Source: an uncultured Erysipelotrichaceae bacterium (GTDB lineage: Bacteria > Bacillota_I > Bacilli_A > RFN20 > CAG-826). From it: 47,969 bases of DNA. Numbering within the stretch: the stretch's first letter is position 1; each line of letters starts with the position of its first letter. The position numbers and the translations under genes were made by a program. Shown here in pieces: positions 1 to 47,969 of the stretch. The stretch covers positions 1-47,969 of the forward strand of contig CADCPN010000023.1 in the NCBI GenBank assembly GCA_902803375.1. The letters run 5' to 3'. Under the pieces are notes generated by a model. The model saw only the letters and a list, made by a program, of their open reading frames with translations, was not told where the DNA came from and searched no databases.

Positions 1-135
1 AATACGCCTAAGATTCCGGGACGTATATGGCAAAAAGGGCGGCGACAGCTGAGTTATCGACCACCCGTTTGCAAATTAGGTTTTTTTAGGAAAGGTGCAA
101 GAACTTAAGCTTTTCGTATTATCATAGGCTTAACC
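1..135. other. window edge, no assignable gene
   Basis: Plus-strand frame 1 is open from base 1 to a TAA at 106-108, and frame 2 to a TGA at 50-52. Either could be the last codons of a gene that starts outside the window. I recognise neither tail. A possible -10 box, TATTAT, lies at 117-122, only 14 bases before the start of the next gene, without a convincing -35. Confidence 0.3.
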
Positions 136-732
136 ATGATCGTCGATATCTCCCAAGAAGTTTTCTCCTGCGCGGTCTATCCAGGAGACCCCTCCCCTAT
201 AAAGAAGAGCCTGATGTCCATTGATAAAGGAGACATCGTTAACCTGACTGCCTTCTCTATGTGCGCCCATAATGGCACCCATATCGATGCCCCGTTTCAT
301 TTCTATAAGGAGTCCAAAACCGTAGGAGAGATACCCTTAGAGAAATTCGTGGGCCCCTGCTATGTGGCCTTCTTTGAAGGAGAGATCCATAAAGAAGACA
401 TAGAGCGTATCTATAGCAAAGCAGTAGAAGCTTCTGGGATAGAAGGAGCCAAAAGACTTCTGCTGGGAGGCAACTGCTCCTTGATGGAGGATGCCGCCTC
501 TTTCCTTGCGGATAAGCATATCTATTTATACGGGAATGAATCCCAAACAATAGGCCCAGAGAATGCTCCCGCTAAAGTCCATTACATCCTTCTAAAGGAA
601 GAAGTGGTCCTCCTAGAAGGCATCCGCCTAAGCGGAGTCAAAGAAGGCGCGTATACGCTCTTCGCCCAGCCATTAAATCTAGGCGATGCCGATGGGGCGC
701 CTTGCAGGGCTATTTTGATCGATGGTTGCTAA
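136..732 (+). CDS. cyclase family (kynurenine formamidase-like) metal hydrolase
   Basis: 198 residues, the usual length for the putative-cyclase family (PF04199) that includes bacterial kynurenine formamidase KynB. Residues 45-55 carry the family signature HNGTHIDAPFH, whose His and Asp residues bind the catalytic metal. Family members hydrolyse amide or lactam-like bonds, so a small-molecule hydrolase in the cytosol is expected. There is no tryptophan-degradation neighbour to support true KynB activity, so the substrate is open. No good ribosome binding site precedes the ATG at 136, and the possible -10 box TATTAT at 117-122 implies a very short leader. A terminator-like hairpin follows at 743-784. 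Confidence 0.85.
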   Translation: MIVDISQEVFSCAVYPGDPSPIKKSLMSIDKGDIVNLTAFSMCAHNGTHIDAPFHFYKESKTVGEIPLEKFVGPCYVAFFEGEIHKEDIERIYSKAVEASGIEGAKRLLLGGNCSLMEDAASFLADKHIYLYGNESQTIGPENAPAKVHYILLKEEVVLLEGIRLSGVKEGAYTLFAQPLNLGDADGAPCRAILIDGC

Positions 733-742
733 TGTTGGAACA

Positions 743-784
743 AAGAGGAGAAGTGCCTATTTTGACTTCCTCTTCTTTTCTTTT
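743..784 (+). terminator. probable intrinsic terminator
   Basis: The arm at 743-754 pairs with ACTTCCTCTT at 765-774 across a two-base bulge, and CTTTTCTTTT follows. It sits just after the cyclase-family gene. Confidence 0.55.
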
Positions 785-816
785 ACGATGCACCCATCAA
801 CAAAGAGGACAAAACA

Positions 817-1338
817 ATGAAAGATTTCCTAGAACTAGCAAAAGCCCGTTATTCGGTCAGAAAGTTTGACGGCAGCAAGCCCATCGAAGATGAGAAGATG
901 GCTTTGATCTTGGAGGCTGCAAAAGTTGCCCCCTCTGCCTGCAACGCCCAGGCCGTTAAGCTCTACATCATCTCTTCTAAAGAAGGCATGGAGAAAGCCA
1001 ATAAGCTTACCCCTTGCGTCTTCGGCGCGAATACCCTATTGATGTTTTGCTATGACGCCGACAAAGAATGGAGAAGCAAGACTGAGGAAAACTTCCATTC
1101 GGGCGATGAAGACGCCAGCATCCTCGCCACCCACGTCATGTTCGAAGCTTTTGAGCTTGGCCTAGGAACCTGCTATGTCAATATGTTCTCTAGAAAGGCC
1201 GCATCGGAGCTCTTTGACCTCCCCTCCAACATTGTTCCGGTCTTGGTCATGCCGATTGGCTATGAAGAGGAAGGCAGTAAGCCCGCCCCGCTCCACACCA
1301 TGTACTCCAACTGGGATAACGTTGTGGAAAAGAAATAG
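817..1338 (+). CDS. nitroreductase family protein
   Basis: 173 residues with the nitroreductase-family N-terminus (ARYSVRKFDG, residues 10-19) and the helix with APSACNAQ (residues 37-44), where the family binds FMN phosphate. The region AFELGLGTCYVNMF (about 110-123) is the usual core helix and strand. Members use FMN and NAD(P)H to reduce nitro compounds, quinones or flavins in the cytosol, usually as homodimers. The physiological substrate cannot be read from sequence. An AGAGGA ribosome binding site lies about ten bases before the ATG. The gene stands alone, followed within ten bases by a decayed VOC gene that may once have been co-transcribed. Confidence 0.88.
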   Translation: MKDFLELAKARYSVRKFDGSKPIEDEKMALILEAAKVAPSACNAQAVKLYIISSKEGMEKANKLTPCVFGANTLLMFCYDADKEWRSKTEENFHSGDEDASILATHVMFEAFELGLGTCYVNMFSRKAASELFDLPSNIVPVLVMPIGYEEEGSKPAPLHTMYSNWDNVVEKK

Positions 1339-1347
1339 GACATGCCT

Positions 1348-1710
1348 ATGAATATCCATCGCATAGAAATCATGGTCTATGCCTAGGAAGTGGAGAAACC
1401 CCACGCCTATTGGAAAGAGATTCTCGGCTTTGAAGATGCTGGTACCCGTCTTGGAATAGACGGGACTGCCGCCTATGCGAGTCTTTTTTGGCCCAATGGA
1501 GCCATCCTTCTCTTACAAGATAAAACCCTTGTGGAAAAGTATGAGCCAGACCTAAGCGCAGCGACTCTTTCGTTGTTCTTCTACGCGGAAGATATCGAAG
1601 GAAAAATCGCGAATATCGCATTTAACGATGATTCTTTAAATATTTCCTGGAGCATGCTTTATGTAGATGCCGTCAAGGTATTGTTTTAGAGCTTTTTGAG
1701 TTGCTAAAAG
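1348..1710 (+). pseudogene. broken VOC (glyoxalase/bleomycin-resistance fold) gene
   Basis: Translation from the ATG at 1348 gives MNIHRIEIMVYA, then an in-frame TAG at 1384-1386, then EVEKPHAYWKEILGFE in the same frame. Together these read as the first strand and helix of a vicinal oxygen chelate domain. The frame continues through a VOC-like middle (SLFFYAEDIEGKIANI) but then loses similarity. The expected C-terminal motif appears in another frame as QGIVLELFELLK at about 1675-1710. One nonsense codon and one frameshift make a decayed gene more likely than a recoded one. A shorter product from GTG 1390 would lack the first metal-binding strand. Confidence 0.65.
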
Positions 1711-2110
1711 TTTTGGACGGGCAAGGAAGCAGATATTTCTTTTGCCTCTTCTTTTTAGGGATGGCAAAATAGGCCCATTTTCGTCTTGGCTTGGCAGAGT
1801 CGTATTCGTAATCAACGGGCAAAGAGATTAATTTTGCAAGAAAATAGGCAGAGCCAGGATCGCTATTGTCAAAATTGCTCCCTTGTCTCAATGTACAGCT
1901 TTCTATGAGCTTATAAGAATTTAGAAAGATAGATTTGGCATATGCGTTTTTTGGTCAAAAAGGTTTTGTTTTCCAATTAACAAAAACGTATTACTAAGTC
2001 GCGGTGTAGCACGCCACTTTATCAAAACTTAGATTCTGCCGAATTTTTAGGATGTATTGTTAATTGGTTTATTATAAAAAGTAGTAGCCATCGACATTAA
2101 GATGTATACA
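1711..2110. other. long intergenic stretch, possible minus-strand remnant
   Basis: No gene is convincing here. On the minus strand an open stretch at about 1673-1915 encodes a protein-like sequence (FDNSDPGSAYFLAKLISL) with no good start, no ribosome binding site and no family I recognise. It overlaps the VOC remnant. It may be another decayed gene, or chance. Confidence 0.3.
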
Positions 2111-2112
2111 TA

Positions 2113-2126
2113 CCAAAACGGTTTCC
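2113..2126. promoter_or_regulatory. weak LacI-type half operator
   Basis: CCAAAACGGTTTCC has the central CG and A/T-rich arms of LacI/CcpA operators but imperfect symmetry. Its centre is 29 bases before the next site (2142-2155). Confidence 0.35.
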
Positions 2127-2141
2127 GAAATTTCTAGAAAA

Positions 2142-2155
2142 TGTAAACGCTTACA
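2142..2155. promoter_or_regulatory. cre-like / LacI-family operator
   Basis: TGTAAACGCTTACA fits the catabolite-responsive-element pattern TGWAARCGYTWNCW and is nearly palindromic. It lies upstream of the proposed -35 of the carbohydrate operon. It could bind CcpA or the LacI-family regulator encoded at 4118-5134; sequence alone does not decide. Confidence 0.65.
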
Positions 2156-2164
2156 AAAATTGTT

Positions 2165-2192
2165 TTGCTTTTAGAAAATTCCGTGCTATATT
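2165..2192 (+). promoter_or_regulatory. promoter of the carbohydrate-uptake operon
   Basis: A -35-like TTGCTT at 2165-2170 is followed after 16 bases by an extended -10, TGC-TATATT (TATATT at 2187-2192). The start point would be near 2198, immediately before the perfect operator at 2201-2214, giving a leader of about 35 bases to the ATG at 2235. Confidence 0.65.
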
Positions 2193-2200
2193 GTGGGTAA

Positions 2201-2214
2201 GTAAAACGTTTTAC
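2201..2214. promoter_or_regulatory. perfect palindromic LacI-family operator
   Basis: GTAAAACGTTTTAC is a perfect 14 bp palindrome with the central CG of LacI-family operators. It covers the predicted start of transcription, where bound repressor would block RNA polymerase. The regulator encoded as the second gene of this operon is the obvious candidate, which would make control autogenous. Confidence 0.7.
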
Positions 2215-2234
2215 AAAGAGGTACGGGGACAATT

Positions 2235-4115
2235 ATGGCGAATCTCTCTCTGAAGCACGTCTACAAGATCTACGATGATGGAACCAAGGCGGTTTCTGAC
2301 TTTAACCTGGATATCTCAGACAATGAATTTGTTGTATTCGTCGGCCCTTCTGGCTGTGGTAAATCCACAACCCTGCGAATGATAGCAGGACTAGAAGACA
2401 TCACGGCAGGCGACTTTTTTATTGATGGGGTTCTGGCCAACAACCTTGAGCCGAAAGATCGCGATATGGCGATGGTCTTCCAAAACTATGCCCTATATCC
2501 TCATATGTCGGTCTTTGACAACATGGCGTTTGGCTTGAAAATCCGTCATGTGCCTAAGGCGGAGATCGAGAAAAGAGTTAACCAAGCCGCCAAGATCCTC
2601 GATATCGCTGACCAGCTGAACAAGAAGCCCAAGGATATGTCTGGCGGTCAGAAACAAAGAGTCGCTTTGGGTCGCTCCATTGTCAGAAAGCCCAAAGTCT
2701 TCCTCCTTGATGAGCCTTTGTCTAACCTCGATGCCAAGCTTCGTGCTTCCATGCGCAGCGAAATCACCCGTCTGCATAAGATTTTGGGAACTACCTTCAT
2801 CTACGTTACTCATGACCAGGTAGAGGCAATGACCATGGGCACCAAGATCGTCGTCATGAAGAAAGGGGTCATCCAACAGGTCAATTCCCCAATGGAACTA
2901 TATGACCACCCGGAGAATCTTTTCGTCGCTGGCTTCATTGGCACGCCACAGATGAACTTTATCGACGCTAGTTTTGATTACGATAAGGATGACAACATTC
3001 TCATCAATTTCTTCGGCAACACAATCTCCTCTACCAAAGAGGAACTCGTAAAGCTAGATATGTCTCACGTCTACCGCAGGGAAGAGGTGGTTCTAGGCAT
3101 CCGCCCAGAACACTTCCTTGTCTCAAAGACCAAAGGAGGGGAGAACTCTTTTGAGATGAGAATTGATCAGATTGAGGCTTTGGGCAACGAGATGAACCTT
3201 GAAGGCTGCATCGCGAACTCGGAGAAGAAACTGGTCGTGCGTTGCTTCCGCGACGATTCCTTTAAAGTCGGAGATTCCATCTTCTTAAGCGTTGCGAGCA
3301 AGAATATTCACCTCTTTGAGAAAGAATCGGAAAAGACCCTTCTTCCACGCATTCCCTTCGAATCCGTGGTGCACGTCTCCGTTAAAGATGGCAAACTTCT
3401 TGCCTTCAACGGGGAAGCTGCCTTGCCGAAAGTCATCACGGATAAGTTGGAGGAGGGTAACGCAGACCTCCTCCTATATAAAGACTCTATTAAGCCCGGC
3501 AAAGACTTTACTGCGGATATCTTCTTGAAAGAGCCCATCAACGGCAAATGGCTTTTGACCCTCAAACAAGGCAATAACTATTTCTTCTATTTATCTGACT
3601 CCTATGTCGATGGGGACAAGTTTGAATTCTCCCTCGATTTCAAAGCCACTTCCTTCGTGCAGAAAGAAGAGGTTGTAGTGGAAAAATTCAAAGAAGTCTC
3701 TAATGTCGAGGGCAAGCTTGTCCCGGTGAAGAAGCTCATGCCTCTTCACGATAAGAAAAACCGCAGCAAGAAAAAGAAGGTCTTCGATTATAACGTAGAA
3801 GGGTATTCGATTTCCGTTCCCACCGAGATCGTCGAGAAGGTCTATTCGCTTCTAGGAAAGCAATTCGAGCTTCATGCCATTGAATTCTCCCTCGACGCTG
3901 AGAAAGTTGCCTTCGCTGACGAAGGGATTCCGGGCGTGATTACTAGCGTTCTCGACTATGGCGATTCCTCCTATTACGAGGTTAAAGTCGGAGGAAGAGA
4001 AGTTTACGTTAGACGCAATGACGGAGACTTCGAGATCGGCAAAGCCGTGCATCTATCCGTTAGGGCGGAGGATATGGGTGTTTATGACACCAACTTCGGG
4101 GTGAAACTAATCTAA
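2235..4115 (+). CDS. MalK/UgpC-like sugar ABC transporter ATPase with long C-terminal extension
   Basis: The first 240 residues are a complete CUT1-type ATPase: Walker A GPSGCGKS (37-44), Q-loop Q83, signature MSGGQ (135-139), Walker B ending LLDE (157-160), D-loop and switch His193 (THDQVEAMT). A TOBE-type regulatory region follows (about 285-385, with GIRPEHFL). MalK relatives usually end near 370 residues. This protein has 626, and the extra part ends in a second TOBE-like segment (about 540-626) after a lysine-rich linker (KKNRSKKKKV). It should power the two permeases encoded downstream. First gene of the operon; a GGGGA ribosome binding site lies five bases before the ATG. The extension may sense a ligand or bind a regulator (inference). 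Confidence 0.9.
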   Translation: MANLSLKHVYKIYDDGTKAVSDFNLDISDNEFVVFVGPSGCGKSTTLRMIAGLEDITAGDFFIDGVLANNLEPKDRDMAMVFQNYALYPHMSVFDNMAFGLKIRHVPKAEIEKRVNQAAKILDIADQLNKKPKDMSGGQKQRVALGRSIVRKPKVFLLDEPLSNLDAKLRASMRSEITRLHKILGTTFIYVTHDQVEAMTMGTKIVVMKKGVIQQVNSPMELYDHPENLFVAGFIGTPQMNFIDASFDYDKDDNILINFFGNTISSTKEELVKLDMSHVYRREEVVLGIRPEHFLVSKTKGGENSFEMRIDQIEALGNEMNLEGCIANSEKKLVVRCFRDDSFKVGDSIFLSVASKNIHLFEKESEKTLLPRIPFESVVHVSVKDGKLLAFNGEAALPKVITDKLEEGNADLLLYKDSIKPGKDFTADIFLKEPINGKWLLTLKQGNNYFFYLSDSYVDGDKFEFSLDFKATSFVQKEEVVVEKFKEVSNVEGKLVPVKKLMPLHDKKNRSKKKKVFDYNVEGYSISVPTEIVEKVYSLLGKQFELHAIEFSLDAEKVAFADEGIPGVITSVLDYGDSSYYEVKVGGREVYVRRNDGDFEIGKAVHLSVRAEDMGVYDTNFGVKLI

Positions 4116-4117
4116 TT

Positions 4118-5134
4118 ATGGCAAGCGGAATCACGATTAAAGATGTGGCGAAGAAGGCCGGCGTGAGCATCACCACGGTCAGCTTTGTCCTTAACGGCAG
4201 AAAAGACAAAGTCTCTGCCGCGACTGTTGAACGCGTTTTGAGCATCGCTAAAGAGCTTGGCTATGAGCCGGATGCTTCGGCCATCACGCTTCGTACCAAG
4301 AAGACCCATACGATTGGCTTCATCCTCCCTGATTTGGAAAACGGCTATTACGCCGCCATCGTCAAAAGGCTGGAGACTGCTTTAAGTGAGAAGTCTTATA
4401 CGCTCCTAATCGGCAACTCCAATAACTCGATGGAGAAGGATTTGGACTACCTGCGCGAATTCGCCTCTAGGCACGTCGATTATGTCGTCTATATCCCTTC
4501 GCAGGAAAGCTTGCAGCCCGAGAATCAGAAAATCCTTGTCAAGGAGCTAGAGAATTCTGGCCTTAACTATCTCATCCTCGACCGCGAAACCGATACACGC
4601 ACTCATTGGAACATCGTTAACGATGACGTCTATGGCGCGACCCTCGCCGTCGAATACCTATTAAAGAACGGCTACCGCCACATCGCCTGCGTCACCGGCC
4701 CAGATAACGTCTCTTCTTCCAAATCAAGGCTACATGCATACCGCAGTTGCCTTGCCGCCCATGGCATTGCTTATGAATCAGAACTCGTCAAAGAAGGCAA
4801 TTATGACTTCGATTCCGGCGTTAGATGCGTGGAGAAACTATTGGAAGAGAAGAGGGAGTTCGACGCCATCTTCGCCTTCAATGACTTGATGGCTTATGGC
4901 GCCTATAGCGCTTTGCAAAACGCCGGTATCCAGGTTGGCGAACAGGTTGGCGTTGTCGGCTACGATGACCTAGTCTTCTCCACTCTTACCACCCCGCCGT
5001 TAACAAGCGTGAAGCCTGACTTGGACGAACTAGTCCGCTTCACGGTGAACGCGATGCTAAGCGGTGGCGAAAACAAGGAGCGAATCTACGTGAAGCCGAG
5101 TCTTTCCGTTAGAAGGAGTGCACCTTCCAAATGA
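4118..5134 (+). CDS. LacI-family transcriptional regulator
   Basis: 338 residues, normal for LacI/GalR repressors. The N-terminal helix-turn-helix with hinge (ITIKDVAKKAGVSITTVSFVLNG, about 5-27) is canonical. The rest is a periplasmic-binding-protein-like sugar sensor (IGFILPDLENGYYAAIVKRLE; GVVGYDDL near 290). It begins two bases after the ATPase stop with no clear ribosome binding site, so translation is probably coupled. It ends in an ATGA overlap with the first permease. Encoded inside the operon, it most likely binds the CG-centred palindromes at 2142-2155 and 2201-2214 and releases them when the imported sugar or a derivative is present. Confidence 0.92.
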   Translation: MASGITIKDVAKKAGVSITTVSFVLNGRKDKVSAATVERVLSIAKELGYEPDASAITLRTKKTHTIGFILPDLENGYYAAIVKRLETALSEKSYTLLIGNSNNSMEKDLDYLREFASRHVDYVVYIPSQESLQPENQKILVKELENSGLNYLILDRETDTRTHWNIVNDDVYGATLAVEYLLKNGYRHIACVTGPDNVSSSKSRLHAYRSCLAAHGIAYESELVKEGNYDFDSGVRCVEKLLEEKREFDAIFAFNDLMAYGAYSALQNAGIQVGEQVGVVGYDDLVFSTLTTPPLTSVKPDLDELVRFTVNAMLSGGENKERIYVKPSLSVRRSAPSK

Positions 5135-6117
5135 AGATCTTTGGTTTCATTCCTTCCCCGAGGATCCATATGGATGAGGTTTCCCCACTGGCAACCCGCC
5201 ACAAGAAAAAAAGGTTCACCCGTTCGGTTTATGAACTTCTGGCCATGGTGCTTCTTGGCGTAGTCTTCATCGCGGTGTTTGCATATCTTCCGATGTTTGG
5301 CATTATCCTCGCCTTCAAAAACGGCGATGGCCAACTCAACATCCTCGATGCGATGTTCAACTCGTCCTGGGTTGGGTTCGACAACTTCAAGGCGTTCTTC
5401 GAAGACCCTGACTTCGCCAACGTCATGAAGAACACACTTTGCCTTAATTCCCTTCAGTTACTCATCAACTTCCCTCTTCCGATTCTCTTCGCGATTCTTC
5501 TTAGCGAGCTTCCTTGGAAGAGGGTGAGGAAATTCATCCAAACGGTAACCTATTTCCCGTATTTCCTTAGTTGGATCACCTATGGCGGTATCTGCCTAGC
5601 TTTGCTTAATAGCGACGGCATCATCAACGCGATCTTGCTTCATTCGGGGCTGATTGCCGATCCCATTGAATTCGTCGGCGACCCCAAATACTTCTGGTCC
5701 ATCATTATCATCACTTCCCTTCTGAAGGGCATGGGTTGGGGTTCCATTATCTATATCGCCGCCATCGCCGGCATCGATCCGCAGCTATATGAAGCGGCAA
5801 GGATGGATGGCGCGAACCGCTGGTATCGCATTACCCATATCACGATCCCCTCCATCGCCCCGACCATTGTCTTGTTCTTCATTCTTTCTCTTTCGGGCAT
5901 CCTGAACAATGGCTTCGACCATATTTGGACATTCCAGACCATCACAAACCTCGAGACAAGTGAGGTCCTCGATACCTTCGTCTATAAAAACGGCGTCATC
6001 ACGCAGATGTATAGCTACTCAACCGCGGTTGGTCTCTTTAAGTCGCTAGTCTCGATCTTGCTGCTTACTCTCGGTAACTGGCTTGCAAAGAAATTTACGG
6101 GAAACGGGGTGATCTGA
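5131..6117 (+). CDS. carbohydrate ABC transporter permease (LplB type)
   Basis: 328 residues with an N-terminal cytosolic stretch, six predicted membrane helices and the permease coupling (EAA) loop EAARMDGANRWYRITHITIP at about 220-240, which docks onto the ATPase. The sequence style (FGIILAFKNGD, WVGFDNFKAFF) is that of LplB/YtcP-YteP oligosaccharide permeases of Bacillota. It overlaps the regulator gene by four bases (ATGA). AGAAGGAG at about 5111-5118 may serve as ribosome binding site. Pairs with the next gene to form the transmembrane channel. Confidence 0.92.
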   Translation: MKIFGFIPSPRIHMDEVSPLATRHKKKRFTRSVYELLAMVLLGVVFIAVFAYLPMFGIILAFKNGDGQLNILDAMFNSSWVGFDNFKAFFEDPDFANVMKNTLCLNSLQLLINFPLPILFAILLSELPWKRVRKFIQTVTYFPYFLSWITYGGICLALLNSDGIINAILLHSGLIADPIEFVGDPKYFWSIIIITSLLKGMGWGSIIYIAAIAGIDPQLYEAARMDGANRWYRITHITIPSIAPTIVLFFILSLSGILNNGFDHIWTFQTITNLETSEVLDTFVYKNGVITQMYSYSTAVGLFKSLVSILLLTLGNWLAKKFTGNGVI

Positions 6118-6119
6118 CC

Positions 6120-7040
6120 ATGGTACTCAAACGCGTTTACAAAAAGCCGTTAATGGTCGGCACCACAGGAAAGAAGGCAAAGAAGACCTGGTTTGATTAC
6201 GTTAACGTCATCCTTCTTGTTACCTTTGCTCTTCTCTCTATCTATCCGCTCATCTATGTCTTAGCAGGCTCCTTCAATAACGGGTCCGACTTCATCAATG
6301 GCGGCATCTATTTCTGGCCGCGCAAATGGAGCGTGGAAAATTACCAGGTCGTCATCTTTGACGTAAGGCTATGGAAAGCCTATGGCATTACTATCGCTAG
6401 GACGGTGCTTGGAACGGTGCTAGGCATCCTCTACACCGCAATCGTCGCCTATGCAATGAGCCGAAGAAACCTGGTGGGAAGAAGCCATTTCTATCGCTTC
6501 TTCGTCTTCACAATGTTTTTCTCTGGCGGTCTCATCCCATTCTTCTGGGTGATCCTCCAGCTCCATCTATTCGACACCTTCTGGGTCTACATAATCCCAG
6601 CCCTCTTCTCCGTCTACAACATGTTGGTCTTCACGAACTTCTTCAAATCCATTCCGGAAGAGATTCATGAATCCGCCGAGATGGATGGGGCCAATGAGTT
6701 CATTATCTTCTTCCGCATCATCTTGCCCTTATCGATGCCAGTTGTCTCCACGGTCGGACTTTGGATTGCCGTAGGGCACTGGAATTCCTTCTTCGACACG
6801 ATGATATATACGGCCAACGAGAACCTTTGGACCTTGCAGTATTACCTAATGAAGGTCATCAAGGAATCCTCAATGCCGCCGGCAGGCATTGGCTTGCCGC
6901 CGGAATTAATGAATAACATCGCTCCGGAGACGGTCAGCTTCGCCGCCATCGTCGTCTCGGTCATCCCAATCTTCATTCTCTACCCCCTCATCTTCAAATC
7001 CCTGACAAAGGGAGTCGTCGTAGGTTCACTGAAAGGCTAA
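6120..7040 (+). CDS. carbohydrate ABC transporter permease (YtcP/AraQ type)
   Basis: 306 residues, six predicted membrane helices, EAA loop HESAEMDGANEFIIFFRIILP at about 183-203. The N-terminus (YPLIYVLAGSFNNGSDF) and C-terminus (FKSLTKGVVVGSLKG) are typical of the second permease of oligosaccharide importers of the Lpl/Ytc/Yes class. It starts two bases after the stop of the first permease. The two permeases plus the ATPase at 2235 and the binding lipoprotein at 7056 make a complete importer in one operon. That is somewhat unusual, because Lpl-type systems often borrow a shared ATPase encoded elsewhere. Confidence 0.92.
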   Translation: MVLKRVYKKPLMVGTTGKKAKKTWFDYVNVILLVTFALLSIYPLIYVLAGSFNNGSDFINGGIYFWPRKWSVENYQVVIFDVRLWKAYGITIARTVLGTVLGILYTAIVAYAMSRRNLVGRSHFYRFFVFTMFFSGGLIPFFWVILQLHLFDTFWVYIIPALFSVYNMLVFTNFFKSIPEEIHESAEMDGANEFIIFFRIILPLSMPVVSTVGLWIAVGHWNSFFDTMIYTANENLWTLQYYLMKVIKESSMPPAGIGLPPELMNNIAPETVSFAAIVVSVIPIFILYPLIFKSLTKGVVVGSLKG

Positions 7041-7055
7041 ATAAGGAGGAACCAT

Positions 7056-8846
7056 ATGAAAGACAGACAAAATACGCACAAGTTTCTAGGCGTCTTGGCG
7101 ATGTCATTGGCGCTGCTATCTAGTTGTGGGGGCACCCCGACTGGAAATAACTCCCAAGGCGGGGGCGGAGGCGGCGGAGGAGAGGTCGTCCTCCCTGATT
7201 TCCCAAAGACCCCGGCAGATAAGGATTCATGGGAATACCTAAAGAAAGAGGATGGCTCGGTGGAAGATTGGACCATCGATTGGTATGTTAACGACTCCTC
7301 TTTCTCTTGGAATACCTATGGTTCGGATGCCGTCAGTCGCGTTATCAAAGAAAAGACCGGCGTTGAGATCCATTTCACTTCTCCCGTCACCGACGATGGC
7401 CAAAAGCTAGCTACTTTGATTTCGGGTGATGTATTGCCTGATTTGCTATCCGTCCAGTGCTGGTATCCCCAATGCGCTCAGCTCGCTAGCCAAGGCTACC
7501 TCTATCCGCTAGACCCCCTCATCGACAAATGGGCGCCCTCCTTCAAACCCCGCATTCAGGAGGATATGTGGAAATACTTCCAGCAGGGCGATGGCTACAC
7601 CTATGGCGTCCCCAACTTCGCCTACAGCACAAAATACATCTCCGACTCCGAAAAGCTGCAGCCTAACGGCGGGCTTCTCGTCAGAGAGGATTGGTATAAG
7701 GAAGTCGAAGCCGCCGGCATCGATATGACGACCCCTGATGGCTTCATCGCCGGCTGCGAATACGTCAAAGCCAAGCATTCGGGCTCCATCCCCTTCCAGA
7801 TCGGCCCCTTCACGACTGACGGCAATACTTCGCTAGATTGGCTATCTCAGTATTTCTGCTGTGAGTTCGAAGATGGGTCTGGCAACTATGTGGAAAGAAG
7901 AAGGACCGACAACTATGCCGACATGATGAAGTTCCTTAACGAATGCTACTCCAAGAAACTCATCACCACGGCTAACCTTAGCGATAAGGCTGACCAGATC
8001 CGCACCAAAATTTCTAGAGGCAACGTCTTTGCCTCCATCGTCACGCCGCAGGATTATCAGGTCGCCTTCCAGAATTGCTATTCCCAAGGCATCACCTATA
8101 TTCCGCTAGTTCTTCATAACTACAAAGGCCAGGCCCCGATCCTTCAGGATATCTCTGGCAATGGCTATTTGCTGACCATGGTCTCCAAGAAGTGCTCTAG
8201 GCCAGACAAGGTCATCAAACTGCTTGATTTCCTCTATTCCGAGGAAGGCCAGCGCCTCGTTGCCTTTGGCATCGAAGGCGAGACCTACAACTGGAATGCG
8301 GATAAGACCGGCATCGAATGGACGCCGCGCTATCTCTCTGGAATCCAAAATCCCGGAAGCGCCGATGCCAACTGGGTTGCCTCCTATGGCTTATACAATA
8401 TGACGCTTGTCATGAATCTAGCCTATATCGAGAAGCTAAAACCCACCAACGGCATGAGGGATACCGATCTCTATATTGACAACATCAAACGCCCTCTTAC
8501 CCCTTATTCCTATAACTACAAGCCCATCTTCCTAAAGCACAACACCGACGATCCTAAATACTTCGATATCATGACCAAGAATACCAAGATCGCCCAGAAG
8601 TGGTCGGAGTCTTTGGTCAAGATCATGCAGGCCAGCAACTACAAGTCTGTGCTTGACAGTTCCCTTGCCTACGCCAAACGCCAAGGACTGGATGAGGTTG
8701 TTGCGTTCTATTCGAAATCCTATCAAAACACCAAGTCCGTCCTCGGCGTGGAATGGGGCTGGCCGGCTAATCGCCCTGGCTATACTGAGCCCACTACCGG
8801 CCGCAATGGCGACTTCAGCTATTGGAGGGTTTTGATCCATGAATGA
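7056..8846 (+). CDS. extracellular solute-binding lipoprotein (LplA-like)
   Basis: 596 residues. The signal peptide ends in a lipobox LSSC (Cys24), so the mature protein is lipid-anchored outside the membrane. A linker with eight consecutive Gly follows. The body is a family-1-type solute-binding protein of the large LplA/YtcQ kind (GSDAVSRVIKEKTGVEIHF, LISGDVLPDLLS, SPSGEEG-like LLDFLYSEEGQRLVAFG near 395). It captures the oligosaccharide or glycoside and delivers it to the permeases. A strong AGGAGG site precedes the ATG. The last eight bases overlap the nucleoside hydrolase gene, indicating coupled translation. Confidence 0.9.
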   Translation: MKDRQNTHKFLGVLAMSLALLSSCGGTPTGNNSQGGGGGGGGEVVLPDFPKTPADKDSWEYLKKEDGSVEDWTIDWYVNDSSFSWNTYGSDAVSRVIKEKTGVEIHFTSPVTDDGQKLATLISGDVLPDLLSVQCWYPQCAQLASQGYLYPLDPLIDKWAPSFKPRIQEDMWKYFQQGDGYTYGVPNFAYSTKYISDSEKLQPNGGLLVREDWYKEVEAAGIDMTTPDGFIAGCEYVKAKHSGSIPFQIGPFTTDGNTSLDWLSQYFCCEFEDGSGNYVERRRTDNYADMMKFLNECYSKKLITTANLSDKADQIRTKISRGNVFASIVTPQDYQVAFQNCYSQGITYIPLVLHNYKGQAPILQDISGNGYLLTMVSKKCSRPDKVIKLLDFLYSEEGQRLVAFGIEGETYNWNADKTGIEWTPRYLSGIQNPGSADANWVASYGLYNMTLVMNLAYIEKLKPTNGMRDTDLYIDNIKRPLTPYSYNYKPIFLKHNTDDPKYFDIMTKNTKIAQKWSESLVKIMQASNYKSVLDSSLAYAKRQGLDEVVAFYSKSYQNTKSVLGVEWGWPANRPGYTEPTTGRNGDFSYWRVLIHE

Positions 8847-9765
8847 CATTGGCAAGATCATTCTTGATACCGATATCGGCGACGATATCGATGATGCTTT
8901 CGCCTTGTTGCTACTTTCCGAATCCAATAAGGCGGAAGTCTTGGGCGTCACCACGGTTTTTCGTAACGCCAGCAAACGTGCCAAGATGGCAAGCTATCTT
9001 CTTAGAAAACTCCATAAGGACACTCCGGTCTACCCTGGCATCGATATGCCTCTTAAGGCCAAGATTGAAAATATTGTCCCGCTAGAGATTAGGCAGAAAG
9101 AAAAGGTGGATGAGGATGGCAAATACCATCTCCCCCAATACGCCTCCTATATGGATGAGGCCGCCATTGAGAAGGAGGATGCCGTCAGTTTCATCATTGA
9201 ATCTGTTCATAGGTATCCAGGAGAAGTGACCATCATCCCCATTGGCCCACTTACCAATATCGCGACTGCTTTTAGGAAAGACCCTTCCATCATCCCCCTC
9301 ATCAAAGAGGTCAGGCTAATGGGGGGAGGATTGGGCCTCAACTTCGCCGAATGGAATATGTGGTGCGACCCCGAGGCCGCGAATATCGTCTATAACTCCG
9401 GCGTCAATTTGACGACAGTCGGTCTTAACGTCACCTGCAAGACGCAGTTAGACGAGCCTTATATCAAGATGATGAAGGAGAGCAAGTCAAAGGCTCTTTC
9501 CATCGTCTATGACATGATGATGAAGTGGTTTGAGCATTATCAGTTCGCCGCCCCCGTCATGCACGACCCCCTTACGGTTGCTTCGCTCTTAGATCCAGGC
9601 ATCCTGAAGTTTGAAGATAAACACCTCGACATCATTCTCGATGGTCCCCAATACGGTTACGTCGTCGAGAGAGATTCCAATCCCCATTGGATTCATTACG
9701 CATCCGACGTTGATAAGCAGCGGTTCTTCCAGCTGCTCAAATCTGTGATTTTTGAACACATTTAA
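8839..9765 (+). CDS. nucleoside hydrolase (IUNH family)
   Basis: 308 residues, standard for inosine-uridine nucleoside hydrolases. The N-terminus LDTDIGDDIDDAFAL (residues 9-23) is the calcium-binding Asp cluster, in the DTDxGxDxDDA variant rather than the DTDPGIDDA of Rih enzymes. TIIPIGPLTNIATAF and the late HDPLTVASLLDP are further family motifs. The enzyme would split the N-glycosidic bond of ribonucleosides to base plus ribose in the cytosol. It overlaps the binding-protein gene and shares the operon with a ribokinase-type kinase (16152-17741), a pairing that makes chemical sense. GGAGG at 8823-8827 is a plausible ribosome binding site. Confidence 0.9.
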   Translation: MNDIGKIILDTDIGDDIDDAFALLLLSESNKAEVLGVTTVFRNASKRAKMASYLLRKLHKDTPVYPGIDMPLKAKIENIVPLEIRQKEKVDEDGKYHLPQYASYMDEAAIEKEDAVSFIIESVHRYPGEVTIIPIGPLTNIATAFRKDPSIIPLIKEVRLMGGGLGLNFAEWNMWCDPEAANIVYNSGVNLTTVGLNVTCKTQLDEPYIKMMKESKSKALSIVYDMMMKWFEHYQFAAPVMHDPLTVASLLDPGILKFEDKHLDIILDGPQYGYVVERDSNPHWIHYASDVDKQRFFQLLKSVIFEHI

Positions 9766-9788
9766 AATCAAAGCAAAGGAGGTTAAAA

Positions 9789-12458
9789 ATGAAGAAATTT
9801 GCTAAGGCTGGCATTCTTGTCCTAGCCGCGACCGCCATGGTCGCTGCCGTTGGCACGCTAGTTGAAAAAGATTTTAGTGTTTCCGATCCCCTCACCCTTC
9901 GCGCGGAGGACTTCGTTCCCACCGGCGATATCGAGCGTGGCGCCAGATGGACGCTGACGCCCGCCGCCGATGCCGGCAGCAATGTCTATGCGACTATGAG
10001 AGTCCAGCTTCCTGCGGGGAAGCAGGATCTTTCTGGTAAAGGCGTCTATGTCCGCGTCAAAAACAACACGGCCATCGATACCCCGTTCCTCTTCTCGATG
10101 AATGGCACCAATGGCCACAGGGTCTCCGCTAGCAAGAACACCGCTAACTACACCCTCTTCGACGCCAATGGCGCCAACCCCACCTCCCGCACTTCCGGAA
10201 GAGACTGGGATTCCTATATCGTCTTGCCGGCGAACTTCGATGGCTTCGTCTACATGGAATATGGCAGCGAGCTAATCTCTGACGACACGGGCAAGTGGCC
10301 GGGAAATGCAGGCACCGAGATGACTTACAATTCGGTCTTCGCCCTCTATTTCACCGCGACGAACTACTATGAAGGCTTCATCGACCTCTCGATTGGCGAT
10401 GTCTTCTCCGATGAGCACGCGGCCCTTGATGTCTCCACCCTAAGCGATGAGGCCTTTGGCAGCATCTTCGTCAAAGACCAGAATGCCGATAAGGTCAACA
10501 TCGCCCGCCTAGAGAAGACGCTGACCGATTTCCAGCCCGAAGGCGATCTTAAGGGTGGTGCCGATCTTAGTGTCACCCATACCGATGATGACCTCGGCGC
10601 CTATTTCCGCTTCCAGCTCCCAGCTACGAAGCAAGATATCACTGGTGGCGTCTACATGAGGGTGAAGAACAACACCGGCAAGATCACCCCTGTCCAGTTC
10701 TATGTTAACTGCACCAACAACCATCGCTTGATGCTCCCGACCAACGCCGACATCTATACCCTTGATGCCAATGGCGAGAACAAGACCGCTCTTAAGACTA
10801 GGGAATTTGGCTCCTATTTAATGATTCCAGCCAATTTCGATGGCTTCCTTTATATCCCGAACGAAGTCTTGGTCACCGATACTTCCTGGGCGGGCAGCGC
10901 TGGCACAAGCGCAACGCTAAACTCAATCTTCGCTTTCTACTTTGGCATCTCAACCAAGTATGACTCCTATGCGAACTTCTCCATCGGCGACATCATGACC
11001 CCGACTACCGTCCTCTATGATGGCTCGGAGGTCGCTGCCGATGATTTTGCCGCTAACTTCCCGGCTGACTATAACGGTCAGTATTGGACTATCAAGCAGC
11101 ATGAAGGCGGATTCGTCCCCGCCGCACCCGAGTTCGATTACGGCACCGTCAACTTCGGCGATGCCGATGTCGAAGGCGGCGGACATCTAACCTTCACCCG
11201 CGGCGAACATGATTCCGATTTCGCGGGCATGGACATCAAATTGTCTTCCCATGACGCCTCTAGAGGCGACGCGCTAGCCATCACCTTGAAGAACGTCTCC
11301 GGTGATTTCCCAATGCTACTCACCGCCGTCACCACCAGCGGAGAAACCGTCTCCTTAGGCGGCGCAAGCGCCGGCAAGGTTAAATTCGTTTCCAATAGCG
11401 GCGAAGTCACAAACGGCATCTGGGGCGGCAATCCTGTCTCCATCAAGACTCCGACCCCGTTTGAAGGAGAGATGGTCATTCCGTATGATACCTTCGTTGG
11501 AGATGCTGGCTTTAGCTTTGAAAAGCTAGACCACATCAACATCAATATCGCGACCTTCTATGACTCTGGCTTCAATAACATCTTCGGCGATGTAGGCTAC
11601 ATCACCCACGAGGATGGTAGCTACCACAAACTTCTTGACACTTCGTCCTTGACCGAAGCGGCCTTCAAAGACGCATTCAAGACCACCGGCGTCGAAGGTC
11701 TCGCCCACCTTTCCCGCTATCGCACGCCAAAGGCTTCCAGCTGGATTGGCGACGTCAAGATCATCGACTCCCTCAACTATGAAGATGATGAGGTATTGAA
11801 GCAGAACGTCACCTATGACATTGGCGATAACGCCTGTTCTTATCAAAAAAGCGGCGATGGCATGAAAGTCCATATCGGACCCTATGAGCCGGAAGGACAC
11901 GTCTATGGACCTTACATGTGCCTAGGCATGTTCGATAAAGGCGCCACCACCGATAGAAAGGTCGCTTACCGCGAAGTTGAAGGGGAGAAAGAGTACGCCC
12001 GTGGCATCACGATGTACCTGAAGAATCTCTCTAGACGTGAGATCGGCATCAACCTCCAGTTCGATGAAAACGGCACGACCGCCAAAGGCACCTCCTCGGA
12101 AAGATGGATCGTGAAATCCTACCCGGCCAACTACTATGCCTATGACGTTGTCAAAGATGCAAACTATACCCTCTATGCCAAATCCGATCAGATTCAGATT
12201 CCTGTTGGCTTTGAGGGCTATGTCCGCATCCCATTCGAATCCTATAGCGTTCCGGATTGGTGCCATGGCGATGGCTTCCCAGGAACCGACGATGAGCTTA
12301 ACCTCGATAAGTTCACCGGCAACTTCTTCCTCACCTCGGATAACACCAGGTATGAGGACATGGAGTTCTTCATCAAGAACGTCGGCCTTTACTTCGGCAA
12401 GACCTCTAGCGGCTTCTTAGACGATAGCCACACCATCAAGGCCAACATGGGCCTATAA
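9789..12458 (+). CDS. large secreted protein with four repeated beta-sandwich-like domains
   Basis: 889 residues with a signal peptide (KKFAKAGILVLAATAMVAAVG, no lipobox) and no C-terminal membrane anchor or LPXTG motif, so it is probably released or held non-covalently. At least four related modules can be seen (about 40-215, 245-410, 455-650 and 690-880). They share patterns such as GVYVRVKNNT / GVYMRVKNNT, PANFDGF(V/L)Y and FSIGD, and each closes with a line like LSIGDVFSDE. The modules look like carbohydrate-binding jelly-roll domains, but I cannot name the family. No catalytic motif is apparent. AAAGGAGG lies six bases before the ATG. Its place between transporter and propeller lipoprotein genes suggests polymer binding. 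Confidence 0.75.
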   Translation: MKKFAKAGILVLAATAMVAAVGTLVEKDFSVSDPLTLRAEDFVPTGDIERGARWTLTPAADAGSNVYATMRVQLPAGKQDLSGKGVYVRVKNNTAIDTPFLFSMNGTNGHRVSASKNTANYTLFDANGANPTSRTSGRDWDSYIVLPANFDGFVYMEYGSELISDDTGKWPGNAGTEMTYNSVFALYFTATNYYEGFIDLSIGDVFSDEHAALDVSTLSDEAFGSIFVKDQNADKVNIARLEKTLTDFQPEGDLKGGADLSVTHTDDDLGAYFRFQLPATKQDITGGVYMRVKNNTGKITPVQFYVNCTNNHRLMLPTNADIYTLDANGENKTALKTREFGSYLMIPANFDGFLYIPNEVLVTDTSWAGSAGTSATLNSIFAFYFGISTKYDSYANFSIGDIMTPTTVLYDGSEVAADDFAANFPADYNGQYWTIKQHEGGFVPAAPEFDYGTVNFGDADVEGGGHLTFTRGEHDSDFAGMDIKLSSHDASRGDALAITLKNVSGDFPMLLTAVTTSGETVSLGGASAGKVKFVSNSGEVTNGIWGGNPVSIKTPTPFEGEMVIPYDTFVGDAGFSFEKLDHININIATFYDSGFNNIFGDVGYITHEDGSYHKLLDTSSLTEAAFKDAFKTTGVEGLAHLSRYRTPKASSWIGDVKIIDSLNYEDDEVLKQNVTYDIGDNACSYQKSGDGMKVHIGPYEPEGHVYGPYMCLGMFDKGATTDRKVAYREVEGEKEYARGITMYLKNLSRREIGINLQFDENGTTAKGTSSERWIVKSYPANYYAYDVVKDANYTLYAKSDQIQIPVGFEGYVRIPFESYSVPDWCHGDGFPGTDDELNLDKFTGNFFLTSDNTRYEDMEFFIKNVGLYFGKTSSGFLDDSHTIKANMGL

Positions 12459-12473
12459 AGGAGGATGAAAACA

Positions 12474-13694
12474 ATGAAAAAACAGTTTAGATTCCTTACC
12501 GTTCTTGCTTCCGCGATGCTTCTTGCTTCTTGCGGCGGCAACAATAACCCAGCCGTCTCCTCTAGCGAAAAGCCGGCCGACACCTCGAGTGCTGTCTCTA
12601 GCAAAGACGAAGGCAGCAGCGAAGCGAAAACCTCTGCCGATGATAGTCAACCCGTCGAAGAGAAGTACAACGTTGCCCACGGCACCGGCGCCCTCTTCGC
12701 TGAGAAGGAAGGCTTCTACGCCAGAGAAGCCAGCGTCTTCGAAGAAGGCGGCAAGCGCTACGTCATCTATTCCACCAACGAAACCAAAGGAGTCGATAAA
12801 GTCTCCTTTGCCCTTCGCGAAGGCAATAAAGGCGCCGATGGCAAATGGACCTATGGCGAGAAGAAGACCATCCTCTCCGCGTCCGATACGGGCTGGGATA
12901 AAACCATCGCGGCCCCAAGCGTCGTAAAGGGTAACTTCGTCAAAGGCGAAGACACCTACCATTACCTTATGGCCTATCAGGGCAATGGCTCTAACGGCAA
13001 TGTCGCCAATTCCATTGGCTTCGCCGTTGCCAAGACTCTCGATGGGGACTGGGTGAAGCTAGAGGAATCCTGCAACTTCACCTATGACGCCGACACCTAT
13101 GGCGAACAGAACTATGGTTACGGCTCCCCGGAACTTCTCAATTTGGGAAGCGATGGCAAGCTTGTCATGTTCTATTCCTGGGGCGAGACCAACCTCTCTT
13201 CCACTAGAGCCGTCACCCTTAATTTCGCCGATCTAAATAACCCTGTGAAGGAAAAAGGCTTCCGCGACGTCACCGTCAAAGGCCTTGTCGACAAAGGCGA
13301 GTTCACGATCTTTGCCAATGCCGGCTTTGCCCTGGATACCACCGATCCTAACGATTCGCATATCTTAGTCACTCGCGACGTCTTCCCGCTAAGCTCCATC
13401 GCCCCGGGACACTCTTCCTCCGTTGAAATCGCCGTTGCCGATATTAGCATCGTCGATGACATCACGGAGTCCTGGTCCCATATGGGTGAGATCACGGGCT
13501 TCGACACCGTCGGAGAAACCGATGAGACTTCGTTAGGCTGGGATCAGATCTTCGCCTCCACCTTCGTCACCGATGAATATGGCCATGTGAGCAACTCCGA
13601 GCATCCGGAAGTCATCTATTCCGCCTGCGATGGCCAGGGCAGCTATGAGAGCGATTATCGGTTCTCGGGCTTCCTCTGCTCCAAGACGATGTAA
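12474..13694 (+). CDS. beta-propeller (GH43/GH32-like fold) lipoprotein 1
   Basis: 406 residues from ATG 12474. An in-frame ATG at 12465 touches the AGGAGG (12459-12464), leaving no spacing, while 12474 sits nine bases away, so it is preferred. The signal peptide ends in lipobox LASC (Cys20), followed by a Ser-rich linker of about 45 residues. The body has the periodic strands of a five-bladed propeller (EASVFEEGGKRYVIYST; APSVVKGNF then YHYLMAYQG; GSPELLNLGSDGKLVMFYS), as in glycoside hydrolase families 43/32/62. It is a divergent paralogue of the next two proteins. Either a surface glycosidase or a glycan-binding protein is possible; catalytic residues could not be assigned. Confidence 0.7.
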   Translation: MKKQFRFLTVLASAMLLASCGGNNNPAVSSSEKPADTSSAVSSKDEGSSEAKTSADDSQPVEEKYNVAHGTGALFAEKEGFYAREASVFEEGGKRYVIYSTNETKGVDKVSFALREGNKGADGKWTYGEKKTILSASDTGWDKTIAAPSVVKGNFVKGEDTYHYLMAYQGNGSNGNVANSIGFAVAKTLDGDWVKLEESCNFTYDADTYGEQNYGYGSPELLNLGSDGKLVMFYSWGETNLSSTRAVTLNFADLNNPVKEKGFRDVTVKGLVDKGEFTIFANAGFALDTTDPNDSHILVTRDVFPLSSIAPGHSSSVEIAVADISIVDDITESWSHMGEITGFDTVGETDETSLGWDQIFASTFVTDEYGHVSNSEHPEVIYSACDGQGSYESDYRFSGFLCSKTM

Positions 13695-13706
13695 AACGAA
13701 AGCGAT

Positions 13707-14945
13707 ATGAATAAACAAGGTTTGCTATTCTTCGCGTTGCTCCCGACGCTGCTAGCAAGCTGTACCCAAGCTACTCCGTCTGGCTCCTCCTCGACTATGA
13801 GTGAGGGGCCAGACGCCTCATCCGCCCCTTCTTCGTACGATGCTGTGGAAAGCTCTGCCGCAGAATCCTCTAGCGAAGTTAAAGACGAGCCCTTCACCCC
13901 TGAAGTGGGCGAAGTGCGGAAGTGGTTCGACTATGGTACGGCAGGAGAGACGCGCGTCTATAACTATTGCCCAACCTCTTTTGTGGAGAACGGGGTGAAG
14001 CATGTCTTTTACTGCACCAACAAAATCGAGGGCAACGTCACCGACTATGTCGGCTACCGATGCGGCAGCCTGATAGACGGCAAGATGACTTTTTCCTCGC
14101 AGGATCAGCTCCAATATGTCCTTGGCCCGACTGCAGAGTCCTGGGATGCCAGGCATACTTGCGATCCAAGCGTTATTAAAGGCGAATTCAAGATGGGCGG
14201 GGAGACCTACCCTTACCTTATGGCCTATTTGGGCTGCATAACTTCCGATAACTCCAAAAACGAGGTTGGCCTCGCCGTGGCGAAAGCGCCATTAGGCCCA
14301 TGGGTGAAATGCGATAGCGTTAACCCCATCGTTCCTTATGACAAAAACCTTGCGGCTTGGGGAACCGGGCAGCCGAGCTTAGTCAGCGTCGACCATAAGG
14401 GAAGAGTCGTGCTTTTCTATACGGTCGGCAACAAGACGGCTACCTATCAGGAGGTCAGGGAGTATGACCTTTCTAGTCTAGATAGCCCCGCTCTAATCCG
14501 CAGCAAAAAGGTAAGCGAGTTCGGCATCAAGGGTTCCTATACCACGATTGCCAACGCCGATTTTGCCTATGATGAGGTCAACAAGAAGATCTTGATGGTC
14601 AAAGGCAGGCAGCCTTTTGGCGGCGATCAGCAGAGCCCTAGCTTCATCGCCGATACCCTTGATGTCTATTACATGGACGACTCCGAATCCGAGAACAAGT
14701 TCGACGAGGTCTTCCGCGGAAACAACGCGAAGGACTGGAAACTAATGGGCAGCATCGATAAGTCCCTTACCGGATTTGACAGGAACCATAACGCTGGGCT
14801 CGTGACCGATGAATACGGTGGACTGGTGGAAGGCGACCGCATCGAGGTGGCCTTCACGCGCAGCGACCTATCCCCCAACATCTGGGGATATCTCTCTACC
14901 TACCGCCTCTATTCGACTTCCATTGGCTTAACCTATAAAAAATAA
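13707..14945 (+). CDS. beta-propeller (GH43/GH32-like fold) lipoprotein 2
   Basis: 412 residues; signal peptide with lipobox LASC (Cys19), Ser/Ala/Glu-rich linker to about residue 70, then a propeller-like body: NYCPTSFVENGVKHVFYCT, CDPSVIKGEF, YPYLMAYLGC, GTGQPSLVSVDHKGRVVLFY, and a closing blade VTDEYGGLVEGDRIEVAFTR. It is clearly homologous over its whole length to the next protein, with long identical stretches, which points to a recent tandem duplication. No ribosome binding site is obvious, and the gene begins 12 bases after the preceding stop. A surface enzyme or binder of a furanose-containing glycan would suit this operon (inference). Confidence 0.72.
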   Translation: MNKQGLLFFALLPTLLASCTQATPSGSSSTMSEGPDASSAPSSYDAVESSAAESSSEVKDEPFTPEVGEVRKWFDYGTAGETRVYNYCPTSFVENGVKHVFYCTNKIEGNVTDYVGYRCGSLIDGKMTFSSQDQLQYVLGPTAESWDARHTCDPSVIKGEFKMGGETYPYLMAYLGCITSDNSKNEVGLAVAKAPLGPWVKCDSVNPIVPYDKNLAAWGTGQPSLVSVDHKGRVVLFYTVGNKTATYQEVREYDLSSLDSPALIRSKKVSEFGIKGSYTTIANADFAYDEVNKKILMVKGRQPFGGDQQSPSFIADTLDVYYMDDSESENKFDEVFRGNNAKDWKLMGSIDKSLTGFDRNHNAGLVTDEYGGLVEGDRIEVAFTRSDLSPNIWGYLSTYRLYSTSIGLTYKK

Positions 14946-14956
14946 GGAGGATATGC

Positions 14957-16144
14957 ATGAAGAAACATTGCTTGGCATTAACCGCGTTATTGCTTCTTTC
15001 CCTTTCTTCCTGCGGCTCTTCCCTAGGGGCGTCTTCTACTAGCAATGGCCAAGAGCCCCTTTCGTCCACGGAGGTACTGCAGCCTATGAAATTCACGCCT
15101 GAAGTCGGGGAGATTCGCAAATGGTTTGACCATGGCAAGATCGGAGAGGACCGCTATTACAATTACTGCCCTTCCGTCTTTGTAGAAGATAACATCAAAC
15201 ACATTTATTACTGCTCCAACAAGATGTTCGGCAATGTCACCGATTACGTCGCCTATCGCGAAGGAAAACTCCAAAACGATCAGATGACCTATACCGATAC
15301 CAAAGACATCGTATGGGCGTTATCCCCAACTCCTGATACTTGGGATGCAAGGCATGTCTGCGATCCTAGCGTCATCAAAGGCGAATTCTCCTATGGCGGG
15401 CAGCAGTACTCATATCTAATGGCCTACCTAGGCTGCCTCACCTCGGATAACTCTAGGAATGAGACTGGCCTTGCCGTAGCGCAGTCGCCTGAAGGGCCTT
15501 GGGTCAAATGCGATTCCATTAACCCCATTGTTCCTTATACCAGAGGCAAAGCTACTTGGGGCACGGGGCAGCCGGCGCTAGTAAGCGTCGACCATAAAGG
15601 CCGCGTCTTATTGCTAAACTCCTATACCAATTCCGATGAACGTGGCGAGCAGGCTTGGGAATATGATTTCTCTAACCTGGAGAAGCCGCGCCTAATCAGA
15701 AGCAAGCACCTGATGAACCTCAATGGTCTTCCGCGCTATGGTCGCGGCTTAAATAACTGCGACGTCGCCTATGACGAAGTCCATAAGAAGATCATCCTCG
15801 CTAGAGGCACCAAGTTCGGCGATGATAGGTCGCCCAATTACATCGCTAGCCAAGTCGATGTCTACTACCTGGACGATTCGGGAAACGAAAATCGATTTGA
15901 CGAAATCTTCAAAGAGTCCAACAATGCTAGAGATTGGGTTTTGATGGGGAGCATCGGCGAAGAACAAACCGGCTTCCCACGTAACCACAACACCGGCCTT
16001 GTTACCGATCCTTATGGAGAACTGGTGGAAAGCGACCGCATTGAGGTCGCCTTCACTCGAAGCGATTTATCCCCGGCCGATTGGGGCTATTGGTCCACCT
16101 ATCGCATCTATAGCACCGCCGTCCCTTTAACCTATCTAAACTAA
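14957..16144 (+). CDS. beta-propeller (GH43/GH32-like fold) lipoprotein 3
   Basis: 395 residues; signal peptide ends LSSC (Cys19), short Ser/Thr linker, then the same propeller body as the preceding gene (FTPEVGEIRKWFDHG; CDPSVIKGEF; MAYLGCLTSDNS; VKCDSINPIVPY; TRSDLSPADWGYWSTYRIYS). Conserved acidic residues in DPSVIKGEF and DRIEVAFTR are candidates for an active site, but I cannot prove hydrolase activity. A strong AGGAGG lies just before the ATG. Three propeller lipoproteins in a row suggest either different linkage specificities or a multi-protein capture surface. Confidence 0.72.
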   Translation: MKKHCLALTALLLLSLSSCGSSLGASSTSNGQEPLSSTEVLQPMKFTPEVGEIRKWFDHGKIGEDRYYNYCPSVFVEDNIKHIYYCSNKMFGNVTDYVAYREGKLQNDQMTYTDTKDIVWALSPTPDTWDARHVCDPSVIKGEFSYGGQQYSYLMAYLGCLTSDNSRNETGLAVAQSPEGPWVKCDSINPIVPYTRGKATWGTGQPALVSVDHKGRVLLLNSYTNSDERGEQAWEYDFSNLEKPRLIRSKHLMNLNGLPRYGRGLNNCDVAYDEVHKKIILARGTKFGDDRSPNYIASQVDVYYLDDSGNENRFDEIFKESNNARDWVLMGSIGEEQTGFPRNHNTGLVTDPYGELVESDRIEVAFTRSDLSPADWGYWSTYRIYSTAVPLTYLN

Positions 16145-16151
16145 AAGTCCT

Positions 16152-17741
16152 ATGGCCGCCAAAAACTACTCCCGCATCGACCACCTTGTGAATTCAGGCT
16201 GGTATATCGCCCTGCAGCGATTTGGATACCTGCTTTTGCTCAATATCCTCTTTTGCTTAGTCGCGGTTTTATCTTGCTTAATTTTGTTCTTCCCTGGCTT
16301 AACTAGCCTAGAGACGATCGCCCACAAGATGATTAACGACGAGGAGGTCTCTCCCATCAAAGACTTCTTCTTGGAGATCAAGAAGCAGTGGTCTTATATG
16401 TGGAGGCTTGAGCTGCTTGGGATGGGCGTGATCGCCTTCTTTGGATTAGCGATATATGGCTATGCCTTATATCTCTACCACTATGGGGGCGACTGGATCG
16501 TCTATGTTTCCGGCTCCTTCTTGGCGGCATTAGCCCTTATCGTCTTGTCGTTATTCTTCGTCTTGCAGCTGTATAACACTTATTTCTACACGGATACCTT
16601 CGGGATGATGATCCGCAAAAGCGGGCTTATCGCCAGAAGGAAGATCTTCTTTACGCTAGGAAATGTTGCGATATTCGCATCCTTCTTCGTCGTGAACTAT
16701 TTCCTGCCATACGTCATTCCGTTTTTCTCCTTCGCCTTCTGCGCATATGCGATAGAAGCACTCAATCACAAGCTCTTCTCTAATCTCGCTAGGGAAGAGG
16801 AGGAGAACCTCATCAAAGAAGGGAACACATTCCTACCAGCAATCAAGGAGGGCAAAACAATGAAAAACGTTCTGGTCGTCGGTTCTGCGAATATGGACTA
16901 TACGGTCTACCTAAATAAGGCCCCAAAAGCCGGGGAAACAGTCTCTGGAATCACTAGAAAAACAGCGCCAGGAGGCAAAGGCGCCAACCAGGCGATTGCC
17001 TGTTTAAGGGCAGGCGCCCCCACTAGTTTCCTTGCTTCCTTGGGGGGAGACGCAGACGGCAAAGCCCTTGAGGGCCTATTTTCTAGTCTTGGGCTACATA
17101 CAATCATCAAGAGGTCAAAGAAAGAGACCGGCAACGCGACTATCATTGTGGAAAGCAGCGGCGAAAACCGCATCATCGTCATCCCGGGAGCAAATGGCGA
17201 TCTCGTCGCGAAAGATATAAAAGAAGAAGCGCTAGAAGGCGTAAACATCCTCGTGCTGCAAAATGAGATTCCGCAGGAGACCAACGATTTCATTCTCAAG
17301 AAATATGGCTCCACAAGAGAGGTCGTCTATAACCCCGCCCCCGCTAGAGCAATCAGTGATGAAAGCCTTAAGGCTATTTCCTATTTCATCGTGAATGAGA
17401 CCGAGCTCTCCTACTACGGACATGGCGATACAGTGGAAGAAAAGGCAAAGAGCCTATTGGAGAAAGGCGTTAAGAACGTCTTGGTCACCTTAGGCATCAA
17501 AGGCTCAAGACTTTATAGCCAAGAAGGCTTAGTAGAAATGGATTGCTGCCACGTCAAAGCCGTTGATACGGTTGGGGCTGGAGACACCTATCTTGGCTAT
17601 TTCGTCTTCGGTTTGGCTTCCAATATGGATAAGAAAGAAGCGATGGCTTTGGCTAGCAAGGCTAGCGCAATTGCCGTCACAAGGCTTGGCGCCATCCCAG
17701 CGATTCCAACGAAAGAAGAAGTGGAAAACTTCAAGTTCTGA
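16152..17741 (+). CDS. YesL-like (DUF624) membrane protein fused in frame to ribokinase
   Basis: 529 residues in one open frame. Residues 1-236 are a YesL/DUF624 membrane protein with about five helices, a family found beside Lpl/Yes-type sugar importers. Residues 237-529 are a complete PfkB-family ribokinase starting with its own Met: SANMDYTVYL, GGKGANQA near 275, and the catalytic DTVGAGDT near 475. An excellent internal site AAGGAGG (16845-16851) lies eight bases before ATG 16860, so the kinase is probably also, or mainly, made as a separate 293-residue protein. The kinase would turn ribose from the nucleoside hydrolase into ribose 5-phosphate. Last gene of the operon, followed by a terminator. 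A lost stop codon or assembly error could also explain the fusion. Confidence 0.85.
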   Translation: MAAKNYSRIDHLVNSGWYIALQRFGYLLLLNILFCLVAVLSCLILFFPGLTSLETIAHKMINDEEVSPIKDFFLEIKKQWSYMWRLELLGMGVIAFFGLAIYGYALYLYHYGGDWIVYVSGSFLAALALIVLSLFFVLQLYNTYFYTDTFGMMIRKSGLIARRKIFFTLGNVAIFASFFVVNYFLPYVIPFFSFAFCAYAIEALNHKLFSNLAREEEENLIKEGNTFLPAIKEGKTMKNVLVVGSANMDYTVYLNKAPKAGETVSGITRKTAPGGKGANQAIACLRAGAPTSFLASLGGDADGKALEGLFSSLGLHTIIKRSKKETGNATIIVESSGENRIIVIPGANGDLVAKDIKEEALEGVNILVLQNEIPQETNDFILKKYGSTREVVYNPAPARAISDESLKAISYFIVNETELSYYGHGDTVEEKAKSLLEKGVKNVLVTLGIKGSRLYSQEGLVEMDCCHVKAVDTVGAGDTYLGYFVFGLASNMDKKEAMALASKASAIAVTRLGAIPAIPTKEEVENFKF

Positions 17742-17786
17742 TCTAACGAGTATTTGTTCCTTTTTCGATAACCCTCTTAACCCGTT

Positions 17787-17818
17787 AGCCCGGCTCACCC
17801 CCCTCTGAGCCGGGCTTT
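17787..17818 (+). terminator. intrinsic terminator of the carbohydrate operon
   Basis: A perfect 11 bp stem, AGCCCGGCTCA (17787-17797) with TGAGCCGGGCT (17806-17816), an eight-base loop and a short T run. It lies 46 bases after the ribokinase stop. Confidence 0.85.
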
Positions 17819-17819
17819 C

Positions 17820-18132
17820 GGCTATCGTGGAAAAAACTGAAATTCAAATGCATGGGGTAATCATTTCCCTATGAGCGCCCAGTATTCCTAACCGCTCTTC
17901 TAGTGAGTATCCTCATCGTCGTTATCCCCTCTATCGTCTCGATAGTTGATTTCGTTCACAAGAATTAGGCGAATGCTGAAGCGAATAAAATCCCGAAGAG
18001 GGCCTCCCCTCCAGGAAGGAATCTACTTAGGCGATAAGCTTATTGATACCCGAAATAAGAAGGAATACGAGTTCCATCTCCTCTAGGCTTGGCTCTAGGC
18101 AAACCAAACTTAGGAGAAGGACCTTTTTCCTT
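17820..18132. other. intergenic stretch with a possible decayed small membrane ORF
   Basis: No start-bearing gene was found. A plus-strand frame ending in TAG near 17968 reads LLVSILIVVIPSIVSIVDF, a membrane-helix-like stretch, but it has no ATG, GTG or TTG in a suitable place. It may be the relic of a short membrane protein. Confidence 0.3.
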
Positions 18133-18375
18133 CTAGGGGTAGATGTATAAGAGGGCGAGGCATTCCGAGTCGTCTTTTAGTTTATCCCCTTTATGGTAGA
18201 TGTAGATCTTCCCTTCATCATCTTCCTCGATGATATAAGGGATGCGTGTCTTGATTAGAAAAAGCCCACTTTTGGTTTGGATGGTTCCTAGAGAGTTATC
18301 CTCAGTATCGGTAAGCAAGCCCTTGCCCACAAGGCTTTTGATTTTGAAGTGCTTGGCCTCATTGATGGGAGTCAT
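18133..18375 (-). CDS. small uncharacterised protein (80 aa)
   Basis: I do not recognise this protein. The sequence alternates charged and hydrophobic residues in a way that suggests a small beta-rich domain (SGLFLIKTRIPYIIEEDD, GKIYIYHKGDKL), and it looks more protein-like than the opposite frames. The ATG is preceded only by a weak AAAGAG. It is oriented away from the large operon and followed on the same strand by nothing recognisable. It may be co-transcribed with the small membrane protein gene at 18461-18739. Confidence 0.5.
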   Translation of the reverse strand: MTPINEAKHFKIKSLVGKGLLTDTEDNSLGTIQTKSGLFLIKTRIPYIIEEDDEGKIYIYHKGDKLKDDSECLALLYIYP

Positions 18376-18460
18376 GAGTAACTCTTTTCGGCTGCGATTC
18401 TGCTTTATGACGATGCTTAAAGGAATGCTTTCGCATCATTAACGCGTAAATGGCTGCCGA

Positions 18461-18739
18461 CTATTTATCCTTGTTGCTGAAATCGAACGTAGTCTTCCAC
18501 CACTGCGGATATTTCCGGTAATCATAGATGCAAAAGTAGACGATCAAGCCGATATAGGCAGCCAACAATATTCCTAAAGTCACCCACATCGCGACCATGT
18601 TGTTGGATAGGCCTATCGGCATGACGATAGAGACGCCTAGAAGGGCGAGGATGATAGAGACTACGAGAATGCGGTAGCTGAGGGTCCCTCTTTTGAAAAG
18701 GCGCCCTTTTTTCTTAAAGGAAGAAGTGGTCTGTTCCAT
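18461..18739 (-). CDS. small two-helix membrane protein (92 aa)
   Basis: Starting at ATG 18739 the protein has a basic N-terminus (SSFKKKGRLFKRG), two hydrophobic helices (ILVVSIILALLGVSIVMPIGL and MWVTLGILLAAYIGLIVYFCIY) and a hydrophilic tail ending in SNKDK. The frame is open upstream to a TTG at 18796, but the extra residues do not look conserved and no ribosome binding site supports either start. No family recognised. It lies back-to-back with the nine-gene operon at 18928. Confidence 0.55.
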   Translation of the reverse strand: MEQTTSSFKKKGRLFKRGTLSYRILVVSIILALLGVSIVMPIGLSNNMVAMWVTLGILLAAYIGLIVYFCIYDYRKYPQWWKTTFDFSNKDK

Positions 18740-18871
18740 AACTAGAGATAACTTTAAGGCTAATTCGCCTACTGATAAAGGCCGTAAAGTCTGCAAACTC
18801 TACTTTCCGTTCCTAGACTTTAGCCTAAGCAAATGACGCTTCTGCTTTGCAATTTTCATTTTTCCTAGCCG

Positions 18872-18893
18872 TAGAACTATTTAGTTCTATAAT
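18872..18893 (+). promoter_or_regulatory. promoter overlapped by a perfect inverted repeat
   Basis: A consensus -10, TATAAT, lies at 18888-18893, 34 bases before the CvpA-like gene. No good -35 is present. A perfect 8+2+8 inverted repeat (TAGAACTATTTAGTTCTA, 18872-18889) fills the spacer and enters the -10, exactly where a bound dimeric regulator would control the downstream operon. No candidate regulator gene is adjacent. Confidence 0.65.
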
Positions 18894-18927
18894 GACCTAG
18901 AAAAGATTCTTCAAAGGGGGAGTATCT

Positions 18928-19644
18928 ATGAGTTGGGACTTAATCGGATTGATCTTTACCATCATCCTCGTTCTCTTCACCGTCGTGGGCGTCATCAAAG
19001 GCTTTTTCTGGTGCTTAGGCAAATTCATCAAGCTATTTGCCTCGATCATCATCTCGACTTTCCTTTGCCATCCTATCGCCACCAGGCTTAATGCCACAGG
19101 GCTAGGCGCTACCCTCAAAGGCGGCATCGCGGATAATCTTGTTTCCAAAAGCGATGTCTTCACTCTTTCCTGCACTGCCGATAACGTCGATACGGCCCAG
19201 GCAAAGCTAAATATTCCTAATTTCTTGCGCGAGGCGATGAACAAGTACATCCTTGGCGGCAACTACGAAGGCTATGATAACGTCGCGCAGTATTTCGCCA
19301 ACGCCTTCTCTCTCATCATCCTCACCGCCATCACTTTCATCGTCTTGGTAGTCATCATCATGCTTATCGGGCTATTGCTAAGAAGGCTTGATAAGGTATT
19401 CGCCAACGTTACCGCCCTTAATGTCACTAACCGCATCCTTGGCGGCGTCGTTAACTTCGCCTTAGGCCTATGCATCGTCTGGGGAATCTGCGTCGTGCTC
19501 TCTGCCATCATCTCTATGGGCAACGGCGCTTCCTCTTGGCTAGAGACGACGATGCGGCTTAATAGCGAGCAGATAAGCTTCAGCAAGCTCTTCTATAACT
19601 ACAATCCGATCTCAAGCATCGTCTTCTCCATCTTCGGCATCTAA
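18928..19644 (+). CDS. CvpA-like membrane protein
   Basis: 238 residues with a CvpA-family pattern: an N-terminal helix (LIGLIFTIILVLFTVVGVIKGFFWCLGKFIKLFASIIISTF), a loop of about 70 residues holding few helices, then two long hydrophobic helices (LIILTAITFIVLVVIIMLIGLLLRRL, GGVVNFALGLCIVWGICVVLSAI). CvpA proteins are membrane proteins first linked to colicin V export; their molecular role is still unclear. GGGGGAG lies ahead of the ATG. It is the first gene of a nine-gene operon and, with the surface protein at 26185, one of its two membrane components. Confidence 0.75.
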   Translation: MSWDLIGLIFTIILVLFTVVGVIKGFFWCLGKFIKLFASIIISTFLCHPIATRLNATGLGATLKGGIADNLVSKSDVFTLSCTADNVDTAQAKLNIPNFLREAMNKYILGGNYEGYDNVAQYFANAFSLIILTAITFIVLVVIIMLIGLLLRRLDKVFANVTALNVTNRILGGVVNFALGLCIVWGICVVLSAIISMGNGASSWLETTMRLNSEQISFSKLFYNYNPISSIVFSIFGI

Positions 19645-19656
19645 AAGGGAAAAGAA

Positions 19657-21606
19657 ATGCCGAGTAAGGTCTCACTCTGTTTCGACTTTGGCGCCGATAC
19701 GCTGAAGATCGCCGTGGCATATGGATTGCCCGGGCAATACCATAGACTCGAGAAGGTCGCCACTCCATCGACCTCCTCTGGTTTTCCTTCTATCGCCCTT
19801 TATGACAAAGATAAAAAGACCTGGCTATTCTCCGATATCGCCTATTCCTCTTCCGATTACTCCTATATCGTTAAGATCAAGCAATTGCTTTCCCTTGTCC
19901 TAAAAGGAAAAGGCAGCAAGAACTACGACTATTACGCGAATAAGAACATCTTCCCTTATTATTGTTTCCTAGAACCGCAAGGCGCGGTCATTGAAGACTA
20001 TGATGCCCTGCTAGAAAAGAAGAACTCCAGCTTCATCGTCCCCAATATCACCCCAAGGCAAGTCTGCGGAAGATTCTTCGCCTATATCAACACGGTCGTG
20101 TTCTCATGCCTCAAGAAGAAGTCGATCTACCTCGAAAACGTGGATTATTCTTTTTGCTTCGCCACGGGCACCAACTCTTTTTTGAAGGAAGAGATCATCG
20201 CGCTAGCCAAAGAGAACTTCACCTTCGGGGAATATTCAGGCAAAGAGATCTCCGCGGAGAAGGCCATCGCCAAATACATGGCCGAATCTGGGGATGTGGA
20301 GGATAACGAATCCTTCCTCCTTTTCCAGATGGGACATGATTCCGTCTCCGTCACCAAAGTCAAATCCTTAAGCGAGGGCATCGCCGTAGACGGCGTCGAA
20401 GGGCATGAAGCCCCGCTTCATGTAGGCGGAGGCAACATCGATAGGATTCTCTATGAGCATCTTTCTTCTAGCGTGGCCAAGCATGAGACCATCGGGATGG
20501 ACGATAAAAATGCCGCCGCCTCCCATGAGGCAATGACTAGCGGGAAGCAATTCGCCTTCTTAAAAGACATCAAGCTCTGCAAAGCCATCCTCTCTGACCC
20601 GGATTTCCATGATTCCTATGTCCCCATCTCGATGGATAATAGCCTCGTGATGTCGACTTCCGTCAGCAAATCCGAGTTCGCCGAATGGCTCGGATATAAA
20701 GACATCAATAACATCAAAGCTCCAAGCTTTGCTAACCTACTCATCCGCAACTACATCGGCAAGGAGCTTGCTAAGCCTCTTAATGACAATGTCTCCTATA
20801 TCCTTCTTCTAGGCGGCAGCAGCTGCACTTTGGATTTCCCTTTGGCCGTCTCTAGATACCTAGAGAAGGAATTTCCCAATGTGAAGCTAAAAACCCGCAT
20901 TGGAGAACTCTATAAAGAGCTAGGGGATGAATGGCCTTTATATGCGGTTGCCGGCACTGGCGCCTTATTCGCCTTCAATTCCTGGAAGGTCGATACGGTC
21001 TTCTCGCTTTCTTATGGCACCTGGGTCACGCCGAGAGAGAGGGGGGATGCAAGAGGTGGCTCTGATATCTATTACCAGGAGCTATTCCCGATGAACTCCC
21101 CTGTGGAGAATGGCAGCTACATCGAAGAACGCGGCTGCTATCTCCATATGTCTCGCCCCTTCACCCTTCAGATACGCAGGGCGGTCTATGAGATGGTGCT
21201 TAGCTCCTCTTTTGATATGGACTACTTCAAAAGGTATGACGGCTGCCACAAAGATAACCACGATAGGCCGCGCATCCTCTCCAATATCGATACTAGCAAA
21301 GAGTTCCACCTAGACCATTACGCAGGCAAGATGGGCTTTAAAGAAGTGGTCGGCAGCTATGCCGCCATCTTCGATATCCAAGACACGAAGCATCACCTGG
21401 AATTCTCCAGGATGTATGACATCGGCTTCCGTTATTACCTCTTCATCTCCCCCGATGGCAGGGTGGAGATCGAATATCACCTGAATGACGTCAAAGCCCA
21501 TGGGGGCACTTCCTCACTCTCTTATGTGGAGACGAGCGATGGCAGGCGCATCCCTGTGGAAAGGCTTCGCATCGTCGCGAATGTCTCCTATAACGCGAGG
21601 GCATAA
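19657..21606 (+). CDS. Hsp70-fold ATPase-like protein with altered phosphate-2 loop
   Basis: 649 residues. The N-terminal 420 show the actin/Hsp70 plan: phosphate-1 strand CFDFGADTLKIAV (8-20), a phosphate-2 region LLFQMGHDSVSV (about 220-231), HVGGGNIDRILYEHL (about 252-266) and the adenosine motif LLLGGSSCTLDFPLAVSRYLE (about 382-402). In DnaK the phosphate-2 loop reads LVFDLGGGTFDVS; here Asp and the Gly triplet are replaced, so nucleotide turnover may be weak or lost. The last 230 residues are not a DnaK substrate-binding domain that I recognise. It could act as a nucleotide-gated scaffold or chaperone for the operon partners (inference). Twelve bases after the CvpA-like gene; weak ribosome binding site. 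Confidence 0.7.
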   Translation: MPSKVSLCFDFGADTLKIAVAYGLPGQYHRLEKVATPSTSSGFPSIALYDKDKKTWLFSDIAYSSSDYSYIVKIKQLLSLVLKGKGSKNYDYYANKNIFPYYCFLEPQGAVIEDYDALLEKKNSSFIVPNITPRQVCGRFFAYINTVVFSCLKKKSIYLENVDYSFCFATGTNSFLKEEIIALAKENFTFGEYSGKEISAEKAIAKYMAESGDVEDNESFLLFQMGHDSVSVTKVKSLSEGIAVDGVEGHEAPLHVGGGNIDRILYEHLSSSVAKHETIGMDDKNAAASHEAMTSGKQFAFLKDIKLCKAILSDPDFHDSYVPISMDNSLVMSTSVSKSEFAEWLGYKDINNIKAPSFANLLIRNYIGKELAKPLNDNVSYILLLGGSSCTLDFPLAVSRYLEKEFPNVKLKTRIGELYKELGDEWPLYAVAGTGALFAFNSWKVDTVFSLSYGTWVTPRERGDARGGSDIYYQELFPMNSPVENGSYIEERGCYLHMSRPFTLQIRRAVYEMVLSSSFDMDYFKRYDGCHKDNHDRPRILSNIDTSKEFHLDHYAGKMGFKEVVGSYAAIFDIQDTKHHLEFSRMYDIGFRYYLFISPDGRVEIEYHLNDVKAHGGTSSLSYVETSDGRRIPVERLRIVANVSYNARA

Positions 21607-21611
21607 AGACA

Positions 21612-24461
21612 ATGGCAAAAGACTCCAAAGTGAAAATCGTCGTCGATTCCTCGGCGACCGACATCGAAAACCAGAAAGCCAACCTTTCTTTTGAAAGGCG
21701 CAATTTTACCCGCACCATCGCAAGGAGTAACCACGCCGCCAACGTCCTTGATGTCCATGACTCCTTCGATGAGCTGAAGATCGATCCTTCTTTCCTCGCC
21801 CAGTCTTCTTCCACCGGCATCTATGGTATCCCCTATGACTCCGAGGTCCATCGCTTTGGCCAAGACGTCATCCTCTCCCACCAGAAAGTGGCGGCGCAGC
21901 GTTTCTTGCGCGAGCTCCGTGGCTTCGGACTTTTGGCTGATGTGGTTGGTTCAGGCAAGACATTTGAGGCGGGCCTAGTCATCTCTGAACTTTCCTTCCG
22001 CAATATGTGCCGCAGCTTATTGCTTGTTGTCCCTGACCAGGTCTTCGATACCTGGGTGGTCACGATGGAGCGCCGCTTCGGCATGGGCGATGGCGTATTG
22101 CTTCGCGCCGATGAGAATTTCCTTCTTCCTGACGTCTATAAGCAATACCTCGTCAAAGATGGCGAATTCCGTTATCTTTCCCGCCCCGTCATCGTCAAGA
22201 TGGATGACTTCGTCAAATGGGATAAGGCTATCTCAAGCCTGCTATTCGATGTCATCGTCGTCGATGAGGCCCATAACCTTTGCCTGAAGGATTCCGGGAG
22301 CGTCAACGGCCTGAAGCTTCTTTCCAGCTTCATGCAGGTGAAGAACAAGGCGGGCTATCCCTATTGCCTCCTCCTTTCCGCGACCCCCCATAACGGCAAC
22401 CTCGAGGACATGTACCCGTTATGGTATTTCATCCGCTATAAAGGCGGCGTGCCGAGCGACTTCTCTAGCGATGAATCCTTTGCCAGCCAGGAATACGTCA
22501 AAGAGAAGGCCTACTACATCGATAAGGTCTGCTATGGGGCCAAAACGGTATCCGAATTCATCGCCGCGGTGCGCCTAGTCAAAATTAAGTCTGAATATCA
22601 TGAGGCCCTTCTCTCCTATTGCCCTGACTTCGAGCAGAAGTCAATGGCGGCAAAGCTATCCAAGGCCGCGGACTTCGAGAGTAAGATGCTTAACGAGCAG
22701 CAGCGGCAATCTTTGCGCAAAGAGATTGCCGCCGCCTACCATAACGAGGTACTCCGCCCCATCATGATCCGTCAGGAGAACCATCTCCATAAGAGCAAGA
22801 AGATCGCCAATATCCTTTTCTATCCGACCTTGGAATTGCCTAGTGTCCTAGAGCTTAGCTTCCGGGGGGAGCATCTCACGGTTAACCTCACTGACTTTGG
22901 GCTAAAGAAGAAGTGCATCCATTGCGATGATGGCATTGTCGACTTCGCTACCTTCGCCTCCAATCGGGAAAAAGACACCCACCTCATCACCGATTTGCTT
23001 TTTGAGATCATTTCTAAGTTGGAGAAGGAATATGGCTCCGCCAATGCGTTCTTGGTCGCTGATCCTATCCGTTACTACAAAGAGCAGCTCTATACCTGCG
23101 CCTTCTCCGCTAATAGGTTCGGCAATGACATCACCAATGATCTCCGCCTCACCAACAAGAGGCCTATCTTCGACCTGAAGCTAGAGGAGACCAAGGCCAT
23201 TCTTAAGCAGAATAAGGGAGAGCGCATCCTTATCTTCTTCGACTATGACCTTGCGCCAAGGCAGTCATTGAAGAATAAGCTTCTCGAAGCCTTGCAAGAA
23301 GACGAAGAGCTTTCCTCTAGGCTTCTTATCGGCTCCGACAAAAACAAGACGCAGACCATCAACGCCTTTGCGGAAAAACCTGATGCTGTGTTGCTAGTCC
23401 TTGACCCTAAGTTCACCGAAGGGGCTAACCTTCAAGATTCCGCGATCATCATCAACTTCGAGATCCCCTGCGATCCCCTTTCGATGGATCAACGCATCGG
23501 ACGCATCTTCCGCCTCGGGCAAAAAGAGGACGTGAGGATCTATTCCCTCGCCGACATGACTAGCCTTGAAGGCTATGTTTTGCTCTACTTCACCGCGATC
23601 GGCATCATGGATTCCAACTCTGGCGATGCCACGATCATCGCCGGCAACAACTCCGACAAGATGCTCGTCGCGAAGTGCCCTAGTTGCGGCAGGGTCAACA
23701 TGGTCCCGAAAGACCTATATGACGAAGATAGCGAAGACGTCTATTGCTCTGCCACCCCTTCCTGCAGAAGAAATGGCGGCAAAGGCACCAAGATGGTGGA
23801 GATCTCCGTCTATAACTTCGAATGCGAGAGTTGCGGCAGAGTCCTTCAGCGCGACTTCAATGATGATTCTGGCGCTTATCGATGCCTTGCCATCAATAAT
23901 GACGGCAAGAAGGGCAAGATGTGCAATTCCGGCAAAGACGGGGACCGCGTTTTGTTCTGCAATTCTAGCTGCGCCCTAAGCCATTGTGACATCCTTGAAG
24001 AGCTGCATTGCCCACTAGCTTTCTCCTATAAAGAATATGGCATTGATTCCGACATCCAGCTTTTCGATATCTGCCGCCGCTGCAAGAACCGGAGCGAATG
24101 CCTAACTAGGGCAAGAAGGGATGGCAGCCCCTGCGCTTTCTATCACGAAGGCTTCTCTTCCGAGCCAGTTTTAGACTATAAGATCCACCAGGTGCAGAAG
24201 TGCTCCCATTGCCCCCACGCCACCTGCTCTCCTAGGCCCCACATCATCAACTTCGACGACAAATGGGAGGCGACTTGCCCCAATTGCCATGGCAAGCTAA
24301 AGAAGGTCGCCTCCGGCACCTTCAAGACCTACATCAAGAATTCCTGGAGGTTCTCCACCCATAATGCCGAGGGCGATTATTTCGTCAAAGATCTGCTGGA
24401 AGAGACCAGAAGAGCCAGCGTCATCAAAGAGATCTTGTCTCTAGATGAGGAAAAGAAATAG
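21612..24461 (+). CDS. SNF2/RapA-type helicase with C-terminal zinc clusters
   Basis: 949 residues. The SF2 core is complete: motif I DVVGSGKT (about 110-117), motif II DEAH (about 217-220), motif III LLLSATPHNG, and in the second lobe motif VI DQRIGRIFRLGQ (about 625-636), as in SNF2/RapA-type DNA translocases. From about 688 onward there are repeated Cys pairs (CPSCG, CESCG, CRRC, CSHC, CPNC) forming several likely zinc ribbons, unusual for this family. SNF2 proteins translocate on duplex DNA and remodel or strip bound proteins. The start lies five bases after the preceding stop, implying coupled translation. The function in this operon is unknown. Confidence 0.85.
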   Translation: MAKDSKVKIVVDSSATDIENQKANLSFERRNFTRTIARSNHAANVLDVHDSFDELKIDPSFLAQSSSTGIYGIPYDSEVHRFGQDVILSHQKVAAQRFLRELRGFGLLADVVGSGKTFEAGLVISELSFRNMCRSLLLVVPDQVFDTWVVTMERRFGMGDGVLLRADENFLLPDVYKQYLVKDGEFRYLSRPVIVKMDDFVKWDKAISSLLFDVIVVDEAHNLCLKDSGSVNGLKLLSSFMQVKNKAGYPYCLLLSATPHNGNLEDMYPLWYFIRYKGGVPSDFSSDESFASQEYVKEKAYYIDKVCYGAKTVSEFIAAVRLVKIKSEYHEALLSYCPDFEQKSMAAKLSKAADFESKMLNEQQRQSLRKEIAAAYHNEVLRPIMIRQENHLHKSKKIANILFYPTLELPSVLELSFRGEHLTVNLTDFGLKKKCIHCDDGIVDFATFASNREKDTHLITDLLFEIISKLEKEYGSANAFLVADPIRYYKEQLYTCAFSANRFGNDITNDLRLTNKRPIFDLKLEETKAILKQNKGERILIFFDYDLAPRQSLKNKLLEALQEDEELSSRLLIGSDKNKTQTINAFAEKPDAVLLVLDPKFTEGANLQDSAIIINFEIPCDPLSMDQRIGRIFRLGQKEDVRIYSLADMTSLEGYVLLYFTAIGIMDSNSGDATIIAGNNSDKMLVAKCPSCGRVNMVPKDLYDEDSEDVYCSATPSCRRNGGKGTKMVEISVYNFECESCGRVLQRDFNDDSGAYRCLAINNDGKKGKMCNSGKDGDRVLFCNSSCALSHCDILEELHCPLAFSYKEYGIDSDIQLFDICRRCKNRSECLTRARRDGSPCAFYHEGFSSEPVLDYKIHQVQKCSHCPHATCSPRPHIINFDDKWEATCPNCHGKLKKVASGTFKTYIKNSWRFSTHNAEGDYFVKDLLEETRRASVIKEILSLDEEKK

Positions 24462-24474
24462 GGGGAGCATAGAT

Positions 24475-26163
24475 ATGGATGCCAAGATCATCAACATCGG
24501 CCGCTCCTATAAGGAAGAATTCGACGCGGTCGTGCAGCTAGTTTCCAATAACGCCTTAGACGGCTCTATTTCCTATAACGCCTCCAATAAGGCCATACTC
24601 GATTCCAATGCGGGCATTTGCTTCCGCTACGACGAGTCCTCTCTCGTCGCAGGATATGAAAACGACGAACCTAGCTTCACTAGTCACGGCGCTTCCTGGT
24701 TTTTGGGACTACGGGGAGAGAAAGTAGAGGAAGACGAGTCCATGATCTGGGAACGCTTCCTCAACAAGGTCGCCTCCCTCTATCACCGCAAATACTCCTT
24801 CATCGAGTATGACTTATCCAAAAAGGCCGATATGCCTCTTACCGATGCGCTTCGCGACAAGATGGACCGCATCAATAAGGGCCTGCTTTCCCCCGAAATC
24901 GCCAATAAGCTAGTTAGAGAAGAGAACCCAGCCGCCTCCCTCGATGAGCTGCTCGATTATATCTACGCCATCAACGTCAAAGTCAAAGTCGAGGATGAGA
25001 AGCCTATCGTTGGCACCCTCTATTTTAGGCGGCTCTCCCATAATCGCCTGCAGATAATGAATTACCATGCCGCTAAGCCGATCTCCGACTTCCTTAACGC
25101 GGAGAACCCCAAAAACGAGGACGTGGTGCTAGGCTCTGTGGATAATGATGAGAAAGAGATGATCTTCTCTTCGCTTAAGTCTTTCTTAACCAAAGCCGAG
25201 GATAAGCAGAAGAGCGTCTATAACTTCAATGACTATATCCTTTATGAAGAGAGCAAATCCTCTTCTTCTGGCTGGGGCTACATCTATAACAAATGCATCG
25301 TAAACGGCCCGATCTCAGATACCATCACCCTTCATGTCAGGGAAGTGACGGTATTGGGCATCATGTTCATCAAGTGGCGTAACCGCGTCGTGGATTATTC
25401 TTATCTCGGCCGTAGAGTGCTTCGTTATCGGATCCTTTGCTTTGGCAACGAGCCTACCCTTTCGCTGCGCTGCCTCTGCTGTGACTGCAAAGATGACCTC
25501 ATACTCGAGGATAAGGCCTTGGCTTATGGAGAAGGTGGGGAAGTGACCATGCTTCCTTTAGATCTCTCCCGCGCCGATCTAGGCCTAACGCCAACGGAAA
25601 GAAAGAATACCTTACTCGCCAAAGACCACCTTATCCGCAACGCCATCAGCCCCTATTGCAAGGATTGCGATAGGCTAAATTGCCGCAAGGAGCTTCTCGA
25701 TGTCGGCAAAGAAGGGCATCCGCTACTCGTCTGCGAGAATTGCCCTTACCCCTATGTTGTCTATCATAGCTATGGCAAGAAAGCCGCCTTTGCCAAAAAC
25801 CTTGTCCTATCTGAAAATAGCCTAGACCTCGTGGAAGGAAGGCAAGGCACCTGCAGCTGCTGCGCCCGGCGCTTTGAGGATAAGGAACTGCATAACGGCC
25901 GCTGCGAATTCTGCCTTTCCGCCGAACGCGTTGCCACTGGCAATCCTGATTCAGCGGAAGCAATAGAAGCCAGGAAGCTCTATCGCCGCTACCATGACCT
26001 ACTGCCATTACATAGGCGAAGCAATGTTTCCCATAAGCGCAAGTATGCCTTCGAGAACGAGACCACGATCCTCTTCTACGTGGGCAAGCATTCCTATGTC
26101 TTCGATAAGAAATCCATCGTTGATGATGGCTTCATCCCTTCGCCAAAGAAAGTGAAGAACTAA
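24475..26163 (+). CDS. unknown protein with multiple C-terminal cysteine clusters
   Basis: I do not recognise this family. From ATG 24475 it has 562 residues. That start is chosen because GGGGGAG (24461-24467) lies seven bases before it, while the longer frame from 24445 would overlap the helicase gene and lacks a site. The first 340 residues look globular mixed alpha/beta. The rest carries Cys pairs (LRCLCCDC, YCKDCDRLNC, VCENC, CSCC, CEFC) typical of zinc binding, like the helicase encoded just upstream. Shared zinc clusters and adjacency suggest the two proteins act together (inference). Confidence 0.6.
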   Translation: MDAKIINIGRSYKEEFDAVVQLVSNNALDGSISYNASNKAILDSNAGICFRYDESSLVAGYENDEPSFTSHGASWFLGLRGEKVEEDESMIWERFLNKVASLYHRKYSFIEYDLSKKADMPLTDALRDKMDRINKGLLSPEIANKLVREENPAASLDELLDYIYAINVKVKVEDEKPIVGTLYFRRLSHNRLQIMNYHAAKPISDFLNAENPKNEDVVLGSVDNDEKEMIFSSLKSFLTKAEDKQKSVYNFNDYILYEESKSSSSGWGYIYNKCIVNGPISDTITLHVREVTVLGIMFIKWRNRVVDYSYLGRRVLRYRILCFGNEPTLSLRCLCCDCKDDLILEDKALAYGEGGEVTMLPLDLSRADLGLTPTERKNTLLAKDHLIRNAISPYCKDCDRLNCRKELLDVGKEGHPLLVCENCPYPYVVYHSYGKKAAFAKNLVLSENSLDLVEGRQGTCSCCARRFEDKELHNGRCEFCLSAERVATGNPDSAEAIEARKLYRRYHDLLPLHRRSNVSHKRKYAFENETTILFYVGKHSYVFDKKSIVDDGFIPSPKKVKN

Positions 26164-26184
26164 AGAAAGGAGGAAAGATAAGCT

Positions 26185-29100
26185 ATGAATAACGTAAAGC
26201 GCGATCCCAGCAGGAAAGGCCGCTATGCCTTCTTGCATCTAACCGACTCCAAGGCGCCGATCTATATCTGCGTATTGCTTTCTTTGCTTTGCAACGTCAC
26301 CTTGGCCACCAAGTTTTTCCTTGGCAACTACGAAGCCTCCTATGGCGTCTATTCGGTGGTGAGTGCCCTGATCGACCTCATCTTCTTAATCCTATTCCAT
26401 TTCTCCAACATGAGGTTCCGCTACGCCTTCATCGAGGCGGTGGCTTACGCATTGATTAGCCTCCTCGCCGCTAGCGTTCCCATCGCCCTATATAACCCCT
26501 TCGCCAAAACCAATATCTTCACCACCAGCATGTCGATATTGACTATCCTCACCCACTTCGCCGCCGCAATGCTTGTCGTCATTATCGCTAGGCTTTCTGG
26601 CAAATATGAGGACAAAGGCGCCCAAAATGCCTCTTATGCCTGCGCCTCTTTGTCTTTGGTATCGCTAGGCGTATTGCTCTATTTCACTTTCTCCGCCGGC
26701 TATTTTGGCCAGGGTAATGGCAGAAACCTCATCCTTAACCGCCTTGATGATGGCAGCTATGAAGTCGTAGGCATCATCAAAGGCCCAGGAGCAAGCGTAG
26801 AGGTCAAAGACTATGGCGGCAAGAAGATCTCCGCGATCGACGCTTCTGTCTTTGCTGCCGATGACGTCTCTTCCATCCGCTTTGATAAGCATCTAGAGAT
26901 CAAAAACCCCGAGAAGCTAGATAACGCCAATCCCCTTCTTGTCGTCGAAGGAGAGTATGAGGTCATCTCCGCCTATCGGGAGGACTTCTTTAAGGAGGCC
27001 GCCATCTCCCCTTCGCCAAAAGGCGCTTTGTCTTTGGCCAATAACGTCGGCTACCTCGACGCGGAGAGATCTTTTGTCCACTTCGCCTATGATGAGGAGG
27101 CTTTCTCTACTCTATATAAGAGCAATAACTTGCTCCTTGATCTAGTCGGCGAGAAAGGCGAGGCAATGCAGCAGATGCAGGGGTATGTGGATGATTTCGA
27201 GAAGAACCCCTATGGCAAAGATTTCCTGCTAAGCGATTCTTCCATCGTCGATAGCTACCTTGCCAACAAGAAGAAGGTCCTCTATTCGGATTCTGACCTC
27301 ATTTCTTATCTAGATGGGAAGAAGCAACTATCCAAAAATGAGAGCACCCTCTCCTTTGATTTGGCCCTAAAAGACGTCTATCTCGTTTCTTTCGAAGAGA
27401 GCAACGACTCCCTTTATCCTCTTGAAAGAGGCCTCGCCAAGAATGAGGCCGCCCTTTCAAAAGGCAGATACGTGCTTGAGATTAGCCATGGTAGCGGCTT
27501 CCCATATGAAGACTATGCCCGTTTCGATATGGGTGCCCTTCTATCCGAATTCGATGGCTATGCCTCTAGAGAAGGCTTCGACTTCGCCTTTGTGAGCAAT
27601 GGCAAAAACATTACATCGCTGACCCCCTCTTCCTTCGTGGATAACAAAATCTCCTTAAAACCGACCTGGTCCATCCGCTCTCCTTCTTTTGACCTATATG
27701 ACAAAGAGAAAAACTTTCGCTACACCTATGGCGAACAAGGCCATTTCGAAGCGGTCATCGGCAAAGAGAACGTCTATGACGACGTCTTTGACTACGAGCT
27801 GTCCTGGTACCTCAATGACGAGGAAAGCCATTCCTTAAGCGATGCAATTAACTATGATTCCCGCGTCTTGCTGCCTAGCGATTCCAAAGTCTCCGTCTTT
27901 TTGCGCATCAGCTCTTCCAAGAGTTCGCTAACCGCGGTTATCCCTGTTTGCAAAACACTTTATGTCGCCAAAAAGACCTTAGGCGTAGAAGCCTTTTTGG
28001 GATCTAACGTCTATACCTCCTATGACATCAAAATGAACGTAAGCCTTTTTGGAGGCGTTGGAGACGATGATTTGTCTTGCTTCTCCTTGACGGTCACTAA
28101 CCTAGACAAATCTTCTTCCTCTACTTTTGATAACCCTATGGAGGCGAGCGTCAAAAACGCGGGCACCTATAGTCTCGCCATCACCCTTTCTAGAGAGCTT
28201 TCTAAGCTCTATGTGGTGGATGCCCGCGCCTCCTCTTCCCGTTACGTCATTAGCCGTTATGAGCTGAAAGATGCCTGGGAAGGCGCGGAAAGCTCCTTTA
28301 CCTATAACGGGCAGAAGCACTCGCCTGCCGCCAATATCGTCCCTCTTAAAGGAGATAGCCTTTCCGATGTCTTTGATCCATCTAATGGCTACCGCTATAC
28401 CCAAAACGGAGCCTCCGTTCCTTCTCCGATCCACGGAGGGGAGTACTGCGCTAGCCTCGTTTTCAAAAACGATAACTACTTTGCCTCCCCCTTCTTTTTC
28501 TCCATCCTCAAGAAAAAGGTGTTCGTGAACTATGAGCCCACGGATTCCTTCGTCTATAACGGAGAGAAGCAGTCTCCTAAAGTCGCCTCCATCGATGGCT
28601 TTCTTCCTGGAGAAGAGGTAAATATTACTTATGCCGGCACTAGCTACATCGATGTCGGCTCCTACAGAATCGTCGCTTCTTTGGCTTCTTCCGATTACGA
28701 GCTAGATAAAGATTCCGGCGTTATGGATTTCTCCATCACCCCGCTTCATCTAGACATCAAAGTCAACGATGCCTCCTCTACCTATGGAGAGATAGCCTCG
28801 CCCTTATCCTTTGCCTATATTAGCAGCGCCAAGCTTCTCGATAGAGACGGCGACTGCATCAAGCTTTATGTTGATGGCGCCTCCTTCCCTCTAGCCGAGG
28901 CGGGGGAATATGAGATCTTGGCTAGATGCCTCTCCTCTAACTATGACATTTCAGACTATCACGCTGGCGCCTATACCATCCGCAAAAGAGAGGTGGAAGC
29001 AAAGGAAGATGACAATGTCTATTTCACCTATGATGGCACCGATCAGTCCTCTTCCTTAAGCGAAAAATTCTATTTCATCGACCAGCTTGGTCAGAGACAT

Positions 29101-30015
29101 CCTTTATCCGTTGACGTCAAAAAAGAATTCAAAGATGCCGGCAATTACGCCTACACCCTTTCCTTAAAAGACTCTGACGCGAAGAACTATCTTCTCACTG
29201 GCAATCTTTCCGGCTACGTCAATATGCGAAAGAAGACGCTACCCGTCTCTTCTTCCAGCAAGAGTTTCACCTATAACGGATTAGACCAAAGTTCAGCGTT
29301 AGATGAGTATTATTTCGTCTTCATCAACGGGACGAAAATCTACTTGGAAGCCACGCCTATCGAGTCTTTTGTTAACGCAGGCGACTATCAGATCAAATTG
29401 GCGTTGCCGCTAGAGTTCTCCGCTAACTACTCCCCCTCTATCTCTTTCGCTAGAGTTTCGATATCTAAGGCCGGTATCGCCATCACTTGGGAGGACGTAA
29501 CCCTTACCTATAATGGCCTTGACCAGTCTTCCAGTATAAATGGCAAAGCGAGCTTCTCCGATGTCTTTGGCAATAAACAGCTTGTGAATGTCACCGTTGA
29601 CGCTGACGTCGTCGACGCTTCTTCCTATGTCTTCTCCGCATTGCTAAGCGAAGAGCAAGCCCAAAACTATGTCGTTTCCTCCCATAAGACCCACGCTTAT
29701 GTCATTAACCCCCTGAATGTTGACGTATTCTGGAATGAAAAGGAGTTCTACTATACCGGCGAAGTCTTGAAGATCAGCTCCCCTTTTTATGTCGATGCCT
29801 TTGGCAAACGCCAATATCTCTCCGTCACCTTCGATAAGCCCTTTAAGGAGGTGGGGACCTATGTGGCGAAGGCTAGCTTTGCTTCTGCAAAAGAGGCGCA
29901 GAACTATCGTCTGAATAACCCCACCCACGAATATCAGATACTGGAGGAAAGGCAGGAGGAGATTGCCGCCCCCAAGGCAATAAAGCCATCTTCCAAGCAG
30001 GAGGAAGAGCAATGA
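26185..30015 (+). CDS. giant membrane-anchored surface protein with MBG-like repeats
   Basis: 1276 residues. A basic N-terminus is followed by about five membrane helices (residues 25-165), which would place the remaining 1100 residues outside the cell. The outer part starts with a short segment resembling bacterial LRR_5 (GKKISAIDASVFAADDVSSI), then a large middle region. From about 690 it has some seven tandem domains marked by F(T/V)YNG, TYDGTDQSS or TYNGLDQSS and ending in DAGNY or NAGDY, the signature of MBG (mostly beta-grasp) domains of surface proteins. No LPXTG motif. AAAGGAGG supports the start. It physically links a cytosolic ATPase operon to the cell surface, an unusual combination. 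Confidence 0.7.
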   Translation: MNNVKRDPSRKGRYAFLHLTDSKAPIYICVLLSLLCNVTLATKFFLGNYEASYGVYSVVSALIDLIFLILFHFSNMRFRYAFIEAVAYALISLLAASVPIALYNPFAKTNIFTTSMSILTILTHFAAAMLVVIIARLSGKYEDKGAQNASYACASLSLVSLGVLLYFTFSAGYFGQGNGRNLILNRLDDGSYEVVGIIKGPGASVEVKDYGGKKISAIDASVFAADDVSSIRFDKHLEIKNPEKLDNANPLLVVEGEYEVISAYREDFFKEAAISPSPKGALSLANNVGYLDAERSFVHFAYDEEAFSTLYKSNNLLLDLVGEKGEAMQQMQGYVDDFEKNPYGKDFLLSDSSIVDSYLANKKKVLYSDSDLISYLDGKKQLSKNESTLSFDLALKDVYLVSFEESNDSLYPLERGLAKNEAALSKGRYVLEISHGSGFPYEDYARFDMGALLSEFDGYASREGFDFAFVSNGKNITSLTPSSFVDNKISLKPTWSIRSPSFDLYDKEKNFRYTYGEQGHFEAVIGKENVYDDVFDYELSWYLNDEESHSLSDAINYDSRVLLPSDSKVSVFLRISSSKSSLTAVIPVCKTLYVAKKTLGVEAFLGSNVYTSYDIKMNVSLFGGVGDDDLSCFSLTVTNLDKSSSSTFDNPMEASVKNAGTYSLAITLSRELSKLYVVDARASSSRYVISRYELKDAWEGAESSFTYNGQKHSPAANIVPLKGDSLSDVFDPSNGYRYTQNGASVPSPIHGGEYCASLVFKNDNYFASPFFFSILKKKVFVNYEPTDSFVYNGEKQSPKVASIDGFLPGEEVNITYAGTSYIDVGSYRIVASLASSDYELDKDSGVMDFSITPLHLDIKVNDASSTYGEIASPLSFAYISSAKLLDRDGDCIKLYVDGASFPLAEAGEYEILARCLSSNYDISDYHAGAYTIRKREVEAKEDDNVYFTYDGTDQSSSLSEKFYFIDQLGQRHPLSVDVKKEFKDAGNYAYTLSLKDSDAKNYLLTGNLSGYVNMRKKTLPVSSSSKSFTYNGLDQSSALDEYYFVFINGTKIYLEATPIESFVNAGDYQIKLALPLEFSANYSPSISFARVSISKAGIAITWEDVTLTYNGLDQSSSINGKASFSDVFGNKQLVNVTVDADVVDASSYVFSALLSEEQAQNYVVSSHKTHAYVINPLNVDVFWNEKEFYYTGEVLKISSPFYVDAFGKRQYLSVTFDKPFKEVGTYVAKASFASAKEAQNYRLNNPTHEYQILEERQEEIAAPKAIKPSSKQEEEQ

Positions 30016-31166
30016 AGAACCTACTCACCTGCAGCCATTGCCATAAGAAATACGAGGAGCCCCTTATCCTCTATGATGGCAGGCGGGCCTGCCCGAAATG
30101 CTTGGCTGTCACTAGTAACGGCAATATCGATAAGAAGGCTTTTTGCCTAAGCAAGGAGAACCATGAGCTCTACGTCAGGGCCAAGGTGCTCTATTTGCAG
30201 ACTATCCTTGCCCTAGCAAAGGCCTCCTCGGCCAACGTCTTGGAAGAAAAAGATAAGAAAAGCCTTTCCGCCGCTTTTTCCTTTGCTAGGGAATCCTATG
30301 AAGAAGGCAACCCCGCTAGCGCCATCTTGCTTAGCTATCTCTACCGTTATGGCTTACTTTGCTTCCTAGGGATCAAATATAGCGATAAAGACCGCCTTGC
30401 CCTAGCGGGAAGCTACCTCGCCCAGGTATTGGATAACCCCGTAGTCGAAGATAGGGAAGGGCTACTAGACAAAGAGCCTTATCCAAAGCTAAGGGAAGTC
30501 GCCGCCTATGAGCTAAGCGCTTTGCTACACTCCTGCAAGAAGGATGGCATCCTCTTGGAGAAGGATGCCTATAACGCCTTCGTTAGGTCGCTTCATAGCT
30601 TTGACCCCGTCTTATATGGCGATTTCGCCCCGGTTGGCGGAAGCATGAGCAGCGACTTCGCGCTATTAGAATCCATCTTCCGGGAAGATAGCAAAGGCAA
30701 CCCGATCGGAACTCTCTCTGGCATCGATCAGGCGGGGCATAGGGCGCCTTTATTGATGGTGCTACGCCTAGAGAGTAAGAACCTAGAGAAGGTGCTGGAA
30801 GAGCAGTCCATCCCCTTCTTATCGCGAATCGCGAGAAAAGGCGACTCCAGGGTCCATTGCTATCTTTTCGCAGAGCTTGGCGGCTATCGCTTTGAGCTAC
30901 ATCGCTTCCAGGAGGACCTCTCTTCCTATACCAGCGAGAAATACGTCTACCTCTGCGTGGCTAACCTTTATGGCAAGCACGAGGCGAGCTACCGCGGCGT
31001 GAATAAGATCTCCGATTATGAAGAGACTTTATCCAGTATCGTCGAGATCGCCGATAGGAAAGAGAGGAGCTATATCTTCAGCGATGACGATCTCTCTTTC
31101 TTTAAGAAGAAAGGCAGAAAATTTAGTGATAAAATAGCAGCATTGAAAGACTCGCTGCAGGGCTAA
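30012..31166 (+). CDS. zinc-ribbon protein with helical-repeat-like body
   Basis: 384 residues; ATGA overlap with the surface-protein gene. The N-terminus holds a four-Cys zinc ribbon (CSHCHKKYEEPLILYDGRRACPKC, C7 to C34 region). The remainder is largely helical, with Sel1/TPR-like spacing in AFSFARESYEEGNPASAILLSYLYRYG (about 80-120), then a mixed region I cannot place. A zinc ribbon followed by helical repeats also occurs in the protein encoded at 40561-41961. Role unknown; an adaptor within the operon complex is possible. Confidence 0.6.
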   Translation: MKNLLTCSHCHKKYEEPLILYDGRRACPKCLAVTSNGNIDKKAFCLSKENHELYVRAKVLYLQTILALAKASSANVLEEKDKKSLSAAFSFARESYEEGNPASAILLSYLYRYGLLCFLGIKYSDKDRLALAGSYLAQVLDNPVVEDREGLLDKEPYPKLREVAAYELSALLHSCKKDGILLEKDAYNAFVRSLHSFDPVLYGDFAPVGGSMSSDFALLESIFREDSKGNPIGTLSGIDQAGHRAPLLMVLRLESKNLEKVLEEQSIPFLSRIARKGDSRVHCYLFAELGGYRFELHRFQEDLSSYTSEKYVYLCVANLYGKHEASYRGVNKISDYEETLSSIVEIADRKERSYIFSDDDLSFFKKKGRKFSDKIAALKDSLQG

Positions 31167-31179
31167 GAGGAGAACATAA

Positions 31180-32622
31180 ATGGATAAATTGGAATTTGTT
31201 ACGTCGGTGCTCGACACCAACGGATTTAAGTACAACGAGAAGATCAAGAAAGCCAAAGACTATGGCTTCGATTCCCGCATGCAGGAAGGGCTGTTCGAGC
31301 AGATCGTCGACGCCCTCTATGAGAATTGCCTCTATCTCCTTAACGTTGGCCAGAGTAAGAGCCTCCTGACCCTGATTGCTTCCTTAAGCGAGGAGGCCGT
31401 CGGCCTCACCGAGAAGGGCCTCCCCGAGAAGAAACAATTGAAGTCTAGAGACAAGATCAATGGTCTCCTTTCCGAAAGCAGCAGGTATAAATATTCCCCC
31501 AAAGAAGAAGAGAAGACGGCTAAGCGCAAAGTCCAAAATGACCTCCGCGCGTTGCAGCTATTCATTAACCGCGTCCTATCCACCCCGGAAGACCATACCC
31601 CTGCCGCAATCGCCGCGGCCAAGGAGATCAAGGAGGCCGTCCTAACTCTTTCCGCCAAAGCGGAGCAAATCCATGACCATTCCTCCAAGAAAGCCTGCGA
31701 ATATGCTGCCAAGATCGAAGCACTGCTCCAGGAAGCCTGCGACGACTACTCTTCTGGCATCATCTCCACCTCTAGCATCCCGACTCTAGATAAAGTCGGC
31801 AGATTGCTCGATGAATGGCTATCCCAGGTCAAAGCCGATTATGGCTTCACCGGCAAAGTCAAATTCGGCACCACCCCCGATGGGGAGCTCTCCATCGCCA
31901 AACTCGAAAGCGATTCGGCCTATCTCACCTCACTCAATGAGCTCCGCGCCAACATCGAGATCCAGATGAAGAAGCTGGAGTCTCTTGCCGACTCTGGCAA
32001 CATCGAGGCCCATGAGAAGTCCCTTAACCTCCAAAAAGAGAGGCTAAAGACGTTGGTAATCGCCGCCAAAGCTCATCCGACCACCTCGGCGATGGATGCC
32101 ATCCATAAGCAGCAGGAGCAGGTCAAGAAGGAAGAGGTCCTGCTTCAAAAAGCCAAAGACCGCCTCTTCAAGATCCAGGCTGGGCCTAGATACCGCACCC
32201 TCCTTAACATCGTCGACCTCATCAATGACATCGCCGCCTATGCCGATAACAAGGTGGCCCTAAGCTATATCCAGAAGTACTTCGAGGTCAAAGAGGCCTA
32301 TGCCTTCGTGAACCAGACCACTGCCGACCCCAATAAGATAGAGACTCTCCTCACCAAGTGGAGAGAGGTCAAGACCATCATCGACACCGCTGAGCGGCAA
32401 GCCGACAATAACCTCGACCTTATGGATTCCCTCCTCTCCGCCGCCTTCACCGAAGAAGAAATCGCCGTTACGGAAGAAAAGGGGAAGATCAGCCAGGATA
32501 ACCTCGATGAACTTGCCGCCCTCTCCGCCGAGCTTGGCCTAGATGAGAAGGATGGCGAAGAAAAAGAAGAGCCAGCGGAAGAAGAAAAAAACGAAGAAAC
32601 CCCGATGGACGTCATCGCCTAA
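31180..32622 (+). CDS. helical coiled-coil protein with acidic tail (possible ESCRT-III-like)
   Basis: 480 residues, nearly all predicted helix and charged, with heptad-like stretches (about 240-330: LNELRANIEIQMKKLESLAD, QQEQVKKEEVLLQKAKDRL). The tail from about 450 is very acidic (EEKEEPAEEEKNEE) and ends PMDVIA. No membrane segment or enzyme motif. Helical body plus acidic tail, placed two genes before a Vps4-like AAA ATPase, is the layout of ESCRT-III-type subunits, but I see no diagnostic motif, so this is a structural guess. An alternative is a generic AAA adaptor. GAGGAG precedes the ATG. Confidence 0.55.
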   Translation: MDKLEFVTSVLDTNGFKYNEKIKKAKDYGFDSRMQEGLFEQIVDALYENCLYLLNVGQSKSLLTLIASLSEEAVGLTEKGLPEKKQLKSRDKINGLLSESSRYKYSPKEEEKTAKRKVQNDLRALQLFINRVLSTPEDHTPAAIAAAKEIKEAVLTLSAKAEQIHDHSSKKACEYAAKIEALLQEACDDYSSGIISTSSIPTLDKVGRLLDEWLSQVKADYGFTGKVKFGTTPDGELSIAKLESDSAYLTSLNELRANIEIQMKKLESLADSGNIEAHEKSLNLQKERLKTLVIAAKAHPTTSAMDAIHKQQEQVKKEEVLLQKAKDRLFKIQAGPRYRTLLNIVDLINDIAAYADNKVALSYIQKYFEVKEAYAFVNQTTADPNKIETLLTKWREVKTIIDTAERQADNNLDLMDSLLSAAFTEEEIAVTEEKGKISQDNLDELAALSAELGLDEKDGEEKEEPAEEEKNEETPMDVIA

Positions 32623-32634
32623 GGAGATAGATAT

Positions 32635-33372
32635 ATGAAAGAGAAGCAGAAAAAAGCAGAAGTCGACCCATTCGCCGCGGCCATCGCCGCTGACCAAAAG
32701 CGGGTCAACCGCCAATTCCAGAAGAAGAAGTTCGACGAAAGGCGCAATCTCCTCCATTCCCGCAAGGATGAGATTCTCCTTAAGGGCAAAGCGGCCTTAG
32801 AACGCGCCAAAGCCCGCGATCCCAAGACCTATTACAAAGACGTCAACGTCGTGATGTTCTCTCAGCTTTTCCAGCTCTGCACCGAGATGGAGGAGGCCTT
32901 GGAGATGATCGACTCCGTCAACATCGCCATGGATTACCTCACCGAAGTCATGGGTTATATCGATGACATCATGCAGTCCTGGGACCTCTCCCTCGATGAG
33001 CAGACCGCCCATTCCTATGGCCTATTCTCCAGGTGGAGGACCAGAAGGAAGATTCGCAAGGCTAGACGCAACCAGAAGGGCCGCATGAAGGTCCTCACCA
33101 TGCGCATCAAGGCGATGTTTGAGTCCGTCGGCATGATGACTAGCGGCCTCTCTTCCGCCGTGAGTGACCTCACCTACACGGTCAATAAGCCAGTGAAGAT
33201 GAAGAAAGAGAAAGTCCGCAAGAATGAGGCGACCGGCCCTAGCCCCGCCGTGGTATCCTTCGAAAGCGCGTTAGCTCTAGAAGAAGGGGCCATAGCCCCC
33301 GCCGCGAAGAAAGAAGATGGCGGAGCTAACTTGGGCGCTGCCCCCTCTAGTTCCGACATCGATAACATCTAA
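32635..33372 (+). CDS. basic-to-acidic helical protein (possible ESCRT-III-like)
   Basis: 245 residues. A strongly basic N-terminal helix (RQFQKKKFDERRNLLHSRK) leads into a helical hairpin (about 45-125: QLFQLCTEMEEALEMIDSV, AMDYLTEVMGYIDDIMQSW), a second basic stretch (RWRTRRKIRKARRNQKGR), another helix, and a disordered Ala/Glu-rich tail ending SSSDIDNI. This basic-to-acidic all-helical plan and its position directly before the AAA ATPase recall CHMP/Snf7 proteins, whose C-terminal tails bind Vps4. Homology is not shown by any clear motif; a PspA-like or unrelated coiled coil is possible. AGGAG lies before the ATG. Confidence 0.55.
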   Translation: MKEKQKKAEVDPFAAAIAADQKRVNRQFQKKKFDERRNLLHSRKDEILLKGKAALERAKARDPKTYYKDVNVVMFSQLFQLCTEMEEALEMIDSVNIAMDYLTEVMGYIDDIMQSWDLSLDEQTAHSYGLFSRWRTRRKIRKARRNQKGRMKVLTMRIKAMFESVGMMTSGLSSAVSDLTYTVNKPVKMKKEKVRKNEATGPSPAVVSFESALALEEGAIAPAAKKEDGGANLGAAPSSSDIDNI

Positions 33373-33383
33373 AGGAGCAACCC

Positions 33384-34640
33384 GTGGCAAAGCAGGAAGA
33401 GAAAAAAATATTGGATATCCGCCTGCCCGAAGTCCTTAGCCTCGATGCGGAGGCCGGAAGCGTCGCGACCAAAATCAAGGCCATGCTCGATAAGAAAAAG
33501 GCCCTGGAAGCTTCTGGCAAAACCTTATCGGAAGAGGACATCGGCGAGCTCCGCAATGGCTATACCCTTATCTATTCGATTGCCAACTCCATCATCAATA
33601 AGCTTCTTTCCGCCAGCTTCACCCTAAATGAAGACGAGACGAGGATGCTCAATACCTATAAGGCCAGAGCTGAGAACTTCTTGGCCAAATCCCGCCTCTA
33701 TGGCAGCGCCATGCGAGGCATCCCCTCCCGTACCTTCGATGATATCGCAGGCTTAGATGAGGTTAAGGAAGTCGTCGATTCCTTCGTCTATATGGCAGAG
33801 CACCCCGAACTGCTTTCCCATTACAACATGGAAGGCGGCTTGGGCTTGCTTATGTATGGCGCCCCAGGCACAGGCAAAACCATGTTTGCCGAAGCCGCGG
33901 CCAACCGCATGAAGCTTCCTTTGTTCGTGGTGACCCCCGCCGATATCTATAATTCCTACGTCGGCCAATCCGAGAAGGCCGTCAGGGACATCTTCGATGA
34001 GATGGATAACTGCCGTAGCGGCGCCGTCTTGTTCGTCGATGAATGCGAATCGATCTTCTCTAAGCGCACCGGCAACGATGAGACCTGGAAGTCTAGCGTC
34101 ACCACCGAGCTTCTCCAGAGGATGAATGGCTTTGGCAGAAATGGCTCTAGGCGCGTGCTGCTCGCCTCCACCAATAGGCCCGATAAGATCGATCCCGCCT
34201 ATCTCCGCTACAAGAGATTCACCAACCTCGTCCATGTGCCGCCCCCTGACGTGAATGCCCTTCGCGCCATCATCGAGCATAAGCTGCGCATCGGCAAGCC
34301 CGATGAGATTGAGCTCCACAACATCAGCGTCGAGCAGATCGTAGAGATGACGCAGGCCCATCCTGGCTATTATTACACCGGCGCCGACATTTCCGGCATC
34401 ATCGAGGAGGCCTGCCGCCAGGCCATCGATAAGATGATCAAGACCCGCAATGAGTCTGGGAAGTTTTTGCCGCTAGAGAGGGAATACTTCGAGAGGGCCT
34501 TTGCCAAGAAGTATCCTAGCGTCTCTAGGGCGCTTGCCGACCAATATGAGAATTTCTCCAAGCATATCGATTCCAGCGAAGCGATAGGCGAAGAGAAGAA
34601 GGCTAGCCTTGCGGAACTCTTTCACGGCGGAAATAACTAA
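33384..34640 (+). CDS. single-domain AAA ATPase (Vps4/katanin-like layout)
   Basis: 418 residues from a GTG start at 33384 (AAGGAG seven bases ahead). Residues 1-115 are helical; the last helix TYKARAENFLAKSRL resembles the third helix of MIT domains (consensus like YLDRAEKLK). The AAA core is complete: Walker A GAPGTGKT (159-166), pore loop SYVGQSEK (191-198), Walker B LFVDE (216-220), sensor-1 STNRP (262-266), and the arginine pair LRYKRF (274-279). One AAA domain behind a MIT-like bundle is the Vps4/spastin/katanin plan; FtsH- or p97-like assignments fit less well. It would pull on protein substrates as a hexamer. Last gene of the operon. Confidence 0.8.
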   Translation: MAKQEEKKILDIRLPEVLSLDAEAGSVATKIKAMLDKKKALEASGKTLSEEDIGELRNGYTLIYSIANSIINKLLSASFTLNEDETRMLNTYKARAENFLAKSRLYGSAMRGIPSRTFDDIAGLDEVKEVVDSFVYMAEHPELLSHYNMEGGLGLLMYGAPGTGKTMFAEAAANRMKLPLFVVTPADIYNSYVGQSEKAVRDIFDEMDNCRSGAVLFVDECESIFSKRTGNDETWKSSVTTELLQRMNGFGRNGSRRVLLASTNRPDKIDPAYLRYKRFTNLVHVPPPDVNALRAIIEHKLRIGKPDEIELHNISVEQIVEMTQAHPGYYYTGADISGIIEEACRQAIDKMIKTRNESGKFLPLEREYFERAFAKKYPSVSRALADQYENFSKHIDSSEAIGEEKKASLAELFHGGNN

Positions 34641-34645
34641 GACCC

Positions 34646-34680
34646 AAGCCTTGTGGATATTTTCATAAGGCTTTTATTTT
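34646..34680 (+). terminator. intrinsic terminator of the nine-gene operon
   Basis: AAGCCTTGTG (34646-34655) pairs with CATAAGGCTT (34664-34673) with one G-U pair, followed by TTATTTT. It begins six bases after the AAA ATPase stop. Confidence 0.8.
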
Positions 34681-34698
34681 GCCTTCTTGGAGTTGCGG

Positions 34699-34704
34699 TA
34701 TACT
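34699..34704 (+). promoter_or_regulatory. -10 box for a nearly leaderless transcript
   Basis: TATACT ends nine bases before ATG 34714, so transcription would begin within a few bases of the start codon. The -35 is weak (TTGCC near 34679). Confidence 0.4.
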
Positions 34705-34713
34705 TATTTCGAT

Positions 34714-35424
34714 ATGAAGCAGTGCATGAAATGCGGACGTATCTGCGAGGATACCGACTCCTATTGCCCCGTCTGCGGAACTCGCCTAGAAGCGAATACC
34801 CTTACCCCAAGTGCTCAGGAGGGTAGGGAATCTCATAATGACCACGTCTATGCCTCTTCCCATTCGGAGAGCTTGGATATCCATCCTTCCTTTGAATCGG
34901 CAGGGCAGGCAAAGAAAGAGACTAGCCCCATCGAGAAGCTTTCAAAGCTATTCAAATCCTTCTTTAGTTACCTCTATGCCTTCCTCGCGCTAGAATTCGC
35001 CCTGGTGTTCTTGTGGCTGCTATTTGGACTAAGCCTAGGAAACGAGAAGGCCAAGCTATTCTGGGTCGTGCCTATGGTTTTAGGCATCGCTTATGCGATC
35101 AGCTTCATCGCCGTCACGGTAAGCTGGATCTCCACGATGGTGAAGATGGCAAAGCTTGTGAAGGAGAATAACCTCGCTAGAAGCGATATCAGGCTTAATA
35201 AGGAGATCGTCTTCAAGGGCATGACGAAGTCTTGCTTTGGCTTTGCCGTCCAATCGGTAGGCTCCATGGTCGTGATGGCGATTATGGCGAGCGCCTTATT
35301 GGGCGGGCTTCCCTTAGCCTGTCGTATCCTGCTTTTCGTATATGGGGGCTTAGAAACGCTGTTCCTATTGCTCATCCTGCTTTTGGAATTGACCTTGGGG
35401 AAAAAGAAAAGCGAAGGCTTTTAG
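34714..35424 (+). CDS. zinc-ribbon membrane protein
   Basis: 236 residues from ATG 34714 (MKQCMKCGRICEDTDSYCPVCG), preferred over the longer frame from 34687 because the zinc-ribbon family normally begins this way and because the -10 box at 34699-34704 would lie inside the longer version. After the four-Cys ribbon comes a Ser/His-rich linker, then three to four hydrophobic helices (YLYAFLALEFALVFLWLLFGL, FWVVPMVLGIAYAISFIAVTVSWI, and two near the C-terminus). Zinc-ribbon membrane proteins of this kind are common in Bacillota and mostly uncharacterised. It follows the operon terminator and may be functionally related to the zinc-ribbon genes upstream. Confidence 0.7.
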   Translation: MKQCMKCGRICEDTDSYCPVCGTRLEANTLTPSAQEGRESHNDHVYASSHSESLDIHPSFESAGQAKKETSPIEKLSKLFKSFFSYLYAFLALEFALVFLWLLFGLSLGNEKAKLFWVVPMVLGIAYAISFIAVTVSWISTMVKMAKLVKENNLARSDIRLNKEIVFKGMTKSCFGFAVQSVGSMVVMAIMASALLGGLPLACRILLFVYGGLETLFLLLILLLELTLGKKKSEGF

Positions 35425-35446
35425 GCGCTACGGCGAAAGATTGGGG

Positions 35447-35530
35447 CTATAAAGTTTAGTGTGGATTTGACCCCCCCTATAAAGTTAACTGTGGAGGGCC
35501 GCGGATCCTATAAAGTTAACTGTGGAGGGC
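35447..35530. repeat. three spaced copies of a 19-23 bp repeat
   Basis: CTATAAAGTTAACTGTGGA followed by GGGC occurs at 35477-35499 and 35508-35530. A diverged copy, CTATAAAGTTTAGTGTGGA, is at 35447-35465. The copies are 30-31 bp apart, start to start. The last copy runs into the terminator hairpin. They could be relics of insertion-sequence ends or binding sites; no coding sequence lies here. Confidence 0.75.
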
Positions 35531-35546
35531 TCATCCCTCCTTTTTT
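35524..35546 (+). terminator. intrinsic terminator
   Basis: Perfect 6 bp stem GGAGGG (35524-35529) / CCCTCC (35535-35540), five-base loop, six T. It probably ends the transcript of the zinc-ribbon membrane protein. Confidence 0.8.
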
Positions 35547-35596
35547 GTAGACCATTTTGGAATTCTCCGCCTAAAAGATAAGTGGAGGTAATTAAA

Positions 35597-35926
35597 ATGG
35601 CCAAATCCCTAACTTACCTAGTAGGCGTCATCGACAAGAACCTGGATATCCTGCATTCAAGGCTAGAGGGAGTCTCTTTGAACCGCTTCGCGGAAGATCC
35701 TTTGCTTTTGGATGCGGTGAGATTTCGGCTTGCGCAGATATTGCAGGCTGCCTTGTCAATAAAGGACAAAGACAAGGCGAAATTCCCCAACATCCAGTGG
35801 ATCAAGCTCAAGCTTATCCGTAACCACATCGTCCATTCCGCAGACAAAGTAAGCCCAGAAGAACTCTATAAGCTCGCCGTAAACGATGTCTATGAGCTGC
35901 AAAAGCAGTTAAAAGGCAACGGATGA
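35597..35926 (+). CDS. HepT-like (DUF86) protein without its MntA partner
   Basis: 109 residues from ATG 35597. GGAGGT (35584-35589) lies seven bases upstream, and the GTG at 35582 overlaps that site, so it is rejected. The helical protein ends with the HEPN/HepT-like core W-x6-RNHIVHS (R75-x4-H80), the RNase motif of HepT toxins. In classical HepT the motif is RX4-6HXY, and the Tyr is the AMPylation target of the MntA antitoxin. Here the Tyr position is Ala (HSA), and no MntA nucleotidyltransferase is adjacent. It may be a solitary HEPN nuclease, an orphan, or a non-toxic relative. Terminators on both sides isolate it as a single-gene unit. Confidence 0.7.
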   Translation: MAKSLTYLVGVIDKNLDILHSRLEGVSLNRFAEDPLLLDAVRFRLAQILQAALSIKDKDKAKFPNIQWIKLKLIRNHIVHSADKVSPEELYKLAVNDVYELQKQLKGNG

Positions 35927-35931
35927 AGAAA

Positions 35932-35954
35932 GCCCCAAGCGCTTCGCTTGGGGC
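35932..35954. terminator. bidirectional terminator between HepT-like gene and plsX
   Basis: GCCCCAAGCG (35932-35941) pairs perfectly with CGCTTGGGGC (35945-35954). T-rich tracts lie on both flanks in the proper sense, weak on the plus side and TTTC on the minus side. It sits between convergent genes. Confidence 0.75.
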
Positions 35955-35965
35955 ATATCCTTGCT

Positions 35966-37003
35966 TTACTTTGCTTCCGGGGTTTCGACTTCCGCAGGCT
36001 TCGCGTTTTGCTTAGCGATGACTTCGGTAATCTTGCCGATGAGGTTATTTCTTGCAAGGCTACTCGCCTCTTCGATCGTCAGCTCGATGGAATCGGCTTT
36101 GGCTTTGCCATGGCATTTCAGCACGAGCTTCTTCACGCCTAGCATCGGCGCGCAGGCTTTATTCGCGTAGGAGATCGGCTCTTTGACTTTCTTTAGCTGC
36201 CGAAATTGGAAGGCGCAGCCGAGCTTGGTCCAGAAGCTGTGGAACAATGCTCCTTTGAATAGGTCGGACATCCAATAGGCGGTGTCTTCGATGGCTTTGC
36301 AATAGACGTTTCCCCAGAAGCCATCGCAGACGACGACGTCGGCTTCTGCTTTGAGGATGTGGTCCGCTTCGATGTTGCCAACGAAATTAAGCCCCGATTC
36401 TTTGAGGAGGGGGTAGGTGGCTTTGGCTAGCTCATTGCCTTTGCCTTCCTCCGCGCCGACGTTAAGGAGGCCGACTCTAGGATTATCGATGCCGATGGCC
36501 TTCAGATAGCTATCGGCCATAAGGGCGAACTGCAATAGGTACTCACTCTTGCAATCCATGTTGGCGCCAGCATCAAGCAGGCGGCAGAGGACTTTTTCTT
36601 TCCTAGTGGGGAAAGTGGCCATGAGGGCGGGGCGCTTAACCCCAGGGATGCGCCCGATCTTGAAGATGGAGCCGGTTAGCACTGCTCCGGTGGGGCCAGC
36701 GGTGACAAGGGCGGAGATGTCTTCTCTTTTCCCTAAGGCGGTGAAGCCTAAGGCAAGAGAGCTATTGGGCTTCTCCGTAAGGAAAGAAGCGGGGTGATCG
36801 GTGTTGAGGACGACCTCGGTGGAGGGAATGAATTCCACCCTACTGCTCGGCATCTTATACTTGCTGAACAAAGGGGTGACCTTGTCCTTGTCGCCGACGA
36901 TGACTAGCGTAAGGTCTTTATTATGCTCCAATGCCCTAGCTGCGCCGAGGATGATCTCTTCTGGGGCGTTATCTCCGCCCATCGCATCAAGAAGTACCTT
37001 CAT
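35966..37003 (-). CDS. plsX: phosphate acyltransferase PlsX
   Basis: 345 residues, the family's normal length. The N-terminus VLLDAMGGDNAPEEIILGA (3-21) is diagnostic of PlsX, with further blocks GFTALGKREDISALVTAGPTGAVLTG and GNIEADHILKAEADVVVCDGFWGN. PlsX converts acyl-ACP and phosphate to acyl-phosphate, the donor for PlsY in phosphatidic acid synthesis, as a peripheral membrane enzyme. AGGGAGG (37009-37015) precedes the ATG by five bases. In many Bacillota plsX sits with fabD/acpP/fapR; here it stands alone, back-to-back with a membrane protein gene. Confidence 0.97.
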   Translation of the reverse strand: MKVLLDAMGGDNAPEEIILGAARALEHNKDLTLVIVGDKDKVTPLFSKYKMPSSRVEFIPSTEVVLNTDHPASFLTEKPNSSLALGFTALGKREDISALVTAGPTGAVLTGSIFKIGRIPGVKRPALMATFPTRKEKVLCRLLDAGANMDCKSEYLLQFALMADSYLKAIGIDNPRVGLLNVGAEEGKGNELAKATYPLLKESGLNFVGNIEADHILKAEADVVVCDGFWGNVYCKAIEDTAYWMSDLFKGALFHSFWTKLGCAFQFRQLKKVKEPISYANKACAPMLGVKKLVLKCHGKAKADSIELTIEEASSLARNNLIGKITEVIAKQNAKPAEVETPEAK

Positions 37004-37027
37004 AGCTTCCTCCCTTTCGCTGATAAG

Positions 37028-37104
37028 CTAGGTATATTTTGCCACGTTTACGGGAATTAACGAACAACGGGAGTTACCTAGTTCACGTAATTTTCGGTTA
37101 TAAT
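37028..37104. promoter_or_regulatory. divergent promoter region of plsX and the membrane protein gene
   Basis: A consensus -10 TATAAT (37099-37104) points right, 22 bases before ATG 37127. Inverted arms CTAGGTA (37028-37034) and TACCTAG (37075-37081) and direct repeats CGGGAATTA / CGGGAGTTA (37051-37059, 37068-37076) fill the space between the two genes and may bind a regulator. No FapR consensus was seen. Confidence 0.45.
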
Positions 37105-37126
37105 GAACCCTGTTAGGCATTTGGAT

Positions 37127-37849
37127 ATGGAAGAAGAAGCGAAAAACAACAAGTTTTCCACCTCGAAAGCACTTAAGGCAGTCAAGGTCGTCATCGTGGC
37201 GTTTTACCTTCTTTTGCTGACTCTTTCCGCGATATTCACCATGCTCAAGAATAGCCCCTTAGGCTATGCCTATGGCGCGATTTTGGCTTTTATAGCCACC
37301 AGCAACACCTTCTATCTCATCGCCTATTGCGTGCATCTCTATCGCGATACTTGGCTATCCAACAAGATGCTTGGCATCGGCCGTCTATTCTTCTCCGTCT
37401 CCATAGGGCTAGCCTTATCGGGCTTCCTTTATATCGGGCGTTACCTAAATGAGCCGATGGATGCTCTTGTCCGCAACCCGGATGAGTCGATGCTTCGCAA
37501 CTCATTCTTCTACGTGACTAGCCTCCTTGTCTCTGTCATCTACTTGGTCACTTGCTTCGTTAGGCCATCCACTTGGTGGGAGCTAGGGGAAAAAAGCAGG
37601 CTACGCACCACAAGATTCATCTTCGTGAGCATCCTTCTTGTTCTGACCTTCTCTTGCTATTTGATGCTCGATTGCATGAACTACAACTTTTCTAAACCGT
37701 TAAGTTATGTGTTCGCCCTCGTGTTCTTGATGTTCCTGGGCATCTTCCCTGCCTATATCTTCCAAGAGAAGTTTAAGTGGCTGAAAAACGCCTGGCTATT
37801 GGTTCCATTGGCGCAGATCGGCCTAGCCATCATCGGCTTCTTGCTATAA
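37127..37849 (+). CDS. uncharacterised polytopic membrane protein
   Basis: 240 residues from ATG 37127; the upstream ATG at 37103 lies inside the -10 box TATAAT and cannot be the start of a transcript made from it. An acidic/basic N-terminus (EEEAKNNKFSTSKALKAVK) is followed by about six hydrophobic helices. I recognise no family. It diverges from plsX, so a role in membrane or lipid metabolism is possible, but only adjacency supports that. A terminator follows directly. Confidence 0.7.
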   Translation: MEEEAKNNKFSTSKALKAVKVVIVAFYLLLLTLSAIFTMLKNSPLGYAYGAILAFIATSNTFYLIAYCVHLYRDTWLSNKMLGIGRLFFSVSIGLALSGFLYIGRYLNEPMDALVRNPDESMLRNSFFYVTSLLVSVIYLVTCFVRPSTWWELGEKSRLRTTRFIFVSILLVLTFSCYLMLDCMNYNFSKPLSYVFALVFLMFLGIFPAYIFQEKFKWLKNAWLLVPLAQIGLAIIGFLL

Positions 37850-37858
37850 GAGGAAACC

Positions 37859-37890
37859 AAAATAGCGGCCTTCGCGGGAGGCTATTTTTC
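37859..37890 (+). terminator. intrinsic terminator
   Basis: AAAATAGC (37859-37866) pairs with GCTATTTT (37881-37888), inner CC/GG pairs extend the stem, and the right arm ends in TTTTTC. It follows the membrane protein stop by ten bases. Confidence 0.75.
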
Positions 37891-37905
37891 TAAGACGAGG
37901 CACCG

Positions 37906-38043
37906 CTATAGGGATGCCGGCTTGGAATTATCGTGATAAAAACATTCACTGTCGCAGGTGAAAACAAAGTTTTCATCAACTTCGGCGGTTGCGCCCGACA
38001 AGTTGTTTTCAACGTAGGGGTAACCGATTCTTTGAGCCATCAT
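37906..38043 (-). pseudogene. hipA remnant (N-terminal 45 residues)
   Basis: ATG at 38043 overlaps the stop of the upstream hipB-like gene. The 45-residue product (RIGYPYVENNLSGATAEVDE, then FVFTCDSECF and DNSKPASL) matches the pattern of the HipA N-terminal subdomain: a V(Y/E)N strand, GT/GA turn, F-x-FTYD and the KPLSL motif. A TAG follows exactly where the kinase body should continue, and no kinase sequence remains. The toxin is therefore lost, and the neighbouring plus-strand terminator occupies its place. Confidence 0.55.
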
Positions 38044-38243
38044 CTCTCATCCTTCTCGTAGGCAAGGATGTATCCGAACATGGACTTCGCTTGCTTGGCT
38101 TTATCTATCTTGATGGAAGGTTTTCCTTGCTTCAGCTCTCTTAGCGGCCTTAACCCGAGCATAGAATATGTGGCGAGCTGATCCGGCGTGAGGACGGCAT
38201 CCTGCCTTTGCCTATTCGTTCGTTTCCCAATGCTGCTTTCCAT
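38040..38243 (-). CDS. HipB-like XRE-family DNA-binding protein (67 aa)
   Basis: Residues 18-60 (LTPDQLATYSMLGLRPLREL, then KQGKPSIKIDKAKQAKSMFG) align by pattern with the HipB helix-turn-helix, including the hallmark E/K-x-GKP turn between helices. HipB represses its own operon and neutralises the HipA kinase. Here only a HipA fragment follows, in an ATGATG overlap, so the antitoxin-like protein is orphaned. An imperfect palindrome at 38254-38272, just upstream, could be its operator. No ribosome binding site was seen. Confidence 0.55.
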   Translation of the reverse strand: MESSIGKRTNRQRQDAVLTPDQLATYSMLGLRPLRELKQGKPSIKIDKAKQAKSMFGYILAYEKDER

Positions 38244-38253
38244 AAGTTGATTT

Positions 38254-38272
38254 TTTACCCCGACGGGTTAAA
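38254..38272. promoter_or_regulatory. possible HipB operator
   Basis: TTTACCCCG (38254-38262) and CGGGTTAAA (38264-38272) form an imperfect inverted repeat (8 of 9 pairs) around one base. It ends 11 bases upstream of the hipB-like ATG. Confidence 0.45.
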
Positions 38273-38303
38273 GCCAGTAAAAGCTCGCAATAGTGCCAAA
38301 ACG

Positions 38304-38330
38304 GGGCTCTGTTTTACATGTCTACTGATA
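38304..38330 (+). repeat. left terminal inverted repeat
   Basis: 27 bases identical to the reverse complement of 40436-40462. Preceded by AAAACG at 38298-38303, the left copy of the target duplication. Confidence 0.85.
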
Positions 38331-38343
38331 AGTTACTTGTCCC

Positions 38344-38472
38344 CGCAGATCCCACAAGGCCATTTCCCATCTGCTTCCTAGCGAGAAAGACGTCATCAAG
38401 GACTTCTATGACCAGATGGTGTCAAAGAATGGCGGCGATAGCGCCATAAGCGATGGCGATTCGGAGGATTGA
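38344..38472 (+). pseudogene. C-terminal relic of an unidentified gene
   Basis: An open frame just inside the left terminal repeat reads SHKAISHLLPSEKDVIKDFY and ends DGDSED at a TGA (38470-38472). It has no start codon. Its position next to the terminal repeat suggests the tail of a former transposase, but no transposase motif is visible. Confidence 0.35.
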
Positions 38473-38716
38473 TCCGTTTTATGCCAAAAGCGGGTTTGAG
38501 AAGGATAAATTTGCGAAAAAACGGAATTAGTCCCGTTATGACCCCGTTTATCGACGCATTGCTCAAAGACGAAAGATCAAAGATCTTCCGTTTCTGATAG
38601 GCGGCTCTTGCCTGAAAGGGCCGACTTTTCCCCTTTCCCAACCGCCTTAGCCCTTACTTTCATACGGAAACAAGGGGAAAGGAAAGCCACTAAGGGATTA
38701 TTCCCACAATTCAGCC
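38473..38716. other. non-coding part of the element
   Basis: No gene seen. A third partial copy of the TTCCCACA motif lies at 38701-38708, beside the 37 bp repeat. Confidence 0.5.
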
Positions 38717-38753
38717 AATATTCCCACAAATTTAATATTGTTTTGTGGGATTA
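38717..38753. repeat. 37 bp hairpin repeat, copy downstream of fic
   Basis: Begins AATATTCCCACA and ends TTTTGTGGGATTA. TCCCACAAA (38722-38730) pairs with TTTGTGGGA (38742-38750). It includes the Fic stop codon, and on the minus strand may serve as terminator. It shares outer ends and exact length with the copy at 39813-39849. Confidence 0.75.
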
Positions 38754-39797
38754 GCCTTTCCTGACATAGAAGGTGGTGCGTCCGCCGCCGCGTCTATCGA
38801 TGAACCCTTCCTCAACCAGCGCGCGGAGGGCGATCTCGATCGAGCTGGTCGATAGGTCCGGGCTTAGCTCCATGATGTCGGCTTTCCTGAATTTGCCGAT
38901 CTTCTTCTTAATCGCGGCGCGTACCGCTTCTTTCGCGGGAAGCTTGGCGGAGACGATCTCCACCCTCTCCTCGAAGTCGCGGTAGGCCGCGAGGATGGTC
39001 GAGAGAAGGTACTTCACGAACGGGGTATCGTCGTTATTCCCGTCGTGCCATCCGAGCGAGGAATCGCTTAAGGCGTCATAATAATCGTCCTTGGTGTCGG
39101 AGATCTTTTTCTCCAACGAGATGTACTTGCCGACGACGAAGCCACTCTTATAGAGAAGCAGCGTCGTAAGAAGACGCGACATCCTTCCGTTACCGTCGCT
39201 GAAGGGATGGATGCAGAGGAAGTCGTGTATGAAGACCGGGATGACCAAAAGCGGGTCAATGCCATATTGACCAATGGCCTTCTCGTATTGCTCGCAAAGG
39301 CTTTCCACGGCCATGGGCGTCTCGTATGGCTGAAGCGGTTCGAAGATGACCTGCCTTGTTCCATCCGGAAGGGTGGCGTCGATCTCGTTTGGGGTTCTTT
39401 TGAACTCCCCCCCATAGGGTACGTCCGCATAGCGGCAGAGCTCGCCATGGAGCTGGAGGATATAATTCGGGCGGATCGGGATGTACTCGAAGGACTCGTG
39501 GACCATCGCCAAGGCGTGGCGGTATCCGAGAATCTCCTTCTCATCCCTATTCCTGGGCGTCGTCTTGTCGCTCATCAGCTTGGCGAGGCGCTCGTTGGTC
39601 GTGCGGATGCCCTCGATGGCGTTGCTGGCCTCGGTGGACTGCCTTTTCGCGATCTCGACGAGGCGCGCGAGCTTCTCGGGCTTTTGGGCAAGGTAAAGTT
39701 CCTGCCTGCCCTTGCATTCCCTGATGAGGGCGACGTAATTGACGATCTCCTTATCCCATTTGCGGGTAAGGAAGCTAGAGTAATCGAAGTAACGCAT
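38751..39797 (-). CDS. Fic-domain AMPylator-type protein with built-in inhibitory helix
   Basis: 348 residues from ATG 39797, chosen because AGGAGG (39807-39812) lies nine bases upstream; the ATG at 39830 would place that site inside the gene. Residues 58-63, SNAIEG, are the (S/T)xxxE(G/N) autoinhibitory motif of class II Fic proteins. Residues 197-208, HPFSDGNGRMSR, are the complete Fic active site HxFx(D/E)GNGRxxR with catalytic His197. The C-terminus (about 270-348) looks like a winged helix. Fic enzymes usually transfer AMP to a protein hydroxyl and are held off until Glu62 is displaced. Encoded as the only intact gene of the inverted-repeat element. Its targets are unknown. Confidence 0.93.
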   Translation of the reverse strand: MRYFDYSSFLTRKWDKEIVNYVALIRECKGRQELYLAQKPEKLARLVEIAKRQSTEASNAIEGIRTTNERLAKLMSDKTTPRNRDEKEILGYRHALAMVHESFEYIPIRPNYILQLHGELCRYADVPYGGEFKRTPNEIDATLPDGTRQVIFEPLQPYETPMAVESLCEQYEKAIGQYGIDPLLVIPVFIHDFLCIHPFSDGNGRMSRLLTTLLLYKSGFVVGKYISLEKKISDTKDDYYDALSDSSLGWHDGNNDDTPFVKYLLSTILAAYRDFEERVEIVSAKLPAKEAVRAAIKKKIGKFRKADIMELSPDLSTSSIEIALRALVEEGFIDRRGGGRTTFYVRKG

Positions 39798-39812
39798 TCC
39801 CGTAATCCTCCT

Positions 39813-39849
39813 AATATTCCCACAGATCATACCACTTTTTGTGGGATTA
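39813..39849. repeat. 37 bp hairpin repeat, copy upstream of fic
   Basis: Same length and ends as 38717-38753 (AATATTCCCACA ... TTTTGTGGGATTA) with a different centre. TCCCACA (39818-39824) pairs with TGTGGGA (39840-39846). It lies directly before the Fic ribosome binding site and may act as operator, or with its partner as a cassette boundary. Confidence 0.75.
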
Positions 39850-39973
39850 CCAATCAGATTGGGAGAATAGTGTAATTATCAGGAAATTTGTTTCTAGGTG
39901 ATTATCAGATTGTTTGTTTCTACCCGCCCATCCCCAATGGGGGATAGAGGACTGGAAATAAATCACGTCATAA

Positions 39974-40332
39974 CTACATTTTAGCGGGCTTTTGCTTAGG
40001 CGTATTCTTCGTCTGGCTCTTCTTTTTCGAGCGTTGGGCGAGCTCTTCGCTATAGGCCTCAAGCTACTCGGGTTCGACGAGGTCGCCTTTGTCGGCGACC
40101 GCCATCACGTCCTTGTCCCTTAGAACCAGTTGGAACCTGGATTCGCCGAAGAGTTCGAGCTTGATCGTGAACGGGGCGAAGATAGCCCAACCGAGTTCGT
40201 ATTCGATGCGAGAGAGCAACCGCGAAAGGACGTCGACCTCGTCCTCGAATATCGAATCGCCGAACTTGGATATTTCGTTGGCTTCCGTGGAAAGAAAGCC
40301 TTTGGTCAGCCAACCGTCGCAGACTCAATCGC
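39974..40332 (-). pseudogene. decayed unidentified gene inside the element
   Basis: The minus-strand frame reads FLSTEANEISKFGDSIFEDE, then LLSRIEYELGWAIFAPFTIK and LVLRDKDVMAVADKGDLVEP, a TAG at 40064-40066, then LEAYSEELAQRSKKKSQT to a TAG at 39974-39976. It has no start, and a TGA lies upstream. The sequence is protein-like, but I know no family. A 17 bp imperfect inverted repeat (about 40298-40314 with 40347-40363) at its 5-prime side hints at a further rearrangement. Confidence 0.45.
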
Positions 40333-40435
40333 CAAACCAAGCCCGTGGTTGGCTGAACAAAGGCATCCTCCGTTCGGCCGGAGTCTGCTGGGGCGGTTTG
40401 GTTTGGCGGGACTATTCTACCTCAAAAGAGCGTTC

Positions 40436-40462
40436 TATCAGTAGACATGTAAAACAGAGCCC
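40436..40462 (-). repeat. right terminal inverted repeat
   Basis: 27 bases, perfect inverse of 38304-38330, followed by AAAACG at 40463-40468. The flanks outside both repeats, rejoined without the element, form a palindrome-like hairpin (AATAGTGCC, AAAACG, GGTGCTATT), so the element entered a stem-loop. Confidence 0.85.
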
Positions 40463-40508
40463 AAAACGGGTGCTATTTCATCGGAATGAAGGTAGAAAGA
40501 CTTAGCAA

Positions 40509-40531
40509 TGTGCCTTTAGGCACACTTTTTT
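40509..40531 (+). terminator. intrinsic terminator
   Basis: Perfect stem TGTGCC (40509-40514) / GGCACA (40519-40524) with a TTTA loop and six T. It insulates the following gene from the mobile element. Confidence 0.8.
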
Positions 40532-40541
40532 AACGGCATTG

Positions 40542-40550
40542 TGGTAGTAT
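40542..40550 (+). promoter_or_regulatory. extended -10 for a nearly leaderless transcript
   Basis: TGG-TAGTAT ends ten bases before ATG 40561, giving a leader of only a few bases. No ribosome binding site is present. No clear -35. Confidence 0.45.
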
Positions 40551-40560
40551 AGCCGCGCTT

Positions 40561-41961
40561 ATGAAAAAGACTCTTAACGTAGACCCATACAAAGAATACA
40601 GGCTCCACTCCGTGGACAATGAAATCGAAATCGTAAAAAGCCAGCGCTGCGGCTGCTATTTTTGCCATTCTATCTTCTCTGCTAGAAGCGTGAAGGACTG
40701 GCTTAGCGATGAGCGCGGCGTATCCGCGATCTGCCCCGAATGCGGCATGGACACCGTTTTAGGCGACGCCTCTGGCATCCAAATCGATAAGCAGCTGCTT
40801 AAGAACATGTCCAAGCAATATTTCGGCGACGAAGTCAGCTTTGAGGCCGCCAGAGCCTATTGCATCCGCTACCTCGATTCCAAGATCAACAAGACAAAGC
40901 ATAACGAATACCTCTATGAGGAGTACCTCAAAAAGCTCGCCCTCTCTGGCGATGCCCCGGCCACCCTCGCCCTTTCTAAGCTCTACCAGGGCGAAGGCTC
41001 CTTCGTGAAGGAAGATGACCCCAAAGCCCTCAGCTACCTCGAGTCCCCTTTGCTATCCACCAACACCGTTGCCTTAACCGATATGGCCGCCCTCTATTTC
41101 CATGGCGACCTAGGCTTAGAGCAGGCGGAAGCCTATAAGAAGGGCTTCGAATGCCTAACCAAGGCTAGCGCCCTAGGCTCTTTGAAAGCCGTGTATCTGC
41201 TTAGTGATCTCTATCTCCAGGGCATTTATGTGGAGAAAGACCTATACTTTGCCTATAAGCTCCTCGACGAGAACTACAAAGACGTCTATGACACCTTCGC
41301 CTATGAGAGAAAAGGCTGCAATGATTTCCTCCAATTCAACTACCGTTTGGGCAAAATCTACGAGTATGGCGTCGGCACCGACAAGGATCAGATGAAGTCC
41401 ATGCGTTGCTTCCTCCTTTCTCTGCTTGCCCTTTCCTATCCCGCCACCGTCGATCCCATCGACCCGGAGGCCGGCAAAATCATCAAGGAAGACATCGAGA
41501 AAGAGGTCAAAGCCCTCGCTGATGCAATGCATCTCTCCAACGCTTCCCCAATCTACGACCAGGATACCTATTTCGACTCCTTCGCCGATGCTGGCGAGGA
41601 TTATTCTCCCAAAACCCTTAAAGTCGTCTCCTGGAACAAAGAAGAAGGCAAGCTCTCCTTCGACGTCGACTATAAGCTCACCCCGATCATCGTCGATATC
41701 GCGGGCCTATACTGCGGCTTTGTCTCCGGTTCCATCCGCTGGGATTTCGACCATATCGCCGAGGTGAAAACTTCTACGGGTGACCTTACCTTCGAAAAGG
41801 TGAATAATCCGAGCGACGAATTCTGGGAATTCACCCACGTTACCCCAGAAGGCGAGGAAGTGGTCGTCATGGCCATCCAGTTCTATAGCGACCCCGTTAA
41901 GTTCAAGGAACTGCCCATCGCCCAAAGGAAAGAGAAAAAATCCAAAAAAGAGGGAAAATAA
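40561..41961 (+). CDS. zinc-ribbon plus Sel1-like repeat protein
   Basis: 466 residues. The N-terminus has a four-Cys element of a recognisable but unnamed type (CGCYFCHSIFSA ... ICPECGMDTVLGDASG, about 31-75), often annotated only as cytoplasmic protein. Residues about 105-310 contain Sel1/TPR-like helical repeats (GDAPATLALSKLYQGEGSFV, LTDMAALYFHGDLGLEQAEA, LKAVYLLSDLYLQGIYVEKD, NYRLGKIYEYGVGTDKDQMK). The last 120 residues look like a beta-rich domain and a lysine tail. The next gene starts at the base after its stop, so it is coupled to the ABC exporter; the link is unexplained. Cytosolic scaffold is a reasonable guess. Confidence 0.75.
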   Translation: MKKTLNVDPYKEYRLHSVDNEIEIVKSQRCGCYFCHSIFSARSVKDWLSDERGVSAICPECGMDTVLGDASGIQIDKQLLKNMSKQYFGDEVSFEAARAYCIRYLDSKINKTKHNEYLYEEYLKKLALSGDAPATLALSKLYQGEGSFVKEDDPKALSYLESPLLSTNTVALTDMAALYFHGDLGLEQAEAYKKGFECLTKASALGSLKAVYLLSDLYLQGIYVEKDLYFAYKLLDENYKDVYDTFAYERKGCNDFLQFNYRLGKIYEYGVGTDKDQMKSMRCFLLSLLALSYPATVDPIDPEAGKIIKEDIEKEVKALADAMHLSNASPIYDQDTYFDSFADAGEDYSPKTLKVVSWNKEEGKLSFDVDYKLTPIIVDIAGLYCGFVSGSIRWDFDHIAEVKTSTGDLTFEKVNNPSDEFWEFTHVTPEGEEVVVMAIQFYSDPVKFKELPIAQRKEKKSKKEGK

Positions 41962-43713
41962 ATGGAAGCTGCCAAGAAAATGACGGCTCTAGGACCTTTG
42001 AAGAAGTACCGCTTCAAAGTCTTCTTAGCGCCGCTACTTAAGATCATCGAGTGCATCTGCGAGCTTCTCGTGCCATTCCTTGTGAAGGCCATCATCGATA
42101 ATGGGCTCAGCGAGAACGGCTCGCATTACCATGATCAAAATTACATCGTCTATCTTTGCCTCGCCATATTCGCTCTCGCTTTGCTAGGTTTCTCCTGCAC
42201 GATGGTCACCCAATACGTCGCCTCGAAGACCACGACCGATTTCTCCTATGACCTGAAGAAGAACCTTTATCATCAGATCAACAGGGTTTCCGGCCAGCAA
42301 CTCGATAGCTTTGGCAAGAACAAGGCCCTCAACCTCGTGAATAACGACGCTTTCTCTTTGCAAAACGGCGTCCATATGTTCATGCGCCTCCTTGTCCGCG
42401 CCCCCTTCTTAGTCGTCGGCTCGGTTGTGGCAAGCTTTCTGGTCAACTGGATCGCTGGGTTTATCGTCCTAGGCTCCTTGCTGCTTTGCGCGATAGTCAT
42501 CGCGGTTGTCGTCATCTCCACCCCGAAGCAATACACCAAGCTTCAGAATGAGCTCGATAAGCTCTCCTCCTCCGGCGATGATGCCATCTCTGGCGCCAGA
42601 GTCATCCGCGCCTTCAATAAGCAAGAGAAGGAGAACGAGGATTTCCAGAAAGAATCCGAATCCTACCGCAAGCAGGCTCTTCTGCTCTCTAGAATCAACG
42701 CCTGCATCAACCCGCTTACCTTCGCCTTCGTCAACCTAGGCATCGTCGCGGTCTTGTATCTTGGCCAATATGGTGGCCCTGCCAACCAGATCATCACCGT
42801 TGGCGCCATCGTCGCCCTCATCTCCTACCTTACCCAATCCCTCACCGCCCTTATCCAGTTCACCCGTTTGGTGACCTCCCTTTCTAAGGCCTATGCCTCT
42901 AAGAAGAGGATCGATGCCTTCCTCGCGATCGAGCCGGATATCTATGATGGCGCGCTAGAGGTCGAGCCTGAAATCAAAAAGGGCGAGACCCTATACGAAT
43001 TAAAGGATGCTTCCCTTTCCTTTGGCGGGGAAGCCAATGTCCTCGATGGCATCTCCTTTAAGCTTGCTAAAGGCGAGTCTCTTGGCATCATCGGTGGCAC
43101 TGGCTCTGGCAAGTCCACGCTTTTATCGCTACTACTCCGCTATAACGACGTCACCTCCGGCGAAGTCATCTATAAGGGCCATAACATCAAAGACAGCAAG
43201 CTCTCCTCCATCCGCGGCGACATCGCTTTTGTTTCCCAGAAGCCGCAGCTATTCAAAGGCACCATCCGCTCCAACATCACCCTTGGCAACCCCAATGCGA
43301 CGGAGGAGGAGATCGAAAAGGCCCTTTCCGATTCCCTAGCCAAGGAATTCGTCAGCCATTACGAAGATTACATCGACCACGAAGTCGAGGAAAACGGCGC
43401 CAACTTCTCCGGCGGGCAGAAGCAGAGGATCCTCATCTGCCGCGCCTTGCTAAGCAACCGCCCCCTTCTTATCCTCGATGATTCCACGAGCGCCCTTGAC
43501 TACAAGTCTGACCTTCTCGTTAGGCGCGCCATCAAGGCAAGGGAAGGGCTAACCACCATTCTCGTCTCCCAGCGCGCCACCTCCATCAAGGACTGCGATG
43601 ACATCCTCGTCCTAGACGAAGGGAAGCTCGTTGGCGAAGGCAAGCACGAAGAGCTTCTCGCCCGCTGCCCGGTCTACAAAGAAATCTATGAAGCGCAGGT
43701 GAGCCAAGAATGA
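41962..43713 (+). CDS. heterodimeric ABC exporter, degenerate-site subunit
   Basis: 583 residues: a six-helix exporter membrane domain (about 1-330) and an ATPase domain. Walker A GGTGSGKSTLL is at about 377-387 and the signature FSGGQKQR is canonical. Walker B ends LILDDSTSALD with Asp instead of catalytic Glu, and the switch residue is Gln (VSQRATSI) instead of His. These changes define the non-catalytic half of heterodimeric exporters such as TM287/288 and BmrCD. It pairs with the next gene, overlapping by four bases (ATGA). Substrate (drug, lipid or peptide) cannot be deduced. Confidence 0.92.
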   Translation: MEAAKKMTALGPLKKYRFKVFLAPLLKIIECICELLVPFLVKAIIDNGLSENGSHYHDQNYIVYLCLAIFALALLGFSCTMVTQYVASKTTTDFSYDLKKNLYHQINRVSGQQLDSFGKNKALNLVNNDAFSLQNGVHMFMRLLVRAPFLVVGSVVASFLVNWIAGFIVLGSLLLCAIVIAVVVISTPKQYTKLQNELDKLSSSGDDAISGARVIRAFNKQEKENEDFQKESESYRKQALLLSRINACINPLTFAFVNLGIVAVLYLGQYGGPANQIITVGAIVALISYLTQSLTALIQFTRLVTSLSKAYASKKRIDAFLAIEPDIYDGALEVEPEIKKGETLYELKDASLSFGGEANVLDGISFKLAKGESLGIIGGTGSGKSTLLSLLLRYNDVTSGEVIYKGHNIKDSKLSSIRGDIAFVSQKPQLFKGTIRSNITLGNPNATEEEIEKALSDSLAKEFVSHYEDYIDHEVEENGANFSGGQKQRILICRALLSNRPLLILDDSTSALDYKSDLLVRRAIKAREGLTTILVSQRATSIKDCDDILVLDEGKLVGEGKHEELLARCPVYKEIYEAQVSQE

Positions 43714-45464
43714 AACCGACAACGAATAAAAAAGCGGCCTTGGACATCAAGGCTCTTCTCCCTTACCTAAAGGGTTCCTATCTCTCCATCTTCCTCAGCT
43801 TCATCTTCGCGACCATCAGCGTCGGCGCCAAGATGGCCATCCCCTTTGTCAGTGGCCTAGCCATCGAGAAGATGAAAAACGGTGACTTCGAGATCATGGG
43901 TCACCTCTATCTCATCCTGATCTTCATTGCCGTCGGCGCCTTGTTCCGCTACCTCTTCGACTACGTGACTAGCTTCCTCGCCCAGAAGGTCGTCAAGAGG
44001 ATGAGGGATCAGCTCTTCAATTCCCTTGTCGCCACTTCGATCGGCTACATCGATACCCATGAGCACGGCGACCTCCTTCTCCGCCTCATCAACGACATCG
44101 AAAACGTCCAGACCGGCCTCATCACCGGCGTTGGGGCGCTATATGAAGGCGCGGTGCAGATTCTCATCACCCTCGTCTTCATGTTCATGCTGAACTATCT
44201 ATTGGCGCTTACCGTCATCCTCCTTACCCCAATCAGCGTCGTCGTCTCCAAATTCATCTCCTCCCGCAACGCGAAATACTTCCGCGCCCAGAATAAGTCC
44301 ATGGGTGAGCTAACCGCTTTCTCCCTTGAGTCCATCACCAACATCGAAGCCATCCAATCCTATGGCCTAGAAGAAAGCAAAGAGGAGAAATTCGAATCCC
44401 TCAATTCCGGCGTTAAGTCCTCTAACTTCAAAGCTTTGTTCGCCGCAAGCTGGATCAACCCCTCCACCCGTTTGGTCAACAACACGATCTACGCCTCCAT
44501 CATCTTCCTTGGGGCGCTGCTATTGATGCACGTCTCCGATTGGAACTTCGTCGCTGGTGGCTTCACCGTCGGCGCCCTCTCTTCCTTCCTCACCTATTCC
44601 TACCAGTACATGACCCCGTTCAACGAAATCGCTGACGCGGCCATGGACGTCTTCTATGCCTCGGCCTCCCTTGAGCGCATCAACGAGACCATCCATGCCA
44701 AGAAGGATGTCGATGAGGGCAAGATGTCCCTAGGCAAATCTATCGATACCTTAGAAGCCAAGGATATGAACTTCAGCTACGATGGCAAGAGGATGATCAT
44801 CAAGGACTTCAACCTCGATGTCTATAAGGGCCATAAGATCGCTCTTGTCGGGCCAACGGGATGCGGCAAGACCACGGTCATCAACCTCCTCATGAGGTTC
44901 TATGACTCCCAGACCGGCGGCTTCTACATGAATGGCATCGACTCCAAACTCACGCCAAAGCAAGAGATGCGTTGCCATATCGGCATGGTTCTCCAGGAGA
45001 CCTGGCTAGAAAGAGGGACCATTGCCCAAAACATCGCCTTCGGCAAACCCGAAGCCAGCATGGAGGAAATCGTTGCAGCCGCGAAGAAGGCACACGCCGA
45101 TGAATTCATCCGCCGCATGCCCAAAGGCTACGATTCCATCGTCTCCAACGCCTCCGGCATGTCCATGGGCGAGAAGCAGCTTCTCTGCGTAGCCCGCATC
45201 ATGCTTATGGAGCCGGAGATCGTCCTCCTCGATGAAGCGACTAGCAACATCGACCTTCGCACCGAGCTCGCCCTCGCCGGCGCCTTCGATGAGCTCATGA
45301 AGGGCAAGACCTCCCTCGTCGTCGCCCATAGGCTCTCCACCATCAAGAACTCCGACCTCATCCTGGTCATGAAGGATGGCGAAATCATGGAGCAGGGCAA
45401 CTTCAAGCAGCTGATGGATAAAAACGGCTTCTTCGCCGATCTCTATCGTTCTCAGCTTGCCTAA
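43710..45464 (+). CDS. heterodimeric ABC exporter, catalytic-site subunit
   Basis: 584 residues with exporter membrane domain (about 1-330) and ATPase domain: Walker A GPTGCGKTTVINLL (about 380), Walker B IVLLDEATSNID with the catalytic Glu, and switch VAHRLSTI with His. Its own signature is degenerate (MSMGEKQ rather than LSGGQ). Because each ATP site combines one subunit's Walker motifs with the other's signature, this subunit's altered signature completes the degenerate site of its partner, while its Walker Glu with the partner's SGGQ makes the working site. The pattern is internally consistent and strongly supports a functional heterodimer. A terminator follows. Confidence 0.93.
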   Translation: MKPTTNKKAALDIKALLPYLKGSYLSIFLSFIFATISVGAKMAIPFVSGLAIEKMKNGDFEIMGHLYLILIFIAVGALFRYLFDYVTSFLAQKVVKRMRDQLFNSLVATSIGYIDTHEHGDLLLRLINDIENVQTGLITGVGALYEGAVQILITLVFMFMLNYLLALTVILLTPISVVVSKFISSRNAKYFRAQNKSMGELTAFSLESITNIEAIQSYGLEESKEEKFESLNSGVKSSNFKALFAASWINPSTRLVNNTIYASIIFLGALLLMHVSDWNFVAGGFTVGALSSFLTYSYQYMTPFNEIADAAMDVFYASASLERINETIHAKKDVDEGKMSLGKSIDTLEAKDMNFSYDGKRMIIKDFNLDVYKGHKIALVGPTGCGKTTVINLLMRFYDSQTGGFYMNGIDSKLTPKQEMRCHIGMVLQETWLERGTIAQNIAFGKPEASMEEIVAAAKKAHADEFIRRMPKGYDSIVSNASGMSMGEKQLLCVARIMLMEPEIVLLDEATSNIDLRTELALAGAFDELMKGKTSLVVAHRLSTIKNSDLILVMKDGEIMEQGNFKQLMDKNGFFADLYRSQLA

Positions 45465-45474
45465 GCTAACAAAT

Positions 45475-45512
45475 AGGACGTCGCTTCCTCGCGGCGTCCT
45501 TTCTCCTTTTTC
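45475..45512 (+). terminator. intrinsic terminator after the ABC exporter
   Basis: AGGACGTCGC (45475-45484) pairs with GCGGCGTCCT (45491-45500), one G-U pair, six-base loop, then a T-rich tract. Confidence 0.8.
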
Positions 45513-45541
45513 CCTTACCTTGCTATGGGTAAGGGTTTTAA

Positions 45542-45815
45542 TTAACGGGAAGCACTAGATGCGCCTTCGTTGCTTTTGCAAGATAATGGTTTAACTTCTA
45601 GATAAGAAATGGACAGGGCATTGTCCACTTTCTCTTGATTAGCGCAAAGCTGCCTTTTCTCTTTCGGATACGATTCCGACACCGCCTCGTCGATGCCGTC
45701 TATCGCGTCCTTGATTAATTCGCTAAAAATGTTCCTGCAGGACTCCTTTCCAATCTTTGCAGCAGAACGATTGCGCTAGGAATCCTGCTTTTTCGCGCTC
45801 CGGCGCGACTAGGGG
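45542..45815 (-). pseudogene. frameshifted remnant of an unidentified gene
   Basis: The minus strand reads GFLAQSFCCKDWKGVLQEHF and then, after a frame change near 45730, SELIKDAIDGIDEAVSESYP to a TAA at 45542-45544. Both pieces look like coding sequence, but no family was recognised and no start exists. Confidence 0.35.
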
Positions 45816-45864
45816 CCTAAGGAAAGGATGACTCCTGCGTCGTCATTTGCACAACGATTTGGCT

Positions 45865-45878
45865 ACTACCCGGGTAGT
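45865..45878. promoter_or_regulatory. perfect 14 bp palindrome
   Basis: ACTACCCGGGTAGT is a perfect dyad, about 93 bases before the SUFU-like gene and near the point where codon use changes. It may be an operator or a recombination scar. Confidence 0.4.
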
Positions 45879-45970
45879 TAAACAATGACAAATGAAAGAG
45901 AGCTAGATGCACTATGGGGTGATAATCCAATTATTATGCCTACGCAAGCTTTAATATAGGAGTGATTATT

Positions 45971-46639
45971 ATGTTAGGTTCAGGTGAAAAAGAAGTGGTT
46001 TTTAAGGCGAGCAACAAGAAGCATCAAAAGCTATATGACCATTACGTTGAGAATTTTAAACAGGAACCATTTTTTTGCTTGAGGCTTAAAAAGAATGTCC
46101 TATCGGATGAAATGAAACCTGTCACCACTCTCGTGTTTGAGCCAACAGAAGATATGCCATTTTGGAAACTATGCACCATTGGCGCAAGCGACTACCTAAT
46201 GCCTGAACGTGATATTGGCTGGGGACGAAAGGCAAACCAGCGAAACGAATACATGATGTTTATCGATCCAGAAGTCGAAATAAGCCAAGAGAAAACGGAA
46301 TGGCTATCATTGAATTCGTTACTCTCGGCTACAGCTGAATACGCATTTAATGCGAAAGAGAACATTACGGCGTCCGATACCATCGATATGCAAATCAAAG
46401 GCAAATACTGCGGAACTGTATTATTGCTCCCAGAAATATTTAAATCTCCAAGCATAGTTAAGTGCTTTGTTTCCCAACATAAATTCATAAGCATCTTTCA
46501 AGTAATGCCGATAACGAGAGAGTTGCTTACAAAGAAACTCAGAAAGAAAGCCAACGGTATTTATTGGCTTATGGAGCATTTTTATACGCACGACGATGAT
46601 TACAAACTCATATCGTCCAAACCGTTTGCAACGTTATAA
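45971..46639 (+). CDS. SUFU-domain-like protein (possible immunity protein)
   Basis: 222 residues from ATG 45971, eight bases after AGGAG (45958-45962); the GTG at 45962 overlaps that site and is rejected. The pattern resembles the suppressor-of-fused (SUFU) domain: TTLVFEPTEDMPFWKLCTIGASDYLMP, an acidic NEYMMFIDPE strand, WLSLNSLLSATAEYAF, and a C-terminal VMPITRELLTKKLRKKANGIYWLMEHF like the SUFU PLTPEEL helix. Bacterial SUFU proteins often act as immunity proteins in polymorphic toxin loci. No toxin is visible here. Codon use is more AT-rich than the genes to the left. Confidence 0.6.
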   Translation: MLGSGEKEVVFKASNKKHQKLYDHYVENFKQEPFFCLRLKKNVLSDEMKPVTTLVFEPTEDMPFWKLCTIGASDYLMPERDIGWGRKANQRNEYMMFIDPEVEISQEKTEWLSLNSLLSATAEYAFNAKENITASDTIDMQIKGKYCGTVLLLPEIFKSPSIVKCFVSQHKFISIFQVMPITRELLTKKLRKKANGIYWLMEHFYTHDDDYKLISSKPFATL

Positions 46640-46652
46640 AATAGAAGACAAA

Positions 46653-47969
46653 ATGAGCACAGATGGCGATAAAATAAAAAGATACGAACGGTTTGCCGTA
46701 AAAAAACCGGAGTACTACGTTTCTATCGGCGATTTATATTCCGGTGACGGCGATTTCAAAACCGCAACGATTTACTATCAAAAAGCCGTCGACAACGGCG
46801 TTTTGGCGTATACGCTTCTTGGCGACACTTGGGGCTACCGCTCTCAATACAAAAAAGCGTTCGACGCTTATAGAGAGGGCGCAAACAAAGGCGAAGCGGA
46901 GTGTTTTGCCCGTCTTGGATTTTGCTATGAAACCGGTTATGCAAAAATCGATATTCAAAAAGCAATCGAGTGTTACGCCAAAGCCTCCGATTTGGGTGTC
47001 GCGGCAGCGGCAAGATCTCTCGGCGATTTGTATTATTTCAAAACTCCGATTGAAGATTCCGAGATCGAAAACGTCAAACACGCACTGAAATACTACGAGC
47101 GTGCTTTTTACCTCGGAGATATAGAGGTTGCAAAAAAGATAGGCTTCATATACTTAAACAACGAAGAACTGAAAGACGTTCCCAAAGCCATAGGGTGGTA
47201 CGAAAAAGGATTGAGCCTTGGCGAATACTCGCTTAATTTCGATTTGGCTTACGTCTATCTCAATGACAGGTTTGTTCCGCACGACTACAAAAAAGGTTTG
47301 GCATATCTTTTGGACGGCGTAGAGCACAACGATCCCGAAAGCCTTTATATGTACGCAAGAGTTCGCGAGACGGGCATGTATAAGGTAGAACCCGACAAAA
47401 AGGCATACATTCATTATCTTAAAAAAGCGGCGGCACTCGGACAAAACGACGCTCTTCTCGATCTAGGATATTATTATTACAACAAAGGCAAATACGACGA
47501 TGCGCTCGATTGTTTTGCGCAGTGCGATTTGGATTATGTCGGCGTTTATTGGTGTATAGCGACGATTTACGAAACCAAAAAAGCCGATTACAAAAATGCG
47601 CTGTTCTATTATCAGATGGCAATGGAAATGGACTTTCCGGACGCAATCGAAAGAATGGCGGAAGCGTATCTCGGTGACGAATTAGGGCTCGAAAAGGACG
47701 AGAAAACCGCCCTTAAACTTTTTAAACGAGCCGCAAAACTCGGCAACGCCCCCGCGCAATATAATCTCGGCATGGCGTATGCTTGCGGGTATTACGGCGC
47801 AACACCCGATAAAGATAAGGCGCTTCATTGGCTGAAACAAAGTGTTAAAGGCGAAAACCCGTCGGCGTGCCTGCAAGTGGGGCTTTATTACTACTACACC
47901 GTCAAAACCGAAGCGGCTTATAAAAAAGCCTTTGAATTATTTACCGACGCATACAATCTCGGCGAGAAC
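46653..47969 (+). CDS. Sel1-repeat protein, truncated by the window end
   Basis: The frame from ATG 46653 stays open for 439 codons to the last base. It consists of about eleven Sel1-like repeats of 34-38 residues (KKAFDAYREGANKGEAECFA, then RLGFCYETGYA; KTALKLFKRAAKLGNAPAQY, then NLGMAYACGYYG; KAYIHYLKKAAALGQNDALL). Sel1 repeats form helical solenoids for protein-protein contacts and are common near effector and immunity genes. It begins 14 bases after the SUFU-like gene with only a weak site, likely co-transcribed. Lys is almost always AAA and Gly, Ala and Leu codons differ from the left genes, indicating a different origin. Confidence 0.88.
   Translation, partial: MSTDGDKIKRYERFAVKKPEYYVSIGDLYSGDGDFKTATIYYQKAVDNGVLAYTLLGDTWGYRSQYKKAFDAYREGANKGEAECFARLGFCYETGYAKIDIQKAIECYAKASDLGVAAAARSLGDLYYFKTPIEDSEIENVKHALKYYERAFYLGDIEVAKKIGFIYLNNEELKDVPKAIGWYEKGLSLGEYSLNFDLAYVYLNDRFVPHDYKKGLAYLLDGVEHNDPESLYMYARVRETGMYKVEPDKKAYIHYLKKAAALGQNDALLDLGYYYYNKGKYDDALDCFAQCDLDYVGVYWCIATIYETKKADYKNALFYYQMAMEMDFPDAIERMAEAYLGDELGLEKDEKTALKLFKRAAKLGNAPAQYNLGMAYACGYYGATPDKDKALHWLKQSVKGENPSACLQVGLYYYYTVKTEAAYKKAFELFTDAYNLGEN

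What the first reader, a model, noticed from the sequence alone, without database searches (positions are those of the whole stretch)
18928..34640. Nine-gene operon joining CvpA-like, Hsp70-like, SNF2 helicase, surface MBG protein and Vps4-like ATPase
Nine co-directional genes with 5-22 base gaps or overlaps run from one promoter to one terminator. They combine three different NTPase classes (Hsp70 fold, SF2/SNF2, AAA), two membrane proteins (one with a 1.1 kb-residue surface part), several zinc-cluster proteins and helical charged proteins. The spacing and terminator are seen in sequence; the families are from known motifs; that they form one machine is inference. I know no described defence, secretion or stress system with this gene set.
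Basis: partly seen in the sequence, partly recalled or inferred. Interest (0 to 1): 0.88.

Follow-up and report, generated by a model that had tools for sequence, protein, structure and literature searches.

The report
Conserved uncharacterised eight-gene bacterial cassette
A block of eight genes, kept in one order in scattered uncultured bacteria (several from animal guts), joins a large, probably outside-facing membrane protein to a DNA-type motor, a chaperone-like ATPase and a protein-remodelling ring; I found no description of such a set, and its job is still unknown.

Summary
Nine + strand genes (18928-34640) lie with gaps of -17 to +21 bases and end in a supported terminator. The three NTPase classes are right: Hsp70-like by profile-profile comparison, SNF2 and AAA by Pfam.

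It is a conserved cassette. In 18 genomes of Bacilli and Clostridia g2 (Hsp70-like) lies directly before g3 (SNF2); as far as those contigs were read, g4 to g9 follow in the same order. Over the same 392 genomes, g2 and g4 hit the same 4 (plus one short broken g2 fragment). Distances of g2, g3, g4 and g9 correlate at r 0.81-0.95. CvpA (g1) occurs in 2 of 18. Nine loci have an SF1 helicase beside g8.

New here: g8 ends in a conserved acidic-hydrophobic tail after a variable linker (14 of 15, against 17 of 308 controls), a candidate address for the neighbouring AAA.

No library used names the set. Best guess: an envelope-anchored, NTP-driven machine acting on DNA, perhaps defence; but its neighbours do not look like defence islands. 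Function is unproven.

The parts
18928..19644 (+). g1: CvpA-like membrane protein, 238 aa; local addition, found beside the cassette in 2 of 18 genomes
   Evidence: PF02674 46.8 bits over cut-off 29.3; present only in window and L019
19657..21606 (+). g2: Hsp70-like ATPase, 649 aa; nucleotide-binding domain about residues 1-440, then about 200 residues without a match
   Evidence: hhalign to six DnaKs prob 97.1, E 6.6e-11, 359 columns; five control alignments 0.0-0.6; family invariants
21612..24461 (+). g3: SNF2-family ATPase with a Cys-rich C-terminal part, 949 aa; motifs DVVGSGKT, DEAH and QRIGRIFR present
   Evidence: PF00176, PF00271 over cut-off; nearest named models DrmD, BrxHI, DpdE and RapA, far under the NCBIfam cut-offs where given; motifs
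24445..26163 (+). g4: zinc-cluster protein of unknown fold, 572 aa; conserved GAxWF..LR and YH..YS motifs
   Evidence: alignment A7; AF2 pLDDT 71.5; no Foldseek match at E <= 0.001
26185..30015 (+). g5: 5 predicted membrane helices and about 1100 residues with MBG beta-sandwich domains, probably outside
   Evidence: MBG_2 36.3 bits over cut-off 25, MBG_2 in 6 of 9 members; helices by hydropathy
30012..31166 (+). g6: zinc ribbon, Sel1-like repeats and an unknown C-terminal domain with an invariant DD pair, 384 aa
   Evidence: alignment A8; profile against PDB Sel1 repeat proteins E 2.7e-4
31180..32622 (+). g7: charged helical protein with acidic C-terminal tail, 480 aa
   Evidence: profile members in 10 genomes; tails; no family over cut-off
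32635..33372 (+). g8: three-long-helix protein, variable linker, conserved C-terminal tail (here SDIDNI), 245 aa
   Evidence: AF2 pLDDT 64.8, helices 12-61, 70-123, 130-183; tail [DN][IL] in last five residues in 14 of 15 members against 17 of 308 control ORFs
33384..34640 (+). g9: AAA ATPase of the Cdc48/Vps4/CdvC kind with a short helical N-terminal part, 418 aa
   Evidence: PF00004 108.8 bits; best PDB matches Cdc48/p97; Vps4_C near cut-off in other members
34646..34673 (+). intrinsic terminator closing the operon
   Evidence: 12-pair stem and T-rich tail; -15.7 kcal/mol, z -2.95

Best explanation
Shown: a discrete, co-inherited cassette of eight core genes (g2-g9), with an optional metallopeptidase-like gene and SF1-helicase gene, and a local CvpA gene. 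Inferred: it builds an envelope-anchored, NTP-driven machine that carries a signal from the cell surface to DNA. The MBG protein g5 stands in the membrane and meets something outside. The Hsp70-like g2 acts as an ATP-dependent conformational switch. g7 and g8 form a helical scaffold on the inner face. The AAA ring g9 grips the exposed g8 tail (in some genomes perhaps g7 too) and pulls the scaffold apart or remodels it, resetting or firing the assembly. The SNF2 motor g3, with zinc adaptors g4 and g6, acts on double-stranded DNA; in extended loci the helicase, probably with a nuclease domain, adds DNA cutting. The most likely use is defence against incoming DNA sensed at the envelope, which would work like Zorya without being related to it.
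For: Conserved order as far as contigs were read, and marker co-occurrence; g9 in 16 of 18 genomes, on the same contig as g3 in 11 of these; correlated distances, 0 of 5000 permutations as high; g3 nearest to helicases of DISARM, BREX and Dpd systems; an SF1 helicase beside g8 in 9 loci; its nuclease domain (MTES_1575) was scanned in one of them only, G254, and is weak there (E 0.035, 14.6 bits against 38.2), but G254 aligns across that region with the L019 upstream helicase, which is over the cut-off (44.8); patchy presence, 2 of 31 genus genomes; g8 tail; likely surface topology of g5; Zorya as precedent for a membrane complex coupled to a DNA effector (abstract of PMC11890865).
Against: Flanking genes look mostly like housekeeping: PADLOC matches at E <= 1e-10 among 83 flanking ORFs were PDC-S01 (up to 4 ORFs), dGTPase and mad3 (2 each) and single hits, with no restriction or CRISPR model. 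No PADLOC match for g2 or g4-g8. The window's compact locus has no recognised nuclease. No plasmid or phage record matched the SNF2 protein over 80% of its length. The link between the g8 tail and g9 is position and conservation only; the g7 tail fits in 2 of 10. The g8 fold match is not discriminating.
Confidence: 0.36

Rival explanations
1. An ESCRT/PSP-like membrane-remodelling or envelope-stress device: g7 and g8 polymerise on the membrane, g9 disassembles them through the C-terminal tail, g5 senses the envelope, and g2/g3 link it to nucleoid or transcription.
For: AAA of the Cdc48/CdvC/Vps4 kind; three-helix g8 with tail; Vps4-like AAA genes in bacteria beside a TPR + 6TM protein are reported, section 18 of PMC11237479 (passages).
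Against: No Snf7 or PspA among the 25 families shown of 64 for 22 g7/g8 members; no MIT among 40 PDB matches of the g9 N-part profile; Vps4_C just under cut-off in the six members listed; in the passages of PMC11237479 that I read no SNF2 motor is part of such a set, and the word SNF2 does not occur in that paper.
Confidence: 0.22
2. A surface adhesion or host-interaction system: g5 is an adhesin whose making, folding or phase control uses the cytoplasmic ATPases.
For: g5 is the most variable protein of the cassette in one pair (36.6% against 79.3% for g9, L024/L028) and varies in length, 1000-1549 aa; MBG domains; several hosts come from guts.
Against: A DNA motor, an Hsp70-like switch and an AAA are not needed for an adhesin; no cell-wall anchor motif seen by eye in the window g5; in the window/L019 pair g6, g7 and g8 diverge as much as g5.
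Confidence: 0.2
3. A DNA uptake or transfer apparatus: surface protein and SNF2 and SF1 motors move or trim DNA across the envelope.
For: Surface protein together with two DNA-motor families.
Against: No channel, pilus or relaxase match among the nine window proteins; no SF1 helicase between g7 and g8 in 6 of 15 loci where that place was read, though L019, one of the six, has one upstream of g1.
Confidence: 0.1
4. No machine: neighbouring genes that share a promoter but not a function.
For: None found.
Against: Order kept between genomes whose g3 proteins are mostly 30-55% identical to the window's or to the other Bacilli members'; same 4 of 392 genomes.
Confidence: 0.04

Closest known systems
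DISARM (DrmD) and other SNF2-bearing defence systems (BREX BrxHI/BrxHII, Dpd DpdE)
   Same: SNF2-family motor of the same broad group (DrmD E 6.4e-33, BrxHI E 1.1e-31); multi-gene operon
   Different: Scores far below the NCBIfam cut-offs (114 against 610); no methyltransferase, DrmA/B/C, PglZ or BrxC match in g1-g2 and g4-g9; contains an Hsp70-like protein, an AAA and a surface protein. The DISARM-like L088 shares only the SNF2 protein by my profiles. A 2026 BREX survey (PMC12839542, passages) does not hold the words Hsp70 or Vps4
Zorya
   Same: Membrane complex facing outward plus DNA-acting effectors (abstract of PMC11890865), with the SNF2 protein ZorD in type I (model names)
   Different: No PADLOC match for g1 or g5, so no ZorA/ZorB; MBG surface domain instead; AAA and Hsp70-like proteins added
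ESCRT-III/Vps4, CdvBC and PSP
   Same: Vps4/CdvC/Cdc48-like AAA next to helical proteins, one with a conserved C-terminal tail
   Different: Partners show no Snf7/PspA match in what was listed; MIT and Vps4_C domains not established; DNA motor present
CoCoNuTs and GTPase-centric conflict systems with Hsp70 (PMC11090510, PMC7159879; passages)
   Same: Hsp70-like ATPases, zinc ribbons and SNF2 or Vsr-type domains recur in large conflict operons
   Different: No McrBC, TerY-P, MoxR-vWA or TRAFAC GTPase match among the nine proteins
IetAS
   Same: AAA g9 has a PADLOC IetA match, E 1.8e-31
   Different: 103.8 bits against a cut-off of 510 for the NCBIfam model; no subtilisin-like match among the cassette's Pfam hits

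Membership tests
Hsp70/actin-like ATPases | Hsp70 nucleotide-binding domain | tested here: met
   hhalign 97.1%, 359 columns against six DnaKs; five controls 0.0-0.6%. Weaker tests: no Pfam hit for the single sequence at E <= 0.1; family profile against PDB gives SSB1 and DnaK first but only at E 0.11-0.46. So it is a remote relative
Hsp70/actin-like ATPases | intact phosphate-2 Asp | tested here: inconclusive
   family consensus LIFDMGEED, but the window reads LFQMGHDS
DISARM | SNF2 protein over the DrmD cut-off | tested here: not met
   114.1 against 610 and 90.1 against 950 bits
DISARM | methyltransferase, DrmA, DrmB and DrmC partners | tested here: not met
   no PADLOC or Pfam match to these among the other eight window proteins; g3 itself cross-matches a DrmA helicase model
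BREX / Dpd | PglZ, BrxC or DpdA-type partners | tested here: not met
   no such matches among the nine window proteins
Zorya | ZorA and ZorB motor proteins | tested here: not met
   no PADLOC match at E <= 0.1 for g1 or g5
Vps4 / ESCRT | Vps4_C oligomerisation domain on the AAA | tested here: inconclusive
   7 of 8 members match at E <= 5, best 6.5e-5, 6 of 10 at E <= 0.005, 17.3-21.2 bits, all just under the cut-off of 21.3; window member E 0.14, 12.6 bits
Vps4 / ESCRT | N-terminal MIT domain | tested here: inconclusive
   about 110 residues at the right place, helical by eye; no MIT chain named among 40 PDB matches up to E 10; no structure predicted
Vps4 / ESCRT or PSP | Snf7- or PspA-type partner | tested here: inconclusive
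   none among the 25 of 64 families shown for 22 g7/g8 members; g8 model matches many three-helix bundles
Vps4 / ESCRT | AAA binds partner tails | not testable with these tools
   needs binding assay or complex prediction
CvpA | PF02674 | tested here: met
   g1 46.8 bits against 29.3
IetAS | AAA over the IetA/IteA cut-off and a subtilisin-like partner | tested here: not met
   103.8 against 510 bits; no peptidase S8 match among g1-g9

The most novel reading that the evidence does not exclude
A new class of bacterial machine in which an outward-facing beta-sandwich sensor is coupled, through an Hsp70-like switch and a scaffold that a Vps4/Cdc48-like AAA ring recognises by a C-terminal tail, to a SNF2 motor on DNA: ESCRT-style tail-addressed disassembly used to pass a surface signal to the genome, possibly as an immune system of gut Bacillota.
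Probability: 0.25. Interest if true: 0.92.

Novelty: categorically new. Interest (0 to 1): 0.72.

Why it matters
If the reading is right, bacteria have an undescribed way to link events at the cell surface to motors on DNA, built from three NTPase families that I have not found described together. The g8 tail and the neighbouring AAA give a short, directly testable handle on how it works, and the g2 and g4 profiles make the system easy to find in metagenomes.

Tried and rejected
Fold of g8: AF2 model of low confidence (pLDDT 64.8). Foldseek gave nothing at E <= 0.001, with BAR domains and other coiled coils among the first. VIA-align gave Z up to 11.2 to TBK1, Alix V and BAR proteins alike, which that tool's own note calls a common arrangement. 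I do not claim BAR, ESCRT-III or PspA.

Fold of g4: pLDDT 71.5, no Foldseek match at E <= 0.001; first hits were TCR/MHC-type chains at E 0.2 and up with TM (query) under 0.1, which I discard.

Defence-island test: 83 flanking ORFs (of 84 listed; one small one left out) from 9 of the 15 loci and from G254 and G413 were scanned. PADLOC at E <= 1e-10 gave 20 models: PDC-S01 in up to 4 ORFs, dGTPase and mad3 in 2, the rest in 1 each. Pfam showed 25 of 91 families, with HD, tRNA synthetase, TsaD, ABC and the like, and 2 phage integrases that I did not place. The window flanks and four genus relatives (38 of 40 listed ORFs; plsX and one small ORF left out) gave SoFic, mad3, PDC-S01, PDC-S04 and PDC-S24. 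I call this no defence island; it is a judgement on partial lists.

Mobility: viral contigs gave 6 SNF2 relatives at E 4e-18 or weaker and 3 weak AAA matches; plasmids and phages gave no SNF2 match over 80% of the query; g2 of L021 had no plasmid match. The AAA of L025 matched 1396 plasmid records, 31 of them over 80% of the query, all under 60% identity, as expected for a general AAA. Horizontal transfer between Bacilli and Clostridia: the g3 tree splits the Bacilli rows, but the AU test is borderline (p 0.043) and long branches are present. I leave it open.

SF1 helicase in the own genome: the nearest protein, 2048 aa on contig C5, is close to the helicase upstream of L019 (38% over 803 residues), so that upstream gene may be a general genus family and not part of the cassette.

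g7 tail: the same kind of tail stands in L024 and L025 (QINDII, QITDIV), but only 2 of 10 meet the test, and g7 and g8 are not detectably homologous (hhalign 0.8%). The first tail pattern (11 of 15 g8, 4 of 308 controls, 0 of 103 tails of other cassette genes) and the simpler one were both written after seeing the tails. With the simpler one other families score g2 2 of 18, g9 1 of 7, x1 1 of 5, the two x5-labelled helicases 2 of 2, and 0 in g1, g3, g4, g5, g6.

Sixty-five distant SNF2 loci and nine viral loci: no g2 or g4-g8 profile match at E <= 1e-4; one AAA match at L097, two weak ones on viral contigs and one SF1 match at L061.

A slip, mended: the DnaK alignment held six DnaKs and one wrong ORF (from L111); without it the result is slightly stronger, and I quote.

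Paper searches: nine. None of the listings or passages that I saw describes this gene set. The library lacks most subscription journals. No paper was read whole: passages of PMC11237479, PMC7159879, PMC11090510, PMC12839542 and PMC3710099, outline and abstract of PMC11890865.


Full report
Check of the observation. A 12-pair stem with a T-rich tail follows at 34646-34673; 2 of 200 shuffles fold at least as well. A promoter is not shown by the scan. Pfam confirms CvpA for g1, SNF2/Helicase_C for g3, MBG_2 for g5 and AAA for g9. For g2 no library gives a name, and its family profile reaches PDB DnaK/SSB1 only at E 0.11-0.46. Profile-profile comparison with six DnaKs aligns 359 columns at 97.1% probability, while five other alignments of the cassette score 0.0-0.6% (one search is an earlier run with one wrong row). 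The own genome has a normal DnaK on contig C31, so g2 is an extra, remote member of the fold.

The cassette is real and conserved. Fifteen of these score E <= 6e-81 and the next is at 1e-17. With the window and the G413 and G254 loci this makes 18 genomes; L019 is the G044 contig, counted once. g2 lies directly before g3 in 18 of 18. g4 follows in 17 and g5 in 16; L033 ends in g3 and L032 in g4. g6 is seen in 11 and g7 in 10; in G413 a 514-aa ORF fills the g7 place without a profile match. The others end, or were fetched only, before these genes.

g9 is found in 13 of the 15 genomes at E <= 1e-60 and in the window, G413 and G254, thus 16 of 18. It was not found at that level in G466 (L030) and G469 (L033). 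It lies on the same contig as g3 in 11 of the 16 (window, G413, G254 and, by equal contig lengths, L019, L020, L023, L024, L025, L026, L028, L029); in five (L021, L022, L027, L031, L032) it is on another contig, so linkage to g3 is not shown there. g8 stands next to g9 in 15 of the 16; the L032 genome's g9 contig ends before it. Of 65 distant SNF2 loci none has a g2 or g4-g8 profile match.

Co-occurrence and co-inheritance. Over 392 genomes of the phylum g2 hits five, one of them a 68-residue fragment with stops, and g4 hits four; the four are the same genomes. In the genus g4 occurs in 2 of 31 genomes, so the cassette is accessory there. Pairwise distances of g2, g3, g4 and g9 (15 to 17 genomes per pair) correlate at r 0.81-0.95, and 0 of 5000 permutations reach this. 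By record titles the 15 members are Bacilli (1), Acholeplasmatales (1), Christensenellaceae (1) and Clostridia (12, one of them Candidatus Protoclostridium stercorigallinarum); titles name horse faeces, goat caecum and rumen for three, and no source for most others.

Two forms. In nine loci an SF1-helicase gene stands just before g8: G254, G413 and seven of the g9 loci; four of these seven are on contigs apart from g3. Only the G254 protein was scanned: AAA_11/AAA_12 over cut-off, a weak MTES_1575 nuclease match, 14.6 against 38.2. It aligns through residue 810 of the L019 upstream helicase, whose MTES_1575 match (712-805) is over the cut-off at 44.8. In five of the nine loci a protein of about 640-660 aa (where complete) follows g7 or its place; four of the five show HExxH (HESYH, HESFH or HECYH), and the fifth, L020, is cut short. 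Six loci, the window's among them, have no helicase between g7 and g8. On the g3 tree the two forms need two changes. CvpA is beside the cassette only in the window and L019.

Anatomy. g5 has five hydropathy peaks in its first 170 residues and then a long C-terminal part; 8 of 11 members show five peaks there and three show another number. MBG_2 is detected in 6 of 9. g3, g4 and g6 carry conserved cysteines. g6 has Sel1-like repeats. g7 and g8 are helical and charged. g8 has a conserved helical core, a linker that does not align, and a tail such as INIDDIV, DISDIL or SDIDNI: [DN][IL] within the last five residues in 14 of 15 members against 17 of 308 control ORFs. Other families score 0 to 2 each (listed under Tried and rejected). 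The pattern was chosen after seeing the tails and some members are close relatives, so the contrast, not a probability, is the result. A short motif kept at the end of a variable linker, beside an AAA gene, is what a substrate address for that AAA would look like. That last step is inference.

What it does. The parts speak for a chain from surface to DNA: membrane protein, ATP switches, SNF2 motor, in nine loci a further helicase. The named models nearest to g3 are largely from defence systems, with RapA beside them, and MTES_1575/DUF3320 proteins are described in a study of conflict systems (passages of PMC3710099). Zorya shows that a membrane complex coupled to DNA effectors can be a defence (abstract of PMC11890865). 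Against this, the surroundings look mostly like housekeeping genes, no mobile element was found to carry the set, and the window's locus has no recognised nuclease. I therefore put defence-type surveillance first at 0.36, an ESCRT/PSP-like envelope device at 0.22 and an adhesion system at 0.20.

Setting in the window. In six genus relatives that lack g4, plsX (35966-37003) is followed on its right side by relatives of the genes at 40561 and 41962 in 6 of 6, at 43710 in 4 (two contigs end) and at 37103 in 3. The genes on its other side, where the cassette lies, had no match of their own in the stretches read, up to 14 kb. The cassette thus seems to sit at the edge of a variable region.

Comparison with what is known. 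No PADLOC model hits g2 or g4-g8. g3 and g9 match helicase and AAA models but stay far below the NCBIfam cut-offs for DrmD, DpdE, RapA, CdvC, CDC48 and IteA. The Vps4 label is partly supported: Vps4_C matches sit near the cut-off, and MIT was not detected. A published survey reports Vps4-like genes moved into bacteria beside a TPR/6TM protein (section 18 of PMC11237479, passages), the nearest published parallel that I found. Nine paper searches found no description of this set; the library is partial. I rate the system categorically new as a gene set, with its function open.

Noticed in passing
window 38751-39830 (-): Fic protein with a PADLOC SoFic match, E 7e-39; it lies between 37103 and 40561, whose relatives are direct neighbours in G081.
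   Followed up: partly
window 35582-35926 (+): Small 114-aa ORF with RNHIVH, which by recall looks like a HEPN-type RNase motif; not tested by any search as such.
   Followed up: no
window 35447-35535: The words 'cctataaagttaactgtggagggc' stand twice and a third similar copy lies just before, just downstream of the ORF that follows the cassette; maybe a remnant of a mobile element.
   Followed up: no
window 16152-17741 (+): One ORF joins an N-terminal membrane part to what reads by eye as a ribokinase-like sugar kinase.
   Followed up: no
window 46596-47969 (+): Sel1-repeat protein running off the contig end (Pfam Sel1 E 2e-30); it was drawn in by the g6 profile, probably through its repeats.
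   Followed up: partly
L088 2232-16259: DISARM-like cluster (methylases, helicases, SNF2; system name by eye) in an Erysipelotrichaceae MAG, useful as an outgroup for g3.
   Followed up: partly
L097 7071-8993: AAA protein matching the g9 profile (E 4e-30) near a distant SNF2 gene in a Methylomonas MAG.
   Followed up: no
L012 10958-14004: Two related 451- and 565-aa ORFs directly upstream of the G254 cassette; the second reads by eye as one membrane helix and repeats.
   Followed up: no
L129 8383-14529 (-): 2048-aa relative of the L019 upstream SF1 helicase in the window's own genome, contig C5.
   Followed up: partly

Follow-up and report, generated by a model that had tools for sequence, protein, structure and literature searches.

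Can three adjacent bacterial genes encode a helical assembly together with a dedicated ATPase that takes it apart, in the manner of ESCRT-III and Vps4? The question arises from a 47,969-nucleotide stretch of DNA from an uncultured Erysipelotrichaceae bacterium (the window), for which an initial annotation proposed an ESCRT-III/Vps4-like trio of two helical proteins, here termed HelA and HelB, and an AAA ATPase. The three open reading frames lie exactly where that annotation had placed them, with the following features:

31180..32622, plus strand: HelA, 480 aa, helical, with an acidic C-terminal tail
32635..33372, plus strand: HelB, 245 aa, with a basic N-terminal helix, three long helices and a disordered tail
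33244..33291, plus strand: short HelB tail helix, residues 204-219, with low-confidence flanks (AlphaFold2 block pLDDT about 70-78)
33346..33369, plus strand: C-terminal ending SSSDIDNI of HelB, a putative binding motif
33384..34640, plus strand: AAA ATPase, 418 aa, GTG start, single classical AAA domain and N-terminal three-helix bundle
33384..33698, plus strand: N-terminal helical domain of the AAA protein, residues 1-105 (AlphaFold2 model)
33858..33881, plus strand: Walker A, GAPGTGKT, invariant or conservatively changed across six orthologs
34029..34043, plus strand: Walker B, LFVDE, invariant across six orthologs

The three genes run in the same direction and are the last, at the 3′ end, of a cluster of nine (18928-34640), with gaps of 12 nt between HelA and HelB and 11 nt between HelB and AAA, and AGGAG-type ribosome-binding sites. 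Orthologs of all three are carried in the same order by genome G044, with identities of about 29, 29, and 56–59% respectively, and differences are most frequent at the third codon position (rates by position of 0.56/0.46/0.68 for HelA, 0.51/0.45/0.65 for HelB, and 0.37/0.29/0.62 for AAA). The ordered G044 orthologs and the third-position bias therefore identify HelA, HelB, and AAA as genuine genes rather than chance frames.

The description of the third protein as a single-domain AAA ATPase holds, with a Pfam AAA (PF00004) match of 3.6e-31 and conserved Walker A and Walker B motifs. In the second region of homology two arginines are, like the TN sensor, unchanged in six orthologs, as befits a classical AAA ATPase. 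Its proposed N-terminal helical bundle is likewise borne out by the AlphaFold2 model, with helices at residues 2–43, 50–75, and 83–105 and pLDDT values mostly over 85. For the likeness to MIT, suggested by the initial annotation for the third helix, helices 2–3 give a sub-threshold signal against a Vps4 MIT profile (E 0.019, a score reached by 0 of 300 block shuffles), whilst the Pfam families that the window AAA matches up to E 1 do not include MIT (PF04212); a Pfam MIT search of the window genome also found none. At the other end of the protein, the Vps4_C helix (PF09336) is seen in five of six orthologs (best 6.5e-5), with the window member below the cutoff at 0.14; a similar ending is also known in p97 D2. 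CDC48 leads amongst NCBIfam models (1.3e-42), ahead of PAN and CdvC (5.2e-37), with every score well short of the cutoff of its model, and family scores alone therefore cannot place the protein. Identity with the IetAS defence system was considered and rejected, with IetA models matching at the domain level (1.8e-31), yet no IetS partner matched in ten cluster and flanking proteins. Scanning of the genome contigs recovered distant AAA proteins, those entered in the tree falling with FtsH, and the matches from the plasmid and phage collections were all to distant AAA proteins, often annotated CDC48 or FtsH, with one distant AAA found amongst viral contigs.

In the phylogeny, the AAAs of this system form a clade with 100/100 support, sister to AAAs that follow Snf7 proteins in related bacteria (96/89, or 91/88 with one more row). 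A tree joining the system AAAs with Vps4, katanin, and spastin (the meiotic AAAs) was rejected (p-AU 0.0057 and 0.0126), which, together with the missing Pfam MIT match, argues against the AAA being a member of the Vps4 family. Two other unions of the system AAAs, one with only the archaeal Vps4 (p 0.10) and one with p97 D2 (p 0.16), were not rejected, and support for the sister relation is therefore moderate. The tree nevertheless places the clade outside the FtsH and p97/PAN clades, so that a grouping with FtsH or p97-like proteins, named in the initial annotation as counting against its proposal, did not occur. Amongst the tree references, human VPS4B, human spastin, and a PAN are full-length identical to PDB chains, and the yeast and archaeal Vps4 sequences were taken from printed PDB alignments; those of katanin, ATAD1, and p97 are presumed correct, an assumption we also make for the human CHMP and bacterial PspA sequences of the profile tests.

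In the relatives, AAA ATPases are paired with Snf7-matching helical proteins in five genomes of the same genus (loci L050, L051, L052, L053, and L055) and in one of another family (G488, locus L081). Snf7 is matched by 9 of 14 helical proteins, the best at 1e-7 and above Pfam's cutoff. A further Snf7 protein, in G488, also reaches that cutoff, two in all being at or above it, and is encoded immediately 5′ of a sister-clade AAA. Profile comparison of these Snf7 proteins with human CHMPs gives E 4e-9; judged by sequence, the helical neighbours of the sister-clade AAAs are ESCRT-III proteins. Pfam MIT matches 3 of 18 N-domains (L050, L051, and L056), none of them from a system AAA, and one AAA lineage in the relatives' loci has a recognisable MIT domain.

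HelB fills a gene slot equivalent to that of the relatives' Snf7 proteins. In six genomes it immediately precedes the AAA gene, with a 76-aa ORF intervening in G248. As originally described, it has a basic N-terminal helix (net charge +9 over the first 60 residues) and ends in SSSDIDNI, and HelA has an acidic tail (−17 over the last 60). The AlphaFold2 model of HelB (pLDDT 67.8, from an alignment of six sequences) places helices at residues 12–61, 70–127, and 130–184, of 50, 58, and 55 residues. Its tail can be likened to those of the Snf7 proteins, being disordered with a hydrophobic-acidic ending (SSSDIDNI compared with SSSDFFSELDI), and the HelB orthologs end in TGIDNI (G248), NNIDDIL (G418), and DSFGNILD (G761).

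The sequences of HelA and HelB do not extend this likeness to membership of ESCRT-III. Snf7 (PF03357) and PspA_IM30 (PF04012) are absent amongst the Pfam families listed up to E 10 for both proteins and their orthologs, in a search where the relatives' proteins, as the positive control for Snf7, reach 1e-7. Against an ESCRT-III profile HelB gives a sub-threshold E of 0.04, with 6 of 300 shuffles scoring as high, whilst HelA shows no similarity to ESCRT-III profiles and has no Pfam family above cutoff. Comparison with PspA/Vipp1 by hhalign gives E 0.12–0.17, and 15 of 60 shuffles score as high. The PDB fold matches listed for HelB include neither an ESCRT-III nor a PspA chain, which does not count against the fold, and a fold search amongst viral models returned nothing significant. 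The proposal of an ESCRT-III/Vps4-like trio thus gains support as a working analogy, through the Snf7-linked sister AAAs, the HelB slot and tail, and the weak profile signals, and not as membership. HelA has a sequence ortholog in G044 and positional counterparts in G246, G418, and G248; a HelB match in G123, which sits within an unrelated 2289-aa frame, was dropped as chance.

We tentatively favour an AAA remodeller that acts on a HelB assembly and is Vps4-like in logic, not by sequence definition. The trio would form one end of a larger bacterial gene cluster of sporadic distribution and supply its ATP-driven remodelling. Judging by its family, the AAA protein would assemble as a hexamer, its N-terminal helical domain recognising the flexible tail of HelB, and would pull HelB subunits from an assembly that is perhaps located at a membrane, with HelA possibly serving as a second helical subunit or a regulator. 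This reading is favoured because HelB precedes the AAA gene in six genomes, the ATPase motifs are invariant, traces of Vps4_C are present, the AAA is sister to Snf7-linked AAAs, the HelB tail is of similar design, and the N-domain carries a sub-threshold MIT signal. It is weakened by the shuffle-matched ESCRT-III score of HelB, the lack of any signal in HelA, and the missing Pfam MIT match, and further by the BAR domains that are the best, albeit non-significant, fold matches of HelB, the helicases of the cluster, and the alternative AAA placements that were not rejected.

That the trio instead truly belongs to a bacterial ESCRT-III/Vps4 radiation, as a highly diverged descendant of a Snf7-MIT-AAA module, we consider unlikely. 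The sister AAA clade beside Snf7 proteins, the weak HelB/ESCRT-III and N-domain/MIT signals, and the gene slot and tail design shared with the relatives' Snf7 proteins all speak for such descent, however HelA, HelB, and AAA lack the defining sequence features, and the listed HelB folds include no ESCRT-III chain. It is very unlikely that HelB is a BAR-like three-helix scaffold of membrane curvature that is removed by the AAA, its likeness to ESCRT being functional convergence. Its three long helices and basic N-terminal helix would suit such a scaffold, and the top Foldseek matches are eisosome Lsp1/Pil1, F-BAR, I-BAR, and SNX1, however these are non-significant (E 0.15 and worse), the VIA Z of about 8–9 against BAR domains falls under the value of about 13 below which scores are common amongst helical bundles, and the underlying model has the modest pLDDT given above. 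BdpA and BAR domain proteins (PMC8687657) share three long helices with HelB, with fold matches that are only non-significant.

The remaining alternative stems from the rest of the cluster:

18928..19644, plus strand: first of the nine genes, for a CvpA-like membrane protein (Pfam Colicin_V 4e-12; ortholog in G044)
19657..21606, plus strand: protein of 649 aa in which actin/Hsp70-type ATPase motifs were recognised by eye (orthologs in G044, G246, G418, and G234)
21612..24461, plus strand: SNF2-type helicase with a cysteine-rich C-terminal region (Helicase_C 6.6e-9, SNF2-rel_dom 8.1e-7; orthologs 34-53% identical)
24445..26163, plus strand: cluster marker, a protein of 572 aa whose cysteine pairs are conserved
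26185..30015, plus strand: 1276 aa protein with hydrophobic segments at the N-terminus and MBG repeats (MBG_2 8.7e-9)
30012..31166, plus strand: 384 aa protein with a zinc-ribbon-like CxxC motif pair at the N-terminus
34646..34673, plus strand: terminator-like hairpin closing the cluster, 12-pair stem and T-rich tail (consensus scan only)

Pfam and PDB searches with the 649 aa protein gave no match, nor did a plasmid search with the 572 aa marker. Five further genomes, from three families within the class, carry an orthologous cluster or the end of one. The distribution is sporadic, at 4 of 392 genomes in a sample spanning the phylum. The SNF2-type helicase has BrxH and DrmD helicases as its top PADLOC matches, and the relatives encode, within or adjoining the cluster, an SF1 helicase carrying AAA_11/AAA_12 together with a REase_MTES_1575-type domain; this SNF2 and nuclease-helicase content points to nucleic acid, not membranes. 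With the zinc-rich proteins and the sporadic spread, it would fit an AAA that serves a defence-like nucleic-acid conflict cluster as a general unfoldase or as an assembly factor, where HelA and HelB would be helical proteins unrelated to ESCRT-III that act as adaptors for, or substrates of, the SNF2 and helicase-nuclease proteins. We regard this as somewhat unlikely, with no known defence partner of the AAA found, the AAA placed closer to those found at ESCRT-III loci than to the rest of the AAAs compared, and membrane proteins (the CvpA-like and MBG proteins) also encoded by the cluster. A broader view, that the class holds a native radiation of ESCRT-III and dedicated AAA disassembly modules, with Snf7 beside MIT-type AAAs in some genomes and the HelB-AAA pair of the window as a diverged branch harnessed to a helicase-rich conflict cluster, seems rather doubtful.

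Were the AAAs of this lineage to disassemble bacterial helical polymers, a filament and its dedicated disassembly motor could be tested on small operons outside the archaeal-eukaryotic line, with the relatives as clean test cases and the window trio illustrating the extent to which a module of this kind may drift. Archaeal CdvB-CdvC and eukaryotic ESCRT-III-Vps4 resemble the window trio in having a three-helix N-domain followed by one classical AAA domain, a small helical protein with a flexible tail encoded beside the AAA, and a C-terminal Vps4_C-type helix, traces of which are seen in the system AAAs. In contrast, the system AAA falls outside the Vps4/meiotic clade and MIT and Snf7 matches are lacking, the window N-domain meets the AAA core almost directly, and the genes lie within a helicase-rich cluster. 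The relatives' Snf7 and AAA loci share the sister-clade AAA, the helical protein directly 5′, and the disordered hydrophobic-acidic tail, however HelA and HelB lack their Snf7 match. PspA/Vipp1 proteins share long helices and a basic N-terminus with HelB; HelA and HelB lack a PF04012 match, and a PspA search of the window genome found none. Reviews describe bacterial ESCRT-III proteins as having no clear dedicated motor. The statement of the initial annotation that bacterial relatives lack a dedicated Vps4 is too strong, with AAA+ neighbours reported for some bacterial PspA/Snf7 proteins (PMC11237479). Those cases and the window trio have in common the notion that an ESCRT-III-like protein of bacteria is served by an AAA of its own, however the AAA found with PspA there carries two AAA domains, whereas the window AAA has one.

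The genus to which the window genome belongs carries a bacterial ESCRT-III/Vps4-type locus, comprising the Snf7-family helical proteins ESC1 (190-192 aa) and ESC2 (197-201 aa) and up to three AAA ATPases, of which AAA1 has an MIT-like domain and AAA3 bears Vps4_C. Further AAAs of the genus are encoded in operons with small helical proteins, with five genomes (G145, G169, G201, G199 and G174; loci L050, L051, L052, L053/L054 and L055 respectively) sharing the order 315-aa protein (zinc ribbon at its C-terminus), 320-aa helical protein, ESC1, AAA1, ESC2, AAA2, AAA3; the operon of one of these genomes lies across two contigs. Pfam Snf7 hits with E no higher than 1 come from 9 of the 14 helical proteins in these operons and two simpler loci; the strongest (1e-7) scores 32.2 bits, the cutoff being 27.3, and covers nearly the whole model. 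The combined profile of these bacterial proteins matches human CHMPs over 145 columns (E 4e-9) with a score of 66, its block shuffles never exceeding 21. The N-domains of AAA1 match the MIT domains of Vps4 from archaea and human (E 5e-5), with Pfam MIT matches under the cutoff for AAAs of L056 (0.0014), L050 (0.004) and L051 (0.054), and AAA3 of L050 scores slightly over the cutoff for Vps4_C. Contamination is disfavoured as a source of the genus loci, as their flanking genes look bacterial by eye, those of L056 including glycine hydroxymethyltransferase and lysyl-tRNA synthetase.

A Snf7 search over 296 genomes of the class added one genome of another family (G488), its match lying at Pfam's cutoff and that of the S. 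acidocaldarius control below it. Here (L081 8535-12808, contig C7) the Snf7 gene lies directly upstream of an AAA that groups with AAA2 (support 99/99), and two more proteins follow (329 and 478 aa), their N-termini MIT-like by eye. The arrangement is simpler at L056 7987-10514 together with L057, and at L049 8916-12628, where one or two AAA proteins accompany basic helical proteins, some of which have C-terminal helices that look MIM1-like by eye (VDTTLAEIESKLQK). Some bacterial members of the PspA or Snf7 clades adjoin AAA+ ATPases, and Vps4-like AAAs have been transferred without Snf7 (PMC11237479); bacteria have been described as having no clear Vps4 homologue (PMC7615534), and ESCRT components as found in archaea, not in bacteria (PMC10936438). 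We found no description of these multi-AAA Snf7 operons, or of the nine-gene cluster of the window, in the open-licence papers searched.

In the window, the HelA, HelB and AAA genes form the 3' end of this co-directional cluster, their coordinates in the initial annotation proving correct, with good ribosome-binding sites and gaps of 11-12 nt:

start 18928, + strand, CvpA-like protein
19657-21606, + strand, protein with actin/Hsp70-type motifs (phosphate, adenosine) by eye, kept in the cluster
start 21612, + strand, SNF2 helicase
start 24445, + strand, 572-aa cysteine protein
start 26185, + strand, MBG-repeat membrane protein
start 30012, + strand, 384-aa protein, zinc-ribbon-like
31180-32622, + strand, HelA
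32635-33372, + strand, HelB
33384-34640, + strand, AAA
34646-34673, terminator-like hairpin directly after AAA, cluster end

Pfam and PDB searches with the 19657-21606 protein gave no match. All nine genes are present in identical order in G044, of the same genus. Genomes from two other families of the class (G246 and G418) share the actin/Hsp70-motif, SNF2, 572-aa, MBG-type and 384-aa proteins, followed by a HelA-position protein, a protein of 641-662 aa, an SF1 helicase that carries a nuclease-type domain, HelB and AAA; the HelA-position protein shows no BLAST similarity to HelA, and 17% in a forced alignment. The helicase-HelB-AAA end recurs in G248, where a 76-aa ORF separates HelB from AAA, and in G761, with the first genes of the cluster found on a short contig of G234. 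The cluster is rare: in a sample of 392 genomes from across the phylum, 4 have an orthologous AAA. Most of the genomes compared are fragmented assemblies. SF1 helicases with a REase_MTES_1575-type domain (AAA_11, AAA_12; DUF4011 in one) are linked to the cluster in relatives (L065 872-5506, L069 9488-13753, L016 16810-19800); the nearest in the window genome is 36% identical and lies on a separate contig (G000:C5:32433-35258).

The AAA motifs recognised initially belong to a classical single AAA domain (PF00004, 3.6e-31), with Walker A, Walker B, sensor and arginine-finger region kept among orthologs of 48-56% identity to the window protein, and the helical N-terminal bundle is likewise recovered in the model as helices 2-43, 50-75 and 83-105 (mean pLDDT 79.9). 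Superposition of the AAA core gives similar scores with p97 (Z 24.3), Vps4 of M. sedula (23.7) and A. hospitalis (23.3), katanin (23.5), and FIGL-1 and spastin (both 23.4), and the fold therefore has no discriminating power. Pfam detects no MIT domain on the window AAA; its N-domain profile scores E 0.019 against Vps4 MIT helices 2-3, above 300 of 300 block shuffles.

In the tree, the window AAA and its orthologs in cluster-bearing genomes, a single clade (support 100/100), fall outside FtsH/p97/PAN, and also outside Vps4/katanin/spastin. The test rejects a clade uniting them with Vps4, katanin and spastin (p-AU values 0.0057 and 0.0126); trees joining them to archaeal Vps4 alone (p-AU 0.10) or to p97 D2 (0.16) are not. 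The AAAs following ESC2 or the G488 Snf7 protein form the clade sister to the window AAA (96/89; 91/88 in a second tree), a relation with moderate support.

Compared with those loci, HelB fills the gene slot of the Snf7 protein, and its tail, ending SSSDIDNI, is of the same kind as the relatives' (SSSDFFSELDI). The sister clade, slot and tail likeness make a Vps4-like working mode plausible for the AAA-HelB pair, in which, beyond what the AAA motifs indicate, the N-domain would grip the HelB tail and the pore would thread and extract HelB subunits. Hydrophobic-acidic endings occur in several HelB members (DIDNI, GIDNI, NIDDIL, FGNILD), with two fitting poorly (ADDLWK, TGVGGL). Slot, tail and sister AAA do not qualify HelB as an ESCRT-III protein. 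Neither the HelA nor the HelB family has a Pfam assignment, and Snf7 and PspA are absent among the families listed for them and their counterparts (Pfam, E up to 10). Against an ESCRT-III profile HelB scores E 0.041, collinear over ~80 columns, a score that 6 of the 300 shuffles reach; for HelA there is no match. In the HelB model (mean pLDDT 67.8) three long helices precede a disordered tail, within which residues 204-219 form a short helix; the best fold matches are eisosome and BAR proteins, none significant. No ESC2 homolog was found in the window genome.

Elsewhere in the window, a Sel1-repeat protein (40561-41961) has an N-terminal zinc-ribbon-like segment resembling, by eye, that of the 384-aa cluster protein. 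Behind a sugar-transport operon lie three secreted proteins, tandem paralogs of one another (12465-16144; 26-61% mutual identity) and a local duplication. At 16152-17741, as judged by eye, a DUF624-like membrane segment and a PfkB/ribokinase domain are combined in a single ORF.
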